Made by a program: the position numbers and the translations under genes. 64,000 bases of DNA from Candidatus Brocadia sinica JPN1 (GTDB taxonomy: Bacteria > Planctomycetota > Brocadiia > Brocadiales > Brocadiaceae). Below are positions 1 through 64,000 of this stretch, piece by piece. Under the pieces are notes generated by a model. It made no database searches, was not told the origin of the DNA, and worked only from the letters and a program-made list of their open reading frames with translations. The stretch is taken from positions 3,717,052-3,781,051 of the forward strand of contig NZ_BAFN01000001.1 in NCBI RefSeq assembly GCF_000949635.1. Reading direction: 5' to 3'. How positions within the stretch are numbered: the first letter of the stretch is position 1; each line of letters opens with the position of its first letter.

Positions 1-23
1 GTCCTCGCTTGTCATGTGATACT

Positions 24-43
24 GTCAACCGGGGACGGTTGAC
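24..43. repeat. small hairpin near the window edge
   Basis: An 8-base perfect inverted repeat (GTCAACCG / CGGTTGAC) with a 4-base loop. No T-run follows on either strand, so it is not a convincing intrinsic terminator. Function unknown. Confidence 0.5.
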
Positions 44-157
44 CTACCTTACAGGATTAGATAATTAAGAAAACAAAATTACACGTAATACCTTAGTTTT
101 TTTGAATGTGGCTTTGTGCGCTTGGTTTTTTATGCATTGAAAAGGAGGATATCATCC

Positions 158-355
158 TTGAGATCATGTAAGTTCTTTGTATGTCCAAATTGTGGCTACG
201 ATGAAAAGTTTAAAGTCTATACGAGCAATTTCCAGGTGATTTGTCAATCCCCTGAGGCCGGGATACGCTCATTTGAAAGCAGTATTTTACCAAACCTGCG
301 GAATAGTGATAACTATATCGAGTGTCAGTTGTGTTTTGAAAAATTCAGGGCATGA
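158..355 (+). CDS. small double-CxxC (zinc-ribbon-like) protein
   Basis: A 65-residue protein starting at TTG 158. This start is chosen because AAAGGAGG lies at 141-148, nine bases upstream, whereas the in-frame GTG at 116 has no such site. It carries CPNC at residues 9-12 and CQLC at 56-59, the spacing expected for a small zinc ribbon or rubredoxin-like fold. No signal peptide or membrane segment is visible. It precedes the truncated deoxyhypusine synthase by about 55 bases on the same strand. I do not recognise the family; zinc binding is an inference from the paired Cys motifs. Confidence 0.5.
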   Translation: MRSCKFFVCPNCGYDEKFKVYTSNFQVICQSPEAGIRSFESSILPNLRNSDNYIECQLCFEKFRA

Positions 356-409
356 AATAAAATAAGAATGATATGGCAAAAAGTATTAGTATTTTTTCAT
401 TAGGGAGTT

Positions 410-934
410 ATGTTCAAGGTTCTGCTGTGTGGAAAGCTCAAGGAATATTATCAAATCAACCCGCGAGATAGCTGGCTTATGGAAGCAGCGATACGAAATC
501 TGCCCATTTTTGTTCCAGGCTGGGAGGATTCGACACTCGGCAATATGTATGCAGCGCACTGCATTTCCAGCGAAATCAGGAATATTCACACAGTAAAGAC
601 CGGAATCGAGTATATGGTTTTACTGGCAGAATGGTACACACAAATCGCCCCGAAGGGACTGGGCTTTTTTCAAATCGGTGGCGGAATTGCTGGAGATTTT
701 CCCATCTGTGTGGTGCCGATGCTTCATCAGGACCTGGGACGCCCCGATGTGCCACTTTGGGCATACTTTTGCCAAATCAGTGATTCGACAACAAGCTACG
801 GATCGTATTCGGGCGCAGTGCCAAATGAAAAGATTACCTGGGGCAAGCTCGGCAAGGACTCCCCGAAGTTCATCATCGAATCTGACACCACCATCGTTGC
901 GCCACTGATTTTTGCTTATGTGCTGGGATGGTAA
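410..934 (+). pseudogene. deoxyhypusine synthase-like protein, N-terminal half missing
   Basis: The 174 residues match the C-terminal half of the deoxyhypusine synthase family, which transfers an aminobutyl group from spermidine (bacterial members may act on polyamines instead). Family landmarks are FVPGWEDSTLG (about residues 33-43), the NAD-binding GFFQIGGGIAGDFPIC (about 86-101), SDSTTSYGSYSGAVPNE and WGKL with the active-site-type Lys at about 146. Complete members have about 320-350 residues, so roughly 150-170 N-terminal residues are absent. The frame is closed by TAG at 401, and no matching sequence lies in 1-400. It may be translated from ATG 410, but a working enzyme is unlikely. Confidence 0.8.
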
Positions 935-1332
935 ATGCCGGCCATTCAATACGTGAAAAAGTAAGAATGATAACCAGGGATCATGGATGCCACTTTTTGA
1001 TATTTGAATTTCTGCCTGATTTATTCCAATATTGCATTGTGTATTTCAATAAAGAAACTTTTAAGACTGGATCTCCCGATATATTTCAGTGCAGATAATT
1101 TTTATAGCCCTAATAATATAAATGTCTTACAGGGGAAACGGCAGATTGTTTTGGAAAATGGAATTGATTTTGCAAATTTGCCACAGTATGAGCAAATTAT
1201 TTTGAGAACGAAGGAAGAGGAACTGTGTTGGTTTAAACGATCACGGTTATTCCGACGAAGTTCGTTGAAAGTTTGTTTCTCAATTTTGCCGGTGTAAAAT
1301 TTCCGTCTTCAATTTTTTAAGCGTATGCAGCT
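935..1332. other. 398-base stretch without a convincing gene
   Basis: An open frame at 1004-1297 (+, TTG start, 97 codons) has no ribosome binding site, no recognisable motif and an AT-rich, unstructured look. I do not call it a gene. Nothing else is seen here. Confidence 0.4.
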
Positions 1333-1767
1333 GTGAGCAAAACGAACAAGATTCTTGCCTGTATTCAAATCCTCATTTTTCTCAGCCTCACATTATGTGG
1401 CAGCGGCATCACCTTCACTGTATCGGTGACGTCCGATGAATTTCCCTGTAAAGATCATAACTGTGGTTGCAAGTCGGCAGTTGATTGCAGGACGAATTGC
1501 TGTTGTTTGCCGCAGGGAAATCATGAAAAGTCTCACTACGGGGCAAAGAAACAGAAAAACGGCATTCAATCCTTTATCAGCAGCCTGATGTGTAAATCCG
1601 GTAGTGATGGAATCAGCGTGATAAACACCGAACTGAAATATGTCCTGGAAGATGATTTTGTAATTCCCCAAATAGCATTTTTGTATTTTCTTGCCAGCGA
1701 TACCATGGTGCACATCTGTGAACCTATGGTATTACCTCCCGAAAAACCCCCTCGCTGTTCCATATAA
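1333..1767 (+). CDS. secreted cysteine-rich protein
   Basis: A 144-residue protein with a GTG start. The N-terminus (residues 6-30) is a hydrophobic signal peptide-like segment. It is followed at about 39-58 by a dense Cys cluster of the form C-x4-C-x-C-x5-C-x3-CCC, which suggests metal binding or disulfides in the periplasm. Similar Cys clusters occur in small exported proteins of planctomycetes, but I cannot name a family. A Pro-rich tail ends the protein. It is the first of four exported proteins on the + strand up to 5160, so a role in metal or redox handling is an inference from context. Confidence 0.55.
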   Translation: MSKTNKILACIQILIFLSLTLCGSGITFTVSVTSDEFPCKDHNCGCKSAVDCRTNCCCLPQGNHEKSHYGAKKQKNGIQSFISSLMCKSGSDGISVINTELKYVLEDDFVIPQIAFLYFLASDTMVHICEPMVLPPEKPPRCSI

Positions 1768-2175
1768 AGTCCAACCAGCAGGTAAAGTAAACGCTTAAAG
1801 TAGCTGCACCGGGGATATTAGGACGAAAAATCTCCGCTACACTGTAATTTTGCTGTTCCTGGAAATGCTACACCCTGTCGGCTTATTTCATGTATAGAAT
1901 TTCAATTACCCCCCCATAATCCCCTCCGTAAACGGGGAGAGACAGAGGGAAGTTGCCGAAGGCGTAATTCAAGGCGTTTACTCTCAATCAACTTGCTAAG
2001 CAATCCATGTGTTAAGGGAAAAGATAAGGTATGCAAAGAGACGTTTTGTTTATACCCGAGATACTCCATCATTCACAAATGGCTATATCTCCCGTGAGCT
2101 ACCTTGTAAATTGGTCGTGAAAACATGAGATAAACATCAGGAATCTTATAACTGAAAAATTGGAGAAATAAACTT
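1768..2175. other. 408-base intergenic stretch
   Basis: No gene is seen. It holds a C/G-rich inverted segment near 1908-1945 (CCCCTCC ... GGGGAG) like other C4/G4 hairpins in the window, and near 2160-2175 the GGAG ribosome binding site of the next gene. Confidence 0.4.
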
Positions 2176-3036
2176 ATGATAAATCTTAAAGGATACCCTG
2201 CCATAATTGCAATGTTAGGAACAATGATAATTTCGGGAAATGCTATGGCACATACAACGGTAATGTCGAAAAATACCCCCACTGATTACAGTAGCCGCAA
2301 TGAGCTTGAAGGAACGACCGGCTTCAATTGGTTCAGTATACCCCATGGATGTTCTGCGTCCCATGGTGGAAAAGCCCAGCCTGTACGGGCACAAAGCGTT
2401 GTTTTTCCCAATGGCGCAGACTCCCTTGCTGAGCGTACGGATACGAAAGAATCAGTAAATCTTCAGGATCATATAGAAGGCAATCCCGTGATGGGTGCAA
2501 AGCCTGCCGTAAACAGCCTTTTCAAAAAGATCAGGACGTTGAAAGGTCCTGTTCCGGCATTTACCTCACACGGTTCAGTCTTAACAGAAGACGTAAGGGC
2601 CTTTGTGTTCACCAACGGCAAACTACAGGACGGTTACCTGGGAGTTATTCCGTGGAGTGCGTCATTTCCTAAATTCAAATCGGATTCGTGTGCAACTGCT
2701 TTGACCGTGTACATTGCTATTGCAAACTATTGTACAAATTCCAGGAATGAAACGGACGACGACCGCGCCGATATATGGATAGGCCGCTTAACGGAAAAAT
2801 TTAGCGACCCCGACGTTGTGTCAGTGGACTTTTGGCCATATCTGAAAGTCGTGAGAGACCTGGAAAAAAATCCCCTTCCGGAGGGTTGTGGTGAAGGATT
2901 TGAGATTAGTGTGTATCCTTCCGACGAGGCGATCGATGAATTTTTACCGATTACGGGATATTGGCCCGCAGATGGCAACAGTGGCAATCACGGAGGACAC
3001 GGAGGTGATGGAGGGCACGGCGGCCATAATCACTAA
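2176..3036 (+). CDS. secreted protein with N-terminal His after signal cleavage and Gly/His-rich tail
   Basis: A 286-residue exported protein of unnamed family. GGAG lies about ten bases before ATG 2176. Residues 1-25 form a signal peptide ending AMA, so the mature protein would start with His (AHTTV), as in YcnI/DUF1775-type copper proteins where the N-terminal amine and imidazole bind copper. The central part has paired Cys residues and the segments IAIANYC and VDFWPYLKV, recalling conserved exported proteins of methane and ammonia oxidisers. The last 20 residues are a Gly/His run (HGGHGG type). Copper or other metal binding is inferred from these features only. Confidence 0.6.
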   Translation: MINLKGYPAIIAMLGTMIISGNAMAHTTVMSKNTPTDYSSRNELEGTTGFNWFSIPHGCSASHGGKAQPVRAQSVVFPNGADSLAERTDTKESVNLQDHIEGNPVMGAKPAVNSLFKKIRTLKGPVPAFTSHGSVLTEDVRAFVFTNGKLQDGYLGVIPWSASFPKFKSDSCATALTVYIAIANYCTNSRNETDDDRADIWIGRLTEKFSDPDVVSVDFWPYLKVVRDLEKNPLPEGCGEGFEISVYPSDEAIDEFLPITGYWPADGNSGNHGGHGGDGGHGGHNH

Positions 3037-3364
3037 TGCTGTTTCATAGTTCCCATGGTTTATGATAGTTTTGTGTTCATCCTGTGACTTGAATGCAGAC
3101 AGGAAAAGGATAATCACTTTTGAATATCGATCATACGTTAAGGGAATTTAACCTTGTATGAGCAATTCATGAATTGCCCATACATGCAAATGCAGGAGCG
3201 CGGTTACCACGCACTTACAGTTGCCGAATAACGGCAGTAAACGACGATAAATACGTACACAAATCCCCCTAAATCCCCCTTTAACTAGGGGGAAAGGGGG
3301 ATTGATTTGCTCGCGGGGCTGCCCTTTTCTGTTTATACGCCATTCAATTTTCCGAGGAGTTATC
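3037..3364. other. 328-base intergenic stretch with C5/G5 hairpin
   Basis: No gene is seen. At 3272-3303 an 11-base perfect inverted repeat (AATCCCCCTTT / AAAGGGGGATT, 10-base loop) follows a second copy of AATCCCCCT. It could stop transcription or be one of the dispersed C/G-rich hairpins also seen at 22063-22106. The barrel gene's GAGGAG site ends the stretch. Confidence 0.5.
3272..3303. repeat. C5/G5 hairpin
   Basis: Perfect 11-base inverted repeat with a 10-base loop between two + strand genes. No clear T-run follows, so repeat rather than terminator is preferred. Confidence 0.6.
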
Positions 3365-4411
3365 ATGAGGATCTTTGGCACAATTTTTTTGTTTATCATT
3401 TTTACTTCCGGCGTTGTTTACGCCCACGGCGAGTGTTGTCTCTCAAGATCGCTTTTTGAGGCAACTACCTCAAATGTTACCACGGCATCAAATTTTGGTC
3501 TCTCACTTCAATATGAGTATACCAATATGGAGACCATAAGGGATGGTTCTGATCGTGTAGGCCACGATACTCTGCTGGATGATGTAGTCGCAGAATGGCC
3601 GAGAATGCCGGAAGATGGAAAAGTTTTTTCTATACCTACACGGATGATTATGCAAAAATATACCCTGCTGGGTACGTACTCTGCAACCAAGAGACTCCAA
3701 TTCATGGCTACGGTTCCCTATGTTATCAATGATATGGACATGAGGATGGTGATGAGGAGTCCGATGGGCATGGATATGAGGATGGACATGGAGATGGATA
3801 CCGTGGAAGGGTTTGGAGACATGACCCTTATGGGTCTTTACAAACCCTACATGGATAATCCTGATTTTCCAACAAAGAAGCTCACCGTTGGAATTGGACT
3901 AAAACTTCCAACGGGTAAAAACGACGAAGAGACAGATTCTGGCAACCTTGTTCACGCCGTGATGCAGCCTGGGACAGGTTCATGGGATCCCCTTTTTCTT
4001 GTTAACTACATGCATACGTTGTCTCCTGTGGTCTTTCAGGCCAATCTTCTGTATCATGTAACAACAGAAGGAGATGAGGGTTATGAATTTGGAGACAAGG
4101 TATCATTAGACCTTATCGCCAGGTACCCGATAATCGATTATCTAAACCCTGGACTAGAGCTCAATCTATTCTATGCAGGGCAGGATGCCGATCACGATGA
4201 CAGATATTCAAGGCCGGATGTATCCCTTCTAGACAACCCAGACAATACAGGTATTACCTCTGTTTCAATTACGCCTTCTCTTCAGATAAGGATACCAAAG
4301 ACGGGTGGGAGTATTGATCTGAAATTTCAACAACCTCTCTACCAGCATGCCAGAGGTATCCAACAGGTAGTGGACTGGAGGGCGATGGCTTCTATCGCAT
4401 GGGCTTTTTAA
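3365..4411 (+). CDS. outer-membrane beta-barrel protein with Met-rich segment
   Basis: A 348-residue exported protein. ATG 3365 is chosen because GAGGAG lies eight bases upstream and a signal peptide ending VYA-HGECC follows directly; the open frame extends further upstream without a better start. Alternating amphipathic strands ending in aromatic residues and a C-terminal Phe indicate an outer-membrane barrel, resembling the MetA-type 'phenol degradation' or transporter barrels. Around residues 119-139 there is a Met run (MDMRMVM, MGMDMRMDMEMD) of the kind that binds Cu(I). The mature N-terminus carries His and two Cys. Substrate unknown. The next gene starts 14 bases after its stop. Confidence 0.65.
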   Translation: MRIFGTIFLFIIFTSGVVYAHGECCLSRSLFEATTSNVTTASNFGLSLQYEYTNMETIRDGSDRVGHDTLLDDVVAEWPRMPEDGKVFSIPTRMIMQKYTLLGTYSATKRLQFMATVPYVINDMDMRMVMRSPMGMDMRMDMEMDTVEGFGDMTLMGLYKPYMDNPDFPTKKLTVGIGLKLPTGKNDEETDSGNLVHAVMQPGTGSWDPLFLVNYMHTLSPVVFQANLLYHVTTEGDEGYEFGDKVSLDLIARYPIIDYLNPGLELNLFYAGQDADHDDRYSRPDVSLLDNPDNTGITSVSITPSLQIRIPKTGGSIDLKFQQPLYQHARGIQQVVDWRAMASIAWAF

Positions 4412-4425
4412 GGGAGTGTCTTATC

Positions 4426-5160
4426 ATGTGCGATTTTTCAGTTCAACGACTCTTGAAATACGTTGTTTGTTTTTTCGTTGCTGCCGTTTTTCTGATAACC
4501 GGGGCGCAGGTATCGTTCGCCGGTGGAAGAGATGAGGATGCAGTAAGCCATAACGCCGGGAAAGATTGTCTGACCAGCGGCTGTCATGCTTCCGGAGGAT
4601 GGAAACGTTTTTCTCTTGGGGGAACGATTTACACGGATTCCGATGGTACTGATGCAAGGGCAGGCGCACACATTAACGTGATGGATGCAAACGGCATCAT
4701 CGTCACTCTCACGTCAGATCAGTTAGGAAATTTTTACTCAGCTCAGAGTATGACAGCCCCTTTTCTGATATCGGTATCATACCGGGGACGCATGGTAAAG
4801 ATGCCTGGCGCTGCCTCCGGCGGTGGCTGCAATGCGGACGGCTGTCATGTCGTTGGTTTGGCGGGAAGGGTTTCTATCAGCACGAAAGACCTTGATTTAG
4901 CTGGTACAGTAACCGGTGCAGATTACAAAAGCTCTACGGATGGCACAGTACTAGCAAATGCAAAGGTCAGTCTCAGCAGAAAGGGACGTATTAAATACAG
5001 GACAACCACCGACTCAGCAGGTGCCTTTACCCTGAAAAGTGTAAAGGCAAATGAATATACCCTGAAGGTCACCCGGAAGGGTTACAAGACATATAAGCAA
5101 TCCTATGAAATGAAGCAAAAGGACGTTGCATCGCTGGAAGTTATGCTGAACAAGAAGTAA
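4426..5160 (+). CDS. secreted protein with two CX4CH motifs and carboxypeptidase-regulatory-like domains
   Basis: A 244-residue exported protein. ATG 4426 is preferred because AAGGGAG lies about ten bases upstream. A signal peptide ends near VSFA-GG. Two C-x4-CH motifs (CLTSGCH, CNADGCH) flank the first beta-sandwich-like domain. CX4CH is a known variant c-type haem site in multihaem cytochromes, so a dihaem protein is possible. The C-terminal part (AGTVTG ... GAFTLKSV ... YTLKVTRKGYK) is a carboxypeptidase-regulatory-like (CarboxypepD_reg) domain. Probably co-transcribed with the barrel upstream. Haem binding is inferred; the Cys/His could instead hold metal. Confidence 0.65.
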   Translation: MCDFSVQRLLKYVVCFFVAAVFLITGAQVSFAGGRDEDAVSHNAGKDCLTSGCHASGGWKRFSLGGTIYTDSDGTDARAGAHINVMDANGIIVTLTSDQLGNFYSAQSMTAPFLISVSYRGRMVKMPGAASGGGCNADGCHVVGLAGRVSISTKDLDLAGTVTGADYKSSTDGTVLANAKVSLSRKGRIKYRTTTDSAGAFTLKSVKANEYTLKVTRKGYKTYKQSYEMKQKDVASLEVMLNKK

Positions 5161-5244
5161 TATTTCTGTGTGTTACCAATTACTTCGTAGCAGTTCACCC
5201 ACCCTAAACCTCCTGCATCATTTGATTGAGTGTTCATCTGACCC

Positions 5245-5290
5245 TTCGACAATCTCAGGATATAGCGCCGTTCATGGTGAGCCTATTGAA
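5245..5290. repeat. degenerate palindromic intergenic repeat
   Basis: The text CCCTTCGACAATCTCAGGA ... TTCATGGTGAGCCTATTGAAC resembles a palindromic repeat common in environmental bacteria (CTTCGACAAGCTCAGG ... GGTGAGCTTGTCGAAC). The arms match at about 10 of 15 positions, so this copy is decayed. Confidence 0.45.
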
Positions 5291-5339
5291 CCATCATGCT
5301 GAAGACTCACGGCGAAGTCTAGGGGGAGAAAAAATGGCA

Positions 5340-6485
5340 GTGATTACTTGCAAAAATAATTTAAATATAGTAGGCTCCGATTTATTTCTTTGTGAAGGGG
5401 GTCTACAATGCCAAGAAAAGCACCAATACCTTGCTGTTCTGAGAAAGACCGGCAGACTCTTGCCGAATGGGCCAACAGTCGGAGTATAGAGTGGCGGCTT
5501 GTTGAACGAGCTAAAATCATTAACATGTTACTTGACGGAGAGCAGGTGAATAAGGTGGCCACTGCTCTTGGGATATCCCAAAATACTGTTATTGAATGGC
5601 GTGACCGATTTATCGCAAACGGGATTAAAGGCTTGTATGATCTGCCTCGTTCCGGCAAACCACCGAAATATGATAAGGAGTTTCGCAATCAGGTTTTGAA
5701 GACATTGGAGCTTGTGCCGCCAAAAGGACAGGCAAGTTGGGACGGTCCCTCTCTTGCAAAGCATTTGGGAGCATCAGACGATGCTGTCTGGCGTGTTCTC
5801 CGAAAGGAAGGCATTTGCCTTGCACGGCAAAGAAGCTGGTGTGTGAGTACTGACCCGGAATTTGCGCCCAAAGCGGTTGATATAGTAGGCCTATACCTGT
5901 CCCCACCGGAGAATGCCATAGTGATTTCTGTTGACGAAAAGCCAAGCATTCAAGCTTTGGAGCGGGCCACAGGCTATGTATGTACAAGTAACAGAAAAAT
6001 CGTGCGTGGCCTCAAAAGCGCCTATAAGCGTCATGGGATACTGAATCTGTTTGCAGCTCTCAATGTGGCAACAGGAACTATTCATGCGCAAACAACGGAA
6101 TTAAAAAGACGAGTGGAATTTCTGGCATTCATGGATCAACTGCTTTTGGATTTGCCGGATAGCGATAAGAAAGAAATCCATGTCATTCTCGACAACTACT
6201 GTATTCACAAGCGAAATGAGAAATGGTTGGCAGTACACCCGAATGTTAAATTCCATTTTACTCCGACTTCTGCAAGTTGGCTCAATCAGGTGGAAATATG
6301 GTTTGGCATTCTTTCGAGAAAAGCTTTGAAGAACGCCAGCTTCAAAAGTATTGAGCAGTTGAGGTCTGCAATCGAGGCATTCATTGAAACTTATCAGCCT
6401 AATGCCAAACCTTTCGTATGGCGTAAGAGGGAAGTCAAGGGTTCGCAATTTAAAAATACTATAATGAATTTATGCAATTAAGCAC
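5340..6485 (+). mobile_element. IS630-family insertion sequence
   Basis: The element is bounded by imperfect terminal inverted repeats: GTGATTACTTGCAAAAAT at 5340-5357 and its counterpart ending at 6485 (reverse complement GTGCTTAATTGCATAAAT), 15 of 18 matching. Its length of about 1146 bases fits IS630 elements. TA follows the right end (6486-6487), the family's target, but the left end is preceded by CA, so the duplication is not clean. It contains one transposase gene and abuts a decayed gene on the right. Confidence 0.75.
5408..6481 (+). CDS. IS630-family transposase
   Basis: A 357-residue DDE transposase. An N-terminal helix-turn-helix region (about residues 20-75, VATALGISQNTVIEWRDRF) is followed by a winged-helix-like part and the catalytic core. 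The DDE residues are Asp at about 176 (SVDEKPS), Asp at about 262 (VILDNYCIHK) and Glu at about 296 (NQVEIWFG). The 34-residue Asp-Glu spacing is typical for IS630. The frame is complete from ATG 5408 with GGGGG upstream, so the element may still be active. It lies within inverted repeats at 5340 and 6485. Confidence 0.93.
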   Translation: MPRKAPIPCCSEKDRQTLAEWANSRSIEWRLVERAKIINMLLDGEQVNKVATALGISQNTVIEWRDRFIANGIKGLYDLPRSGKPPKYDKEFRNQVLKTLELVPPKGQASWDGPSLAKHLGASDDAVWRVLRKEGICLARQRSWCVSTDPEFAPKAVDIVGLYLSPPENAIVISVDEKPSIQALERATGYVCTSNRKIVRGLKSAYKRHGILNLFAALNVATGTIHAQTTELKRRVEFLAFMDQLLLDLPDSDKKEIHVILDNYCIHKRNEKWLAVHPNVKFHFTPTSASWLNQVEIWFGILSRKALKNASFKSIEQLRSAIEAFIETYQPNAKPFVWRKREVKGSQFKNTIMNLCN

Positions 6486-6539
6486 TAGGTCGGCACTACA
6501 AGCCGTTTTGGAAATTTACCCCTGTAATATCAAGGGTTT

Positions 6540-6912
6540 CCCAGCTATACATGCCCAAAAATAATCATTTTTGGGTGCGAATTGCGAAAGTCGGGTTAAT
6601 AGCCATGACTTGGAAGGATGCTATTCTCTATTCTTACAAAAAGACTGTCGGTAGTCGTAAAGGGAGGCTTTCCAGGGTTAAAGAACTGGCAAGCCTTTTG
6701 GACGAAAAAAGGGTACAGATGGTCTATATCTCCCAAACAGCCTCCCTTTACCAATGTGCAGGCGGTTGACTATTGGACGGCTACTACCGGTGCCACCTCT
6801 ACCAGCCGTGTTTGGCTCGTGTACTTTTACATTGGTGGCTTGGGCGAAGGCTATAAGACTGGTACCGGCTATGGGCTATGTATGGAATGTGCGAGGTGGA
6901 TATGGATATGAT
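6540..6912 (+). pseudogene. decayed DUF1566 (Lcl C-terminal) domain gene
   Basis: Three reading frames together spell a DUF1566-type domain. Frame 1 of the match (about 6588-6705) gives GLIAMTWKDAILY ... VKELASLLDEK. After a shift inside the A6 run at 6705-6710 a second frame gives PPFTNVQAVDYWTATTGAT and WLVYFYIGGLGEG. A second shift near 6880-6890 returns to a frame giving VRGGYGYDG, the usual end of this domain. At least two indels plus a lost N-terminus show a dead gene. The IS630 element ends about 55 bases upstream, so its insertion may have removed the 5' part. Confidence 0.8.
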
Positions 6913-7009
6913 GGTTTTTAAATTGGGTATTTGAATATTTGATTATTTAGTTTGATGCAATCTGTGCTTTCAAATATTATTTATCAGTATGAGGCTTTAC
7001 CTTGATGGT

Positions 7010-8047
7010 TCACAATAACCCCATCTTTTCATCAAATCCGCACATGACATTCATGTTTTGTACGGCCTGGCCGGAGGCTCCTTTGATAAGGTTGTCAATG
7101 GCGGAGAGGACGACGATGCGGCTTTCGGTGACCTTCGTTGCAATATCACAAAAGTTGGTGTAGATTACCTCCTTTGTCTTAGGCATTTCGTTACCCTCTT
7201 TGAGGCGAATAAAGGGTTCGTTACCGTAAAATTCCTTGTAGAGTTTGTTTACCTCATTGTCACTGAGAATCATACTAGCCGGCCTCATCTCATGCTTTGG
7301 CTTGGCATAGATGGTACACAGGATGCCACGATTCATAGGAACAAGATGGGGGACAAATTGAATAGATACCTTCTGGTTTGTCTTGATAGACAGGATATGT
7401 TCGATCTCTGGGCTGTGACGATGCCCTCCAACACTGTATGCCTCGATGTTCTCATTACATTCGCAATAGTGGGTATCTTCCCTGGGTTCACGTCCCCGTC
7501 CTGATACACCCGACTTTGCATCCACAATAATATCTTCTGGGAAGACAAGCCCTTTCATAAGTAATGGGGCCAAGGCCAATATCGTTGCGGTGGTATAACA
7601 ACCCGGATTGCCTATCAGGTTGGTCTTTCTGATTTCCTCCCTGAAAAGCTCCGGAAGTCCATACACGGCTGTTTCTATTCCCTTGCTGTCTGTATGCTGT
7701 ATTTTATACCATCTTTCATAAAGCGATTTGTCGCGAAAACGGTAATCGGCGCTAAAGTCTATAATCTTTATACCCCTTTGAATAAAGAGAGGGACGTATT
7801 GCATAGAAATAGTTGGAGGTAATGTGATAAAAGCAAAGTCAATGTTTTCTGGAACTTCTTTCTGCTCAATAGTGTCGCATCGCAAATCAAGCAGATTCTT
7901 TAAGGTGGGGAATATGTCTGATATCCTGGGGCGGTCAGTTCGGCGCACACCAAGATAGGTAATCTTTACCTCCGGATGGCGCAAAAGAATTTTTATAAGC
8001 TCAAGGCTTGTATAAGCCGTAGCACCAATGATTCCAACTTTTAACAT
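7010..8047 (-). CDS. argC: N-acetyl-gamma-glutamyl-phosphate reductase
   Basis: Reduces N-acetylglutamyl phosphate to the semialdehyde with NADPH in arginine synthesis (cytosol). The 345 residues from ATG 8047 have the usual length; the N-terminal VGIIGATAYTSLELIK holds the nucleotide-binding fold, GNPGCYTT carries the catalytic Cys (about residue 149), and GGHRHSPEIE carries the catalytic His (about 208). The frame is open up to GTG 8083, but family N-termini begin at MLKVG, so 8047 is chosen despite no strong ribosome binding site. It stands alone, separated from lon by a palindromic repeat. Confidence 0.95.
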   Translation of the reverse strand: MLKVGIIGATAYTSLELIKILLRHPEVKITYLGVRRTDRPRISDIFPTLKNLLDLRCDTIEQKEVPENIDFAFITLPPTISMQYVPLFIQRGIKIIDFSADYRFRDKSLYERWYKIQHTDSKGIETAVYGLPELFREEIRKTNLIGNPGCYTTATILALAPLLMKGLVFPEDIIVDAKSGVSGRGREPREDTHYCECNENIEAYSVGGHRHSPEIEHILSIKTNQKVSIQFVPHLVPMNRGILCTIYAKPKHEMRPASMILSDNEVNKLYKEFYGNEPFIRLKEGNEMPKTKEVIYTNFCDIATKVTESRIVVLSAIDNLIKGASGQAVQNMNVMCGFDEKMGLL

Positions 8048-8059
8048 GTTTAAAAAAGT

Positions 8060-8132
8060 AACCATAGATTTCACAGATGTCACAGATTTTTAATCATCTG
8101 TGTAATCTACGCAATCTGTGGTTTTAAGAGTT
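8060..8132. repeat. palindromic repeat between lon and argC
   Basis: The left part (AACCATAGATTTCACAGATG ... CACAGATTTTT) is mirrored by the right part (ATCATCTGTGTAATCTACGC AATCTGTGGTT), giving a long imperfect hairpin of nested CACAGAT / ATCTGTG units. This form is familiar from dispersed intergenic repeats in environmental genomes. It could also separate lon and argC transcripts. Confidence 0.6.
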
Positions 8133-8157
8133 TTTTATTTGTCTGAAACTTGTATTA

Positions 8158-10599
8158 TTAAACCTTACTAAAAATCCTTTTCTTTTTCACCGCCGGCTCT
8201 TTTGTCCCAAAAACAATAGGCAACATCTCGTCTACCTTTTCTACAAATACAAAATTCATCTCTTTCTTGGCGTTTTCAGGCACCTCGACAAGATCTTTTT
8301 CATTTCGTTTTGGCAAGATAACGGTGGTGATCCCTGCCCGCTTGGCCGCAAGCACCTTCTCTTTGATACCTCCTACCGGCAGAACACGACCACGTAACGT
8401 AATCTCCCCCGTCATGGCTACGTTGGAGAGAATTGGTGTTTCCTTCAGGAGGGAAATCAGTGCCATTGCCATTGTTACACCAGCAGAAGGCCCATCCTTA
8501 GGGATAGCGCCCGCTGGAATGTGGATGTGAAAATCGTATTTATTAAAATCCTTGAAGGTAATTCCTAGTTTCGCTAACTTGGCCCGAATATAACTCATCG
8601 CAGCTTGAGCCGATTCCTTCATGACGTCACCCAGTTGCCCTGTCAGCAAGAGTTTTCCCGTGCCAGGCATGAGAGTCGCCTCAATAAAGAGAATGTCCCC
8701 GCCGGCCTGTGTCCAGGCAAGACCCGTGGCTACACCTGCTTCCGAGGTCCTTTCCGCGGCTTCTGAGAAAAACTTGATAGGTCCCAACAAATTGTGTAAC
8801 ATATCGGCCGTTACGGTCACAGACTTTTTTTCTCCTGAGGCAATGTCCTTAGCCACCTTACGGCAAATATGGGCAATTTCTCGTTCGAGATTACGGATAC
8901 CAGCCTCACGGGTATAATCACTGATAATGGTTTTGATGGCATCATCCACAATGGTAATCTGTTCATTCGTAAGTCCATGTTCCTTCAATTGCTTTGGTAT
9001 CGTAAACTGTTTTGCGATAAATACCTTTTCATCGGCTGTGTATCCGGGAAGTTCCAGTACCTCCATTCGGTCCTTAAGTGCAGGTGGGATGGGATCCAGG
9101 AGATTTGCTGTGGTAATGAACATTACCTTTGAAAGATCGAATGGTACATCGAGATAATGGTCTGAGAATGAGTGATTTTGTTCTGGGTCTAAAACCTCAA
9201 GCAGTGCTGCCGAAGGGTCGCCTCGAAAATCAGCGCCCAGTTTATCAATCTCATCCAACATGAATACGGGGTTGTTGGAACCCACCTTTCGTAGACCTTG
9301 AATAATACGCCCGGGTAATGCGCCAATGTATGTGCGACGATGTCCTCGAATCTCAGCCTCGTCTCGTACTCCTCCAAGTGACATGCGCACGAATTTTCGA
9401 CCAATGGCACGCGCAATCGACATCCCCACAGAAGTCTTTCCGGTGCCAGGTGGACCTACAAAGCACAAAATAGGGCCTTTCATATCCTGTTTTAATTTTC
9501 TGACAGCGAGATATTCCAGAATCCTTTCTTTGACCTTTTCCAGGTCGTAATGGTCTTCATCCAATACCTTACGGGCTGCTTGAATGTCCAGATTATCAGT
9601 TGTGGTAATTGCCCATGGGAGAGCGACCAGCAGGTCGAGGTACGTCCTGGAAACGGTATATTCCGCAGAGGCAGAGGGCATTTTGACTAGCCGGCTTAAT
9701 TCCCGCTCAGCTTCTTTTTTTGCTTCAGGAGGCATTTTCGCCTCTTCGATCTTCTTGGTCAGTTCTTTGACCTCAATGGCACGCTCATCTCCCTCGCCCA
9801 ATTCTTCCTGAATCGCCTTTAGTTGCTGTCTCAGGTAATATTCCTTCTGTCCCTTTTCCATCTCACTTTTCACCTGCGACTGTATCTTTGTGGCCATTTC
9901 CAACACTTCCATTTCACTCGTTATCAGGGCGGTTACCTTCTGTAATCTGGCCTTCACATTGATTGCTTCAAGTACCTGTTGTTTTTCCGGTACGCCAATA
10001 TTCAGATGGGATGCAATCATGTCTGCCAAACGGCTCGGGCTGTCAATGTTGACAATTGCTATTTTTAGTTCTTCAGGTAGGGATGGTGCCATGGATATCA
10101 TGCGGATAAACTGATCCGCAGCATTTCTCGCCAGTGCTTCTGTCTCCATATCGTTCTCAATAATATCTTCCAGAATGGCTACCTTAGCCTTAAAATAAGG
10201 CTCTGTTTGGATATATTCATCGATCTTGATCCTGCTGACGCCCTGCACCAGCATCTTCGCAGAGTTATCGGGCATACGAAGCATCTGGAGCACAACTGCT
10301 GCTGTGGCATAATCATACAGATCCGATTGTTTTACACCCCTAATGTCTTTGTCTTTTTGTGCCACAAGCGCCAGAAAGCGGTTCGCTGCAAGGACATTGT
10401 TCAAAAGTTTAATATCTCTTTCCGTAACAACGCTCAGGGCAGCCACCATCCCGGGAAAAACTACCGTGTCCTTAACAGGAAGGACAGGCATTTCCTTTGG
10501 TATTTTTAGTTTGTCAGGCTTGCTCTCTTCGGCGGGACTAGCTTCTAGGCTTGACGTGACTTTAGATTCTAATGGGTCTTTGTCTTTGTAATCTGCCAT
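8158..10599 (-). CDS. lon: ATP-dependent protease Lon
   Basis: Cytosolic AAA+ serine protease that degrades misfolded and regulatory proteins. Order: LON substrate-binding domain (from about residue 35, [15 protein letters not shown]), coiled coil (about 220-300), AAA+ with Walker [12 protein letters not shown] (about 380) and Walker [10 protein letters not shown], then protease domain with catalytic Ser in [10 protein letters not shown] (about 705) and Lys in KVLAAKRAG (about 748). About 813 residues, normal length. An in-frame GTG at 10611 adds four residues; ATG 10599 is chosen only because it is ATG. Hsp20 lies about 40 bases upstream on the same strand, probably one heat-shock unit. Confidence 0.97.
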
Positions 10600-10637
10600 A
10601 TAATCATACACCGTTTCAGAAAATAATTACCATAAGC

Positions 10638-11093
10638 TTATTGATGAAAATTAATTTTTATTGAAAATTTTTGGGATGATTGTTGCTGTGCCTTAGGTAA
10701 AATGACTTGCAGAAGGCCATCCTTATACGTGGCTTGTATATTGTCCATATCAATGGGTTTCGGAATGAATATACTCCTCTCGAAGTACCCGTAACGAATT
10801 TCTACCTGATAAAAGCATATCTTTTCGTGTGGAGCGGTATCCGTTATAAATCCACTGATGGTAAGGACTTCGTCTGAAAAGGAAACACGAATATCCTCCG
10901 ATTTGGTGCCAGGCAAAGACATCTTTACCACCACTTCATTGGGAGTTTCATAAACGTCAGTAGGAGGTTGCCACGGAGTTGAAGAATTGGTAGGAATATT
11001 TTTGTTAAAGGCAAAAAATTCTGCAAAGAGTTTTTCCAGTTTATTTTCTTTTGCATCAGCCTTGTAGTTAATATTATTATAATGCTCCGACAT
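10638..11093 (-). CDS. small heat-shock protein (Hsp20/alpha-crystallin family)
   Basis: ATP-independent holdase that keeps unfolding proteins soluble. The alpha-crystallin domain covers about residues 50-140: WQPPTDVYETPNEVVVKMSLPG at its start, GYFERSIFIPKPID in the middle, and YKDGLLQVILPKAQ as the final strand. Start ATG 11093 gives 151 residues; ATG 11114 and TTG 11132 are also open, and none has a strong ribosome binding site. It sits between groEL and lon, all on the - strand. A strong terminator downstream of groEL suggests its own promoter, probably heat-inducible, in 11133-11380. Confidence 0.92.
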   Translation of the reverse strand: MSEHYNNINYKADAKENKLEKLFAEFFAFNKNIPTNSSTPWQPPTDVYETPNEVVVKMSLPGTKSEDIRVSFSDEVLTISGFITDTAPHEKICFYQVEIRYGYFERSIFIPKPIDMDNIQATYKDGLLQVILPKAQQQSSQKFSIKINFHQ

Positions 11094-11132
11094 CTTTAAC
11101 CTGTTCGCCTCCATATTTTTATGAACGTGCAA

Positions 11133-11439
11133 GTTGGCACAAAAAAGGGTGAAAATATCATGGTAAAAAGAAAGTCATTTTCAATCGAAGGAAAAATCTT
11201 AAATATTTAAAACTGCAGAGATTCTTTGCCTCGATCGGAATGACAATACCTTACCTTAATAAAATATTACCAGGTGGAAAAACGAAATTACTATAACAAT
11301 TTTTGTTTTCAAGTGCAAGAGGTTTAAATATACCAGACTTTTGATATGTGCAAGAAAATATATAAATTATGAAGCTACCAATAAAAAACCCCGCGTATAC
11401 GCGGGGTTTTTTGAAGAAATGGTATATCCGATTTCATTG
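11133..11439. other. hsp20 upstream region with terminator and degenerate repeat
   Basis: No gene is seen. It holds the groEL terminator (11383-11412) and, near 11210-11245, text like GAGATTCTTTGCCTCGATCG GAATGACA, a common decayed intergenic repeat. No CIRCE operator is visible. The hsp20 promoter should lie here but I cannot point to it. Confidence 0.4.
11383..11412 (-). terminator. intrinsic terminator after groEL
   Basis: A 15-base perfect inverted repeat (AAAAAACCCCGCGTA / TACGCGGGGTTTTTT) with GC core and flanking A/T runs, 28 bases after the groEL stop on the - strand. The T-runs on both strands make it potentially bidirectional. Confidence 0.92.
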
Positions 11440-13077
11440 TTAATACATATCTCCGTACCCGCCGTATCCACCACCTGGCGGCATGGGGGGCATCTTCTTT
11501 TTTTCTGGTATTTTGCCCACGATAGCATCCGTTGTGAGAAGTAAAGTGGATATGCTGGCCGCATTTTGCAGTGCAGTTCTTACTACCTTTGTTGGATCGA
11601 TAATACCTTCACTGACCATATCACAATATCGATCCGCACTGGCATCATAACCTTCGTTCCCTTTTGCGCTTTCCACTTTTTGTACAACTATGGCAGCGCT
11701 TACTCCTGCATTTGTGGCAATCTGTCTTAAGGGCGCCCTTAATGCCCTGCGGACAATATCAACGCCTACGGCTTCATCTCCGGCAAGTTTAAGTGCATCC
11801 AGGGCCGGGAGACACCTTAAAAGCGCTACACCTCCCCCCGGGAGGATGCCTTCTTCAACGGCAGCACGGGTCGCATGGAGGGCGTCTTCCACGCGCGCCT
11901 TCTTTTCCTTCATCTCGCTTTCAGTAGCAGCGCCCACATTAATTTGCACCACACCACCAGCCATCTTTGCTAATCTTTCCTGAAGCTTTTCTCGGTCATA
12001 ATCTGAAGTGGTTATCGAAATCTCCTTTTTGATCTGTTCAATGCGGGCTTTTATCTTTTTGCTTTCCCCTGCCCCTTCAATAATGATCGTATTTTCCTTA
12101 TCGATCTCAACTTTCTTTGCCCGACCGAGATCTTTGAGCTGGATAGACTCCATATTAATACCAAGGTCTTCAAAGACCGCCTGACCACCGGTAAGGATAG
12201 CAATATCCTCTAACATAGCCTTGCGTTTGTCTCCAAATCCTGGCGCCTTTACTGCTGAGCATTTTAAAGCTCCACGCAGTTTATTAACAACTAAAAGAGT
12301 TAATGCCTCTCCCTCTATATCTTCGGCTATAATCAAAAGAGCTTTTCCCGTTTGAGAAACCTTTTCCAGTATAGGTACCAATACCTTGGCAGTAGTAATT
12401 TTTTTCTCATGGATCAAAATGTAAGGGTCTTCCACTACGCATTGCATTGTATTTGGGTTCGTAACAAAATACGGTGATAAATAACCCTTATCAAACTGCA
12501 GACCTTCAATCCATTTCGCTTCGGTTTGCAGGCTTTTGCCCTCTTCCACCGTTATAACTCCGTCTTTTCCAACCTTTTCCATGGCATCAGCAATAATCTT
12601 TCCAATTTCAGTGTCGTAATTCGAGGCCACTGTGGCTACCTGCTCAATCTCCTTTCGCCCTTTCGTAGGAATACTCATTTCCTTTAACTTTTTTACCACC
12701 GCTTCGACTGCCTTATCAACACCTCGTTTGAGCGCCATCGCATTAGCTCCAGCCGTTACATTTTTCAATCCTTCAACAAATATGGCTTCTGCAAGTACGG
12801 TAGCAGTTGTGGTACCGTCACCCGCAACGTCGCTGGTTTTGGATGCAACGGATTTTACCATTTGCGCACCTATATTTTGCATATGGTCTGAAAGTTCAAT
12901 TTCCTTTGCAACGGTAACTCCGTCTTTTGTAATGGTGGGTGAACCAAAGCTTTTTTGGATAACGACATTGCGTCCCCTTGGTCCCAGTGTAATCTTTACC
13001 GCATCCGCCAGTTGTTTTACGCCAAGCTTAACGGTTTCCAATGCATCATGATCAAATATAATCTTTTTCGCCGACAT
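11440..13077 (-). CDS. groEL: 60-kDa chaperonin GroEL
   Basis: Cytosolic double-ring chaperonin folding proteins with ATP and the GroES co-chaperonin. The 545-residue length is standard. Landmarks are [13 protein letters not shown] (about residues 29-41), the nucleotide motif [16 protein letters not shown] (about 84-99), [13 protein letters not shown] (about 400-412) and a Gly/Met/Pro-rich flexible tail ([11 protein letters not shown]). GGAGG lies upstream of ATG 13077. No groES is adjacent, which is unusual for a main groEL but common for extra copies. Ends at a strong terminator. Confidence 0.97.
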
Positions 13078-13951
13078 ATCTCCGTATCCTCCAAAATTTT
13101 TCTACCGCTGATAAATGATGTTGTACGGTCAAACGTATTTAGCAAAATAGGTGCCGATACACCAGGATTACATCACCTCATCCAATGTTATTTTCCCAGT
13201 ACTAACTTCTTATGTATCAAGTAAATAAATTATTCATAAAAGAAAAATGGATAATATTAAAAATCTTTACCATATAGATATGTCATTATGGCAGTACTGT
13301 GATTGAAGCAATTATTAGTTGTGTGTCAAATTGACAGGTATTATGTCTCTTGTACACAACATTTTTTTCTTGAATACCAATATTACGTATTTTCAGACCT
13401 GACAATACTAGATTGTTACATTTCAAATTTTTTTGCAATGGAATATACCGAAACTTTTCGGGTTTCTGTTGGGGAAGATGATCTCATGGAGATAGAGACT
13501 TTTCAGATACTGATTGGTCTGCTTTTTTTCGATTCCACCAAAGCTGATCGAATGGTGAAGCTTGCACCAGAATAAAGCCCATTTTTCGTTCATTGCTTTG
13601 GCATTTCCTTGGAGAGATGGCAGGGGGGCGTATTCTTTACCCAAAAAACTCCTCTCCTGCACTATATTTTTTATGGTTCAACAAAATCTTACAAAAATAG
13701 ACGAGGTATTTTTCCAGATGTGAACAAAAGATCAAGTGAAATACGTATGCAGGATAAAAAATGGCTGGATAACAGGTATCTATCACCATTATTTGGGGAT
13801 TATTTGCTCCAGGCTTACCTGGATAAAATAATAATTGCGTTTTATGTCTTATTTAAGAAACTAAATCTTATCTTTTCGCATAAAAAGCTGATATTATGGG
13901 GTGATGTTTTGGCTTCGTTTTAGAGTTAAAACCGTTTCTCTATCTGATGCT
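13078..13951. other. 874-base stretch without a convincing gene
   Basis: Several open frames exist (for example 13303-13575 and 13609-13923 on +, 13423-13662 on -), but none has a ribosome binding site, a recognisable domain or protein-like composition. The groEL promoter should lie in the first 200 bases. I searched for a CIRCE inverted repeat (TTAGCACTC/GAGTGCTAA) and found none. Confidence 0.4.
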
Positions 13952-14323
13952 TTATTTTTTAGTTTGTGCGTAGGCTCTATACTTAGATGCAAATTTAGCA
14001 GCATTATCAATTGGCTGTTTATAATAGCTATTTAATAATTTTAACCTATCAATAGTTTCTTCGGGGGGTATTTGTCTGATTATCTTATTTGTATTTAGGT
14101 CTTTAACACTGGTGACAACGATCTCTAAATCCTTTTCTATTGAAAAGGCAACTTTTGTTCCTACGTTATGGGGCGTGACGGGCGAAGATGTTTTTTTGAG
14201 AGGGTCATTTATCGGTGATACTGCAGACGGAAGCCCATTCTTTTTAATGGGTACATCTTTGTTACTGGCTATTGTAATATGATCTTTGCATACGCTGACA
14301 GGATGGACATCATGAGTTTCCAT
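13952..14323 (-). CDS. flaG: flagellar protein FlaG
   Basis: A 123-residue FlaG-family protein, found next to fliD/fliS in many bacteria and affecting filament length. The C-terminal half has the family pattern: FSIEKDLEIVVTSVKDLNTNKIIRQIPPEE (about residues 60-90), with the RQIPPEE block as the signature. The N-terminus is variable and low-complexity. GGAG lies eight bases before ATG 14323. It is separated from fliS by about 150 bases that hold a 15-base inverted repeat. Confidence 0.88.
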   Translation of the reverse strand: METHDVHPVSVCKDHITIASNKDVPIKKNGLPSAVSPINDPLKKTSSPVTPHNVGTKVAFSIEKDLEIVVTSVKDLNTNKIIRQIPPEETIDRLKLLNSYYKQPIDNAAKFASKYRAYAQTKK

Positions 14324-14353
14324 ACATCCACTCCTACAAATTTATACTCTCAG

Positions 14354-14455
14354 GATTGTCAAAATATTTTCCCGTTTATATGCTTATATTAAACACACAA
14401 TATCCGAACACACTGTATTGTATATATAAGGCTATTCTTGAATATTTTGACAATC
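14354..14455. repeat. 15-base perfect inverted repeat upstream of flaG
   Basis: GATTGTCAAAATATT at 14354-14368 is repeated inverted as AATATTTTGACAATC at 14441-14455, with 72 bases between. It fills most of the fliS-flaG gap. It could be a pair of regulator sites or the ends of a small non-coding element. Confidence 0.65.
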
Positions 14456-14475
14456 ACAGTGAACAAGACGCTGCC

Positions 14476-14817
14476 TTATAAGCTGCATGGTTGTAACGTT
14501 TCAGTTTGAACGCTGTCTTGAACTTGAATCCATGTTTCTCGTAATTCTTTCAAAATCTTTAAGGTAGACTCAAAATTACCCAGTTTAACTTCCCGCATAC
14601 AATACTCATACAATCTGAATAAGGAATTGGCGATTTCCGCATAATCAAAGTTGAGGGAATCAATTAATTCAGCAAGTACTGCACATGATTTGGCTTCGTC
14701 TTTGCGGTTGCAAGCAGCAATTCCCGCATCATAAGCTTTAATTAATAGTTGAACTGGATTTAACGTCATAATTTCCTGTTCTAGATAGGTATTGCTCATC
14801 TTTTTTGTAGCAATCAT
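14476..14817 (-). CDS. fliS: flagellar chaperone FliS-like
   Basis: FliS binds the C-terminal end of unpolymerised flagellin in the cytosol and prevents premature assembly. From ATG 14817 (AAGGAGGA about 11 bases upstream) the protein has 113 residues, typical for FliS. It shows the family start TYLEQEIMTLNPVQLLIKAYDAGIAAC and the helical segment SLNFDYAEIANSLFRLYEYC. An in-frame start at 14892 would overlap the upstream gene and is rejected. Gene order fliD - small chaperone - fliS supports the call. Confidence 0.85.
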   Translation of the reverse strand: MIATKKMSNTYLEQEIMTLNPVQLLIKAYDAGIAACNRKDEAKSCAVLAELIDSLNFDYAEIANSLFRLYEYCMREVKLGNFESTLKILKELRETWIQVQDSVQTETLQPCSL

Positions 14818-14875
14818 AAGTTTCTCATCCTCCTTATAAAAGTTTTTTTCTTTGAATTTTATAATTAAAGGTTTT

Positions 14876-15349
14876 TTACCCACATACATCAACGAAGAAA
14901 GGCGTGTTATTGATATGTTTTCCTAAATTACTTATGAAATACTTACCTTCTTTAATCTTTTCAAGATTGAGGGTAATGTCTTTAATACATTGCTTCATTA
15001 AAAACACATTTTCAGCGTCAAGGGAAACCGTAGCATCCAATAGCTGCCGGATTTTTTGTAACAGTTCGTTTGTTTGTAATTTCCATTCACTATTATCGAC
15101 AATATCAGGAAATTCTTTAAGAGAATCGAAATATTTTTTTGATGCAACCAGTTTATCTATGAGTAACCCTCTCTCTTTTATTATGTTCTCCAGGAAATCC
15201 TCAGCACAGCCCTTTGTTAACATTGTTTTTAGTTCGTGGGTATAGCGGAAAAGCAAATGATAATCTTCTAGATGAGTTGCCAAGACTTTTATTATATCCT
15301 TTATTTCTTTTGATTTTCCAGGGCAGTACGAATTGTTTATATGTACCAT
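14876..15349 (-). CDS. probable flagellar export chaperone (FliT/FlgN-like)
   Basis: A 157-residue, mostly helical, charged protein without signal peptide. It lies between fliD and fliS, 18 bases after fliD, the place usually occupied by FliT. Its central part (about residues 50-130) looks like long amphipathic helices, as in FliT/FlgN chaperones. No diagnostic motif is readable, so the name is inferred mainly from position and size. It would act in the cytosol on FliD or another axial protein. Confidence 0.55.
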   Translation of the reverse strand: MVHINNSYCPGKSKEIKDIIKVLATHLEDYHLLFRYTHELKTMLTKGCAEDFLENIIKERGLLIDKLVASKKYFDSLKEFPDIVDNSEWKLQTNELLQKIRQLLDATVSLDAENVFLMKQCIKDITLNLEKIKEGKYFISNLGKHINNTPFFVDVCG

Positions 15350-15367
15350 GTTCAGCTTCTATGTGCC

Positions 15368-17146
15368 TTAGAATAATTGTGCGTTATATGTTGATTGTGT
15401 AAGTGACGTTATCTGATTACCCTGAAGCACAAGATTATTTAATAGTTCTTGCATTTTGTAAAATTGTTGACGGTACTGATTTTCTCTTATATTCAGCCGT
15501 GTTTCCATCCGGTCTATCCTGACATCGATATCTTCTATCTGCTTACTGATAACATCTTTCGTTTCGTCAATAATGGAGTTCCTTGTAGATGAAGAACTCT
15601 CCACAAAAGGCTTTAAAAGCGTCTCTATCTTTTTAGCGACACCATTTGTAGAATTAAATAAATCTTCAACCGCCTTGGAATTGGAAGTAATGGCATTGTC
15701 AAATTTAGTTGTATCTGATAAACTTACCTTTAAGCTGCTGCTGATGGTAATGCCAATTTCATTAAGGTAGTCAGGATTTCCTGCGGTAAGCCCTGTTATC
15801 TGTTCTGTTACCTTTTGAAATAATTGGCTTCTGAGAGAAGTAAAGGCCGCATTTCCTGCAAGTAGTCCCCGTGCTTTTGTGCTTGTATTTACACTCGATT
15901 TATCCTTTATATATTCTGTTACTGTATTAAATTTATCCAGGAGGCTGGTAATCTTGGATTGAATCGCACTTGTATCCTGCTTTACCGTTACGGTCGTATA
16001 CGTAGTATCCGTGTAGCTTGTGACATTGGTATTTTTGAGAGTATAGGTAATACCATTTATTGTAAAGGTATTTGTACTTTTGGTTATTTCATCAGACGCA
16101 GCAGAACTATTTATAGTAAAATTTGCATCGGTACCTGCTGTTGCAGTTGCACCAGACAACTTTAGTACACTCATAAGGTTCCCACTTACATCTGATAAGG
16201 TAATTGTATCCGTGCTTCCGGTGGCTTTGGATTTAATAATCATTTTGTCAAGGGAGCTATCATAGAATGCGTTTACATTGGCTGTGGAACTGTTTATTCT
16301 AGAGATAACATTATCTAATGTGTCCGTATCAGTATTATATGTAATCGTTACGCCATTAATTTTAAAACTACCGCTCGTAGTACTGGTCAGTGTCGTATCG
16401 AAATTGGCCTTACTTAATAAGACATCACTCTGAATACCCGTATTGCCGTTACCGGTATACATACCAACGGTTACTTTTGCCTCAGTGAAAAACGGATTTG
16501 TTCCTGTCTCTGATATAACCAGATCCGTGCTTCCGCTCTTTTGTTCAATATAGAACTTATCTTCCGTTTTGTTATAATAGATGTTTGCATTTGCCGTGAC
16601 ATCAGTATTAACAGCATCCATAAAAGCCTGTACGGTATCGTAATCGGATAAAGTAAAAGTCTGACCGTTGATGGTTACCGTACCATCTGGAGTGTTTGTA
16701 AATCCAGCGTCAGAAAAACTTTTCGATACATCGATAACACCAGAACCTGGAGCTACCTTTGTGGTGCTTTTAGCGGCGGATTTGCTAATTAGTTCACCGG
16801 TGCTCTGGATTGAAGCGCCGGTGGCTAATTGTTTAACACGAATCTGAAATGTTCCCACAGCCGCGCCAGAACCTGCGGATGCTGTTAGTTTTGTTTCATC
16901 GCTGGAACTGGAGGTTCTTGAATTGTATATAGAACTTGTGCTGGTACTAGACAAATCTCTTGAGGCTGTTAGAAGATCGGAAAGTTTGGATTTTAAATCG
17001 TTATAAATATTTAAACTGCTATTAAGGCTGGTTTTTTTTGTATTCAGCGATGTCAATGGTCTCCGTTCCAAAGCCATAAACTGAGTAACCAATAGGTTGA
17101 TATTGGAATTAGCACCAAACGCTGATGTTATAGATGATATGGCCAT
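15368..17146 (-). CDS. fliD: flagellar filament cap protein FliD
   Basis: FliD caps the growing filament and guides flagellin folding outside the cell. The 592 residues start at ATG 17146 (AGGAGG about eight bases upstream), giving the usual N-terminus MAISSITSAFGANSNINLLV; an upstream extension to 17188 is rejected. The N-terminal coiled-coil region (residues 15-80), a long Thr/Ser-rich variable middle and the C-terminal heptad region (IEDIDVRIDRMETRL, then YRQQFYKMQELLNNL) match family architecture. Downstream of the flagellin terminator, upstream of the chaperone genes. Confidence 0.93.
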   Translation of the reverse strand: MAISSITSAFGANSNINLLVTQFMALERRPLTSLNTKKTSLNSSLNIYNDLKSKLSDLLTASRDLSSTSTSSIYNSRTSSSSDETKLTASAGSGAAVGTFQIRVKQLATGASIQSTGELISKSAAKSTTKVAPGSGVIDVSKSFSDAGFTNTPDGTVTINGQTFTLSDYDTVQAFMDAVNTDVTANANIYYNKTEDKFYIEQKSGSTDLVISETGTNPFFTEAKVTVGMYTGNGNTGIQSDVLLSKANFDTTLTSTTSGSFKINGVTITYNTDTDTLDNVISRINSSTANVNAFYDSSLDKMIIKSKATGSTDTITLSDVSGNLMSVLKLSGATATAGTDANFTINSSAASDEITKSTNTFTINGITYTLKNTNVTSYTDTTYTTVTVKQDTSAIQSKITSLLDKFNTVTEYIKDKSSVNTSTKARGLLAGNAAFTSLRSQLFQKVTEQITGLTAGNPDYLNEIGITISSSLKVSLSDTTKFDNAITSNSKAVEDLFNSTNGVAKKIETLLKPFVESSSSTRNSIIDETKDVISKQIEDIDVRIDRMETRLNIRENQYRQQFYKMQELLNNLVLQGNQITSLTQSTYNAQLF

Positions 17147-17210
17147 ATTTTTAAACCTCCTGGGGAGGGTGTTTCCTAAAACATACACATGCTCTGTTCA
17201 AAATAAAATT

Positions 17211-17236
17211 GGGGATGGGTTTTAAAACCCATCCCC
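17211..17236 (-). terminator. intrinsic terminator after flagellin
   Basis: A 13-base perfect inverted repeat (GGGGATGGGTTTT / AAAACCCATCCCC), 15 bases after the flagellin stop on the - strand, followed on that strand by a T-rich stretch (AATTTTATTTT). It should end the flagellin message before fliD. Confidence 0.88.
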
Positions 17237-17250
17237 AGCAGAAAGCCTTT

Positions 17251-18177
17251 TTATCTGAAAAGACTTAATATGGACTGCGGCCCTGAATTTGCCTGGGCGA
17301 GCATTGAACTGGCAGTCTGTTGTAAGATCTGTAGCTTTGTTGCATTCAACTGCTCATACGCCATGTCAGCATCCTCAATTCGGCTTCTTGCTGCCTCAGT
17401 ATTTGTCTTTGCCACAGTCAAGCTTGTTTCCTGATAGCTAAGCCTGTTTACAACGGCACCAACATAGCTTAATGCCTCTGATACATCTGCAACAGCGCTA
17501 TCTATTCTACCCATCAATGTTTGCGCCGATGCTGATGAGCCTACCAATGAACCTGCAAGGGTATTGCCACTAAGCCGTGTGCCACCACTTGCATCAAGCC
17601 TTAATTGAGTGGCCTTATAACCTGTATTGCCACTCTCTAAGCTGACATTACCGGTCTTTAACAAATTAAATTGCAATATGTCGTTTGTGGTACTGTTTCC
17701 ACCACCGATCTGGAATTTAAACAGTGTGCCACCGGCAGTAGCATTGCTCGAACCTGTACCGCTGAATATCGCTTTGGAATTCCATGTGGCTTGCGTTACC
17801 TCAAGGTTAATTTGTGTTGCCAATGCGGCAAGTTCCGCTTTGATAGCTGTACGCTCGGATGTACCAAGTGAGTCATCAGCTGCCTGAGTCGCCTTTGTCT
17901 TCATCTGCGTCAGGATATCAACGATATTGTTCAGATGTCCTTCTGCAACCGACAAAAGGTTTTTAGCCGATCCAATATTACTTAAGGCCTGACCAAGACC
18001 TTCTGCACGTGCATTAAACTTTTTTGCAATAGTATAACCAGCTGCATCATCCCCTGATGTGTTGATCCTTTTACCCGTAGCCAACCTTAATTGAGAAACA
18101 GACAAACGACCAGAGATATCAGACAGCGACCTCAGAGCGTTTAACGCATTAAGATTTGTATTAATTCTTGTACTCAT
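17251..18177 (-). CDS. fliC: flagellin
   Basis: Subunit of the flagellar filament, exported by the flagellar type III system. The 308 residues have conserved D0/D1 ends: N-terminal RINTNLNALNALRSL and LRLATGKRINTSGDDAAGYTIA, C-terminal RIEDADMAYEQLNATKLQIL and ending SILSLFR. The Ser/Thr-rich middle (about residues 140-225) is short, and offers O-glycosylation sites. AAGGAGG lies six bases before ATG 18177. A FliA-type promoter and a CsrA-type hairpin lie upstream, and a terminator downstream, so it is a single-gene unit. Glycosyltransferase genes start right upstream. Confidence 0.97.
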   Translation of the reverse strand: MSTRINTNLNALNALRSLSDISGRLSVSQLRLATGKRINTSGDDAAGYTIAKKFNARAEGLGQALSNIGSAKNLLSVAEGHLNNIVDILTQMKTKATQAADDSLGTSERTAIKAELAALATQINLEVTQATWNSKAIFSGTGSSNATAGGTLFKFQIGGGNSTTNDILQFNLLKTGNVSLESGNTGYKATQLRLDASGGTRLSGNTLAGSLVGSSASAQTLMGRIDSAVADVSEALSYVGAVVNRLSYQETSLTVAKTNTEAARSRIEDADMAYEQLNATKLQILQQTASSMLAQANSGPQSILSLFR

Positions 18178-18183
18178 CCTTAA

Positions 18184-18190
18184 CCTCCTT
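18184..18190 (-). promoter_or_regulatory. flagellin Shine-Dalgarno overlapping a possible CsrA site
   Basis: AAGGAGG on the - strand, six bases before the flagellin ATG. Its GGA core is what CsrA recognises, so CsrA binding here would block ribosomes. Confidence 0.7.
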
Positions 18191-18205
18191 GTTTTATTGT
18201 TTTTT

Positions 18206-18223
18206 CCCGCATTCCATAACGGG
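18206..18223 (-). promoter_or_regulatory. predicted CsrA-binding hairpin in the flagellin leader
   Basis: On the - strand CCCG-TTATGGAATG-CGGG forms a 4-bp GC stem with GGA (18213-18215) in the loop, the canonical CsrA site. It lies 16 bases upstream of the GGA-containing Shine-Dalgarno, like the paired sites in the Bacillus hag leader. csrA and fliW are encoded at 50871-51643. Confidence 0.6.
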
Positions 18224-18308
18224 TAGAAACTAGTTTATCTATCTAAATATACAAACATCATTTGACCGGCCAGTCACTTCTTTAAGCATTTCAAGGTACC
18301 TGGTGGAA

Positions 18309-18335
18309 TTATCGGCAGGAGTTTTAAAAAGTTTA
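18309..18335 (-). promoter_or_regulatory. FliA (sigma-28) promoter of flagellin
   Basis: On the - strand TAAACTTT, 11 bases, GCCGATAA. The consensus is TAAAGTTT-N11-GCCGATAA, so only one base differs and the spacing is exact. Expected transcription start is near 18302, giving a leader of about 125 bases. It sits just outside the stop of the neighbouring glycosyltransferase gene (18342). Confidence 0.9.
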
Positions 18336-18341
18336 AGAAAT

Positions 18342-20135
18342 TTAAAAAAAATTCTTTTTTAAAGCTACAAGATTCTGTAAGGCATAGTTGCATCCTGGGT
18401 CTATTTTTAGCGCCGCCTGGAGTCCAATCATTGCAGATTCTAATTTTCCCAATCTGGCGTAACAGGTGGCGATGTTCGTAATGACAGTTGCATCAGTGGG
18501 AGAGGTTTTAAGGTGTTTTTCTAACAGTTCGATGGCCTTCTCGTATTCCTCTGTTTCTATGCAGAGATTTCCGAGGTCGTGGTATACGCTACTATGTGAT
18601 GGGCTGGAGCTTAAAATGTTGTTGATAAACTGAACGACGCTCTTCTTGTCGCCTTTTTTGTATTTAATTCTTTCTGCAATACATTTAAGTCCCAGATGGT
18701 CTGGGTGAGACGAATTTATCTTTTTTAACGTCTCTTCTGCCTCGCTCAGGAGATTTGCTTCTATCTGCAAGTTTATCAAAAATATGTGTGCGTGTATATT
18801 TTTGCTATCTTTTTGGAGTAATTGTTTAACAGTATGAATGGCTTCATAAGGTTTTTTCCTCATCGCTTGTATCTTTCCCAGCAGGAGGTATATCTGATGG
18901 TTATTTGTGCCCAATTTTAGGGCAGCGCTGGCCATATTCTCAGCATCTTCTAAACGATTCTGAGAAACATATAAACTTGCAAGATTTGAGTAATAGAGTG
19001 GTTCTCTATTGTTGAGTTCTATTGCCTTTTTGTAAGCCACTTCAGCGTCGTTAATAAGTCCCAGACCCTCGTAGCATACTCCGATATTGTCATATGCCTT
19101 GCATTCATAATAATATGCATCAACGATTGACAGATTAAAGATGGGTTTTTTGTTTTCTTTATCTTTTGCAATAAGATATTTTTTGAAATACTGTAAGGCA
19201 TCGGCAAAGGCCTCCTTTTTTAATAGTATTTCTCCCAGAACAAATAAAATGTCGAGAGAATCAGGATTTTCTTTAATTGCCTCTTTACAGATTTCTTCTG
19301 CCCTGTCTATTTGATCCGTATTTAATAGGGCATATGCAAGGTCAAGGTATATTCTTTGCCTTTGACTTTGAGAATTAAAGTCTGTTTGTGACAGAGATAT
19401 ATTTAGTCCCTTTTCCCCTAATTCAATAACCTTCTCAAAGTTATATTCGTTTCTATAATTTCGGATGAGATTTGCTATAACAAAAATGTTATTGGGATTC
19501 TCAGCGAGTTGCTGTCGTAACAGGTCGCCTGTCCTTTTATATTTCCTTCGCATTTCAGATTCTGACAAATTGTAACCATAATGATAGAATCTTATTTCCG
19601 ATTGAAATGCCTTACCCTCGAAGATGAGCTGATTGTGTACAATTCCCTCGAAGTGGGCTTTTCCTCTGCGAAATACCCTTGTATAATAATGTTTTGACCG
19701 ACCACCGGGAAGATCACTATATATGGCGACAAATATGGCATTGTACGAATCAACTGTTATTAATTTGTGTAAAAGGGAGATGTCGGCCTGTTCCAGCGCC
19801 TCGTCCGCGTCGATTTGAAGAATCCAATCTCTTGTTGCGTAGTTCAGGGAGTGATTTCGCGCCTCACTAAAGCTATTCTTCCAGGGATGATAGTATACCC
19901 TTGCACCAAAGGATTGTGCGATTTCAACGGTCTTATCCGTCGAGCCCGTGTCAACAATAACAATTTCATCCACGGCATCTTTAATACTCTGTAAGCACTG
20001 GGGTAAAAATTTCTCTTCGTTCTTAACGATCATACATGCAGAGAGGGTAGGCCTGCCCCTGGATATCTTAACCAAGGATCTGCCATTCTTTTGTGAAGTA
20101 TGAAGATCTGTAATTGTCATCGATTGTTTCCCCAT
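18342..20135 (-). CDS. glycosyltransferase family 2 with C-terminal TPR repeats (copy A)
   Basis: A 597-residue protein from ATG 20135, whose first base overlaps the last base of the upstream gene's stop, suggesting coupled translation. GT2 domain at about residues 28-240: LSACMIVKNEEKFLPQCLQS at its start, VDTGSTDKTVEIA, and the nucleotide-sugar metal motif in LQIDADEALEQ. From about 250 to the end there are some eight to ten TPR units (for example NREPLYYSNLASLYVSQNRLEDAE). Paralogue of the next gene. Position directly upstream of flagellin suggests flagellin glycosylation; acceptor and donor are unknown. Confidence 0.88.
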   Translation of the reverse strand: MGKQSMTITDLHTSQKNGRSLVKISRGRPTLSACMIVKNEEKFLPQCLQSIKDAVDEIVIVDTGSTDKTVEIAQSFGARVYYHPWKNSFSEARNHSLNYATRDWILQIDADEALEQADISLLHKLITVDSYNAIFVAIYSDLPGGRSKHYYTRVFRRGKAHFEGIVHNQLIFEGKAFQSEIRFYHYGYNLSESEMRRKYKRTGDLLRQQLAENPNNIFVIANLIRNYRNEYNFEKVIELGEKGLNISLSQTDFNSQSQRQRIYLDLAYALLNTDQIDRAEEICKEAIKENPDSLDILFVLGEILLKKEAFADALQYFKKYLIAKDKENKKPIFNLSIVDAYYYECKAYDNIGVCYEGLGLINDAEVAYKKAIELNNREPLYYSNLASLYVSQNRLEDAENMASAALKLGTNNHQIYLLLGKIQAMRKKPYEAIHTVKQLLQKDSKNIHAHIFLINLQIEANLLSEAEETLKKINSSHPDHLGLKCIAERIKYKKGDKKSVVQFINNILSSSPSHSSVYHDLGNLCIETEEYEKAIELLEKHLKTSPTDATVITNIATCYARLGKLESAMIGLQAALKIDPGCNYALQNLVALKKNFF

Positions 20136-21913
20136 TAAGAACCTAATTTGTTTAAAGCCACAAGATTTTGTCTGGCATAAGTACATCCGGGGTCTATTTG
20201 TAACGCTGCCTGGAATCCGAATTTAGCAGATTCTAATTTACCTAATCTGGCATAACAGGTGGCAATGTTGGCAACAACGGTCGCATCAGACGGAGAGGTA
20301 GCAAGGTATCTTTCAAATAGTTCGATGGCTGTGGTATATTGCTCCATTTCTATACAAAGGTCACCAAGGTCGAGATAGATATCGTTATCTATGACATTGG
20401 ACTTTAGTATATTCTGAATAAATTTATTGGCGCTCTTCCGGTCACCCTTTTTATATTTGATTCTTTCCGAAAGGCATTTAAGTCGTAGGTTATCCAGGCA
20501 AGAAGGAATTATTCCTCTTAGCGTTTCTTCCGCCTCTGTAAGCTGATTTATCTGGATTGATAAGTTGATCAAATATATGTATGCTGTTACGTTGTTACCG
20601 TCGATACGAATCGAATGTTTAAAAGCATTGATAGCACTATTGTGTTTTTTTTGTGTGGCATATACCTTTCCCAATAAAAGATATGTCAAATGATTAGCGA
20701 TACCAAGTCTTACAGCAGTATCAGCTATATTTTCGGCCTCGTCTAAACGATTTTGAGAAATATAGAGTTGGGTAAGGTTTGAGTAGTATAGTGGTTCCTT
20801 ATTATTGAGTTCTATAGCCTTTTTATAAGCTACTTCAGCTTCATTGATAAGTCCCAGATGTCTGTAACATTCACCAATATTGTTATATGCACCGTGTTCA
20901 TAATAGTAAAAATCGGCAGAGAGTACTTTGAAAGAAGGCTCCCTGTTTTCTTTTTCCTTCAAAACAAGATACTTCTTAAAATAATTTAGGGCATCGCTGA
21001 ATGCTCTTTTTTTCAACAATATTTCTCCAAGTACCAGGAGGACGTCAAAGGAATCCGGGTTTTCTTTCAGTGCTTTTTTACAGACTTCTTCAGCCTTGTC
21101 CACTTGATTTGTATTTAACAGGGCATGTGCAAGGTCGATGGATATTCTTTGCCTTTGAATTTTAGAAACGAGGTCTGTTTGTGGTATGGATATATTTAGT
21201 CCTTTTTCTCCTAATTCAATAACCTTCTCAAAGTCATATTCATTTCTGTAGTTTCGAATGAGATTTGCCATAACAAAAATATTATTGGGATTCTCAGCGA
21301 GTTGTTGTCGTAATAAATCACCCGTCCTTTTATATTTCTTTTGCATTTCCGATTCGGATAAATTATACCCATAGTGATATAGCCTTATCTCTGATTGAAA
21401 CGCCTTACCCTCGAAGATGAGCTGATTGTGTACAATTCCCTCAAAATGGGCTTTTCCCCTGCGAAATATTCTTTGGAAGTAGTGTTTTGCCTGACCACCG
21501 GGGAGTTCACTATAAATAGCGACAAATATGACATTGCATGAATCAGTGGTTATTAATTTGTGTAAAAGGGGAATGTCGGCCTGTTCAAGCGCCTCATCTG
21601 CATCGATTTGAAGAATCCAATCACCGGTTGCGTAGTTCAGGGAATGATTTCGCGCCTCACTAAAGCTGTTCTTCCAGGGATGATGGTATACTCTTGCACC
21701 AAAAGATTGTGCAATTTCAACGGTCTTATCTGTCGAGCCTGTGTCGACAATAATCATTTCATCCACGGCATCTTTAATACTTTTTAAACACTGAGGTAAA
21801 AATTTCTCTTCATTTTTAACGATCATACATGCAGAGAGTGTAGGCCTGTTTCTGGATGTCTTAACCAGGGATCTGTCGTTATTTTGTATAAATTGATGTT
21901 CTATCATTGTCAC
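20135..21913 (-). CDS. glycosyltransferase family 2 with C-terminal TPR repeats (copy B)
   Basis: A 592-residue paralogue of the gene at 18342. In the first ~100 residues of the GT2 core the two differ at only about six positions (same LSACMIVKNEEKFLPQCL, VDTGSTDKTVEIAQSFGA, LQIDADEALEQ), and the DNA shares identical stretches of about 40 bases. The TPR half (from about residue 240) has diverged much further. This points to tandem duplication with different selection on the two halves or gene conversion. No membrane segment is seen; it should act in the cytosol. Likely role as for copy A, perhaps with different protein target set by the TPRs. Confidence 0.88.
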   Translation of the reverse strand: MTMIEHQFIQNNDRSLVKTSRNRPTLSACMIVKNEEKFLPQCLKSIKDAVDEMIIVDTGSTDKTVEIAQSFGARVYHHPWKNSFSEARNHSLNYATGDWILQIDADEALEQADIPLLHKLITTDSCNVIFVAIYSELPGGQAKHYFQRIFRRGKAHFEGIVHNQLIFEGKAFQSEIRLYHYGYNLSESEMQKKYKRTGDLLRQQLAENPNNIFVMANLIRNYRNEYDFEKVIELGEKGLNISIPQTDLVSKIQRQRISIDLAHALLNTNQVDKAEEVCKKALKENPDSFDVLLVLGEILLKKRAFSDALNYFKKYLVLKEKENREPSFKVLSADFYYYEHGAYNNIGECYRHLGLINEAEVAYKKAIELNNKEPLYYSNLTQLYISQNRLDEAENIADTAVRLGIANHLTYLLLGKVYATQKKHNSAINAFKHSIRIDGNNVTAYIYLINLSIQINQLTEAEETLRGIIPSCLDNLRLKCLSERIKYKKGDRKSANKFIQNILKSNVIDNDIYLDLGDLCIEMEQYTTAIELFERYLATSPSDATVVANIATCYARLGKLESAKFGFQAALQIDPGCTYARQNLVALNKLGS

Positions 21914-22062
21914 TGCTTCTTGCCACGCTGGAGGCTTTGTAACATTACTTGTAACTATTCAGAACAAAATATAAACTATATTCCCGAATTTTTAAATTCA
22001 ATGGATAATGTATACAGGGAATTTCAATCTTTTAAGTTAAGCAATGAATAAACACACCCCTA

Positions 22063-22106
22063 CCCCTCTCAAGAGGGGAATTTGAGAAATCCCCTCTTGG
22101 GAGGGG
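22063..22106. repeat. double C4/G4 hairpin
   Basis: CCCCTCTCAAGAGGGG (22063-22078) and CCCCTCTTGGGAGGGG (22091-22106) each fold on themselves, and together with flanking AATTT/AAAT form one longer hairpin. It lies in the 288-base gap between two glycosyltransferase genes and may act as terminator for the upstream one; the same type of C/G hairpin occurs near 1910 and 3272. Confidence 0.65.
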
Positions 22107-22201
22107 ATTGAGGGATGGGTAAAAATAAATGTCGTTGATTTTGCCTTTCAAAACCCAGCCTAATTTATCTCATGCTAAATTTGACTTCTAATTTTTAATC
22201 G

Positions 22202-23602
22202 TTATTTCCCTAACGCCGATCTATAACCAACAAGAGCTGCCCCTAAATGACCTAACTGCTCATACGATTGTGCAAGTTTTAGTAAGGCACTTCTATCTTC
22301 AGGATGTTTCTTTAAATATTCTTCGAGATAGGGAGTAGCTTTTTCATAGGCTTCTTGTTGTATATATAATTCTCCCAATTTTAATATCACATCATCATCT
22401 GCAATACCTTCAGAAACGGTTCTCAATAAAGTCTCGGTTGCTTCAACACGGTTATTGACATTGGAATAGCAGGATACCAGGTTCTTGTAAGCAGTAAGGT
22501 ACTTAGGGTTATACGATATAGCTTTTTGTAAATGCGATATGGCCGTTTCCCATTGCCCTAAATTCCCATAGCAATAACCCATTCCATGATAAGCTGCGTA
22601 ATCATATCCCAGTGTGTCAATCATAAGAGGATTCGTATGCATATTTTCAAGATACCATTCTCGTAAAGATAAGAACCGATTAAAGTAGTTAATTGCTTTG
22701 CGGTAACAACCCTCTTTTAAATATATGCAGGCGAGGGTAAATATAATGTCAATATTTTCCGGAGTAATTCCCAATTCTTCTAATCTTGATAAAGCGGTAT
22801 GGCATAATTCCTTTGCTTTTGCAAAATCTTCATTGTGGAGATAACAATTTGCCGTCTCATACATAATCATTGCATAATGGTGCAGATTAACACTTGTTCC
22901 AGTGGGTTTTAAGCAGGGATCAGGAGTAATTATCGCCAGTGCCTTTTCTCCTGCATTGATGCCATCATAAAACAAGTCTTGTGTACGATAATTGCGCACC
23001 AGATTAAACCATGAAAAACTATCGAATTTGTTTTGTTCAATTTGTTTTTTTAGTAAACGGGTAGTCCTTTGCCACTTTATCTGCATCTTTTTTTCGTCGA
23101 GATTATATCCGTGATGATAAAGCCTTATTTCCGTTGGTAATCGTACGCCTTCCGTAATGATTTGCTCGTGAATAATATCTTTGTAGAATCCTTTACCACG
23201 TCTGAAGACCCGTGTGTTATAAAATTTGTGTACGTTATCTTTTATGATGCTGTGGATGGCTATGATAATTGCATTATATTCTGGATTTTTTATAGCATGT
23301 TGTAGTTTTGGGATATCAGCCTGCTCCAGCTCTTCATCTGCATCAATCTGAAGGATCCAATCTCCCGAGGCATAATGTAAACAATGGTTTCTTGCCTCGC
23401 TGAAACTGTCATTCCATAGGTGGTTGTAAACCTTTGCCCCAAAATTTTTAGCAATAGTTATAGTATTATCGGTTGACCCCGTATCAACAACAATTATTTC
23501 ATCAACGGCATTTTTAATACTCTGTAAACAGTTAGGGAGAAGTTCCTCCTCATTTTTTACGATCATGCAGGCTGAGATCTTAGGTATCCTTATATTTTGC
23601 AT
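22202..23602 (-). CDS. glycosyltransferase family 2 with C-terminal TPR repeats (third copy)
   Basis: A 466-residue, more distant paralogue of the two downstream genes. GT2 domain at about residues 5-215 with ISACMIVKNEEELLPNCLQS, VDTGSTDNTITIA and LQIDADEELEQADIP (DxD metal site). TPR units follow from about 225 (for example YLTAYKNLVSCYSNVNNRVEATE and DVILKLGELYIQQEAYEKA). Shorter by about 130 residues than its paralogues, mainly through fewer repeats. It has its own 376-base upstream region, so it may start a transcription unit. Function inferred: protein or surface-glycan glycosylation. Confidence 0.85.
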   Translation of the reverse strand: MQNIRIPKISACMIVKNEEELLPNCLQSIKNAVDEIIVVDTGSTDNTITIAKNFGAKVYNHLWNDSFSEARNHCLHYASGDWILQIDADEELEQADIPKLQHAIKNPEYNAIIIAIHSIIKDNVHKFYNTRVFRRGKGFYKDIIHEQIITEGVRLPTEIRLYHHGYNLDEKKMQIKWQRTTRLLKKQIEQNKFDSFSWFNLVRNYRTQDLFYDGINAGEKALAIITPDPCLKPTGTSVNLHHYAMIMYETANCYLHNEDFAKAKELCHTALSRLEELGITPENIDIIFTLACIYLKEGCYRKAINYFNRFLSLREWYLENMHTNPLMIDTLGYDYAAYHGMGYCYGNLGQWETAISHLQKAISYNPKYLTAYKNLVSCYSNVNNRVEATETLLRTVSEGIADDDVILKLGELYIQQEAYEKATPYLEEYLKKHPEDRSALLKLAQSYEQLGHLGAALVGYRSALGK

Positions 23603-23978
23603 AGATATTAGCTTTTATTCCCAGGAGTTCCTTTATTAATCAGTTTTCCCCGTAATGATGGCCCTCCCAGTGTGATTATCAGATACAAAAGAATGCGCTG
23701 GGTTGCCTTTACGAGATCTGGTGAGGTGAAAAAATTCTTTATAAAAATGTGTAAGCCTTACCACGTATTTGCGAAAATCACGCATCTAAAACAAAGCAAA
23801 CATAATGCCGTAAACTAAGCTTTGTCTGTATAAATAAGTTATGGACTTTAAACATGTAAATCAAGTAAACAGCACATGAGTATTTGGCTATTGAAAAGGC
23901 AAGAAAATATATCACCAACACTTTGCCGGTGTGGGAATACACCGAGATGTTATTTTATACAAAATGATCAATTTTTAT
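23603..23978. other. 376-base intergenic stretch, probable promoter region
   Basis: No gene is seen. It separates wecB from the TPR glycosyltransferase genes and is AT-rich; a promoter for the latter is expected but no element stands out. GCCGGTGTGGGAATACACCGAG near 23928 contains a short CGGTGT/ACACCG inverted repeat. Confidence 0.35.
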
Positions 23979-25142
23979 TCAGTGAGTTGTTATTTTTTCA
24001 GAAATACGGGTTTTGGTAATTATTGGTGTTTTGTTATCAATTAGTTTATGTCTGATGAAGTTGACAATACGTTGGGCTGCATGTCCATCGCCGAAAGGAT
24101 TTAAAAGATGCGTCATTCGATCGTATTCTTTCCTGTCTTCGAGCAAACGAATTGTTTCTGTAATGATAGTTTTGGTATGTACACCTACCAGTTTGGCACT
24201 TCCAGCTCTTACAGCCTCCGGGCGTTCTGTTACTTCACGAAGTATCAGGACAGGTTTATTTAAAGAAGGGGCCTCTTCCTGAATACCACCGGAATCAGTT
24301 AAAATAATATGGGCGCGTTTCATCAAGTGAACAAAAGGCACGTATTCCAACGGCTCGACAAGTATGATGTTCGATAAATTACCGAGCATGGGATATACAA
24401 CGTTCCTAACATTTGGATTGAGATGTACCGGATATACAAAAGTAACATCCGGGTATTGTTGGGCTAATGTTAGGATGGCATTGCATATATTGATGAACGG
24501 TTTTCCAAAGCTTTCCCGTCTGTGTGCTGTAATTAGTATCATTTTGCCTTTGATGTTGTTTAGCAGTTCATTGTCAAACTCAAAATCCTGTGTTGCAACA
24601 TCTAGCAGGGCATCTATGACGGTATTGCCCGTTACACAAATATGGTCTTTACTTACTCCTTCATTTAATAAATTACTTTTTGCATCATCAGTCGGCGCAA
24701 AGTGAAGATGCGCTATTACACTCGTGAGACATCGATTGACCTCTTCCGGGAAAGGTTGATATTTGTTAAGTGATCGTAATCCTGCCTCGACGTGTCCCAC
24801 GGGGATTTGCTTGTAATAGGCAGCCAGTGAGGCGGCAAATACAGTGGTTGTATCACCTTGTATTAAAACTAAATCCGGTCGTTCTTTTTCATAAATCGCC
24901 TCTATGTTTTTTAATATTTTGCATGTTATGTCGGATAGCCCTTGATTTTCATGCATGATGTTCATATCGTAATCAGGTTTTATGGCGAAGACATTCAGGA
25001 CGCTATCAAGCATTTGACGATGTTGAGCGGTAACGGTAACGACACTTTTCAGTGTGTCTGCGTGTTTTTGTAATTCTTTAATTACTGGCGCAAGTTTTAT
25101 GGCCTCTGGACGAGTACCAAAGACACTCATTATTTTGAACAT
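23979..25142 (-). CDS. wecB: UDP-N-acetylglucosamine 2-epimerase (non-hydrolysing)
   Basis: Converts UDP-GlcNAc to UDP-ManNAc for surface polysaccharide synthesis in the cytosol. The 387 residues have the family length. Visible motifs: MSVFGTRPEAIKLAPVI (about 4-20), TAQHRQMLDSVL, LIQGDTTTVFAASLAA (about 93-108), GHVEAGLRS, ITAHRRESFGKP (about 203-214) and LTDSGGIQEEAPSLNKPVLI (about 286-305). Its start overlaps the end of the upstream glycosyltransferase gene by 13 bases, implying one transcript. No ManNAc dehydrogenase lies nearby, so ManNAc itself may be the sugar used. Confidence 0.95.
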   Translation of the reverse strand: MFKIMSVFGTRPEAIKLAPVIKELQKHADTLKSVVTVTAQHRQMLDSVLNVFAIKPDYDMNIMHENQGLSDITCKILKNIEAIYEKERPDLVLIQGDTTTVFAASLAAYYKQIPVGHVEAGLRSLNKYQPFPEEVNRCLTSVIAHLHFAPTDDAKSNLLNEGVSKDHICVTGNTVIDALLDVATQDFEFDNELLNNIKGKMILITAHRRESFGKPFINICNAILTLAQQYPDVTFVYPVHLNPNVRNVVYPMLGNLSNIILVEPLEYVPFVHLMKRAHIILTDSGGIQEEAPSLNKPVLILREVTERPEAVRAGSAKLVGVHTKTIITETIRLLEDRKEYDRMTHLLNPFGDGHAAQRIVNFIRHKLIDNKTPIITKTRISEKITTH

Positions 25143-26233
25143 AGTATATGCTGTGTGTGATCCTCTGTACGAAATTCTGAAAGACCTACAACGGAGAGAA
25201 TGGTTTTAAATCTATTAGTCCAGGTGTGATCAAACAAACATCTGGTTCTTCCTGCTGCTCCAATTTTAAGAGCGATATCCGGGTGTAAAACGTAATATTG
25301 TAATTTTGAAATCAATTCCAATTTATTCCGGTAACAATCAACCTCTTCTCCGAGGATAAAACAGTTTTCCAGATCTTGATTGTAGGTTGTCAAATAGAGG
25401 CCTCCCATCAGGGGAACCTCAAAATCTCTTCCTTTTAATCCTGTTAGATGAGGAGAATTCCCAATAAGGCCAAACCCCAGGTTTATTAGTGAACGAGAAT
25501 AGATTGCGTTCATCTCTTGGTGTGATAGCTCTGCTGAAGGCCAGCCTTTGCCAAATGTTTGAACTGAAATCCCACAACTTTTTAACCATTCAATGATATG
25601 TGGTCGTATTCCGTAACATTGGCCAACAAAAGAAACAGGAATATCTCTTGGCACTGGCAGGGGAGAAAAGGAGTGAGTATTTCCGCCCGGTGGGAGAAAT
25701 AAGGCTCGGGCGCCAACTTTGACATATTTATGAATATCTTCCTCTGATTGGCAGGTGATGCAGAGGTCAAACTCAGGCGCAATTTCAGCATTACCAGAAA
25801 GACCGCTTGGCTCTTGGTATCCCCAGAATTTTATCTTGTCATCGAGGCTAATATTGACTGTTATCAGGTTCATTTTACCGATAGCTCGAATAGTTTTCGG
25901 ATAAACCCATCTTCCCGAAAGGTAAGAAAAGAAGAGATCGATCGGCTTTTCACGATGCGCTAATTTAACTTGCCGTATTAATTCCTTGTTAAAATCGGGC
26001 TTACCCCTCTGGTGCCAGTCGTGGGCATATTGATTGAAGGAATTTCCCCAATCATAATGAATAACATCAGCAATCTCAGCCCATCCATCTACCAGTCCGT
26101 GTTTTTCCCAATTAACGTGATGTACGGCTATGAAGATACGAGGTCTAGGTTTGCAAGTAGATATTTTGCCAATCTTTGCAAGATATGTTTTGATCGTGTC
26201 GATCTGTTCTTCGAAAGAAATGTGAAATACCAT
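25130..26233 (-). CDS. CgeB-like glycosyltransferase
   Basis: A 367-residue GT-B-type transferase of the CgeB / Glyco_trans_1_2 type. The N-terminal half has Rossmann-like strands (RIFIAVHHVNW, PIDLFFSYLSG). The C-terminal half carries PVSFVGQCYGIRPHIIEWLK (about 200-220), FGKGWP, and the donor-site block LKGRDFEVPLMGGLYLTTYN (about 268-287). It ends with the usual helix around ARTRCLFDHTW. No membrane segment. It overlaps wecB by 13 bases and lies in the same run as two similar transferases. Donor and acceptor unknown. Confidence 0.8.
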   Translation of the reverse strand: MVFHISFEEQIDTIKTYLAKIGKISTCKPRPRIFIAVHHVNWEKHGLVDGWAEIADVIHYDWGNSFNQYAHDWHQRGKPDFNKELIRQVKLAHREKPIDLFFSYLSGRWVYPKTIRAIGKMNLITVNISLDDKIKFWGYQEPSGLSGNAEIAPEFDLCITCQSEEDIHKYVKVGARALFLPPGGNTHSFSPLPVPRDIPVSFVGQCYGIRPHIIEWLKSCGISVQTFGKGWPSAELSHQEMNAIYSRSLINLGFGLIGNSPHLTGLKGRDFEVPLMGGLYLTTYNQDLENCFILGEEVDCYRNKLELISKLQYYVLHPDIALKIGAAGRTRCLFDHTWTNRFKTILSVVGLSEFRTEDHTQHILCSK

Positions 26234-26270
26234 CTATCACCAGTAATTTGTTTTTCACCATTTTGTAAGG

Positions 26271-27194
26271 TTACTTTGCGCCAGGTTTATTCTTGTTAAA
26301 ATTTACAGTTGCCAATAGTTGGTGCAACCTTTTCTCAAAACTATGGTGTTCAACAGCAAAATCATGCCCTGTTTCTGCAATTCTTTCCCTTTCATCCTCA
26401 TGGATGAGATAATATTGGATTTTTTTTGTAAGATCTTCAACGTCACCTTGACGCCATTGTACTAAGTGTTCTCCATCTATAAAAAGGTCCTGGCAGGAAA
26501 GTTCTTCGGTAAGGAGGAACGAACCAGATCCAAGTACCTCGCCTACGCGCGTCTCTATGTTAAGTAAATCAGAGAGATGTATGTTTAAAACGATCTTTGA
26601 TTCATTAAATATCTCATTTAATTCTTTGTTATCCCATGTATTAGGGATGAAAACGTTGAAATACTTTTCTAGAGCAATAAGAATGCTCTTACGCCGAGGG
26701 GTTTGGTTACCAATAAAGGTAATGTCATATTTTTTTTGCATATCAAGCTTTTTATGAATCTTTGTATTTACAGCAGTGCAAGGTAGCCAGTGGACATTTT
26801 TGCAACCGATGCTTTTATAAACTGGTATGTTGTTTTTATCATGAGAAAAGACATAATCAAAAGCAGTTGCATTATATTCTAGTTCTTTTCTTCTGAGAAG
26901 CGCTGCATAGTCTACTGCATTCTCGCTACCAATCTGCTCACAATACCATAAGGCAGTTGGATAGGGGAGTGACTTGATTAATTCTGGTGGAATGAATTCA
27001 CCTTTACAAACGAGAATCAGGTCAGTTTGCTGCTGTAAGAGTGTATGAAGATTTTGCCGCTCTTGCCGAAAGTCTGTGCTGATGACCGTGCAATTCATTT
27101 TCTCCAATGCCAAAATCAGATGATTTTCAAAACCCCATGGGTAATTTGTTTTTTGAGCACCGACGAGATGTACAGTTGTCATTTCCGATTCCAT
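26271..27194 (-). CDS. CgeB-like glycosyltransferase
   Basis: A 307-residue transferase related in layout to the downstream gene. N-terminal strands VHLVGAQKT and TDLILVCKGEF, then YDITFIGNQTPRRKSILIAL (about 158-177) and the C-terminal donor-site block NIETRVGEVLGSGSFLLTEE (about 215-234). GT-B fold inferred. Thirty-seven bases separate it from the next gene, so co-transcription is likely. The start codon is probably ATG 27194 or the internal ATG five codons later (MTTVHL). Sugar specificity cannot be read. Confidence 0.75.
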   Translation of the reverse strand: MESEMTTVHLVGAQKTNYPWGFENHLILALEKMNCTVISTDFRQERQNLHTLLQQQTDLILVCKGEFIPPELIKSLPYPTALWYCEQIGSENAVDYAALLRRKELEYNATAFDYVFSHDKNNIPVYKSIGCKNVHWLPCTAVNTKIHKKLDMQKKYDITFIGNQTPRRKSILIALEKYFNVFIPNTWDNKELNEIFNESKIVLNIHLSDLLNIETRVGEVLGSGSFLLTEELSCQDLFIDGEHLVQWRQGDVEDLTKKIQYYLIHEDERERIAETGHDFAVEHHSFEKRLHQLLATVNFNKNKPGAK

Positions 27195-27309
27195 GGATAG
27201 ATATTTTTCAACACTTATTCGAATCTTTTTGACTGTGGATGCATCGTTCTATGCAATATTTTATATCTTGCAAAGCCTGGAAGCTGTTTAAATTGTGATA
27301 GAGATACGG

Positions 27310-27408
27310 TCAGACTTTTTTGTACGTATGATTTTTAAAGCGCATCTTTTCGAGGTTTTGTATAGCCTCTTTGTAGTTGGTATCCAAAATGATAGGTTTA
27401 TTGAACAT
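27310..27408 (-). pseudogene. TPR C-terminal remnant behind a glycosyltransferase
   Basis: A 32-codon frame beginning inside the end of the glycosyltransferase gene reads ILDTNYKEAIQNLEKMRF. This matches the last TPR helix pair of the genes at 30192 (SIDTHYKEAQQNLEKV) and 28459 (LIETNYKEARDNLKKI). It is in a different frame from the glycosyltransferase and lacks everything upstream. It looks like a leftover of a TPR module, not a gene. Confidence 0.7.
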
Positions 27409-28402
27409 TGTTTATTACTTCATATACTTTTTTACTAAAGGTATTGTAGTTATTGACACTGTTCCTTGCATTATTTTGCATTTTATAAACTAACTCAGGA
27501 TTCTTAATAAGGTAATCCATTTTAAAAACCAGGTCATTCATATCAACGATTTCTTCAGGAAAGGCGATGTTGTCTTGTCTGGTGAGTCTTTGAGCAACTT
27601 TAACCAGAAGACCATTATAATCATCCTGCACGAATTCATTCATAGGCGGTGCATCTGTGGCGATGGCCGGTAAACCACAAGCCATGCCTTCCAGAAGGGG
27701 TAATCCTAAGCCTTCCAGTTTGCTTGGAAAAACCAGTATACTGCCCTTATGGTAGAGACCAGGTGCAGGTACGGTTTCAACATGGTATGTGATTCTGGTA
27801 TTGTTATGCACTATATTTACGATTTGTGGTGGAAGTTTTTCTGGTTCAGCCTGGGCATGGATGAACAGTGTAACGTCGGGATTATGTCGGGAAATCGCAT
27901 CAAAGGCAAGGATGACGGCAGGGGTCATCTTCCGGTAGTTAATACCCAACCATCCGGCATTGTGGAAAAAGGTATATTTTTCCTCATCATTATTTAGAGG
28001 TTTAAAAAGTTCTGTATCGATTCCCCATCCGACGTAATAGGCATTGCAGAAATCTTTAACTAAATTAAATGTCCTTTTCGTGGAGCAAAGCACGGTATCG
28101 TACAAGTACATATAGGGTTTCCAATCATCCTTGTAATAATCAAGATAAGTAATGACTTTAGTACCTTTTTTCTTGCAAAAATCAACGAGACTCCAGTCAT
28201 ATTCTTCATTGAATATCACCGCATCAATTGCGTTGTCATCTATCCACTTTCCAATTACTTCATGCGGGATACTATAATCGTTAAATATCGTTAAATTAGG
28301 GACTGCCCATATGCCATCGGTTTGCAACATAGGGCGACCGTATACTCCGCCAGTTCTTGCAAAAACAAAAGTTTCATGTTCTTGAGCGATAACATCCCGC
28401 AA
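27398..28402 (-). CDS. glycosyltransferase family 4-like; true start unclear
   Basis: GT-B transferase with the GT4 donor-site pattern KGSILVFPSKLEGLGLPLLEGMACGLPAIATD (about residues 223-254 from TTG 28402). From that TTG the first beta strand of the fold is missing, yet the same frame continues upstream to 28474 and encodes it (LKIGFVSIWFERGQAYVTKT). No ATG, GTG or TTG exists in that extension. The extension overlaps the end of the TPR gene at 28459 in the -1 frame, next to an A7 run (28464-28470). Frameshifted fusion with the TPR gene or a rare start (ATT) are the options. Confidence 0.8.
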   Translation of the reverse strand: MRDVIAQEHETFVFARTGGVYGRPMLQTDGIWAVPNLTIFNDYSIPHEVIGKWIDDNAIDAVIFNEEYDWSLVDFCKKKGTKVITYLDYYKDDWKPYMYLYDTVLCSTKRTFNLVKDFCNAYYVGWGIDTELFKPLNNDEEKYTFFHNAGWLGINYRKMTPAVILAFDAISRHNPDVTLFIHAQAEPEKLPPQIVNIVHNNTRITYHVETVPAPGLYHKGSILVFPSKLEGLGLPLLEGMACGLPAIATDAPPMNEFVQDDYNGLLVKVAQRLTRQDNIAFPEEIVDMNDLVFKMDYLIKNPELVYKMQNNARNSVNNYNTFSKKVYEVINNVQ

Positions 28403-28458
28403 GGTTTTAGTTACATATGCTTGCCCACGTTCAAACCAAATACTTACAAAACCAATTT

Positions 28459-28893
28459 TTAAGTTTTTTTGTTTTTACGAATAGTATTAATAGATTGTTC
28501 AATGAAGGGTTGTACTTGTATCTTTTGTTGTAATTTTTGCTGAATTTTTTTCAGGTTATCGCGAGCTTCTTTATAATTTGTTTCAATTAATAATGCCTTT
28601 TCAAAATATGTCTTTGCCTCATTGAACATGTCATTAGCAAAGCATATAACACCTAAATTGTTAAATGCTGATGCATCATTTGGGTCTAGTTCTATCACTT
28701 TTTTTAGATTGGTTATAGCATTATCGAACTGTTTGATTTGGTGATAAAGTAGAGCAAGTGCATAATATGCACTAATGAAATAAGGGTCGGTTTCTATGGC
28801 TTTTTTATAAGATTCAACAGCCTTCTCCATAAGGCCACTTTCCTGGGATGTCTGTGCTTCGTTAAAATATTTTTGAGCCGATGGTGCCGGCAT
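28459..28893 (-). CDS. TPR protein, possibly the N-terminal part of a TPR-glycosyltransferase
   Basis: A 144-residue protein with three TPR units (about residues 3-35, 36-70, 71-105: YFNEAQTSQESGLMEKAVES; YYALALLYHQIKQFDNAITN; FNNLGVICFANDMFNEAKTY), then a charged tail. It ends at 28459, with 15 bases shared with the open frame of the downstream glycosyltransferase, which has no start of its own there. TPR followed directly by a transferase fits the local habit of TPR-fused enzymes. It may act as an adaptor in the same assembly. Confidence 0.8.
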   Translation of the reverse strand: MPAPSAQKYFNEAQTSQESGLMEKAVESYKKAIETDPYFISAYYALALLYHQIKQFDNAITNLKKVIELDPNDASAFNNLGVICFANDMFNEAKTYFEKALLIETNYKEARDNLKKIQQKLQQKIQVQPFIEQSINTIRKNKKT

Positions 28894-29232
28894 AGTTTAG
28901 TGAGTACCTAAAACTAACAAGGTAATAATAAATGTGGTCTTCCGCATAACCAATACCTCAACTCATAGCAATGTTTGTGCCAGCAAAATAAGTATTTATG
29001 TTTCAATAACTTATCGAAAAGATACTGAGTTTGTCAGGAAAAATTCTTTCAGTTGTTGAAATGTTGAACATTTGCAGATTGCCGAATGTGAAATATTTAA
29101 ACGCTATGTCAAAAAATTACGTAAGAAGCAACATGGATCCAACTGTTATAGGCAACAAAAGGAGATTTGAATGTAATGCTGATAGATAGAAGGTAAGATT
29201 GGTCTGACGATAAGCCTGCCGCAGTTATCTAA
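28894..29232. other. 339-base stretch without a gene
   Basis: AT-rich, no recognisable frame on either strand and no strong hairpin. It separates the TPR gene from the transferase-like gene at 29233. Confidence 0.35.
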
Positions 29233-30126
29233 TTATACAAATTGTGTCCTTAAGATTTTAAGCGCGTTGTTTTCATTTTCTCTATATAAATAAAAGTTAA
29301 ACATTGATAGATGTCCCCCAGTATGGTGCATATAGTCGTAAATAGGAAAGTTTTTACAACGAAAATTCTTTATTGAAATATCACGAAACCATCCAACGGC
29401 AATGTCGAGTACAGATGTTCCTCTCCCTCCGTCAACCATTGCGCCGAAAGGTAACGCTATTCCTCTTGGAACTGTTAAATCCCTTGCAATTGCAAGATTA
29501 ATAAGTATACACCACTCATTAACTCTACATTCAGGTAAAGGCCATGGATTATTTTTAAATTGCTCGTGGAATTTCGGAATGTGATACGGTCTTTTTGTAT
29601 GCCCTGAAGGAGGTTCAACGGTTTCGTAAAGAGCAGATAACTCCACAAAAGAAGGCCTGTAGTTCCAGTAATTATTGGAATTGCACTTTTTTGTCCAGAA
29701 AGCAGGGCAGTTCCAGCATTGCCCAATAGAGCCAATAGCAATATTGTCTCCTATGTTTTTGAGAAATGCCCCTATAATATCATCGTGATAGATACAGTCA
29801 TTATGGGTAATAAAGATAAAATCCTTATTTGATTTTTCCCATCCGTATTGGTACCTTATAGACGATCTGTATTCATCTTCTCCAAGCCTTTTCACGTCTA
29901 TAGGGTTTGTCCACAACCAGTATTTTGGAATATAATATTCAAGATTGGGAAGCCTATTTTTTATAAGGGCGCTGGAACTTTTCTCAGGATCATTTTGTAA
30001 GTTCTCTTCAATGAAGAATATCTTATCTATGTATTTCCCAGAATAGCGATTCAGGGAAAGAAGTGCCAGAGTAGTTTGAAAGGGCTTTTTGCACACATTA
30101 ATTATACAGTCTACTTTGTCTGGCAT
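29233..30126 (-). CDS. putative GT-A-like glycosyltransferase of unnamed family
   Basis: A 297-residue protein without signal peptide. The start VDCIINVCKKPFQTTLALLSL resembles the first strand and helix of GT-A transferases, and FIFITHNDCIYHDDII (about 104-119) has the look of a metal-binding DxD-like site. The later part holds GGRGTSVLDIAVGWF and HHTGGHL, possibly acceptor-site segments. Six Cys residues are spread along it. It lies 65 bases downstream of the giant transferase gene. The fold is an inference from short motifs; I do not recognise the family. Confidence 0.55.
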   Translation of the reverse strand: MPDKVDCIINVCKKPFQTTLALLSLNRYSGKYIDKIFFIEENLQNDPEKSSSALIKNRLPNLEYYIPKYWLWTNPIDVKRLGEDEYRSSIRYQYGWEKSNKDFIFITHNDCIYHDDIIGAFLKNIGDNIAIGSIGQCWNCPAFWTKKCNSNNYWNYRPSFVELSALYETVEPPSGHTKRPYHIPKFHEQFKNNPWPLPECRVNEWCILINLAIARDLTVPRGIALPFGAMVDGGRGTSVLDIAVGWFRDISIKNFRCKNFPIYDYMHHTGGHLSMFNFYLYRENENNALKILRTQFV

Positions 30127-30191
30127 GTGTTCATTCTATAAGTAAAGCAGAATTTACTTTATTAATAATACAGCTTGAATACAGTAGCAAG

Positions 30192-33100
30192 TTACAAGCA
30201 GTTTTTCTCCTGAATCCTGGATACCTTTTCAAGATTTTGTTGCGCCTCCTTATAATGAGTATCTATCGATAGCGCTTTTTCAAAACAAATTCTCGCATCG
30301 GAGTACATATTCTTTTTAAAGTACAAAACTCCCAGATTATTATGTATAGATGCAGCACCACCATCCAATTCAATCACTTTTTTATAAGCATCAATGGCGC
30401 TATCCATTTTTCCACTCATTTGATATGCAAGTCCAATACCACACAAAGCAGCCACATCAATAGGATTGGTTTTCAGTACCTTCAAATAGAGTTCAATGGC
30501 CTCACCAATATTTTCCAATTCCAGCGCCTGTTGACCTTGAGTGACGAGGGCAGTATTAGCATCAACCAAACTACTGTGTAATTCAAGCAACTCCTCATAG
30601 TTAATATTTGGCCATTTTTCTTTAAACTTAGTCCCATTGACGGATAGACTGTTTCGATAATCAATTTTATTTTCAATGAAGGTCTGGCTTCTGTAATGAT
30701 GGATGAACACACTTTCATCCACCATAATTGCGTAACCCTTTTCATGGACTTTTAAACATAGGTCATCGTCTTCGTAATTTCCTGTGCCAAAGGATTCATC
30801 AAGTCCGCCAACTTCATCATAAAGCGCTTTTTTCATCAGAATCGCAAAACCAGCAATGCGGTATCGTGGGGTCAGCCGCCCGTTGTATGCCTTTCTTACC
30901 TTTTGAGCAAAAATATGAAACCCGTTTTCATCGCTATAGGGAATATCCCTTACCATTTGCCTGCCGCTGATAGAATTTGTTATCGGTCCTACCATACCAA
31001 TTTTTTTATCCCTTTCCAGGTTTTCCACAAGGCTCTCCAGCCAACCATCAGAAACCAGGACATCATTATTGAGCAGCATTACGTAATTTCCACTTGCTGC
31101 AGACACTCCCTGGTTATTGCCGGCTGCAAAGCCCTTGTTTTCTTTATTCTCAATAAGTTTGTAGTCTGTTCCTGTATGTTTTGAACAGGAATTTAGATGT
31201 TCTTTAACCAATTTGCGGAGGTATGCTGCGGTGCCATCTGTTGACCCATTATCTACAAAAATAATCTCATGTGGATATCCTGTGTGCCTCTGGATTGAAC
31301 TGATACACTGTTGTGTGTATTTTAAGGCATTGTAAGTGAGGATGATTATAGAGACGAGTTTTTGCGGTTTGCTAGATAGCGATCCGGCAGAAATCATATT
31401 GGGTATGTGATAGCGCTGTATTCTGTTATTTTCAGTAATTGTAGTTGAGCCGTCTTCCCTTATAATAATATCCGGTTTAATCTTACCAATCCACTTGCTA
31501 TGCAATCGCTGAATATTTTCTAAAATTTTTGAAAAACGTTCAGGGCCGCTTTTTGACTCATGATGAATTACAACACCCTCAGGCTGGTAAACAAGTTTCC
31601 ACCCCTTCTCTTGAAGTTTAAAGCATAAGTCAACATCTTCGTATCCATTCCAGTAACCCTCATCAAAACCACCGACTTCATTGAATGCAGATTTACGCAT
31701 TAATAAGCAAGCTGCGGTTAAGGCTTGATACCGACGTAATTGGTTCACCTCAGCGATATCCATGGGTTGCCCATAATAAATATGTCTGGCAACCAGAGGA
31801 TCAGGTAATTTTTGATCATCGAAAATGACAACCCCGGCATGCTGAATTGTTCCGTCCGGGAACAAGAGTTTACCTCCCACTGCTCCTACTGAATTATCTT
31901 GTGTAAGTATATTGAGAAGCGGTTCCAGCCAGTCTTTCCTGGGTTCTGTATCGTTGTTTAAAAAGAGGAGATAATCGGTGGAAGCCATCCGTGCCCCCTG
32001 ATTACAAGCCTTGGAAAAACCAAGGTTCTTATCATTGGTGATAATTTTAACATCGCCATCTAAACACTTAAGAAAATCCCTGGTACCATCCGTGGAGGCA
32101 TTATCAATAATGATAACTTCGTATAAATCTCTCGGTGTGTTTTTGACTATTGCTTCAAGGCAATTTCGAGTAAATTCAACTTTGTTAAAAACGGGGATAA
32201 TGATGGAAACCTTCTGAAGGTGTTTAATCCATGCAGTTTGTAAATTTAAAATACGTTGCTTGCCTTTTGTATGTTCTCCGTATCTTTCATAAATAATGTT
32301 CAATGTTCTCAGAAAATCAGCCCGCTTTTTACTAGACATGCTGGTGCTATCCGTTCTCCATGCAAACTCACAAGTGATCTTCCTTATGTGAGCGAAATTG
32401 TATTTTCGGGACATGCGGATCCATAAATCCCAATCTTCATGGGTGGTGAGTGATTCATCGAAAAGACCTACTTCATCTATACACGATTTATTATGCATAA
32501 TGCAGAGTACCGGGAAAAGGTTTTGTGCCAAAATGAGGTCTGATTCAAAATCAAAGGAATAAGGAAAGTCTTTTCGTTTTGCTACATACCTTCCATTCTC
32601 TTTTTCTTGCCATACACGGTATGCATCTGTATAGGCCACTTTATAATCATTGTTTTCTAAAAAATTAACGAGTGTTTCTACGTGATCTTCGTAAAAAATG
32701 TCATCGTCATCGAGGTAAGCAATATATTTACCCGTTGTATGCTTGATGGCAGTATTTCTTGCTGCTGCAAGTCCTTTATTCTCTTTGTGTACGAGATACT
32801 TAATAAATAATCTCTCTCGAAAGGCATCAACAATAGTTGATACGTCCTCTCCTGCATCGTTAACCAGAACGGCTTCGATACGTTTGTAGGTCTGTGATGC
32901 AATACTTTCCAGTGTTTTTTTCAAGGTATCTGGCCTGTTGTAAGTCGGTACAATAACAGAAACAAGAGGGTCGGGTTTCGATTTTTCAGCTAGACATTGA
33001 TCTAATATTTTTTTTGCCTCTAAACGGTATTTTTCGTCGTAAAGGTTTGGGTGATTGATAACAATTTGAGCCATTAACTCACTATGATGCTCAAGGGCTT

Positions 33101-34772
33101 TTGTATACATACTGCTCTCTTTAACGCGATACATAAATAAAGGTTCAGGAATTCTCCTTCCATAATAGCCCTTTTCTCCACAGGATATCCAGAAATCCCA
33201 GTCTTCATAACCCCAGGTCATGTTGGGATTATACCCACTTACGGACTCCCAGGCTTTGCATCGATACAGTGAGCAATAGTTGAGATGGTTTTGAAAGCAC
33301 AATCGTTTAAAATCATACTCTCCTGCACAAATAATTCGATTCGCACTGCCAAAATGCTTTACATCAGTATAGGCAATTGCAATCTCTGGGTGAGTTTCCA
33401 AGAGAGAAACCGTCTTCTCTAACATTTCGGAATGTATTAAATCATCCGCATCGAGCGGAAGGATGTATTTCCCCTGAGAAACCTTGATTCCCGCGTTCCG
33501 TGCACATGACAATCCCTGGTTAATCTGATTAATGAGTCGGATTTGATTGTCTGGATATTTTTGAATTAACGATTCGGCAACTTGAGTTGTATTGTCGAGG
33601 CTGCCATCATTAACAATAATGCACTCCCAGTTTTTATAGTTTTGATTAATCACGCTTTCTACTGCTTCTGGTAAGAAGTGCGCCTGGTTGTAACAAGGAA
33701 TTATTACCGAAACGAGTGGTTCAGAGGATTGGTCTAATGATATATGATCTGTTTGATTTTTTAGATTCAAAGCGCTTTTTTCGATTATATTTGAGCCAAA
33801 TCGTTTTATATTTATGTAATAATCAAATATCTCGCCAAAGCGGTGATGCCATGTATGTTCAGCTATGGTTCGCTTGTATCCATTTATTGCTATTTCGTTT
33901 CTTTCGTCTTCGTTCTTAAGATAGTATTTTGCCTTATCTATTAATTCTTCTACAGAATTGAATATTACTATCTCTTTCCCATCTACATAATATTCAGTTA
34001 AATTTTCAGCATTACTGGTTAATTGGAAACTTCTTGTTCCGGGGATCTCAAAGTTTCTTCCTTTTATCTGTTGACCAATTAAAGTTGACGAATTAGATAA
34101 ATTGAGGTTGATTTTACACCTGGAAAATAACCTGACCATTTGATGAAAGGGGACACGTGGCCGATTTTCCCATCCAAAACCAAATACTTCTAACTTGAGT
34201 CCATTTACAACTAATTTTGACAAGACTTCTACACGGTTACCATGAGGCTGTCCTACAAAACTAATATCTAAATTTTTTTGGATATCATAAGGGATATACA
34301 ATTCATGATTACATGCCCATTGAGTTTTAATAACTTTATGGGATATCCCAAGTTTTTCATACTTTGGAAGGGCACTATTAGCAGTCGTGCATACATAATC
34401 AAAATGAGGGGCAACCACTGAGCTATACTTTTCAAATCTCCAGTGGTCATCACAAAACCAATGGATAGTTGTTGTACCTAATGTGGATATTTGTTTAAAT
34501 GCCTCGTGGAGGGGATCGCGATGGAAATCGAATAATACTGCAAAAAGATAAGTGGGTCTTTCTTTCCTGGCTAGTTCATACAATTCCTGTGTCATTAAAT
34601 CGATGCCAATATTCAATCCACGTTCCATGAAATCGTAGTTGACAAAATCCCAATCACGCCTTTTACAATAACATTGTAGTGGGTGGTAAAAATTTCGGTG
34701 TTCAAAGGAAAAACCCCTCGATTTATCCCCGTAGTCATATTTCATTCCTACATATAACAATTTTGGTTTCAT
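30192..34772 (-). CDS. giant multi-domain glycosyltransferase: CgeB-like + four GT2 + TPR
   Basis: A 1526-residue protein with five transferase-like units. Residues 1-345: CgeB-like GT-B domain (DISFVGQPHGNR; GRNFEIPGTRSFQLTS). About 353-600: GT2 (VSVIIPCYNQAHFLPEAVES, LPLDADD). About 602-850: GT2 (VSVIVPTYNRPDTLKKTLES, AYLDDDD). About 853-1130: GT2 of the rhamnosyltransferase type (VSIIIPVFNKVEFTRNCLEA, LFLNNDTEP). About 1138-1400: a second such GT2 (VSIIILTYNALKYTQQC, LLNNDV). About 1405-1526: three TPR units. It could build several linkages of one glycan. The neighbour at 34776 ends four bases upstream of its start. No frameshift seen. Confidence 0.9.
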   Translation of the reverse strand: MKPKLLYVGMKYDYGDKSRGFSFEHRNFYHPLQCYCKRRDWDFVNYDFMERGLNIGIDLMTQELYELARKERPTYLFAVLFDFHRDPLHEAFKQISTLGTTTIHWFCDDHWRFEKYSSVVAPHFDYVCTTANSALPKYEKLGISHKVIKTQWACNHELYIPYDIQKNLDISFVGQPHGNRVEVLSKLVVNGLKLEVFGFGWENRPRVPFHQMVRLFSRCKINLNLSNSSTLIGQQIKGRNFEIPGTRSFQLTSNAENLTEYYVDGKEIVIFNSVEELIDKAKYYLKNEDERNEIAINGYKRTIAEHTWHHRFGEIFDYYINIKRFGSNIIEKSALNLKNQTDHISLDQSSEPLVSVIIPCYNQAHFLPEAVESVINQNYKNWECIIVNDGSLDNTTQVAESLIQKYPDNQIRLINQINQGLSCARNAGIKVSQGKYILPLDADDLIHSEMLEKTVSLLETHPEIAIAYTDVKHFGSANRIICAGEYDFKRLCFQNHLNYCSLYRCKAWESVSGYNPNMTWGYEDWDFWISCGEKGYYGRRIPEPLFMYRVKESSMYTKALEHHSELMAQIVINHPNLYDEKYRLEAKKILDQCLAEKSKPDPLVSVIVPTYNRPDTLKKTLESIASQTYKRIEAVLVNDAGEDVSTIVDAFRERLFIKYLVHKENKGLAAARNTAIKHTTGKYIAYLDDDDIFYEDHVETLVNFLENNDYKVAYTDAYRVWQEKENGRYVAKRKDFPYSFDFESDLILAQNLFPVLCIMHNKSCIDEVGLFDESLTTHEDWDLWIRMSRKYNFAHIRKITCEFAWRTDSTSMSSKKRADFLRTLNIIYERYGEHTKGKQRILNLQTAWIKHLQKVSIIIPVFNKVEFTRNCLEAIVKNTPRDLYEVIIIDNASTDGTRDFLKCLDGDVKIITNDKNLGFSKACNQGARMASTDYLLFLNNDTEPRKDWLEPLLNILTQDNSVGAVGGKLLFPDGTIQHAGVVIFDDQKLPDPLVARHIYYGQPMDIAEVNQLRRYQALTAACLLMRKSAFNEVGGFDEGYWNGYEDVDLCFKLQEKGWKLVYQPEGVVIHHESKSGPERFSKILENIQRLHSKWIGKIKPDIIIREDGSTTITENNRIQRYHIPNMISAGSLSSKPQKLVSIIILTYNALKYTQQCISSIQRHTGYPHEIIFVDNGSTDGTAAYLRKLVKEHLNSCSKHTGTDYKLIENKENKGFAAGNNQGVSAASGNYVMLLNNDVLVSDGWLESLVENLERDKKIGMVGPITNSISGRQMVRDIPYSDENGFHIFAQKVRKAYNGRLTPRYRIAGFAILMKKALYDEVGGLDESFGTGNYEDDDLCLKVHEKGYAIMVDESVFIHHYRSQTFIENKIDYRNSLSVNGTKFKEKWPNINYEELLELHSSLVDANTALVTQGQQALELENIGEAIELYLKVLKTNPIDVAALCGIGLAYQMSGKMDSAIDAYKKVIELDGGAASIHNNLGVLYFKKNMYSDARICFEKALSIDTHYKEAQQNLEKVSRIQEKNCL

Positions 34773-34775
34773 TGT

Positions 34776-37700
34776 TTATTGTGATAACTGTTGATATATT
34801 TCAAGCAATGTGGGGTTATCATTATCTAACTCTAATGCGTCTTCAATATACATCTTTGCATCCAGGAACTTTCCTTGATTCATCAAAGCATGTGCAGCTT
34901 CAATGTAAAGACTTACGTTTTGCGTATTCTTATCGATCATCTTCTGAATGTTATCTATATCCCTAATCTTTACGGCTTCTACATGATAACCAACAGTAAA
35001 TTGATCAATAAAGTGCTTTTTCTCTAATGCGAACAAATATCGTGGAATCCACTCACCAAATAGATTTTGAATAAACTCTATGTTGTTGCCATGCAAATGC
35101 TGGTGTTGTGGTAATGTCCATGCCACCCGGGCACATTCCTGAGCAAGCAGTTTGAAAAAACCGCCATTTGGTATGATTTCTGAAACGTACAGTCCAAACT
35201 TTTTACAAAAATGTCTGTACCATTCTGGCGTGTAACCACCGTAGTAGTGATACGGTATTTGATGCAATCCCGCACCGAGCGGAGCGGTAATGAAAAGCCG
35301 TCCACCAGGCCGTAATATTCTAGTCATTTCCCGCATTGCTTCAATTGGTTCTGGAGTGTGTTCCAGAACTTCGGTGCAAATAATTACATCAAAGGAGTTG
35401 TCGGGAACTGGTATAGCGCTGATGTCTGATTCATAATCAATACTCCCGTACTCCTTCGTCCCTCCAAGCTTTTCACCGGCATATTTTTTGAAATCATGAG
35501 TCTTGTAGATACAATGAACAAAGAATGGACGATAAGGACATGTTCCCGCTCCTATGTCCAGGACACGTGATCCAGACGGGACAGTTAATGCCTTTGCGTG
35601 TACCCACCTATCCCGACTTCTCTGGTTGAAGTTATGAAGTTCATCTATGGACAGCTCCGGCACAGATTGTTGGAAGACCTTAAGGACATCAGAAATCTGA
35701 GAACCTGTGGGATATTGCACATCATGGGATGTTACCTTTTGGTTATCTAAAAGTATAGTGCGCAACTGCCTTTTCCAGATTTCAAAAGTTGGCTGCTCCA
35801 TTGAAGAAACGGTACTTTCCAATAGCAATTCATCGGCAACTATCAATTGTTTTTCCAGTGGAACATTCTGAGATTTTACTGCAATCGCCGTAACGTTTGA
35901 TAAAAATGGCTCATGGGGCCAAGAGCTTGCTTGTATCAGGACGGTACCAAATCCCAATCGGTTCAGGGTATGCTCAAACCTTTCAGGAAACCACTGGTCG
36001 ACGTGGTATGCCCAACCAGAGGACTGATCTCCGGTAATATGACGGACGACCCCCATTTTTGTCTTCCAGGAAGATTCAGTCAATAATGTTTTAGCACTTC
36101 CCATAAGATCAGGTGTCTCGATGTGCAGTTTACCACCGATCTTTAACCAGTTATGCCATTTGATCAGCATAGCCAGGGCGGTAACACGATTAAAGTGTTC
36201 AAAGACATGGTGTGACCTGACCTCGTCTACAGACCCTGCAGGAAAATCTAATTCCGTAATGTTCGCATAAACGTCCGCATTCACCTGCATGACATTATGC
36301 TCACTTGGTGGATAATCAATATTTACATAACCATCGAGGTGCTGTTCTCCGCAACCAAGGTGAAGGCGAAGTGGCTGATTGTCACCACAAAGACCTGTAA
36401 TATGGAGTTGTTCGAGAACATTGGTATTAACAATTGAAATCGTATTTCTTATATTTGTTATTGCAGCTGATTTATAAGGAAGAATGTGTTTAATTTCATG
36501 AGTAAAATTTTTTTTATTATTAAAAGATAACGTATCGTACTTTGCGTAAATGTCACCCCAATATAACTGATCTGTCGAACGTTCCAGTTTTTTAAAAAGA
36601 GTTTTTGAGGGAACCCATTCGGAAAGAACCAGTTGAGATATTTCTCCTTCGGAAAAATTAAAGAATTTGTAACCGAGCTTTTCCAAATGAGACACGCACT
36701 GCTTTGCACGATCAAGAAATTCAATTGTAAATTCAAATGATAAATATGGAACTGGTTTAGATAAACCACACAGAACTTGATATTCAAATCCTTCTACATC
36801 AATCTTGATGTATTGAGGGAATCCATAAGTATGAATAGCGTCATCAAGAGTAATTACTTCTACCTCGTCAGATTTATCCCATGTATAGTCAGCAAATCTT
36901 CCCTTTTTCCATTCATCTGAAAAAGTGGAGATTGTGTTAGCCTGCGAGCATACAGAAAGTAGCATTTTCCCATTTTTATCAGCCAACCCTTTTTCAACAA
37001 TTACTACTCTTTTGTCATTGCCGTACTTCTTCCGCAATATCTTTGTGCAATCAGATTGAGGTTCAAAACAAATTACCTTTGCGCCATTTTCTAAAAACAT
37101 ATAAGTCTTGTCGCCTACATTTGCTCCAATATCAAATACGATATCTCCGGGGCCATAAAAATTTCGCATTAACAGCATCTTGTTGTCCTGTACATGATCT
37201 GGCTGTGTTTGATTACCCTGTAAATTATAAGCCGTTAAAGAAGAATTTATTTCTCGATTTTCAACCCAGTCAAGTATCTGGCGAACTAACCTTTCTGTTG
37301 TATGAAAACTCTTTATTTTGCTTCTGGCATTTGCTGAAATCCGCCTGGCAAAATTAGGCTCACGCAAAATCCGTTGTATATGTTCAGCCAACTGATAAGG
37401 ATTATCTCCCTTGTACAATAAAATTTCTTTCCCATCCTCAAAGAGAGCTTTGGTTCTCGGTCGATCGGTGATTTCATAGCTTACAACAGGTCGTCCTGCA
37501 GCCATCCCTTCAAGTACACGGCTTGCATAACCCTTACCAAATTGTGGTAAATTCACAATCGCTGCCCCCATACTCAGTCCCCTCAGCCAAAGGGCAAAGC
37601 ATTCTCTGCGAATGACACGCAAAGAGTCTATATAAGTTGAAAAAAAATCTTCGGTAGCGGCATTCCCTTCCTTTAAAAACGCCTCAGAAGTAGCGTTCAA

Positions 37701-38399
37701 TTTATCAAAAAGACCAGGCAGATTGGTGTTATATTCTGGTGAGGCCACTGGGCGGACAAGTAAACCCTTCAAGGCACTATGTTCCAGCCATTTTTTCCTT
37801 TCACCATAGAGAGACCCGTAAAAAACCGCACAATTATTGGGTGCGGGCGTTGACGGAAGTTCCTTGCAGATGAAACGATCAGGCATTATTCCGGCATCCC
37901 ACAACCATTTGGCTTTTACCAAGTTATGGGTGTTAAAATTTTCCACATCTTTTTCGTCAATAGCAACGACATGCGTTACAAATTTAAAATTCCTTTCGAG
38001 ATTAGCTCGCCGTCTTTTGACACCTTCGGGATTATTTACAAGTTCATCAGGGTGCATTTCATAGCTTTCCCAGACAAAGCCAATACGAACCGGAGCTATC
38101 GCCGCAATCCAATCCAGGAAATCCTCGTCAAACCTGCTATGGACCATCTCCAGCCAAACCTGATTGAAGTTTTTTCCTGCACAGAGTTTACGTGCGTGGT
38201 TGAGCCATGATATTTGTTCGGAAGATGTCGTTTCATAAAAGGCTGGAATCGTCAGATATTCCACCCCGTTGGCAGCAAACCCTTCTTCAAAACCATAATT
38301 TCCCGAGTAAGGAAAGTGGCTTGCATTTTGCCACGTTTTAAACTCTAAAGGAATATATAAAACTCTCAGGCTGGCACGATTTTTAACAGACACAGACAT
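34776..38399 (-). CDS. multi-domain glycosyltransferase / FkbM methyltransferase / two further methyltransferases / TPR
   Basis: A 1207-residue protein. About residues 10-385: GT-B-type transferase (ASRVLEGMAAGRPVVSYE donor site; NARSKIKSFHTTERL). About 410-620: FkbM methyltransferase (GDIVFDIGANVGDKTYMFL, YIKIDVEGFEYQVL). About 676-840: class I methyltransferase (LHLGCGEQHLDGYVNIDY, VRSHHVFEHF). About 941-1100: another class I methyltransferase (GSRVLDIGAGTCPYRPFF, DVIICTEVLEHT). About 1145-1207: one or two TPR-like units. It would add a sugar and methylate the product. Closely packed with the 1526-residue gene, four bases apart. Confidence 0.87.
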   Translation of the reverse strand: MSVSVKNRASLRVLYIPLEFKTWQNASHFPYSGNYGFEEGFAANGVEYLTIPAFYETTSSEQISWLNHARKLCAGKNFNQVWLEMVHSRFDEDFLDWIAAIAPVRIGFVWESYEMHPDELVNNPEGVKRRRANLERNFKFVTHVVAIDEKDVENFNTHNLVKAKWLWDAGIMPDRFICKELPSTPAPNNCAVFYGSLYGERKKWLEHSALKGLLVRPVASPEYNTNLPGLFDKLNATSEAFLKEGNAATEDFFSTYIDSLRVIRRECFALWLRGLSMGAAIVNLPQFGKGYASRVLEGMAAGRPVVSYEITDRPRTKALFEDGKEILLYKGDNPYQLAEHIQRILREPNFARRISANARSKIKSFHTTERLVRQILDWVENREINSSLTAYNLQGNQTQPDHVQDNKMLLMRNFYGPGDIVFDIGANVGDKTYMFLENGAKVICFEPQSDCTKILRKKYGNDKRVVIVEKGLADKNGKMLLSVCSQANTISTFSDEWKKGRFADYTWDKSDEVEVITLDDAIHTYGFPQYIKIDVEGFEYQVLCGLSKPVPYLSFEFTIEFLDRAKQCVSHLEKLGYKFFNFSEGEISQLVLSEWVPSKTLFKKLERSTDQLYWGDIYAKYDTLSFNNKKNFTHEIKHILPYKSAAITNIRNTISIVNTNVLEQLHITGLCGDNQPLRLHLGCGEQHLDGYVNIDYPPSEHNVMQVNADVYANITELDFPAGSVDEVRSHHVFEHFNRVTALAMLIKWHNWLKIGGKLHIETPDLMGSAKTLLTESSWKTKMGVVRHITGDQSSGWAYHVDQWFPERFEHTLNRLGFGTVLIQASSWPHEPFLSNVTAIAVKSQNVPLEKQLIVADELLLESTVSSMEQPTFEIWKRQLRTILLDNQKVTSHDVQYPTGSQISDVLKVFQQSVPELSIDELHNFNQRSRDRWVHAKALTVPSGSRVLDIGAGTCPYRPFFVHCIYKTHDFKKYAGEKLGGTKEYGSIDYESDISAIPVPDNSFDVIICTEVLEHTPEPIEAMREMTRILRPGGRLFITAPLGAGLHQIPYHYYGGYTPEWYRHFCKKFGLYVSEIIPNGGFFKLLAQECARVAWTLPQHQHLHGNNIEFIQNLFGEWIPRYLFALEKKHFIDQFTVGYHVEAVKIRDIDNIQKMIDKNTQNVSLYIEAAHALMNQGKFLDAKMYIEDALELDNDNPTLLEIYQQLSQ

Positions 38400-38439
38400 T
38401 ACTAAGACTCCTTAATAATGCTTTATTCTAGGAGAGGCG

Positions 38440-38949
38440 TTAACCAATCCCTAAGTCTCTTTGGGATAAGATTGGATTTTTAATTGGCCACCATATATTA
38501 AGTTCTGGGTCATTCCACACTAGGGTAAATTGATTGGCACGATTATAGTAGGTGCTTTGTTTGTAGCTAAATATTGCCTGTTCACTTAAAACCAGATGGC
38601 CAATGCCAAAATTTGGAGGCACTAAGACTTGAGTACAATTTTTTTCTGATAAGGTGAAAGATTCCCACTGGCGATACTGTGGGGAATTCTTATCCCAATT
38701 AACCACAACTAAATAAAATTTGCCATATAAACAGGAAATTAATTTCCATGTCTCATTATCACCGTGAATACCGCGTAAGACATGCCTTGATGAAATAGAA
38801 ATATCATCCTGGATAAATTTTACTTTTATTCCGGCATTTATGTAAAGCTGTTCGTTGTACAATTCAACATACGTTCCCCTGAAATCTTCAAAAATAGTAG
38901 GAGGTTTAATCGTTAAAACCTCTGCAAGTTTGCTTTGTTTAACTTCCAC
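38440..38949 (-). CDS. RmlC-like nucleotide-sugar epimerase (Cj1430/MlghB type)
   Basis: A 169-residue cupin-type 3,5-epimerase. Start GTG 38949 is chosen (GGAG seven bases upstream); a longer frame to 39024 would overlap the next gene. RmlC active-site positions are present: His in VLRGIHGD, Lys in TWKLISC, Tyr in SYKQSTYY, Asp in VWNDPEL, and the end PILSQRDLG. From memory, the wording (LRGIHGD, VLVPPNFGIGH, NPILSQRD) is closer to Campylobacter Cj1430, which epimerises GDP-4-keto-heptose, than to classical RmlC. This fits the GDP-heptose genes at 43585-49199. Confidence 0.82.
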   Translation of the reverse strand: MEVKQSKLAEVLTIKPPTIFEDFRGTYVELYNEQLYINAGIKVKFIQDDISISSRHVLRGIHGDNETWKLISCLYGKFYLVVVNWDKNSPQYRQWESFTLSEKNCTQVLVPPNFGIGHLVLSEQAIFSYKQSTYYNRANQFTLVWNDPELNIWWPIKNPILSQRDLGIG

Positions 38950-38983
38950 GTTAATTCTCCGTAAATTATTGAATATCTCAATT

Positions 38984-39244
38984 CTATGCTTTTGTTGTTC
39001 TGATAGCTTTGATAGTAGACACAAGCGCTTTCAATCTATTTATTAATTCATGAGTTCCTTCCTTGGGTGATGCTATTGAAAGACAAGTATTTACAACATC
39101 TTCTAATGAAGCTAATGAAGTATCAGTTAAGCCTTGTAAAAAAGGGTATACATTTTCCGTCGTCGTTAATAAATTGTTTAGTATATTTACAATTTCTCGT
39201 AATTGATATCTTGCTAAAATTCCTTTATTGAGAACACTACGCAC
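38984..39244 (-). CDS. small protein of unknown function, maybe part of a broken gene
   Basis: An 86-residue frame with GTG start, mostly helical, without Cys motifs or signal peptide. It begins inside the end of the 38-codon sulfotransferase-like fragment (39237-39353), one frame away. It may be the downstream part of one broken gene or an independent small protein; I recognise no family. It lies 34 bases before rmlC-like. Confidence 0.35.
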   Translation of the reverse strand: MRSVLNKGILARYQLREIVNILNNLLTTTENVYPFLQGLTDTSLASLEDVVNTCLSIASPKEGTHELINRLKALVSTIKAIRTTKA

Positions 39245-39353
39245 ACATTGATTTTTTAACAGTCGATATAATATCTCGATGGCTGTTCAAAGCATCCGCA
39301 AGCCAATAGGTGGCTGTTCTGCCGTAAGATGTAACAATAAAATATTTTTTCAT
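39237..39353 (-). pseudogene. sulfotransferase N-terminal remnant
   Basis: A 38-codon frame from ATG 39353 reads YFIVTSYGRTATYWLADALN near its start. This is the 5'-phosphosulfate-binding (PAPS) loop region of sulfotransferases, including the following SHRDI. A TAG at 39237-39239 ends it, and no other sulfotransferase motif follows in any frame. It is a truncated remnant. Confidence 0.7.
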
Positions 39354-39382
39354 AAATCAGAACACCTTAGATGGCATAGCCG

Positions 39383-40333
39383 TTATTTTTCCTTTGGTAT
39401 CCATATCACATAAGAATGGGAATCGTCATATATGTTGCCAAATTGTTGATGGTGCATTGCAACTATTTGGATCTTTCCTTCAACCTCCAATTCCTGCAAA
39501 CGGGTAAGATAGCCATCTAGATAATTTCTTCTCTTGTGGTACTTAAAGGCGAGAAAGTCGAGCAAGCAATCTTGGTTGTAAAGCTCACAAATACATTCCA
39601 CATTAATGCATAAATCGGGAGATTCTTTCAGCAGGAACTGCAGAAAGGCTTCATGATTCCTTCCTATCTGCTCGAGTGCTCCAAAAGTATACACTGCGCT
39701 GTTCTCATTCAGATGCAAATTTGCATCAGGGGCAAAGAAATCAAAATGACGCCCTTCTATCTGCCAGCCAAAATGTTTTGCCAAAAGCCTGATAATTTCC
39801 TGTGAAGGTTTTGCCCAGTCAAGTCCATAAAGCTTCTTCTCAGGATAAATACCTGCCAAAAAGGCAAGGTGAGTGGCAGGGCCGCAACCGAATTCGTAGA
39901 TAGAATCGACATCTTTCAAATATTTATTGAATATCCAGTTACGAAAAACCTTGGTACAGTTAAGGACGAAATCAGGATCAACTGGCATCACATACTCACG
40001 ATTGAGCCGAACGGGAACATTTTTCTTGAAGTACTTTGGCACGAGTTTGGAGATATCGTATCCAGAATCAACGAAATCATGGAGATTTTCAGTCCAACCT
40101 CTTTCCCATTCCGGCTTTCTTTCCTCCCCGGATACACCTAAATTGGTCGAATCAATTCTTTTTAGTATATTGAGTATCAATTTGTCTCGCTCAGTACTAG
40201 AAAGTCGTTCATAACGAAAATTCATAGTATTTATAAGTTCCTTACAACTATTAGCAATATCGTCTGCAGTTGTACCGAATAACCGGGCAAAATCCTCTAT
40301 AGTCACTTCTGCCAAATTTTTCTGGCTATGCAC
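39383..40333 (-). CDS. SAM-dependent methyltransferase-like protein
   Basis: A protein of 316 residues from GTG 40333; the frame is open to 40372, which would overlap the radical SAM gene by 47 bases. SIYEFGCGPATHLAFLAGIYP (about residues 149-169) is the class I methyltransferase SAM loop, followed by LYGLDWAKPSQEII as the second strand. The N-terminal ~130 residues are helical and may bind the substrate. Placement between a radical SAM protein and sugar epimerase genes suggests modification of a nucleotide sugar or glycan. The substrate is unknown. Confidence 0.72.
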   Translation of the reverse strand: MHSQKNLAEVTIEDFARLFGTTADDIANSCKELINTMNFRYERLSSTERDKLILNILKRIDSTNLGVSGEERKPEWERGWTENLHDFVDSGYDISKLVPKYFKKNVPVRLNREYVMPVDPDFVLNCTKVFRNWIFNKYLKDVDSIYEFGCGPATHLAFLAGIYPEKKLYGLDWAKPSQEIIRLLAKHFGWQIEGRHFDFFAPDANLHLNENSAVYTFGALEQIGRNHEAFLQFLLKESPDLCINVECICELYNQDCLLDFLAFKYHKRRNYLDGYLTRLQELEVEGKIQIVAMHHQQFGNIYDDSHSYVIWIPKEK

Positions 40334-41750
40334 GGCATCGCTCCGATGATCTCTTTCTCTTATTTTCTGCAAGTAAGGTATCGAACTTATCCCTGAATGC
40401 TCTCAGTTCTTCCAGGCCAAGCTGATACGGCTTAATGTAAAAACGCTTATTATCAGTGTAATGGAATCCATTCATACGCCAGAGGTTGTTAACGTCAAAT
40501 TCTTCAATAAAAAGATTATCTCTCAATGCCTGTTCAAATACCGATGTACCTGGAAAAGGTATTAGATTGGTTACATACGTCTCATCGACGTTTATTTCCT
40601 TAATCATGTTATATGTTTCCATAAGTGTTTCCTTTGTGTCTTCCGGCATACCGATTATGAAATAGGCTTTAAAATATAGATTCCTATATGATTTGGCCAT
40701 TTGCGTAACTTCAAATATCTTTTCTCTCTTCAGGCGCTTTCCCATGATCTTGTTTCGGATAAAATCAGAACCACTTTCAATGGCAATTGCCCCTCTTACC
40801 CACCCAGCCTGGACCATCATATCCATCACTTCTCTGTCCAGGGCAGACACCATCAACCCATTAGGAGTTTCAAATTGGATGTCAAGATTTCTTTGCATAA
40901 CTTGTTTACATATTTCCATAATATGCTTTTTATTAATATTGATATTGTCATCCATAAAAGAAAAATGCCTCTGACCATAGGTATCATAAAGTAATTGTAT
41001 TTCATCAACAACATGGTCAGGCAATCGGGTTCTTATCTTTGGACCCATGACCAAAAACATAGAGCAAAAGTTACATCGCATCGGACAACTCCTGCTGGAA
41101 ATAATAGGAACTGTCATATGAAAGGATAACCCTTTTGGATTGTGCCAATGAGATGTATCGTGATAGTAATCTTCGAAATTAATCAAATTATAGGCTGGAA
41201 ATGGGAGGTCGTATGTTTTTTCTATAAAAGTTTTTTTGGGATTAACCATAACTTTTCCGTTATTTCGATATGCAAAACCTTCAAGCTGCTCAAAAGGAAA
41301 AGAGTTATTCTTTACAGCACTTGCTAAAGCTACAATCTGCTCCTCACCCTCACCGACCACCACGTAATCAATGGACGGGCAATTCTTAAGAATTTCGGCC
41401 GGATAAATGGTTGGATGCATTCCTCCGATCACAATGGGAATGGTGGGAAAGTGGTTCTTGATTGACTCGGAAAGTTTCAGTACTGATGGGAATTGCCCGG
41501 AAAAAAGGCATCCTATTCCAATTAAGGAAGGTCTAAAGTCAGAAATCTGCTCAGTAATAATGATATTTAAAAATATATCAGTACTATCAGTAACTATCTC
41601 CCATGGTTTATAGGTATTCAAATCCAATATACTAACCGTAAAATCCGCTCTCTGTAAAACTCCAGCCAAATAAAGTAAGGACGGTGGAGGTATAAATTCT
41701 TTATTTGGCATATATTCAGGTGTTGGTGGATTGATTAATATAATCCTCAT
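40326..41750 (-). CDS. B12-binding radical SAM protein
   Basis: A 474-residue protein from ATG 41750 (AAGGAA seven bases upstream; N-terminus MRIILINPPTPEYMP). Residues 1-140 are a cobalamin-binding domain with the GMHPT segment typical of this class. At about 215-225 is the radical SAM cluster SCPMRCNFCSM (CxxxCxxC, binding a 4Fe-4S cluster). Then come the usual FMDDNI strand and EFETPNGL-like region. Such proteins often methylate unactivated carbons or remodel sugars. Its neighbours, an O-methyltransferase and a sugar reductase, suggest a sugar substrate. Confidence 0.88.
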   Translation of the reverse strand: MRIILINPPTPEYMPNKEFIPPPSLLYLAGVLQRADFTVSILDLNTYKPWEIVTDSTDIFLNIIITEQISDFRPSLIGIGCLFSGQFPSVLKLSESIKNHFPTIPIVIGGMHPTIYPAEILKNCPSIDYVVVGEGEEQIVALASAVKNNSFPFEQLEGFAYRNNGKVMVNPKKTFIEKTYDLPFPAYNLINFEDYYHDTSHWHNPKGLSFHMTVPIISSRSCPMRCNFCSMFLVMGPKIRTRLPDHVVDEIQLLYDTYGQRHFSFMDDNININKKHIMEICKQVMQRNLDIQFETPNGLMVSALDREVMDMMVQAGWVRGAIAIESGSDFIRNKIMGKRLKREKIFEVTQMAKSYRNLYFKAYFIIGMPEDTKETLMETYNMIKEINVDETYVTNLIPFPGTSVFEQALRDNLFIEEFDVNNLWRMNGFHYTDNKRFYIKPYQLGLEELRAFRDKFDTLLAENKRKRSSERCRA

Positions 41751-41814
41751 TTGAAATTCCTTCTTATTGAGAGAACGTATGAACTTTTCATCATTTTTTT
41801 TGATAATAAGTTGG

Positions 41815-42582
41815 TTATTCAATTACTGCATATGACATGGTAGAACCAAAAGGAAATCTTTCTATTCTCAGCTTGTTTAAACCTATCTCCTGCATTACTG
41901 CAATTGTTTCACCTGGCCAAACCTCGTGGTTTAGCTCGTCAAAAGCTATGATGCCTCCCTTAGGAATCCTCGGTATTAGATGCTTAAGGGCAACGACTGT
42001 TGGTTCATATATGTCAAAATCAAGATACAAAAGGCTAACAACAAGATGTGGATTTGTCTTTAGATATGTGGGAAGAGATTCGGCAACATCGCCTTTAACC
42101 AATTTAACTTTCTCTATGTGGTTGAGAAAACGATTTTTATTATATAAGGCAATACTATTCAGCAAGTCATCATAAGTATCTATTGCCAATCCTCCATTTT
42201 TACCCTGAAATGCGGTGCCTGTTTTATCCATTTCAGAAAAAGATACAAAACCTGCAAAAGTGTCAAAACCGATAATATTTCGAAGATGATTCAAAGGTTC
42301 AAAAATTTCACTTAACTGCGCCCACGCCATCAAACCACCACCATAGAGCACACCACATTCGACGATTGAACCATGAACATGCAGAATTTTTCTAAAAAGC
42401 TCATACCTGCAAAAGAATTTTCTTAGATCCTGCGTTGGCACATATTTGGTAAAATTCTGCAGTTTCTCAACGTTGCTTCCAATGCTGTTTGAAAAATAAT
42501 CTTCCAAAATAACCCGAAATTGAACTTCACTAGTTGTTGTCCTTGCTGGCTCTAAAAATCGTGATGGATCTTGAAGAGTCAT
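41815..42582 (-). CDS. TylF/MycF-type O-methyltransferase
   Basis: A 255-residue methyltransferase of the TylF family, which O-methylates deoxysugars. Landmarks: FFCRYELFRKILHVHGSIVECGVLYGGGLMAW (about residues 55-86, SAM loop), IIGFDTFAGF (about 102-111), LYLDFDIYEPTVVAL (about 186-200) with the metal-binding Asp, and IAFDELNHEVWPGETIAV. These match the metal-dependent class. In this cluster a heptose or its polymer is the likely acceptor; Campylobacter heptoses are also O-methylated. Four bases separate it from the aldo/keto reductase gene upstream. Confidence 0.85.
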   Translation of the reverse strand: MTLQDPSRFLEPARTTTSEVQFRVILEDYFSNSIGSNVEKLQNFTKYVPTQDLRKFFCRYELFRKILHVHGSIVECGVLYGGGLMAWAQLSEIFEPLNHLRNIIGFDTFAGFVSFSEMDKTGTAFQGKNGGLAIDTYDDLLNSIALYNKNRFLNHIEKVKLVKGDVAESLPTYLKTNPHLVVSLLYLDFDIYEPTVVALKHLIPRIPKGGIIAFDELNHEVWPGETIAVMQEIGLNKLRIERFPFGSTMSYAVIE

Positions 42583-42585
42583 GGC

Positions 42586-43557
42586 TTACTTTCTTTGTTT
42601 AGCAGAATTGTCATAAAAGCTGTTGTTTTCATATATCAATTTAATTCTTGCCACTTCTTCAGCATTCAATGCTTCCAAACTGCTGACCAGGGCATTTTCT
42701 CTGACTTCATTACAATTCATCATACCGGGAATAACTGTTGAAACGCTTTTATGGTCAAGGCAGAACCGCAACGCCAACTGTGCCGGAGTACGGTTCTTCC
42801 CTTGGTTCAGGAACGAAAATAAACCGGGTGCCTTAGCCCATCTTTGCCGTTGGTCTACTGGCCAATTCGTTCTGTGATCTATACCTTCAAATTTTTCGTT
42901 CCCATGCAACTTGCCTGTTAAATATCCAAAACATAGCGGCGTTCGTGCAATAACCCCTACCTTCTTCTCATAAGCTAAATCAAACAGGCCGTTATTAATT
43001 GCTCTCTGATCAATCATGTTAAAATTTACCTGAACTACGTTAATACCAAATTCTTGAATTGCCACAAGCCCATCATCAGGCGATCTTACAGAAATCCCGT
43101 ATGCATGGATTTTCCCGGCTTCTTTAAGGGTTTGCAGTGTGGCAACAATTTCTCGATCCTCTCTTAGCATTTCAATAGTTGGGCTGTGCAGAAGATAGAT
43201 ATCAACATAGTCTGATCTTAATCGCCTTATGCTGGCATCTAGCTCCTGTCTTATGTATGCAGGAGAAAAGTCGCATGGCATGTCGAAGCCAGTATGCGGA
43301 AGCAAACCAACTTTTGTAGAAATAATGATTTTATCTCTAACATCGTGCAATGCGTCACCTAGAACTTCCTCACTGTGGCCGTTACCATACAGGTCGGATG
43401 TATCATAGAAAGTTATTCCAGAATCAAAGGCAAAACGTAAGGCAGCTTTAGAGACATTGTCATCGACCGGACCGTATGAATTACCGCCTAGCCCCCAGGT
43501 TCCAAAACCGATTTCTGATACTTCTATTCCAGTATTACCAAGTTTTCTGTATTTCAT
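42586..43557 (-). CDS. aldo/keto reductase
   Basis: A 323-residue NADPH-dependent oxidoreductase with TIM-barrel fold. The catalytic tetrad is visible: Asp in TFYDTSDLYG and Tyr of the same segment (about residues 50-58), Lys in IIISTKVGL (about 80), and His in YLLHSPTIEML (about 124). The NADPH site near VIPGMMNCNEV (about 277) is present. Within a sugar cluster it probably reduces a keto-sugar or releases a reducing product; the exact substrate cannot be read. Start ATG 43557, with no strong ribosome binding site. Confidence 0.9.
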   Translation of the reverse strand: MKYRKLGNTGIEVSEIGFGTWGLGGNSYGPVDDNVSKAALRFAFDSGITFYDTSDLYGNGHSEEVLGDALHDVRDKIIISTKVGLLPHTGFDMPCDFSPAYIRQELDASIRRLRSDYVDIYLLHSPTIEMLREDREIVATLQTLKEAGKIHAYGISVRSPDDGLVAIQEFGINVVQVNFNMIDQRAINNGLFDLAYEKKVGVIARTPLCFGYLTGKLHGNEKFEGIDHRTNWPVDQRQRWAKAPGLFSFLNQGKNRTPAQLALRFCLDHKSVSTVIPGMMNCNEVRENALVSSLEALNAEEVARIKLIYENNSFYDNSAKQRK

Positions 43558-43584
43558 TGATTTTTCCAGTATAATAGTTCCAAC

Positions 43585-44553
43585 TTAGTTGATTCTGCTT
43601 TTACCCTTCATTCTTATGCTTTCAGGGGATTTCTGATAGGTATCACAAAACCACCTGATGGTGTTTTCCAAACCGGCCTTAAAAGGTGTATATTGGAATT
43701 TTGAGATACTGATAAAGCGGGAATTATCTACGCTCTTTTTGAATATTCCATTTGGTTTTGTTGTGTCAAATTCAATGCGACTGGTATCAATATTCAAGAA
43801 GCTGGCGATAAGATATGCTATTTCCTTTACAGAAAGCTCTTCCGTTGTGCCAATATTTAGTATTTGCGCATCATTATAATGGTTCAGGCACCACATGAAA
43901 GCCTTAGCGACATCCTTTGCATAAGTATATTCCCGAAGGGGAGTGCCGTCACCCCAGATAACTATTTTTGAATTGCCATGCCTGTTTTCATAAAAGCGTC
44001 TGATAAGCGTTGGAACCATGGGTGCATCATCATAATTGAAGTTATCGTTTTCACCAAATATTCCGTTTGGCACCAAACCTATGATATTTAAACCATATTC
44101 TGCCCGGTACGCTTTAATGGCAGGATCAACCAGCCTTTTAGCAAACGAAGAACCGTAGTTCGATTCGTGTGGATGACCGTTGTGAATGTACTCTTCTTTG
44201 AGGGGGAGTGACGCATCCGCCGGATACATGCCAGTAGTAAGGGTCATAACAATCTTTTTTACGTTGCATAGCCTGCCTGCCTCTAGAATGTTAAAATTCA
44301 TCAACACGTTATCCCGTAATAGGGTTGCTGGATATTTCATACTCAGACCTATACCACCGCTAATTGCCGCCAGATGAATGATGGCGTCCGGCTGTAATCC
44401 GCTTACGTATGCGATGGTTTTATCTCTATCGACCAGATTGCAATCCTTTGAATTTATGAAAAAGAACTTACTTTCCGGATAATCACCGATTATGGATTTT
44501 AAGGCACTGCCAGTTACAGCAGAGCCTCCTGTTACTAAAATCTTATGATACAC
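43585..44553 (-). CDS. GDP-fucose synthase-like (Fcl/Cj1428-type) protein with altered active site
   Basis: A 322-residue extended short-chain dehydrogenase. GTG 44553 has AGGAGG five bases upstream. NAD(P)-binding GGSAVTGSAL (about 9-18) and IHLAAISGG are intact. In GDP-fucose synthase the catalytic Tyr of YxxxK sits in NFGYSYAKR; here the segment is NYGSSFAKR, so Ser replaces it while Lys remains. Likewise STC-FP is TTGMYP and GPHDNF is GENDNF, so the catalytic Ser, Cys and His are also replaced. It may be a reductase-only or redesigned enzyme acting on GDP-heptose. The remaining fold (FGENDNF, REYTYAKDVAKA) is well kept. Confidence 0.83.
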   Translation of the reverse strand: MYHKILVTGGSAVTGSALKSIIGDYPESKFFFINSKDCNLVDRDKTIAYVSGLQPDAIIHLAAISGGIGLSMKYPATLLRDNVLMNFNILEAGRLCNVKKIVMTLTTGMYPADASLPLKEEYIHNGHPHESNYGSSFAKRLVDPAIKAYRAEYGLNIIGLVPNGIFGENDNFNYDDAPMVPTLIRRFYENRHGNSKIVIWGDGTPLREYTYAKDVAKAFMWCLNHYNDAQILNIGTTEELSVKEIAYLIASFLNIDTSRIEFDTTKPNGIFKKSVDNSRFISISKFQYTPFKAGLENTIRWFCDTYQKSPESIRMKGKSRIN

Positions 44554-44572
44554 AGCGCCTCCTTAAAGATTT

Positions 44573-45493
44573 TTATTTCTTTTTCCACAACGAGCGGCAG
44601 GTGCTTGCTATCGCATTAGCATCAAAATTGAGACGACGCCTAAGTTCGTCTTGCCGTAAATTCCCAAGGACAAAACTATCAGGGGGGCCAAGCCGAATCA
44701 TTCGAGGAGTCGTTTTGGCACTTATATGCCATGCGCTTATGGCGGCCCATAGTCCGCCATGTGGGACATGCTCCTCTACCACCACCATGGTGTGTACTTC
44801 ATTTGCCAACGAATTCAACGTGTTCGTATCCAAGGGCTTTACTGTGTGCATTTGATAGGCAGTTGGAAAAATCTTGTCCGGTTCGAGAAGTTTCATTGCC
44901 TTCAGTATTTCGTTGGCAATTTCACCAGTACCAATAATGGCTATTTGCTCTCCCTTACGAAGAAGCCTGGCACGTCCTAAAATTGCTGGTTCAGAGGCTT
45001 CATACGACGGCTCACCAAAGCGGCCTACGGTGAAGTATGAAGGCCCTGGTAAATTAAATAGTTGAGGGAAAAGTTGTACTACTTCGTCCGGGTCTCCAGG
45101 GGCTACTACCGTCATTCCAGGAAGTACTGACATGAGCGCAAGGTCATCAGCGGCGTGGTGTGAAACACCGCTGGTCGAATAAAGATATCCCCTGCCTGCT
45201 CCTATGATAACAACCGGTAAATTTGGGTAACTTACACAATAACGAATTTGCTCGAAAGGTCGAGCTGTTGCAAACGAGGCAATAGAGTAAGCTACAGGAC
45301 GCCAACCAACTGTTGCAAGCCCTGCAGCTGTGTAAATCATTTGTGCTTCAGCAACACCGACATTTATGTAGCGTGGGCCAAACCTTGCATGAAATTCATC
45401 AAAAACCTGGAATCCGAGATCACCGGTAACAAGAACAACACGAGAATTCTGTTCCGCAATCTGTGTAAGTGTATCTGCGAATGCTTTTCTCAT
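44573..45493 (-). CDS. transketolase, C-terminal subunit
   Basis: A 306-residue protein with the pyrimidine-binding and C-terminal domains of transketolase. Motifs: VVLVTGDLGF, INVGVAEAQMIYTAAGLAT (about 41-59, with the catalytic Glu that activates TPP), ISTSGVSHHAADDLALM-like segment YLYSTSGVSHHAADDLAL (about 103-120) and VVVEEHVPHGGLWAAIS. It overlaps the N-terminal subunit gene by four bases (ATGA). Together they would act in the cytosol, interconverting sugar phosphates such as sedoheptulose-7-phosphate. Confidence 0.92.
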   Translation of the reverse strand: MRKAFADTLTQIAEQNSRVVLVTGDLGFQVFDEFHARFGPRYINVGVAEAQMIYTAAGLATVGWRPVAYSIASFATARPFEQIRYCVSYPNLPVVIIGAGRGYLYSTSGVSHHAADDLALMSVLPGMTVVAPGDPDEVVQLFPQLFNLPGPSYFTVGRFGEPSYEASEPAILGRARLLRKGEQIAIIGTGEIANEILKAMKLLEPDKIFPTAYQMHTVKPLDTNTLNSLANEVHTMVVVEEHVPHGGLWAAISAWHISAKTTPRMIRLGPPDSFVLGNLRQDELRRRLNFDANAIASTCRSLWKKK

Positions 45494-46377
45494 GCATTTG
45501 ACTCCGTATAAAAGGGGACTTCGCTTAACTCTTGCATAGCTTTTCTAAGGTCTTCATCAGATGGCACCCGGTAATGCCAGAGTACCTGATTTTCCATAAA
45601 ACTGACACCAGCACCCGCTACTGTTTTTGCAATAATTGCTGACGGACGCCCTTTTTCAAAAGGGAATTCCTTTAAAGTTTCAACAATCTCTGTGATATTG
45701 TTTCCATTTATCATTCGGGTAGTCCAGCCAAACGCATTGTATTTTTCTTCCAGTGATGTGAAACCCATTAGTTTATCTGATAGACCTACCGACTGAATCC
45801 CATTATTGTCTACGATAAGCAACAGATTATCGAGTCGATTTGCCACGGCAAAAGTAGCTGCTTCCCAGGTACTCCCCTCGTTACATTCTCCGTCACTGAT
45901 AAGAACCGCCACCCTTGCTTGTATTCCATCCATTCGCAAGCCGTAACTCATGCCTGTAGCCATACCAAGCCCGTGTCCCAGGCTTCCTGAAGAGCATTCG
46001 AGAATCGGGAGGGCGTGAATACATGGATGACTCGGTAAGGGAGAATCATTTTGTGCATAACTGGAGATCCAGTGTTTGGGGAAAAAGCCACGATCAGCCA
46101 TTACGGCATAAAGTGATGAACATGCATGTCCTTTACTGAATATGAAACGGTCTCTGTCTTTTCTATTTAAGTCATCGGGTGTAACTTTAAGCCAGGTGTA
46201 ATATAGTCCGACCAGTAAATCAACGCAACTTAAAGCTCCATTTAAATGTCCCTCTTTACCGTCATGAGCCATTTTAATACAGGTTGCCCTGATACTTCTG
46301 GCTTTATTTTCAAGCATTTGAATATCTTTTTGATACAACAATTCTTTATAGAGGTTCTTTTGCATAGTGAAATTCAC
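45490..46377 (-). CDS. transketolase, N-terminal subunit
   Basis: A 295-residue TPP-binding half of a split transketolase. Key segments: GHLNGALSCVDLLVGLYY (about 43-60), RFIFSKGHACSSLYAV, GSLGHGLGMATGMSYGLR, and the Mg-TPP motif ISDGECNEGSTWEAATFA (about 160-177) followed by LLLIVDNNGIQ. A start at GTG 46377 or ATG 46365 is possible. It lies directly between the HddA-like kinase gene and its partner subunit. A dedicated copy in a heptose cluster suggests supply of sedoheptulose-7-phosphate, an inference. Confidence 0.92.
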   Translation of the reverse strand: MNFTMQKNLYKELLYQKDIQMLENKARSIRATCIKMAHDGKEGHLNGALSCVDLLVGLYYTWLKVTPDDLNRKDRDRFIFSKGHACSSLYAVMADRGFFPKHWISSYAQNDSPLPSHPCIHALPILECSSGSLGHGLGMATGMSYGLRMDGIQARVAVLISDGECNEGSTWEAATFAVANRLDNLLLIVDNNGIQSVGLSDKLMGFTSLEEKYNAFGWTTRMINGNNITEIVETLKEFPFEKGRPSAIIAKTVAGAGVSFMENQVLWHYRVPSDEDLRKAMQELSEVPFYTESNA

Positions 46378-46385
46378 TTATAAAA

Positions 46386-47468
46386 TTAAATTTTTTGCAA
46401 TGTCTGGCAGTTATAACTTTCAAGTTCTCGCGATAAGATAATAGATTGATTATTCCGTTCTTTCTCAATTCCTGAATAATCTTCCTCAAAATTATGGTAA
46501 ATAATCTGGCTCCCGGAGAAATCAAATTTAAAGGGTACATAGATTAAATTATTTAACACCTCCTTTACATCTTTGCGTTTGTCTGGAGGAGTAAAGAGAA
46601 GCAAGAATCCTCCGCCCCCTGCCCCAGTTAACTTACCACCAATTGCACCCGCAGTAATAGCTTTTTCATAAATTCCATCGATATGTGGATTAGATACATT
46701 GGAACTTAAACTGCGCTTAACCAGCCACGATTCGTGCATCAATTCTCCAAAAGCGGTAATATCATGGTTACTATTAAGGATAGAAATACTTTCTTCCACA
46801 ATATCCTTCATGACGCGTAACTGTCGTTTGCGCTCTTCTATACCATTAACATAGGAGCTTGCAACATCAGAGGCGGTACGTTTCATACCAGTATAAAACA
46901 ACATAAGATGTGAATTAAGTTCGTCAAACCGTTCTGATGCCAATACTATCGGACGAACGGATATTTCACCGTTTTTAAGAAAGAGAATCTGATTGAAGCC
47001 ACCATGGGCTGCGAGTACTTGATCCTGAGAACCAACGGTTTCTTTCAGGAGTTCTTGCTCAATGAAAATGCTTTCTTTTGCTAACTGATGTTTGGTGGGC
47101 ATGTAGCCTTTCAGTGCATAGAGCGCATGGAGTAACCCAACTGTAAAGGAAGAACTTGAACCCATACCGCTTCTGGCTGGCAGGTCACCCACGTGATGTA
47201 TCTCGATACCCCGTTCGAGCTTCAAGAAATTTAAGATTTCACGTACAGCAGGATGATTGATTTCCTGAACATCAGCACAATTTTCAATTTTTGACCAAAC
47301 AATACGAAATTTGTGTTCAAAAAAAGGAGGAAAATATCTGCAGGTAAGATAGCAATACTTATCAATAGTTGTAGCCAGCACAGCCCCACCATGTTTTTCA
47401 TACCATGCTGGGTAATCGGTTCCACCGCCAAAAAAGGAGATACGGTAAGGTGTTCTGCTTATAATCAT
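46386..47468 (-). CDS. hddA: GHMP kinase, D-glycero-alpha-D-manno-heptose-7-phosphate kinase type
   Basis: A 360-residue GHMP-family sugar kinase. Features: N-terminal RTPYRISFFGGGTDYPAWY (about 5-23), the ATP-binding loop GDLPARSGMGSSSSFTVGLL (about 94-113) and C-terminal GGKLTGAGGGGFLLLF (about 279-294). The FGGGTDYP beginning is characteristic of HddA-like heptose-phosphate kinases, which make heptose-1,7-bisphosphate. AAGGAG lies shortly before ATG 47468. The downstream neighbour is a split transketolase and the upstream one a guanylyltransferase-like gene, giving the expected pathway order. Alternative: another sugar-1-kinase. Confidence 0.85.
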   Translation of the reverse strand: MIISRTPYRISFFGGGTDYPAWYEKHGGAVLATTIDKYCYLTCRYFPPFFEHKFRIVWSKIENCADVQEINHPAVREILNFLKLERGIEIHHVGDLPARSGMGSSSSFTVGLLHALYALKGYMPTKHQLAKESIFIEQELLKETVGSQDQVLAAHGGFNQILFLKNGEISVRPIVLASERFDELNSHLMLFYTGMKRTASDVASSYVNGIEERKRQLRVMKDIVEESISILNSNHDITAFGELMHESWLVKRSLSSNVSNPHIDGIYEKAITAGAIGGKLTGAGGGGFLLLFTPPDKRKDVKEVLNNLIYVPFKFDFSGSQIIYHNFEEDYSGIEKERNNQSIILSRELESYNCQTLQKI

Positions 47469-47478
47469 TTTTCTCTCC

Positions 47479-48210
47479 TTAGTTAATGGATGATACCTTA
47501 ATACTACTCTTTAAAAAACCTCCTGCTGCTGCATAATCTTGTGGTACTCCAATATCAATAAAATTTCCTTTGCTCCGAAAGCCATAAAGTCCCTTGCTAA
47601 TCCACAAGGGAAATATCTCATGCTCCAGCGAAACATTTGTGTCTTTCGGTATCGATTCTAGAAAGGTATGATTTAAAAGATACACTCCGGCATTGATTAA
47701 TCCTATCCCGGTTTTCTTGCCTTTTTCTTCAAAAGATATGATTTCACCATCCACCGACAAGTGGACGGAGCCGTAACGACCAATATCTGGTACTTCCGTC
47801 AAAAGCAAAGAAGCGGTTGCCTTCCTTGTAATGTGTTGGTTCAGAAAATAAATAAAATCGGTTTGGCAAAATGAGTCACCATTTAAGACCAACACGGGTT
47901 CTGATTTTAACAGTGGAAGCGCTATTCTAAGTGCACCTCCGGTTCCAAAAGCTGACTGTTCCTGGGAATATGAAAGTGCAAGACCGTTATAGAACTTGCC
48001 GAAAGTTGCTTTTACCTGTTCTCCTAAATAGCCTGTACACAACACAACTTTTTTTACTCCTGCTTGACTTAACTGATCCAGCAGGTAAGCCATAAAAGGA
48101 CGGCCATTTACTTTTGCCAGGACTTTCGGCTTGCCAGATACTACTGAACGGAGACGTGTTCCAAGCCCTCCTGCAAGAATAGTTGCTGTAATTTTCGATA
48201 AGTTATTCAA
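47479..48210 (-). CDS. hddC: sugar-phosphate nucleotidyltransferase, HddC-like
   Basis: A 243-residue nucleotidyltransferase, probably charging heptose-1-phosphate with GTP to give GDP-heptose. Signature ATILAGGLGTRLRS (about 9-22), then GKPKVLAKVNGRPFMAYLLD (about 26-45), VLVLNGDSFCQTDF (about 105-118, metal-binding Asp), and IGLINAGVYLLNHTFL. The start at TTG 48210 is uncertain, with no clear ribosome binding site. It lies ten bases upstream of the HddA-like kinase gene. Its base specificity (GTP) is inferred from neighbours. Confidence 0.83.
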   Translation of the reverse strand: MNNLSKITATILAGGLGTRLRSVVSGKPKVLAKVNGRPFMAYLLDQLSQAGVKKVVLCTGYLGEQVKATFGKFYNGLALSYSQEQSAFGTGGALRIALPLLKSEPVLVLNGDSFCQTDFIYFLNQHITRKATASLLLTEVPDIGRYGSVHLSVDGEIISFEEKGKKTGIGLINAGVYLLNHTFLESIPKDTNVSLEHEIFPLWISKGLYGFRSKGNFIDIGVPQDYAAAGGFLKSSIKVSSIN

Positions 48211-48260
48211 TAGTGTTAGTTGTATCTTGTAATAATATAAGAATATAATTCCGTATTACT

Positions 48261-49199
48261 TTAAACATTGCCATATTTGCTGTTTGTAATTATTCTATAT
48301 CCTTTAATGAGTTCCTTTATTCCCATTTCAAGTGAATAAATAGGTTTAAATCCTGTCTTTTCTATTTTTTCGTTTGATACGATGTAGTCTCTCTTATCGG
48401 GATCTTCACCTACCGGTGACTCTAAATACACGAAATCGGGAACTTGCTCTTTTATTTTTATACAAAGTTCAAGCTTTGAAAGATTGGCATCTGATAAACC
48501 CACATTATAAGGCTCGTTTTTCATGATATTAAAATTGTCTATGGCGTGGATGAACGCCCTTGCCACATCACGAATATGGACATAATTTCTTTTGAAATGG
48601 CCTTCAAAAATCACTACAAATCGGTCTTTAACAGCCCTATAGGTAAAATCATTTACCAGTAAGTCGATCCTCATCCGTGGAGACATGCCAAACACTGTAG
48701 CTAGTCTAAAACTCATAGCATTTCCTCTATCAAGTGCAATTTTCTCCGCCTCTACTTTTGCTTTGCCATACAAAGAAATCGGCTTCAAAGGGGTTTCTTC
48801 AGTGCAATACACCCCTTTTTGCCCAATACCATATCCGCTATTAGTTGTAGGTATGATTATTTTCTGTTCCTTTGATGCAAGCTTTACCAAGGAAGCAGCA
48901 GCGTCTCTTATGGTAGTTACAGTTCCTATCTTATCCCTGCTGCAAAGTGGAGCACCTACTAATGCTGCCAAAGGGATAATATAATCGGGTTTTTGCAGAA
49001 GAGGCTTTAAAATATCCTCATCTCTTGCATCTCCTTTTACAACATTAAAGTTTTCGTATATACAGCATTCGATTAACGAATTTTGTCCAAACACGAAGTT
49101 ATCCAATACAGTTACGTTGTGCCCTGATTTTAATAATTCTGGAACCAGTATTGAACCTATATATCCTGCACCACCGGTAACTAAGATGTTATAGCCCAT
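48261..49199 (-). CDS. GDP-heptose 4-dehydrogenase-like (Cj1427 type) short-chain dehydrogenase
   Basis: A 312-residue extended SDR. ATG 49199 is chosen (AAGGAG about 11 bases upstream); a longer frame to 49274 is rejected. NAD-binding ILVTGGAGYIGSILVPELL (about 4-22), then IPLAALVGAPLCSRD, TTNSGYGIGQKG, LYGKAKVEAE (YxxxK) and FRLATVFGMSPRMRIDLLVNDF. From memory this wording closely follows Campylobacter Cj1427, which oxidises GDP-D-glycero-D-manno-heptose at C4. It heads the sugar module, 51 bases before hddC. Confidence 0.85.
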   Translation of the reverse strand: MGYNILVTGGAGYIGSILVPELLKSGHNVTVLDNFVFGQNSLIECCIYENFNVVKGDARDEDILKPLLQKPDYIIPLAALVGAPLCSRDKIGTVTTIRDAAASLVKLASKEQKIIIPTTNSGYGIGQKGVYCTEETPLKPISLYGKAKVEAEKIALDRGNAMSFRLATVFGMSPRMRIDLLVNDFTYRAVKDRFVVIFEGHFKRNYVHIRDVARAFIHAIDNFNIMKNEPYNVGLSDANLSKLELCIKIKEQVPDFVYLESPVGEDPDKRDYIVSNEKIEKTGFKPIYSLEMGIKELIKGYRIITNSKYGNV

Positions 49200-49728
49200 T
49201 AGAATACTACTCCTTGTGTAATTTCCCAAAATAATAGATTGAAAATCTAGGAATGTTGCCTGGATGTTGGGCAATCATAATACCAAACGCGGATAAAACT
49301 AGTTGGAGAAGCATGAACATGTTTGGTATGAGGTATTATGAGATACGAAATAGGAAGTAGACAATACATAAGTATGCAATAGCAAGAAAAGACTAATGGC
49401 TAAAATTGTATCTCTCGGGAGTGTAAAGAAAAAATTTTTTGAAGAGAAATAAGAATAAAAAATGTTTGAAAAATATACATGATGATAAAAATATGAATGT
49501 TCAGATACAAATTTCTACGAATATTAATTTCAAGTTTAATAAACAACAGGCATGACGGGAGATCCCAAATATTTGGCTCCGAGGATTTTTATTTTTCATC
49601 CCGATTGATGACCAACCCTTCAAACCATTTACTGCCAAGAACCCCAGAAATTTTCTTTTATTGCCCTGATATCAGATGAAACAAGAACTATAGTTACGCA
49701 ATTGAAAAGAAATCGATGATAAGGGCAG
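49200..49728. other. 529-base stretch without a convincing gene
   Basis: No frame here has a ribosome binding site plus protein-like content. It separates the TPR gene from the sugar module, so a promoter for the latter is expected, but none can be pointed to. AAAAAATTTTTTGAAG near 49430 is a simple A/T palindrome. Confidence 0.35.
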
Positions 49729-50847
49729 CTAATCAATTACAAGACTAATCCGTTTATGCAATGGTTGTGGCAAATCGGCTAAAAGGGCTTTTATGTCTTG
49801 TTGTTGGGGTTGTATGGCTAATGACTTTTCCCAGACAGTCCGTGCTTTAAGGTGGTTTTTAGCCATTTTATAACAATGTCCCAGTAAATTATAAAGTGGT
49901 ACCATTTCGTCATTTTCTGTATGGGCGTTTTCTGACCAAAGTGAGTTGATACTGTCGGATGCCTCTTTGTTTTTCATAAATTCTTCCAGGGTGGAAACGG
50001 CATCTCCATATTTTTCTTGTTTGTAATAAAGATTTCCAAGGTTGTAAAATGCCTCTAGGTATGAATTATCAAGTTTAATAGCCATTGCGAAGAAGGTTTC
50101 TGCCTGCTTGTCCATGCCCGAGTCCACGCAGCACTCGCCCAGCAGGTTATACGCCTCTATGTTATTTTTATCTATGAGTAACGTTTTCCTCAGATAGTGC
50201 ATTGCTCTGGTATATTTTTTTTGAAGGTGATAGATAATGCCCAGCAGAAGATTCACTTCTGGTAGAGATGGATTGCTCATGAGTATATGCAAAAGTATGT
50301 TTTTAGCCTTTGTATAATCGTTTTTTCTGATGAGTAGTTTACAAAGGGATATAGCTGATGGTATGGATTCCGGCTTTAATCTGTGAGACTCGGAAAAAAA
50401 GGATTCGGCCTCAATTTCCATCTTATTATGGACGCAGCACAATCCCATGAGGTAATAGGTCTCATGGTCATCGGGATTAGCGAGTACAACTTCTTTAAAA
50501 TGTGAAAGTGCCATATTGTATTCCTTGCGTTCCATATGCAAAACGGCAAGATTGTAATGTGCTTCTGTCAAGGAAAAATCTGCCTGTAATGCTTTTTTGA
50601 AGTTGTTAATCGCCTCAGTATATTTTTTCTTTCTGGTGCAAAAAATACCAAGGTGATTGTATCCTTGTGAGTAATCAGGATTTATTTCGATTGCTGTCTT
50701 TAGATACGGATAAGCTTCGTCCCAGTTGCCTTTTTCAATGTTTGCATTTGCGAGTGTTACGTTTGCTTCAAAATCGGTGCGATTGTCCTTGAGGTTCTCA
50801 TTGATGGGTACAGTTTGTAATGAATTTTTTTTCATTAAATTTAACAT
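49729..50847 (-). CDS. TPR-repeat protein
   Basis: A 372-residue protein made almost entirely of TPR units, about nine from residue 30 to 365 (for example SQGYNHLGIFCTRKKKYTEA, EAYNLLGECCVDSGMDKQAE, PLYNLLGHCYKMAKNHLKAR). There is no signal peptide or membrane segment. AAAGGAAA lies shortly upstream of ATG 50847. It follows csrA by 23 bases, so it belongs to the fliW-csrA transcript, and it precedes the glycan region. It could be a scaffold for the TPR-fused glycosylation enzymes; this is an inference from shared domain type. Confidence 0.85.
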   Translation of the reverse strand: MLNLMKKNSLQTVPINENLKDNRTDFEANVTLANANIEKGNWDEAYPYLKTAIEINPDYSQGYNHLGIFCTRKKKYTEAINNFKKALQADFSLTEAHYNLAVLHMERKEYNMALSHFKEVVLANPDDHETYYLMGLCCVHNKMEIEAESFFSESHRLKPESIPSAISLCKLLIRKNDYTKAKNILLHILMSNPSLPEVNLLLGIIYHLQKKYTRAMHYLRKTLLIDKNNIEAYNLLGECCVDSGMDKQAETFFAMAIKLDNSYLEAFYNLGNLYYKQEKYGDAVSTLEEFMKNKEASDSINSLWSENAHTENDEMVPLYNLLGHCYKMAKNHLKARTVWEKSLAIQPQQQDIKALLADLPQPLHKRISLVID

Positions 50848-50870
50848 GGTTATTTTCCTTTCTTTAATAT

Positions 50871-51146
50871 TTATAGAGAAGAAATTGGTTCTCTTTCCTT
50901 TGAATCTGTTTGTTTTGAGTTCTTTCGTAACTTTTGAGCAATTTCAGCTATGGCATGTTTAGATACCGTGGCTGCCTTCTTGTTTTCTTCCTGAATCTTT
51001 TCAAATATTTCTTCCCGATGAACCTTAACATGTTTCGGTGCAATGATACCCAATTTAACCTGTTTACCCTGACAGTCAACAATGGTAACTTTTATCTCAT
51101 CACCTATGGTAATGCTTTCTCCTAACTTCCTTGTCAGTATTAACAC
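50871..51146 (-). CDS. csrA: carbon storage regulator CsrA
   Basis: RNA-binding repressor of translation. The 91-residue protein has the family N-terminus [37 protein letters not shown] with the RNA-contacting VHREEI, and a C-terminal extension of about 30 residues beyond the usual 60, as in FliW-associated CsrA proteins. The start is GTG 51146. It lies 30 bases after fliW. In such pairs FliW binds CsrA through this C-terminal extension and releases flagellin mRNA; a matching site is seen at 18206-18223. Confidence 0.96.
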
Positions 51147-51175
51147 GATATTTCGCCTTTCTGAAAATTGATGGA

Positions 51176-51643
51176 CTAAGTTCGAATAAGTGGATGATGT
51201 AAACTATAATAGTCTTCAGTTACCACAAATTGTTTTCCTTTTTTATTTTTCATATTGATAATTATAGGGCCCTTGAGATTTATGGTAACGTCTGATGGAC
51301 TATTCCCTAAGGTGACCGTACAAAATGTTTCAACGTTTTTTATATTCTTGATGCCTAGTGATGACAGGTCATCTATGAATTTCACCGGATTATAGTCGAT
51401 AAAAAAGGGCATTGGGTTAAGGATAGGAAAAGCAACGAGAGGGTCTTTTACTGAAACCAGCCATTCGAAGGGAAGGCATTCTTCAATATCAACGATAACA
51501 AATTGCTTTAAATCTTCAAATCCCAGGAGACCACTTTCAAAAGTTATAATGTTTTCTTTTTCGATGCGTAAATTACCAAATTTTTCTGTTGATAAATTTA
51601 ATGTATTACCGTTTCCTAGCAGTTTGTCTTCCATTTTTAACAT
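51176..51643 (-). CDS. fliW: flagellar assembly factor FliW
   Basis: FliW is the antagonist of CsrA and binds flagellin, linking flagellin synthesis to secretion. The 155 residues show [21 protein letters not shown] (about 29-49), [20 protein letters not shown] (about 58-77) and [21 protein letters not shown] (about 110-130), the family pattern. GGAG lies six bases before ATG 51643. The order flgL - fliW - csrA is typical. Acts in the cytosol. Confidence 0.94.
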
Positions 51644-51916
51644 GTTTAACTCCTATCTTAAAATTTTAAAGTGGCGTACTTTTATAAAGACAATTAGCAA
51701 ACATTATACCATCTGAAAATACTTCAATGTGCCGGAGAGTAATAAGGTCCTATAGTCTTTCATGGGTGATAGTTAAAGATTCTTTTGCGCTATGGATTTT
51801 TGTAAAAAATGTGATCAGGAGAAAGGAGGGGGGGAAAATTCTTCCGGATTGGTATCTGTCGTTGGGGAAGTGGGTATAATTTCTTTACAATAATGAGTAA
51901 TTTTTGAACAATATTT

Positions 51917-52828
51917 TTATCGTAAAAAATCAAGAAGGGTGGGTTGAATAATCCGTGCGCCTGTTTCTAAAGAGGATTGCAGGATGTTTTCCTGATGCTT
52001 CAATTCCATAATCAAAGATGCTATATCAGCATCTTCTGTATATGATATCAATTCTTTCAATGCTATTCGGGAGTTTTCAAGGCTGTGTGCAGTCAATTCC
52101 AACCTGCTTGCCTTTGCGCCGAACCTGGTAATCTCTGATAATAAAGTGCCTGTTGTGGTATCTAAAGTACTCCTCAAATCTAAAAAAGCGGAAGAATCAA
52201 AAGTACTTGACTCGAGCGCGTCTCTTAACGAGATTAAGGTCGAAAAAACGCCGTTATTTTGAAAGAATGTTCCACCGGGTATATTTACTTGTATGTACGT
52301 ATTTGGACCTAGCTGATATTTAATTTCTTCATTATTGCCTACGTAAGATATTGAGGATATTTTACCGTTGCCATCGCGCGTAGCTGAAAAGGGGATCGTG
52401 GAGGTTTTTGTGCCAGAGAATATGTACTGACCGTCGTTATCCGTGTTTGAGAATTGCAGAACAGATTCCAACAATTCATTCAACTCACTGGCGATGACCT
52501 TTCTTTCGGGTTGCCCAAGTGTATCGTTCGTAGCTTGCATGGTTAGTTCTTTTATTTGAGCCAGGATCTCCTGAATGCTCTCAAGGGTATTGAATGTATA
52601 ATTTATTTGCTCTTTTGCTGCCTCCGTATTATCTGAAAATTGCTGGAATTGAATTTCTTCCGTCTTTAACCCGAGGATTTTACGCGTACCTGAAGGATTG
52701 TCTGAGGGGCGGTTTATTTGTTTTCCGCTCGATAGCTTTTCCTGTATCTCCTGCATTTTTTTAAAATTGAGGTTTATGTTAGAAAGTATAGTCCGGTTTA
52801 TACTTTCCTGGGCTATTCTGAATGACAT
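51917..52828 (-). CDS. flgL: flagellar hook-associated protein 3 (FlgL)
   Basis: Junction protein between hook and filament, exported by the flagellar apparatus. The 303 residues have flagellin-like ends: N-terminal SINRTILSNINLNFKKMQEIQEKLSSGKQINRPSDNPSGT (about 9-48) and C-terminal YTEDADIASLIMELKHQENILQ. The middle has the FSNTDNDGQYIFSGTKT signature typical of FlgL. GGAGGA lies shortly before ATG 52828. It lies 21 bases downstream of flgK in the same transcript. Confidence 0.94.
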   Translation of the reverse strand: MSFRIAQESINRTILSNINLNFKKMQEIQEKLSSGKQINRPSDNPSGTRKILGLKTEEIQFQQFSDNTEAAKEQINYTFNTLESIQEILAQIKELTMQATNDTLGQPERKVIASELNELLESVLQFSNTDNDGQYIFSGTKTSTIPFSATRDGNGKISSISYVGNNEEIKYQLGPNTYIQVNIPGGTFFQNNGVFSTLISLRDALESSTFDSSAFLDLRSTLDTTTGTLLSEITRFGAKASRLELTAHSLENSRIALKELISYTEDADIASLIMELKHQENILQSSLETGARIIQPTLLDFLR

Positions 52829-52849
52829 TCTTTATTCCTCCATAATAGT

Positions 52850-54811
52850 TTAACCAAACGAGCTTAATAATCTCTCTACAAGCCCGTCAACGATGGAGAT
52901 ATATTTTGCAGAGGCTTGATATGCCTGTTGAAACCTTACCAGATTGACTAATTCTTCATCCGTAGAGACACCCGATATCTCATCCCTGCGATTCCCCAGA
53001 CTTGTTTCTAAGGCAGTAAAACTTTCTTCAGATTTATAGGCATTGCTGGCTTCCTCTCCCAATGACGATGCTATCTGGTGCAAATAATCACCAAATGTTG
53101 TATTATCGATAGCGCTAGTGTCATCCTGTAATGCTGCCAAACGCAATGCATTTGTGTTATTTCCTATCTCGCCTGTCGAGGCAGCAATCAATGATACATC
53201 TTTATCAATATCCGGATTTATGGCTATATCGGAGGCATCGGATCCACTAAAGAAAGTATTAATTCCCAAGGCTGCCAGTAAATCGGTGGTATCAGAGTCG
53301 TTTATAACGTCTAATGAAAGTGTATCGCCTGAGGTAATTGCATCGCCAGAAAAAGAGAGAGATACTCCATTTGCGACGTTGATTATATTACCCGGTGTGT
53401 AATCACTGCCTACGTCGAGTGTTGCTATAACTGCTCCGCTGCTGTTTTTCACCTCAATCTGGAGTCCCGCAGTGCTTCCGATTGTGCCGGTACCCAGGGC
53501 GGTAAAAGTATACACATCGTTAGATTGTCCTGAGTAAATACCTGAAACGGAAACCGTGGAGGTTCCCAGTGACCCGGGATTTGGGTCTAAGGCATACGAA
53601 AAATTGTATTTGTAACCAGAGTCGGCTTTGATGAGAAGTTTATTGTCCACGATGGATGCCGAAATGTTTGCAAGACCGTCTATGGAGGTCTGGAGGTCGG
53701 TAAGGGAATCTGTTGTAACATCCACAGAAATTTTGTTCTTTGTTACTTCTCCTGTGCTTGTATTGATTACCGTAATATAAATATCTCCTGAAGTGGGCAT
53801 AATATCCAGCCCGGTTGAATTTAACGCCGCGGTGGTACTTGATACTGTGTTGGTTGACAGTATACTGGCAAATCCACCCGATAGCCCCACGCCCTCGCTA
53901 TGAATGCGATTAATGTCCTTTATAAGGCCGGATGCCAATGTGTCTAGTTTATCATCGTAATTTACAATAGTTTCATTATAAAAGCTTTGCAATCCTTTTA
54001 TTTCACCGGTTTTAAAGACATACTTTGAGTTTTCACTCCTGGAATTTACGACATTGATGTCTCCAGAGGTATCTATTTCAGTAGTGATGCTTGTGGAGTT
54101 TGTACCCGATACTAAAGTTCCACCCGATGTTGCGACATTTACTATTCCATTATCCTGGCTAATAACAGTGATGTTGATCAACTTGCTGAGATCGAGCAAC
54201 AACGCCTCTCTCTTATCCAATAGGTCGTTGGATTCAATGCCTTTAACTTTAAGGGCAGAGATTTGTTTATTTATACTTGCTATGTTTGCTGTCAGATTGT
54301 TGACGTCTGATATTTTGCTTTCTATGCTTTGTTTGACAAATATTTTCATCTGGTTCAGTTCATTAATTGTTCTATGGAAGGTATCGGTCAGTGTATTGGC
54401 TTTTTCCAAAAGAGTTGCGCGTGAACTTATATTTTGCGCGTTTTGTGAAAGGTCGTTTATGCCTCTGAAAAAAGACGCCAATGCATTATTTAAGCTGGCT
54501 TCGGAAGTTTCATTAAAAACGGTTTCCAGTTCTCTGAGATACTGACTTTGTATGGATGCATTGCCAAGGGATGACGAGATATCTCTCAAACGGCTGTTGA
54601 GGTAGTCATCTTTATGTCTAATGATCTTTACGATCTCTACACCCTGTCCAATGGTGCCTGCTGTTGTCATTACGGGTAGTTTTGTTGCCATGATGGTTGA
54701 CTGTCTTGTATAGCCTTTTGTATTTGAGTTTGAAATATTGTGGGCCGTGACCAGCATGGCACGTTGGGCGGCTAATATTCCACTTAAACCAATTTGTAAA
54801 TCTGAAGACAT
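52850..54811 (-). CDS. flgK: flagellar hook-associated protein 1 (FlgK)
   Basis: Hook-filament junction protein. The 653 residues start at ATG 54811 (AGGAGAG upstream), giving the rod-type N-terminus MSSDLQIGLSGILAAQRAML and HNISNSNTKGYTRQ; a start at 54841 would overlap flgN and is rejected. Long variable middle rich in Ser/Thr (about 300-560). The C-terminal rod-type helix SGVSTDEELVNLVRFQQAYQASAKYIS is present. Encoded between flgN and flgL. Confidence 0.94.
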   Translation of the reverse strand: MSSDLQIGLSGILAAQRAMLVTAHNISNSNTKGYTRQSTIMATKLPVMTTAGTIGQGVEIVKIIRHKDDYLNSRLRDISSSLGNASIQSQYLRELETVFNETSEASLNNALASFFRGINDLSQNAQNISSRATLLEKANTLTDTFHRTINELNQMKIFVKQSIESKISDVNNLTANIASINKQISALKVKGIESNDLLDKREALLLDLSKLINITVISQDNGIVNVATSGGTLVSGTNSTSITTEIDTSGDINVVNSRSENSKYVFKTGEIKGLQSFYNETIVNYDDKLDTLASGLIKDINRIHSEGVGLSGGFASILSTNTVSSTTAALNSTGLDIMPTSGDIYITVINTSTGEVTKNKISVDVTTDSLTDLQTSIDGLANISASIVDNKLLIKADSGYKYNFSYALDPNPGSLGTSTVSVSGIYSGQSNDVYTFTALGTGTIGSTAGLQIEVKNSSGAVIATLDVGSDYTPGNIINVANGVSLSFSGDAITSGDTLSLDVINDSDTTDLLAALGINTFFSGSDASDIAINPDIDKDVSLIAASTGEIGNNTNALRLAALQDDTSAIDNTTFGDYLHQIASSLGEEASNAYKSEESFTALETSLGNRRDEISGVSTDEELVNLVRFQQAYQASAKYISIVDGLVERLLSSFG

Positions 54812-54824
54812 ATTCTTACTCTCC

Positions 54825-55325
54825 TTATATTTCTGTATCAATTAAAACCATAGGCATCTCATGCTCTTGGATTTTTCCCGTATGGTGGTATACAGAGTAT
54901 TGAAATGCAGAGGGGCAAAATATTTTTATAATGTCTTCAGTAATATCAAGTGAATAGTGAGTGAGGGTCGTATTGGTCTGGTTTACCTGCTGTAATTGTT
55001 TCATTGACAGTGTTAATTTGTTTAGCAGGCTGCCGACTCTCTCCCTGTGCAAATTGTCCATATTATTCATCAAAGATCTCATGGTAACATTTTTCCTCTG
55101 CGCATGGTTTTCTTTACAATAGCTGTTTATGATGTTTTGTCTTTTTTCTTCAAGGAGCTGGGCGATTTCGGTTTGGTTCTTCTCCTGATAAAGAAGCATT
55201 TCCAGTTCTTCAATATTTCCCGATATCAGGCAACACTGTTTTGTTTTTGCAGTTTCAAGCAGTTCATCGTAAATGATAGATAACCGGTCAATCGTTTCAG
55301 TTAATTTGTCTAACAAGGTATTCAT
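54825..55325 (-). CDS. flgN: flagellar export chaperone FlgN-like
   Basis: A 166-residue, mainly helical cytosolic protein. FlgN carries FlgK and FlgL to the export gate. Its position (flgJ - this gene - flgK), length and N-terminal helix LLDKLTETIDRLSIIYDELLETAKTKQ fit the FlgN family. The start ATG overlaps the flgJ stop by four bases (ATGA). The C-terminus has a TTLTHYSLDITEDI segment, as in other FlgN-like proteins. Named from these features; the family is weakly conserved. Confidence 0.8.
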   Translation of the reverse strand: MNTLLDKLTETIDRLSIIYDELLETAKTKQCCLISGNIEELEMLLYQEKNQTEIAQLLEEKRQNIINSYCKENHAQRKNVTMRSLMNNMDNLHRERVGSLLNKLTLSMKQLQQVNQTNTTLTHYSLDITEDIIKIFCPSAFQYSVYHHTGKIQEHEMPMVLIDTEI

Positions 55326-55783
55326 GATGGATTAACTCCATTATTGTCTTTTTCATTTTTCCTGTGAACTAACTCTCCTTCAAATGCTCTTTTTAAATCA
55401 AAAGTGTTGTTATTATCCTTTAACAGGGGATGTTCGCTAAGCGGTTTTTCAGCCAGTTCTTTATCACGCAGCAGTTGTTCATAAATCACCGATGCAACTC
55501 CAAAGCCTCCCTTGGAAACAATATCTTGTGAAAGGGCGGTGTGCATGATTTCGGTGTAGGTTTCCATTCCAGCGGTGTTTTCTTCGAATAAGTCCGATTT
55601 TGGTATTGTTTTCCACATGGCATCAATGACAAAATTGACGAGGATTGATTCGAAATCCTGCGATGCCTTCTTAAGGGAAAGCGCATCAGTATTTTTACCC
55701 TTCTGCTGACTGAGATTTTTCACTGTTTCAGCCGAAGAAGGTTGGGAAATGAGCAAAGGGTTTATTGCTGAATAATTTTCCAT
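55322..55783 (-). CDS. flgJ: rod-binding protein (FlgJ N-terminal domain only)
   Basis: Rod-assembly protein. The 153 residues from ATG 55783 (GGAG seven bases upstream) cover only the rod-binding domain: LKKASQDFESILVNFVIDAMWKTIP and YTEIMHTALSQDIVSKGGFGVASVIYEQL. The peptidoglycan-hydrolase domain of enterobacterial FlgJ is absent, as in many bacteria. Transcribed between flgI and flgN. Confidence 0.9.
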   Translation of the reverse strand: MENYSAINPLLISQPSSAETVKNLSQQKGKNTDALSLKKASQDFESILVNFVIDAMWKTIPKSDLFEENTAGMETYTEIMHTALSQDIVSKGGFGVASVIYEQLLRDKELAEKPLSEHPLLKDNNNTFDLKRAFEGELVHRKNEKDNNGVNPS

Positions 55784-55841
55784 GGATAACTCCATTCTTA
55801 AGAAAAGTAATTCAAAAATTTAATATTATAAAAAGAAGTTT

Positions 55842-56966
55842 TTACATAATTATAAGTTCAGCATGAAGGGCGCCCGCTCTTTTAATTGCCTGGAATATAG
55901 AGATCAAATCCCTTGGTGTTACTCCTAACACATTAAGAGCCCGTGCGACGTCAGATATCGTTACCCCCTCCTGAATTACGTTTAATTTCTTCTCCTCTTC
56001 GGTCACTTGAATATCTGTTCTGGGCACTACAGCTGTTTGACCGGATGATAATGCGCCAGGTTGTGAAACCTCAGGTCTTTCATTGATGGTAATACTTAAA
56101 TTTCCATGCGCAATGGCTATCGTCGATATTCGAACATTTTCACCGGCAACGATTGTTCCCGTGCGTTCGTTGATAATGACCCTGGCAATACTGTCCGGTT
56201 TAACGTACAACTCTTCGATATTTGCCACAAATCGTATAATGGAATCCTCTGATTGGAAATCTTTCGGGGGTATAATATCCACGACTGCTGCGTCTATTGC
56301 TCTTGCTGCATTTGGATAGAGATTATTAATTACTTCCACCAAACGATTTGCTGTTGTAAAATCAGGGTCACGTAAGACAACGCTTAGCGATTTGCCGTAT
56401 AAAATAGAAGATTGGATCTCTTTTTCAACGATGGCGCCATTTGAGATGTATGCAGTTGTAGATATATTTTTGCGGAGAGATTGAGCTTGCCCTTCCACGT
56501 TATAACCGCCAATGGATAAAGGTCCCTGTGCTACTGCATATACTTCATTGTCAGCGCCTTGTAAAGCAGTCTGAAGTAAGACGCCCCCTTCGAGGCTTTT
56601 TGCATCTCCAAGAGAAGAAACGACAACGTCGAGTTTGTCGCCTGGTCTTGCAAAGGCCGGAATGTTGACAGTGACCATAACTGCCGCAATGTTTTTTGAC
56701 AGGAAATCTGATTCAGATATTAACACTCCGAGCTTTTCAAAAATATTTACGGCCAGTTGTCTTGTAACCCTGAATATCTGGCTGTCTCCGCTTCCCTGCA
56801 GTCCTATGACAAGGCCGTATCCATAAAGCTGGTTATCACGAACGCCCTGAACGTAGGCAATGTCTTTCATACGGACAGCCGCTTGAGTAAATTTGCAAAG
56901 CGATGTCATAAACAAAGGGACTGCAATAATAAAGATTATTGCTCGGTATTTAAAAACAGAATTCAT
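55842..56966 (-). CDS. flgI: flagellar P-ring protein FlgI
   Basis: Forms the periplasmic P ring around the rod. The 374 residues start with a signal peptide (about 1-30, ending FTQA-AVRM), then the family motifs RMKDIAYVQGVRDNQLYGYGLVIGLQGSGD (about 32-61), PAFARPGDKLDVVVSSLGDAKSL (about 105-127), ERTGTIVAGENVRISTIAIAHGNL and ISDVARALNVLGVTPRDLI-IFQAIKRAGALHAEL at the end. Complete and normal length. Confidence 0.95.
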   Translation of the reverse strand: MNSVFKYRAIIFIIAVPLFMTSLCKFTQAAVRMKDIAYVQGVRDNQLYGYGLVIGLQGSGDSQIFRVTRQLAVNIFEKLGVLISESDFLSKNIAAVMVTVNIPAFARPGDKLDVVVSSLGDAKSLEGGVLLQTALQGADNEVYAVAQGPLSIGGYNVEGQAQSLRKNISTTAYISNGAIVEKEIQSSILYGKSLSVVLRDPDFTTANRLVEVINNLYPNAARAIDAAVVDIIPPKDFQSEDSIIRFVANIEELYVKPDSIARVIINERTGTIVAGENVRISTIAIAHGNLSITINERPEVSQPGALSSGQTAVVPRTDIQVTEEEKKLNVIQEGVTISDVARALNVLGVTPRDLISIFQAIKRAGALHAELIIM

Positions 56967-57002
56967 GATGGATATTTTCTCTTAAATATGTTCTTTTGCT
57001 AA

Positions 57003-57129
57003 AAAGGACATTAAATTATGTTGCCTTTGGCAACGACTTCCAACTGCTTGTTCCCAAACTCTGTTTAGGAACGAGCCGGAAATTTGTTCAGCCAGGCATA
57101 GGGGGTTATTACTAAGGTTAAAGTAATGA
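57003..57129. repeat. two short hairpins in the flgH-flgI gap
   Basis: GTTGCC-TTT-GGCAAC (57020-57034) and GTTCCCAAAC-TCT-GTTTAGGAAC (57050-57072, one mismatch). The second has the form of a palindromic repeat (TTCCCAAACT ... GTTTGGGAA) common in environmental genomes. Confidence 0.55.
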
Positions 57130-57777
57130 TTAGAATGGCCACATGGCTTCATAGATTCGATTCCACCATCCTCGTTTTCCGGCGCGTGTTAAAAATCCTT
57201 TGCCTTCAAGTGTTATATTGGCATTTGCGATTGAGGATGATTGAATCACATTGTCTATGCTGATATCAATAGGCCTTACTATTCCGGATACCTTGATGTT
57301 ATATTTTTCACCATTAATATTGACATCACGATTTCCTTCAATAATCAAATTCCCATTGGCCAGTATTTCCGTAACAACAGCTGTAAGCTCTAAACTAATA
57401 TTACGGTTGCTCTCATATGCCCCTTTACCATTAAAACTATGATTTGTATCGGCTGAAAAATTTGGTAAATAGCCGCTCGTGTCTCCTAATGGCTTTGTAA
57501 AAAAATTTGTAGTATCTACGTTGACACTATGGCTTTTCTTATTTTCCGCACTGGAATCTTCTACTCCTGTAATTTCTGTCGATTCATTGATTTGTACCGT
57601 TACAATGTCTCCTATCCCCCTGGCCCTGTTGTCATTGAACAGATTTGTGTTTAGCGTCACTCGTTTTTTCCAGATCGATTCAGCCTGAAGGTTGGTGCTT
57701 ACGATTAACAGCGCCAGGCTTGTAAAAAGGCATGCTATAGTCTTCCGTTGCAAGAACAAATTTTTTTTGACAAACAT
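57130..57777 (-). CDS. flgH: flagellar L-ring protein FlgH
   Basis: Forms the outer-membrane L ring. From ATG 57777 the protein has 215 residues: signal peptide (about 1-31) ending NLQA-ESIW, then LNTNLFNDNRARGIGDIVTVQINESTEITG (family block), VDTTNFFT, VVTEILANGNLIIEG, INGEKYNIKVSGIVRP and the FlgH C-terminus IANANITLEGKGFLTRAGKRGWWNRIYEAMWPF. Unlike most FlgH proteins the signal ends without a lipobox Cys, so it is probably not a lipoprotein. The frame extends to 57858, but that start hides the signal peptide. Confidence 0.93.
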   Translation of the reverse strand: MFVKKNLFLQRKTIACLFTSLALLIVSTNLQAESIWKKRVTLNTNLFNDNRARGIGDIVTVQINESTEITGVEDSSAENKKSHSVNVDTTNFFTKPLGDTSGYLPNFSADTNHSFNGKGAYESNRNISLELTAVVTEILANGNLIIEGNRDVNINGEKYNIKVSGIVRPIDISIDNVIQSSSIANANITLEGKGFLTRAGKRGWWNRIYEAMWPF

Positions 57778-57867
57778 TTTTATCTTTTCGCGCAAGAGAG
57801 GGGACGCGGAGGAAATAATATGATTGTGACTGTACTGAGTTGTGGCTTTGCTTTTCATAGTTCTTCC

Positions 57868-58839
57868 TTAAAAGACGACCTTAACCGAGGCCGAATCCTC
57901 TACCCTGCCGTATAATTCCTTATTCGAATCAATGTTCTTTATTCTGATGATTTTTCCCAAATAGCCGTCCTCCTTTGCTATACCTTTTGTTACAACATGG
58001 AGATTTCCTGCTTGAACAAAAATTTTGATAAAATCACCCTTTTTTATGGCAGGGGGGTTGTCTACAATTTCTGCGGTAATTGGTGTATTTGGTAAGATAG
58101 GACGTATGACGCGTTTTCCTATGAGATCTTCTGCATTGTTAAACGTTAATCCTGCAAGCTTTGTAGTTTCCATCCTTTTAATCGTAAGGGTATCCATACT
58201 GAGAATGTCGTTTCTGTCTATTTTCCTGTTGGAAGTAACAATATCTTCGTATACACGTATGTTGAAGAATACCGGTATCTTCAGATATTGTTTATCGTTA
58301 ACAAATATATGAACGATAAGTTGTACGTTACCTCTATCTTTCGTAGCATCAATTTGTGATGCCGCCAAACGGATAGTCCCTTCATTTGCAGGTAATAATT
58401 TATCCCTGGGAGGCCTGTCAGATTCAATGATTATTTCACGCTCAGGCTGGAATAATTTAGACTGAAGATATTCCTTTGCTTTCTTTAGAATATATTCTCC
58501 CGAAATGGTTATTGATTCAACAGAGATCAACGAAGAAGTTGTGCTGCCGTAAGTGATATCGCTCAGATTAATACCTTCGTCCATGAGACGTGCATTGATG
58601 GTATCCCGTTCAATTTTCCTGACGTTGCCAGGCCAGGGGGTGTTTCCGATGAGAATATCGCTGACTCTTTCTGAAAGGGATGGATCATTGCATGAAACGC
58701 ATGCAATATCTCCCAGGGTAATTTGTTTTTCAGGCAAGATTACCTTGTCCTTGATTTCGATGGTAATTCTTTCACCAATTGCAGTATGGAAGGTGAAGAG
58801 GATTATTATGGGTAAAGGTATTAAAAAGTTTAGTTTCAT
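57868..58839 (-). CDS. flgA: flagellar P-ring assembly chaperone FlgA
   Basis: Periplasmic chaperone for FlgI. From ATG 58839 the protein has 323 residues with a signal peptide (about 1-22, ending AIG-ER), then an N-terminal region and a C-terminal SAF domain: FNNAEDLIGKRVIRPILPNTPITAEIVDNPPAIKKGDFIKIFVQAGNLHVVTKG-type segment (about 225-285). Longer than enterobacterial FlgA (219), as often in other phyla. The gene order flgG - flgA - flgH - flgI is the usual one. The upstream start at 58875 is rejected. Confidence 0.88.
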   Translation of the reverse strand: MKLNFLIPLPIIILFTFHTAIGERITIEIKDKVILPEKQITLGDIACVSCNDPSLSERVSDILIGNTPWPGNVRKIERDTINARLMDEGINLSDITYGSTTSSLISVESITISGEYILKKAKEYLQSKLFQPEREIIIESDRPPRDKLLPANEGTIRLAASQIDATKDRGNVQLIVHIFVNDKQYLKIPVFFNIRVYEDIVTSNRKIDRNDILSMDTLTIKRMETTKLAGLTFNNAEDLIGKRVIRPILPNTPITAEIVDNPPAIKKGDFIKIFVQAGNLHVVTKGIAKEDGYLGKIIRIKNIDSNKELYGRVEDSASVKVVF

Positions 58840-58881
58840 AAGAAATCTCAGCCATCTCTGAAAATGCTTTTGCAAGTTTTT

Positions 58882-58939
58882 ACCTCACTTCATCGCCTTC
58901 CTTAGAGGAGAAGGGGAGAAAGAGGGGATGAAGTGAGGT
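58882..58939. repeat. 13-base inverted repeat between flgG and flgA
   Basis: ACCTCACTTCATC (58882-58894) is mirrored by GATGAAGTGAGGT (58927-58939) with a 32-base purine-rich loop. No T-run on the - strand, so it probably is a dispersed repeat that still allows read-through. Confidence 0.65.
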
Positions 58940-58948
58940 TTTGCAGCG

Positions 58949-59728
58949 TTATGCCATATTGTTAATGGTTGACAACATCTCATCACTGGCTTTTATTGCC
59001 CTGGAATTGATCTCGTACGCACGCTGGGCTGTGATAAGATTAACAAGCTCCGTGACCGTTTCAACATTGGAATTTTCAAGGGCTCCCTGGTAGATTTCAC
59101 CTGTTCCTTGTTCACCAGGCACTGAGACTATTGGGGCGCCTGATGCGACTGTTTCTGCGTACATATTCCTTCCGAGACTGTCTAAACCTGCCGGGTTAGG
59201 AAAATTTGCAAGCATAATTTGTCCCACATTCTGAAGGGTGCTATCGGAGCCTTTTATAAATACTGTTCCATCCGTTCCAATTGAAATTTCTTTGGCATCC
59301 TGGATGGTAATACTTGGTGTCAATGGCAAACCCTCAGCAGTGACAATCTCGCCCTTGCTATTTAATTCAAATGCGCCATCCCTTGTATATGCAATAGTAC
59401 CGTCCGGCCGGCTTATTTGAAAGAAACCGTTTCCTTCAATGGCAAGGTCCAGGGATCGGTTGGTAGCCTGTTGATTCCCCTGGGAAAATACCTTGGAGGT
59501 AGAAATGGGTCTTACGCCACCGCCTAGCTGGATACCTGAAGGTATCTCAAAACCTTGTGCAGATTCAGAACCAGCGATATACTTCTTTTCATAGAGAAGG
59601 TCCTGGAAATTGACCTGACTTCTTTTGAATCCCGTAGTGTTTATGTTTGCTAAATTATTTGAGACATTATCTAAAAATAGCTGTTGAGCCTTCATGCCTG
59701 TGGCGGCAGTATATAACGCCCTTATCAT
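58949..59728 (-). CDS. flgG: flagellar distal rod protein FlgG
   Basis: Rod subunit exported through the flagellar apparatus. The 259 residues begin IRALYTAATGMKAQQLFLDNVSNNLANINTTGFKRS, the FlgG signature, and contain SLDLAIEGNGFFQISRPDG (about 88-106) and the C-terminal GALENSNVETVTELVNLITAQRAYEINSRAIKASDEML. Length is standard. AGGAGG lies six bases before ATG 59728. No oddity. Confidence 0.96.
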   Translation of the reverse strand: MIRALYTAATGMKAQQLFLDNVSNNLANINTTGFKRSQVNFQDLLYEKKYIAGSESAQGFEIPSGIQLGGGVRPISTSKVFSQGNQQATNRSLDLAIEGNGFFQISRPDGTIAYTRDGAFELNSKGEIVTAEGLPLTPSITIQDAKEISIGTDGTVFIKGSDSTLQNVGQIMLANFPNPAGLDSLGRNMYAETVASGAPIVSVPGEQGTGEIYQGALENSNVETVTELVNLITAQRAYEINSRAIKASDEMLSTINNMA

Positions 59729-59872
59729 AACAACCTCCTTTTAACGGGTATATGAGTACATGGGTTATGGGTTATTTTTCAAATATTTAATAAAGTTTAA
59801 TGTCATTTTTCTCAATATTTCAATATCACCAAATAAGTTCACGTCCTTATTCACCCATTTACCCATCCACCA

Positions 59873-60601
59873 TTAGGTTGCAAGTTTAATGAGTTTTTTT
59901 AGCGTATCGTCGATGGAGTTGGTGACCTTATAACCAGATTGATAGCCCCTCATATTAGCAATCATATTGACCATCTCATCTACCACATTTACGTTTGATT
60001 GTTCCAGGTAACGATGGGCTATTGTAAAATCGGTTGAGACTTCCGGTTCTTGTGCGGTATCAGATAATGTATAGGCACAACACCCTGTGGGTTTGAGAGT
60101 AGTTAGGTCAGAAACAGTAACAACTCTAATCTTCCCGATTTCTTTGCCGTCTGCAGAAATACTTCCATTTTCTTTGACGGTAATGCTTTTTGCATTTTGA
60201 GGGACTTGAATTTCGCCGCCGTGGCCCATTAGATACCATCCTTCAGGCGTGATAATCTTCATGTCACGTGATAACATAAATTGTCCTTTTCTTGTGTAAC
60301 GAATTCCAGCCTCCGTGTTGACGGTAAAAAATCCACCTCCTTTTATAGAAAGATCAAGGTCGTTGCCGGTATATTCCAAAGTGCCCTGTGAAAAGTCTGT
60401 GGCAACGGTACCTAAACTGCTTCCAATACCACGATTGGCATTTTGATCATTAGTTTGTGCATCAGAGATATAGGACTGAAAGACAGCGATATTTTTTTTA
60501 TACCCAGCGGTGTTGATATTAGACAAATTCCGTGCGATAACTGCCTGATAGTCTCCCTGACTCACCATACTTGACGCGCCTGTATATAGTCCTACAATCA
60601 T
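59873..60601 (-). CDS. flgF: flagellar proximal rod protein (FlgF type)
   Basis: A 242-residue rod/hook-family protein from ATG 60601 (GGAGAAG upstream; N-terminus MIVGLYTGASSM). It has the family start QGDYQAVIARNLSNINTAGYKKN, the middle DLDLSIKGGGFFTV (about 80-95), and the rod-type C-terminus SNVNVVDEMVNMIANMRGYQSGYKV. The order flgE - flgF - flgG and a size typical of FlgF support the name. Separated from flgE by about 420 bases. Confidence 0.88.
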   Translation of the reverse strand: MIVGLYTGASSMVSQGDYQAVIARNLSNINTAGYKKNIAVFQSYISDAQTNDQNANRGIGSSLGTVATDFSQGTLEYTGNDLDLSIKGGGFFTVNTEAGIRYTRKGQFMLSRDMKIITPEGWYLMGHGGEIQVPQNAKSITVKENGSISADGKEIGKIRVVTVSDLTTLKPTGCCAYTLSDTAQEPEVSTDFTIAHRYLEQSNVNVVDEMVNMIANMRGYQSGYKVTNSIDDTLKKLIKLAT

Positions 60602-61023
60602 GGATATCTTCTCCGTATTTTCTATCACATAAAAAATTTAAAATCTTTGTACATCAAAAAGCAATCTTGATACCAAAACCATGAATAAAAAATTTTATCA
60701 ACTTCATTAGTCGTAAGATATTTTACAACAACGTATTTTGACGGGCATAGAGAAGGTTTTTCGATAGAATACTTTAAGGATCTTCCAGAATGGTTGAGTA
60801 AATGTTTCCTGGGGGATTGAATAAATTTTCCCATTCATAAACAAGGGTGTTTAAAAAATTTACATCATGATGTTAAAGATGTAGCGGTTCAGTTACGAAT
60901 TTACATGAATAGCTACGAATAAGAGGATAGATTTTGAGGAATTTCAAAGCTGTGGTTGTAGAGCGACGAGACTCGTCGCTCTACATTGAGAAAGTAGTCG
61001 AAGACCTAATACATTATATTTTG
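60602..61023. other. 422-base flgE-flgF gap
   Basis: The only distinct element is the palindrome at 60958-60984. A promoter for the flgF-flgG-flgA unit is plausible here, but I can point to no sigma-28 or sigma-54 motif. The open frame at 60625-60834 (-) looks random. Confidence 0.35.
60958..60984. repeat. 13-base palindrome, REP-like
   Basis: GTAGAGCGACGAG, A, CTCGTCGCTCTAC: a perfect 13-base inverted repeat around one central base. No T-run follows on the - strand. The shape matches dispersed palindromic repeats (REP-like) rather than a terminator. Confidence 0.7.
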
Positions 61024-62598
61024 TTATCTCTTCAGGTTGACAACCTCAGCCAGTATTTCATCAGCAGTGGTGATGACCTTTGTGTTAAGCTGAAAGCCCC
61101 TCTGCGCCGTAATCAGTGAGGTCAATTCTGTGGCCATGTCCACATTGGATCCTTCCAGATAACCGCTTGAAATAGAACCTGCACGGCCTGAATTAGCGTT
61201 AACATAAATGGGCTCGCCGGATATTGAGGTTTGTTCATATAAGTTGTCTCCTATCTTGTTCAAACCGTTGAGGTTGTTAAATAAGGCAAGCTTCAGTGTC
61301 GCAATAGTTTGTGTTTTACCATTGGTATACAATGACTTTATGGTACCATCTGAATTGATGGACACGGAATCAAATGTTCCATACTCGTAACCATCCTGTT
61401 TTGTGACAGCGGCGCTTGATTCGCCGCCATTTTGTGTAAGGCCATCGTTTTCCCCTGATGTGCCAAGATCGAAAATTACAGACTGTGTGCTACTGATGCC
61501 ATTGAAATTAAATTGGAGCGTTGTGTCACCGCTTGTGCTGAATGTACCATCGTCATTGAATGTAATACCCGTTATCGTATTATCACTACTTGCAAATGTG
61601 CCATCTACACTATCCATGGAGGCGGTAAGGTCCCATTCGTTGTCCATTTGTTTTGTGAATCTGAGAGTAATCGCATGTCTGGTCCCCTGAGAATCAAAAA
61701 TATCCACAGAAGTTGTATACGTGGAGCCACCGAAGGTGTGATCCGTCCATGTTGTTGCACCGGTATTGGAGCCGCCATCTGCAAGGGTGAGCGATAATTC
61801 GTCACTTCCGGCAGTATCTGCTTTGAGGACGATCTTTCCCGATGAATCTAAACTGGCGGTTGCATCACCAGAGAATGCCGTATTTATTGCGTCTATAAGT
61901 TCCTGAACCGTATCACTAGCCGCATACGTATAAGTTGCAGAAACGGCAGTCCCATCCGATTTTGTTCCCGTAATGAGAATGGTGTCTCCGGCAATGTAAT
62001 CTGTAGTGTTAGAGTCCAGGTCGTTTAATTCGGTTGCCGTAGTTGCCGCTGTGCTACTTTCGGTAAGGGCGCTGGACATTATCAATACCTCGGCTGTGGA
62101 GCTTAATGCCGATGCATCAAGATTGCCGGTAATGTATGCCTTTGATGTAGCCTTACCGGAAACGGTTGAATCATAAGGTATGGAGATTTCTTTACCGTTT
62201 GTATCTAATACCTTATAGCCTGTATTTGAATCAACGAGATAATTGTCTTCATCAGTAGAAAATGCTCCTACCCTTGTAAAAAAATCCTTGCTGCCTCCGT
62301 TAACGACAAAAAATCCCTCTCCCTGTATGGCGAGGTCAAATACGTTATTGGTGCTTTCTAATGTTCCCTGACTGAAGTTTGATGTAATGCTGGCGAATTT
62401 TACACCCTTTCCTACTTGCATCGGGTTACCGTTAGTTCCAATTGCTATAGTTTGACTTAGCAGGTCAGAAAATAATAACCTTGAGGATTTGTATCCGTAA
62501 GTATTGATATTTGCCAGGTTATTTCCTATGATGTCCAACATGTTTTGATGTGCACGAATACCTGACACGCCTGAATATAATGCACCGCCGAGACCCAT
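61024..62598 (-). CDS. flgE: flagellar hook protein FlgE
   Basis: Hook subunit. The 524 residues begin GGALYSGVSGIRAHQNMLDIIGNNLANINTYGYKSS and contain FDLAIQGEGFFVVNG (about 84-98), then a long Ser/Thr/Asp-rich domain (about 170-400) that varies among hooks. The C-terminus SSGYLEGSNVDMATELTSLITAQRGFQLNTKVITTADEIL is the rod/hook signature. AAAGGAG lies shortly before ATG 62598. It follows flgD by 17 bases. Confidence 0.95.
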   Translation of the reverse strand: MGLGGALYSGVSGIRAHQNMLDIIGNNLANINTYGYKSSRLLFSDLLSQTIAIGTNGNPMQVGKGVKFASITSNFSQGTLESTNNVFDLAIQGEGFFVVNGGSKDFFTRVGAFSTDEDNYLVDSNTGYKVLDTNGKEISIPYDSTVSGKATSKAYITGNLDASALSSTAEVLIMSSALTESSTAATTATELNDLDSNTTDYIAGDTILITGTKSDGTAVSATYTYAASDTVQELIDAINTAFSGDATASLDSSGKIVLKADTAGSDELSLTLADGGSNTGATTWTDHTFGGSTYTTSVDIFDSQGTRHAITLRFTKQMDNEWDLTASMDSVDGTFASSDNTITGITFNDDGTFSTSGDTTLQFNFNGISSTQSVIFDLGTSGENDGLTQNGGESSAAVTKQDGYEYGTFDSVSINSDGTIKSLYTNGKTQTIATLKLALFNNLNGLNKIGDNLYEQTSISGEPIYVNANSGRAGSISSGYLEGSNVDMATELTSLITAQRGFQLNTKVITTADEILAEVVNLKR

Positions 62599-62615
62599 AA
62601 TGTCGCTCCTTTCAG

Positions 62616-63083
62616 TTATTTTTTATCAAGTGATTTAGATTGAATGCTTGATAATGTTGATGTTTTTGTTATTGACGCCTCACTGACTTCTATGAGATTC
62701 GAGATGGAGACAGATTCTCCATTAACAATGAAAGACACCGTTCCGTCTTTTTCAAGTTTTACACCTTCTACGACACCCGTTTGTGTTTCATTGCTGTTCC
62801 CTTTACTATCACTGCTGTATGTGATAGTTTTGCCAATAAACGTGCTGGCCATGGAGATTTGATCCAGCTGCAGTGATGCCGTATCGATACTGGTCAGACT
62901 TGAAAGATATCCTGTCTGCTGTTGTTCTTGTTCCAATGCACTGAATTGTGCTAATTGAGACATGAATTCAGAATTGTCAGTTGGGTCTAATGGATTTTGA
63001 TGTTGCAATTGAGTTACAAAGAGCGTCAGAAAATTATCCATACTGATTTCTGAACTCAGGCTTGAAGTACTTGATGTGCCCAT
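62616..63083 (-). CDS. flgD: hook-capping protein FlgD (short form)
   Basis: Cap for hook assembly. The 155 residues have the conserved N-terminal segment [39 protein letters not shown] (about 15-53), then IGKTITYSS and a short beta-rich end [18 protein letters not shown]. Enterobacterial FlgD has about 230 residues; the extra domains between these parts are missing here, a common reduction. AAGGAGG lies before ATG 63083. Transcribed after fliK and before flgE. Confidence 0.92.
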
Positions 63084-63094
63084 GTTTTGCCTCC

Positions 63095-64000
63095 TTAAAT
63101 AATGTAGTCAACCATTAAATTAGACGTGTTTATACTGACTTCTGTTTTCAGGTTATTGCTTACATTTCTTTCATTATCGGATTGGCCTCCGTTTTGGTCT
63201 TCCTGTCTCTTTACCTGATAATGCGGGTCGTTTGATTCAGAATTTTCTGAAGATTTTTGTTTGTGTGCATCGTTATTTTGTATGTATACTTCTAATTTAT
63301 GGATTTCCACGCCATTGGCTGCCACTGATTCTTTAAGGCGATGAGCATTGTTTTCTATGGCAGCCTTGACTTCTGCATTCTCCACAAAAATCTTTGCCTC
63401 GATTTCATCATTTTCTTCGGTAAAGTGGATTTTTACACTGCCCAGTTCTGGCGGGGTCAGGTGCAACTTGATTTCGGATCTATCGCCGTGGTTTATCAGG
63501 CTGATTTTTTGAAAGAGTTGGTCCATAATATTGTACGGAAGCTCTGCAGCTGCAGTGGGATTTCCATGAAAGGTGTTACTTACATGATCTTTGTGGCCTT
63601 CTAGGGAAGCTGTATTTTGTGAGAAGTTTAATGCGTTTGACGGTATGCCATCGGTTGTTGTTTGCGTATCCAGGGAAAAGCGATACCTGCTATGATTTTT
63701 TTGTATTGGTGTATCAAATGTCAAAGGGTAGGAAGCGCTTTGTTTCTGTGCAAAGTTGTCATTTAAGTTCCATTCCTCATTTGCTTGAAGAGTGCCTGGA
63801 AGGTCATGGTCAGAAGGTATCTTACTGATTATTGTTGAAAGGCCATTTTCTCTCTTTTTTTTTGTTCCATTGATTTGGCTGTTTATTTCAGGCATGGGAG
63901 TATTTAGCTTGTTTTCTGGAGAAACATTTTGAGCTAGTGATTTAAATACAGCAGGTAATTTCTTGATATGAAATGCATTATCTGAGTCTGCAAATTCTGT
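63095..64000 (-). CDS. fliK: hook-length control protein FliK, C-terminal part (cut by window edge)
   Basis: Partial. FliK switches export from hook to filament proteins. The C-terminal domain is present: [71 protein letters not shown], the LxPPELGxV signature. The internal ATG 63895 is not the start: the same frame stays open for 35 more codons to position 64000, so the N-terminal part lies outside. Twelve bases separate its stop from flgD. Confidence 0.9.

Follow-up and report, generated by a model that had tools for sequence, protein, structure and literature searches.

Enzymes that join a glycosyltransferase to a TPR domain have been described in several flagellin glycosylation systems. 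In Caulobacter crescentus, the N-terminal TPR domain of FlmG binds flagellins, while the GT-B domain alone does not, and both domains are required (PMC7591256). GmaR of Listeria monocytogenes, composed of GT2, TPR, and antirepressor domains, glycosylates flagellin, and recognition of flagellin by the TPR part has been proposed by its authors (PMC9638930). The C-terminal TPR domain of Maf-1 confers flagellin specificity according to work cited in a study of Clostridium (PMC13317340), in which proteins were themselves called flagellin glycosyltransferases when they combined GT2 with TPRs. Literature searches on flagellin glycosylation in Brocadia or Kuenenia gave nothing useful. The locus reported here was originally predicted to have no described counterpart; since FlmG, GmaR, Maf-1, and the clostridial GT2-TPR enzymes are known, the core of our finding is of a familiar kind.

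The window, i.e. the whole stretch of 64,000 nucleotides that was analysed (G000:C1:3717052-3781051, in a genome of 4.08 Mb), covers a flagellar locus of Candidatus Brocadia. Two flagellar blocks, recognised by their Pfam matches, flank a set of glycan genes at 18342-49274: FlaG, FliS, FliD, and FliC at 13952-18177 on one side, and FliW (51176-51643), FlgL (51917), FlgK (52850), FlgN (54825), and further rod and hook genes on the other. FliC (17251-18177), the assigned glycan genes, the free TPR gene discussed below, and the start of the flg block all lie on the minus strand. The flagellin, our presumed acceptor, is a protein of 308 aa with Flagellin_N/C matches, and Ser and Thr make up 27% of its residues 141-222. 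Near the start of the window, an ORF at 410-934 (174 aa) matches the deoxyhypusine synthase family, though only that family's C-terminal half.

Next to fliC lie three genes whose products consist of a GT2 domain followed by TPRs: protein B (18342-20186, TPR array at ~18342-19370, TPR_19 E=8e-34), a paralogue of A that is also the fliC neighbour in relatives; protein A (20135-21913, TPR solenoid at ~20135-21163, E=1e-34), with 77% identity to its counterpart in Candidatus Brocadia sp. AMX1; and protein C (22202-23602, TPR array at ~22202-22897, TPR_2 E=3e-19). They are followed by a UDP-GlcNAc 2-epimerase family protein (23979-25142, Epimerase_2 E=9e-120) and two glycosyltransferases lacking TPRs (25130-26233 and 26271-27194, Glyco_trans_1_2). 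Protein D (30192-34772) has five glycosyltransferase domains, four of them GT2 and one GT1-type, and ends in a TPR array at residues ~1411-1507 (~30192-30575, TPR_1 E=3e-19). Protein E (34776-38399) combines a GT1-type domain with an FkbM methyltransferase and further methyltransferase domains. An ORF at 29233-30126 (297 aa), within the same island, had no Pfam or NCBIfam match, and its AlphaFold2 model, made without an alignment, reached a mean pLDDT of 33. Genes for sugar donors and modifications occupy 38440-49274 and, by Pfam, encode an RmlC-like epimerase, methyltransferases, a B12 radical SAM protein, an aldo/keto reductase, two SDRs, a transketolase, a GHMP kinase, and a nucleotidyltransferase. 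The transketolase is present as two adjacent halves (44573-46377) beside the GHMP kinase, nucleotidyltransferase, and B12 radical SAM genes, a combination which suggests an unusual sugar donor.

Of five glycan enzymes that the original prediction had ending in TPRs, B, A, C, and D clearly do so. The tail of E contains a single weak hairpin (TPR_8 E=0.006, residues 1163-1195, ~34815-34913), which is under the Pfam cut-off; it is nevertheless conserved in relatives, and its homologue in a genome of the same genus (G016, 48% identical) coincides with a Pfam TPR_2 match. As for the two free TPR proteins of that prediction, the one at 49729-50847 is confirmed, while the other (28459-28893) turned out to be half of a split gene. 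Its TPRs and the GT4-type glycosyltransferase encoded at 27398-28402 form one ORF of 465-543 aa, TPRs first, in ten relatives (G015, G017, G020, G022, G023, G024, G031, G038, G039, and G041), and both domains were detected by Pfam in the intact G031 copy; 28459 is therefore not a free TPR protein. The shift of frame in the window occurs at ~28459-28474, adjoining a run of seven A, and may reflect a true mutation, slippage, or a fault in the assembly. The corrected inventory thus counts four proteins as clear fusions and E as a weak one; beside these stand a gene split in two and a single free TPR protein.

We suggest that this island probably directs cytoplasmic O-glycosylation of flagellin, with TPRs serving to bind the acceptor. 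According to this scheme, A, B, C, and the TPR-GT4 enzyme (28459 plus 27398) would bind newly made flagellin via their TPR domains and attach the first sugars to it; the other glycosyltransferases, including the five-domain protein D, would then lengthen the glycan; methyltransferases of E and neighbouring genes would modify it, using sugar donors that the 38440-49274 genes would supply; and flagellin would be exported after modification. The sequence of these steps and the make-up of the glycan are inferred. The original proposal that TPRs dock the enzymes on their acceptor is retained here: neighbouring genes, co-occurrence, and precedents in the literature make a good case for flagellin in this role, and from these we infer the binding.

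The TPRs themselves are of several types. In a within-genome comparison, those of A and B were paralogous (469 bits) and those of C akin to them (65 bits vs 37 for background), while the TPRs of 28459 and D were mutual best matches (83 vs 65; 82 vs 54). No special likeness to the set was seen for the tail of E, for 49729, or for the two TPR proteins of a second flagellin locus (see below). One TPR module common to all is thereby rejected, and the single scaffold originally envisaged finds no support for the whole set. When a profile of the 28459/D type, hereafter module M, was built from relatives only, leaving this genome out, it scored 132 bits on 28459 and 116 bits on D, while the highest score among 35 background TPR loci was 72 bits. 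By sequence likeness, this supports a reused module for this subset. In relatives, M occurs at both flagellar loci and in several architectures: TPR-GT4 enzymes and larger glycosyltransferase fusions carry it N-terminally, D-like and giant proteins C-terminally. The islands of relatives include ORFs of 2736 aa (L042:10014-18221), 2077 aa (L060:6249-12479), and 1814 aa (L037:9542-14983), in which GT2, GT4, GT9, or methyltransferase domains are joined to TPRs.

Module M is conserved in Brocadiaceae and is joined, at one end or the other, to putative initiating, extending, and modifying enzymes. This distribution raises the possibility, which we regard as rather unlikely, that M acts as an address tag. 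It would then dock the TPR-GT4 enzyme, D, and the giant glycosyltransferase and methyltransferase fusions of relatives (some >2,000 aa) to one partner, so that the glycan is built in a single cytoplasmic complex. That partner could be flagellin, the free TPR protein 49729 as a hub, or the modules themselves, and such a complex would be compatible with flagellin glycosylation as proposed above. Both the profile scores and the recurrence of M in several architectures fit this arrangement. However, A, B, C, E, and 49729 have TPRs of types other than M, and domain shuffling from common descent would account for the likeness of the M copies without any common partner. Two copies from the same genome are also barely more alike than copies from different genomes (0.49 vs 0.47); concerted evolution of M within genomes was accordingly dropped as an explanation, the effect being small and confounded by relatedness. 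With M, the idea that several enzymes of a pathway share one docking tag can be put to the test.

Single orthologues of 49729 (372 aa), which lies between the sugar genes and fliW, were found in 20 Brocadiaceae genomes at 56-85% identity, and at the loci examined they adjoin fliW-flgL-flgK. A second Brocadiales family has, in five genomes, a free TPR ORF of 206-216 aa after flgK-flgL-fliW (L124:3605-4252, L125:4922-5548, L126:1545-2177, L127:2049-2681, and L128:3565-4182), which corresponds to 49729 by position, not by sequence. Our guess is that 49729 is a co-factor of flagellin or of the hook-filament region. In a further TPR protein, of 462 aa (L115:231-1616), the C-terminal domain of RNA polymerase alpha is matched twice.

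A tight link to flagellin is seen across the order. Among 62 Brocadiales genomes, a strong GT2-TPR match was present in 33 of the 37 with flagellin and in 1 of the 25 without (Fisher 5e-12); for Brocadiaceae alone, the counts were 21 of 22 and 0 of 11. These figures are inflated by relatedness. In G043, the single exception in that family, the flagellin gene lies where a contig ends. Counting against our reading, a close GT2-TPR match is likewise absent from the flagellin-bearing genomes G001, G002, and G061. The gene order C-A-B-fliC-fliD-fliS is repeated in relatives, and in the second family most matches are only a few kilobases away from flagellin. In five assemblies (G031, G029, G030, G024, and G014), the GT2-TPR gene does not adjoin flagellin, which also counts against our reading. 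Furthermore, the genome under study has a second flagellin locus (L072:7221-11180, G000:C1:2757220-2761179), ~975 kb away and unlinked to the window. Its flagellin gene, 89% identical, is followed by genes for a GT2-TPR protein of 430 aa and a TPR-GT4 protein of 488 aa (N-terminal TPRs plus a GT4 domain), an arrangement conserved in several relatives. The pair of GT2-TPR and TPR-GT4 enzymes is thus present twice, each time by a flagellin gene.

These observations bear on whether the acceptor might instead be some other component of the cell surface, polymer or protein (S-layer, LPS, or capsule), the linkage to flagellar genes being incidental. D, E, and the sugar genes do lie within the flg locus, and G016, in which neither flagellin nor the GT2-TPR pair was found, has kept D, an E-like protein, 49729, and flg genes. 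As G016 retains both D and 49729 in this state, these two appear to track the flg locus rather than flagellin itself, although the absence of flagellin there may be due to a missing contig. Given that GT2-TPR genes co-occur with and adjoin flagellin at two loci, we consider a different acceptor improbable. A hydropathy scan revealed no membrane-spanning stretch in any of the TPR proteins, and no flippase or oligosaccharyltransferase family is among the Pfam matches of the island. The latter also speaks against another acceptor, and together the two results fit direct cytoplasmic glycosylation.

Sequence searches with protein A placed its GT domain closest to GmaR among solved structures (phmmer E=7e-37), followed by SunS, and a DAD motif (residues 104-106 of A) is invariant when A, B, and C are aligned with their counterparts in L001. 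The AlphaFold2 model of A, run with six sequences, shows a confident solenoid of TPR helix pairs over residues 187-591, with a GT domain that is in part poorly modelled, and the best fold matches of the model are to the TPR superhelix of OGT. Counting against acceptor binding by the TPRs, orthologues vary more in the TPR part (mean entropy 1.18) than in the GT part (0.55). The groove of the A/B solenoids is only slightly more conserved than the outer face (p=0.017); this excess is weak, and the idea of a clear conserved surface patch was dropped. A shared TPR surface and co-occurrence in related genomes were the two marks by which the original prediction was to be judged, and while the co-occurrence is strong, a surface common to all the TPRs is absent.

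GmaR, the closest solved GT domain, is bifunctional, and the TPRs of the island could by analogy be regulatory, as is the part of GmaR that acts in Listeria as an antirepressor and couples glycosylation to flagellar gene expression. We regard this as very unlikely, because the PDB sequence matches of A cover the GT chain of GmaR and none reaches its C-terminal antirepressor part, and because the model of A has TPR-like pairs up to the C-terminus.

The genome is rich in TPRs, with at least 124 TPR_16 matches, so the presence of TPRs by itself means little. Of its 33 ORFs with a GT2 domain, five carry TPRs, namely A, B, C, D, and the 430-aa protein of the second locus. That these fusions are mere coincidence in such a genome is rejected with near certainty, as TPRs are found on 5/5 GT2 ORFs at flagellin loci vs 0/28 elsewhere (Fisher 4e-6; of the 28, the seven largest were scanned with Pfam and the rest checked against the TPR matches listed) and relatives throughout the family keep the arrangement.

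Protein A resembles GmaR in having an N-terminal GT2 domain with TPRs directly after it, and appears to differ from it at the C-terminus, up to which TPR-like pairs continue in the model and where GmaR has its antirepressor domain. The S-glycosyltransferase SunS has a related GT2 domain and acts on a peptide, a bacteriocin. The intact orthologues of 28459 plus 27398, as well as the 488-aa protein of the second locus, can be likened to FlmG by their domain order, with N-terminal TPRs and a C-terminal glycosyltransferase; ten relatives and the second flagellin locus have this architecture, which the frameshift splits in the window. FlmG transfers pseudaminic acid, whereas no pseudaminic acid synthase family is among the Pfam matches of the window. 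Maf-1 likewise carries its TPRs at the C-terminus, but its catalytic family is a different one, and no match to it was found among the Pfam matches of the window ORFs. The resemblance to OGT, the top fold match of the model, is limited to the TPR part of A: OGT has a GT41 catalytic domain, of which there is none by Pfam in these enzymes, the catalytic domains being GT2 or GT4/GT1-type. A parallel at the level of gene clusters is with the islands of Clostridium, where flagellin-linked GT2-TPR enzymes also occur, with one or two reported per island, compared to three here along with a TPR-GT4 enzyme and a multi-glycosyltransferase protein with a TPR tail.

If our reading is correct, TPR-guided flagellin glycosylation reaches the anammox planctomycetes, and separate flagellin loci each combine the two arrangements already known, GT2-TPR and TPR-GT4. 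Set against the described systems, this case stands apart in how many TPR-tagged enzymes it has and how varied they are, in their presence at two flagellin loci, and in the spread of module M over several multi-enzyme proteins.
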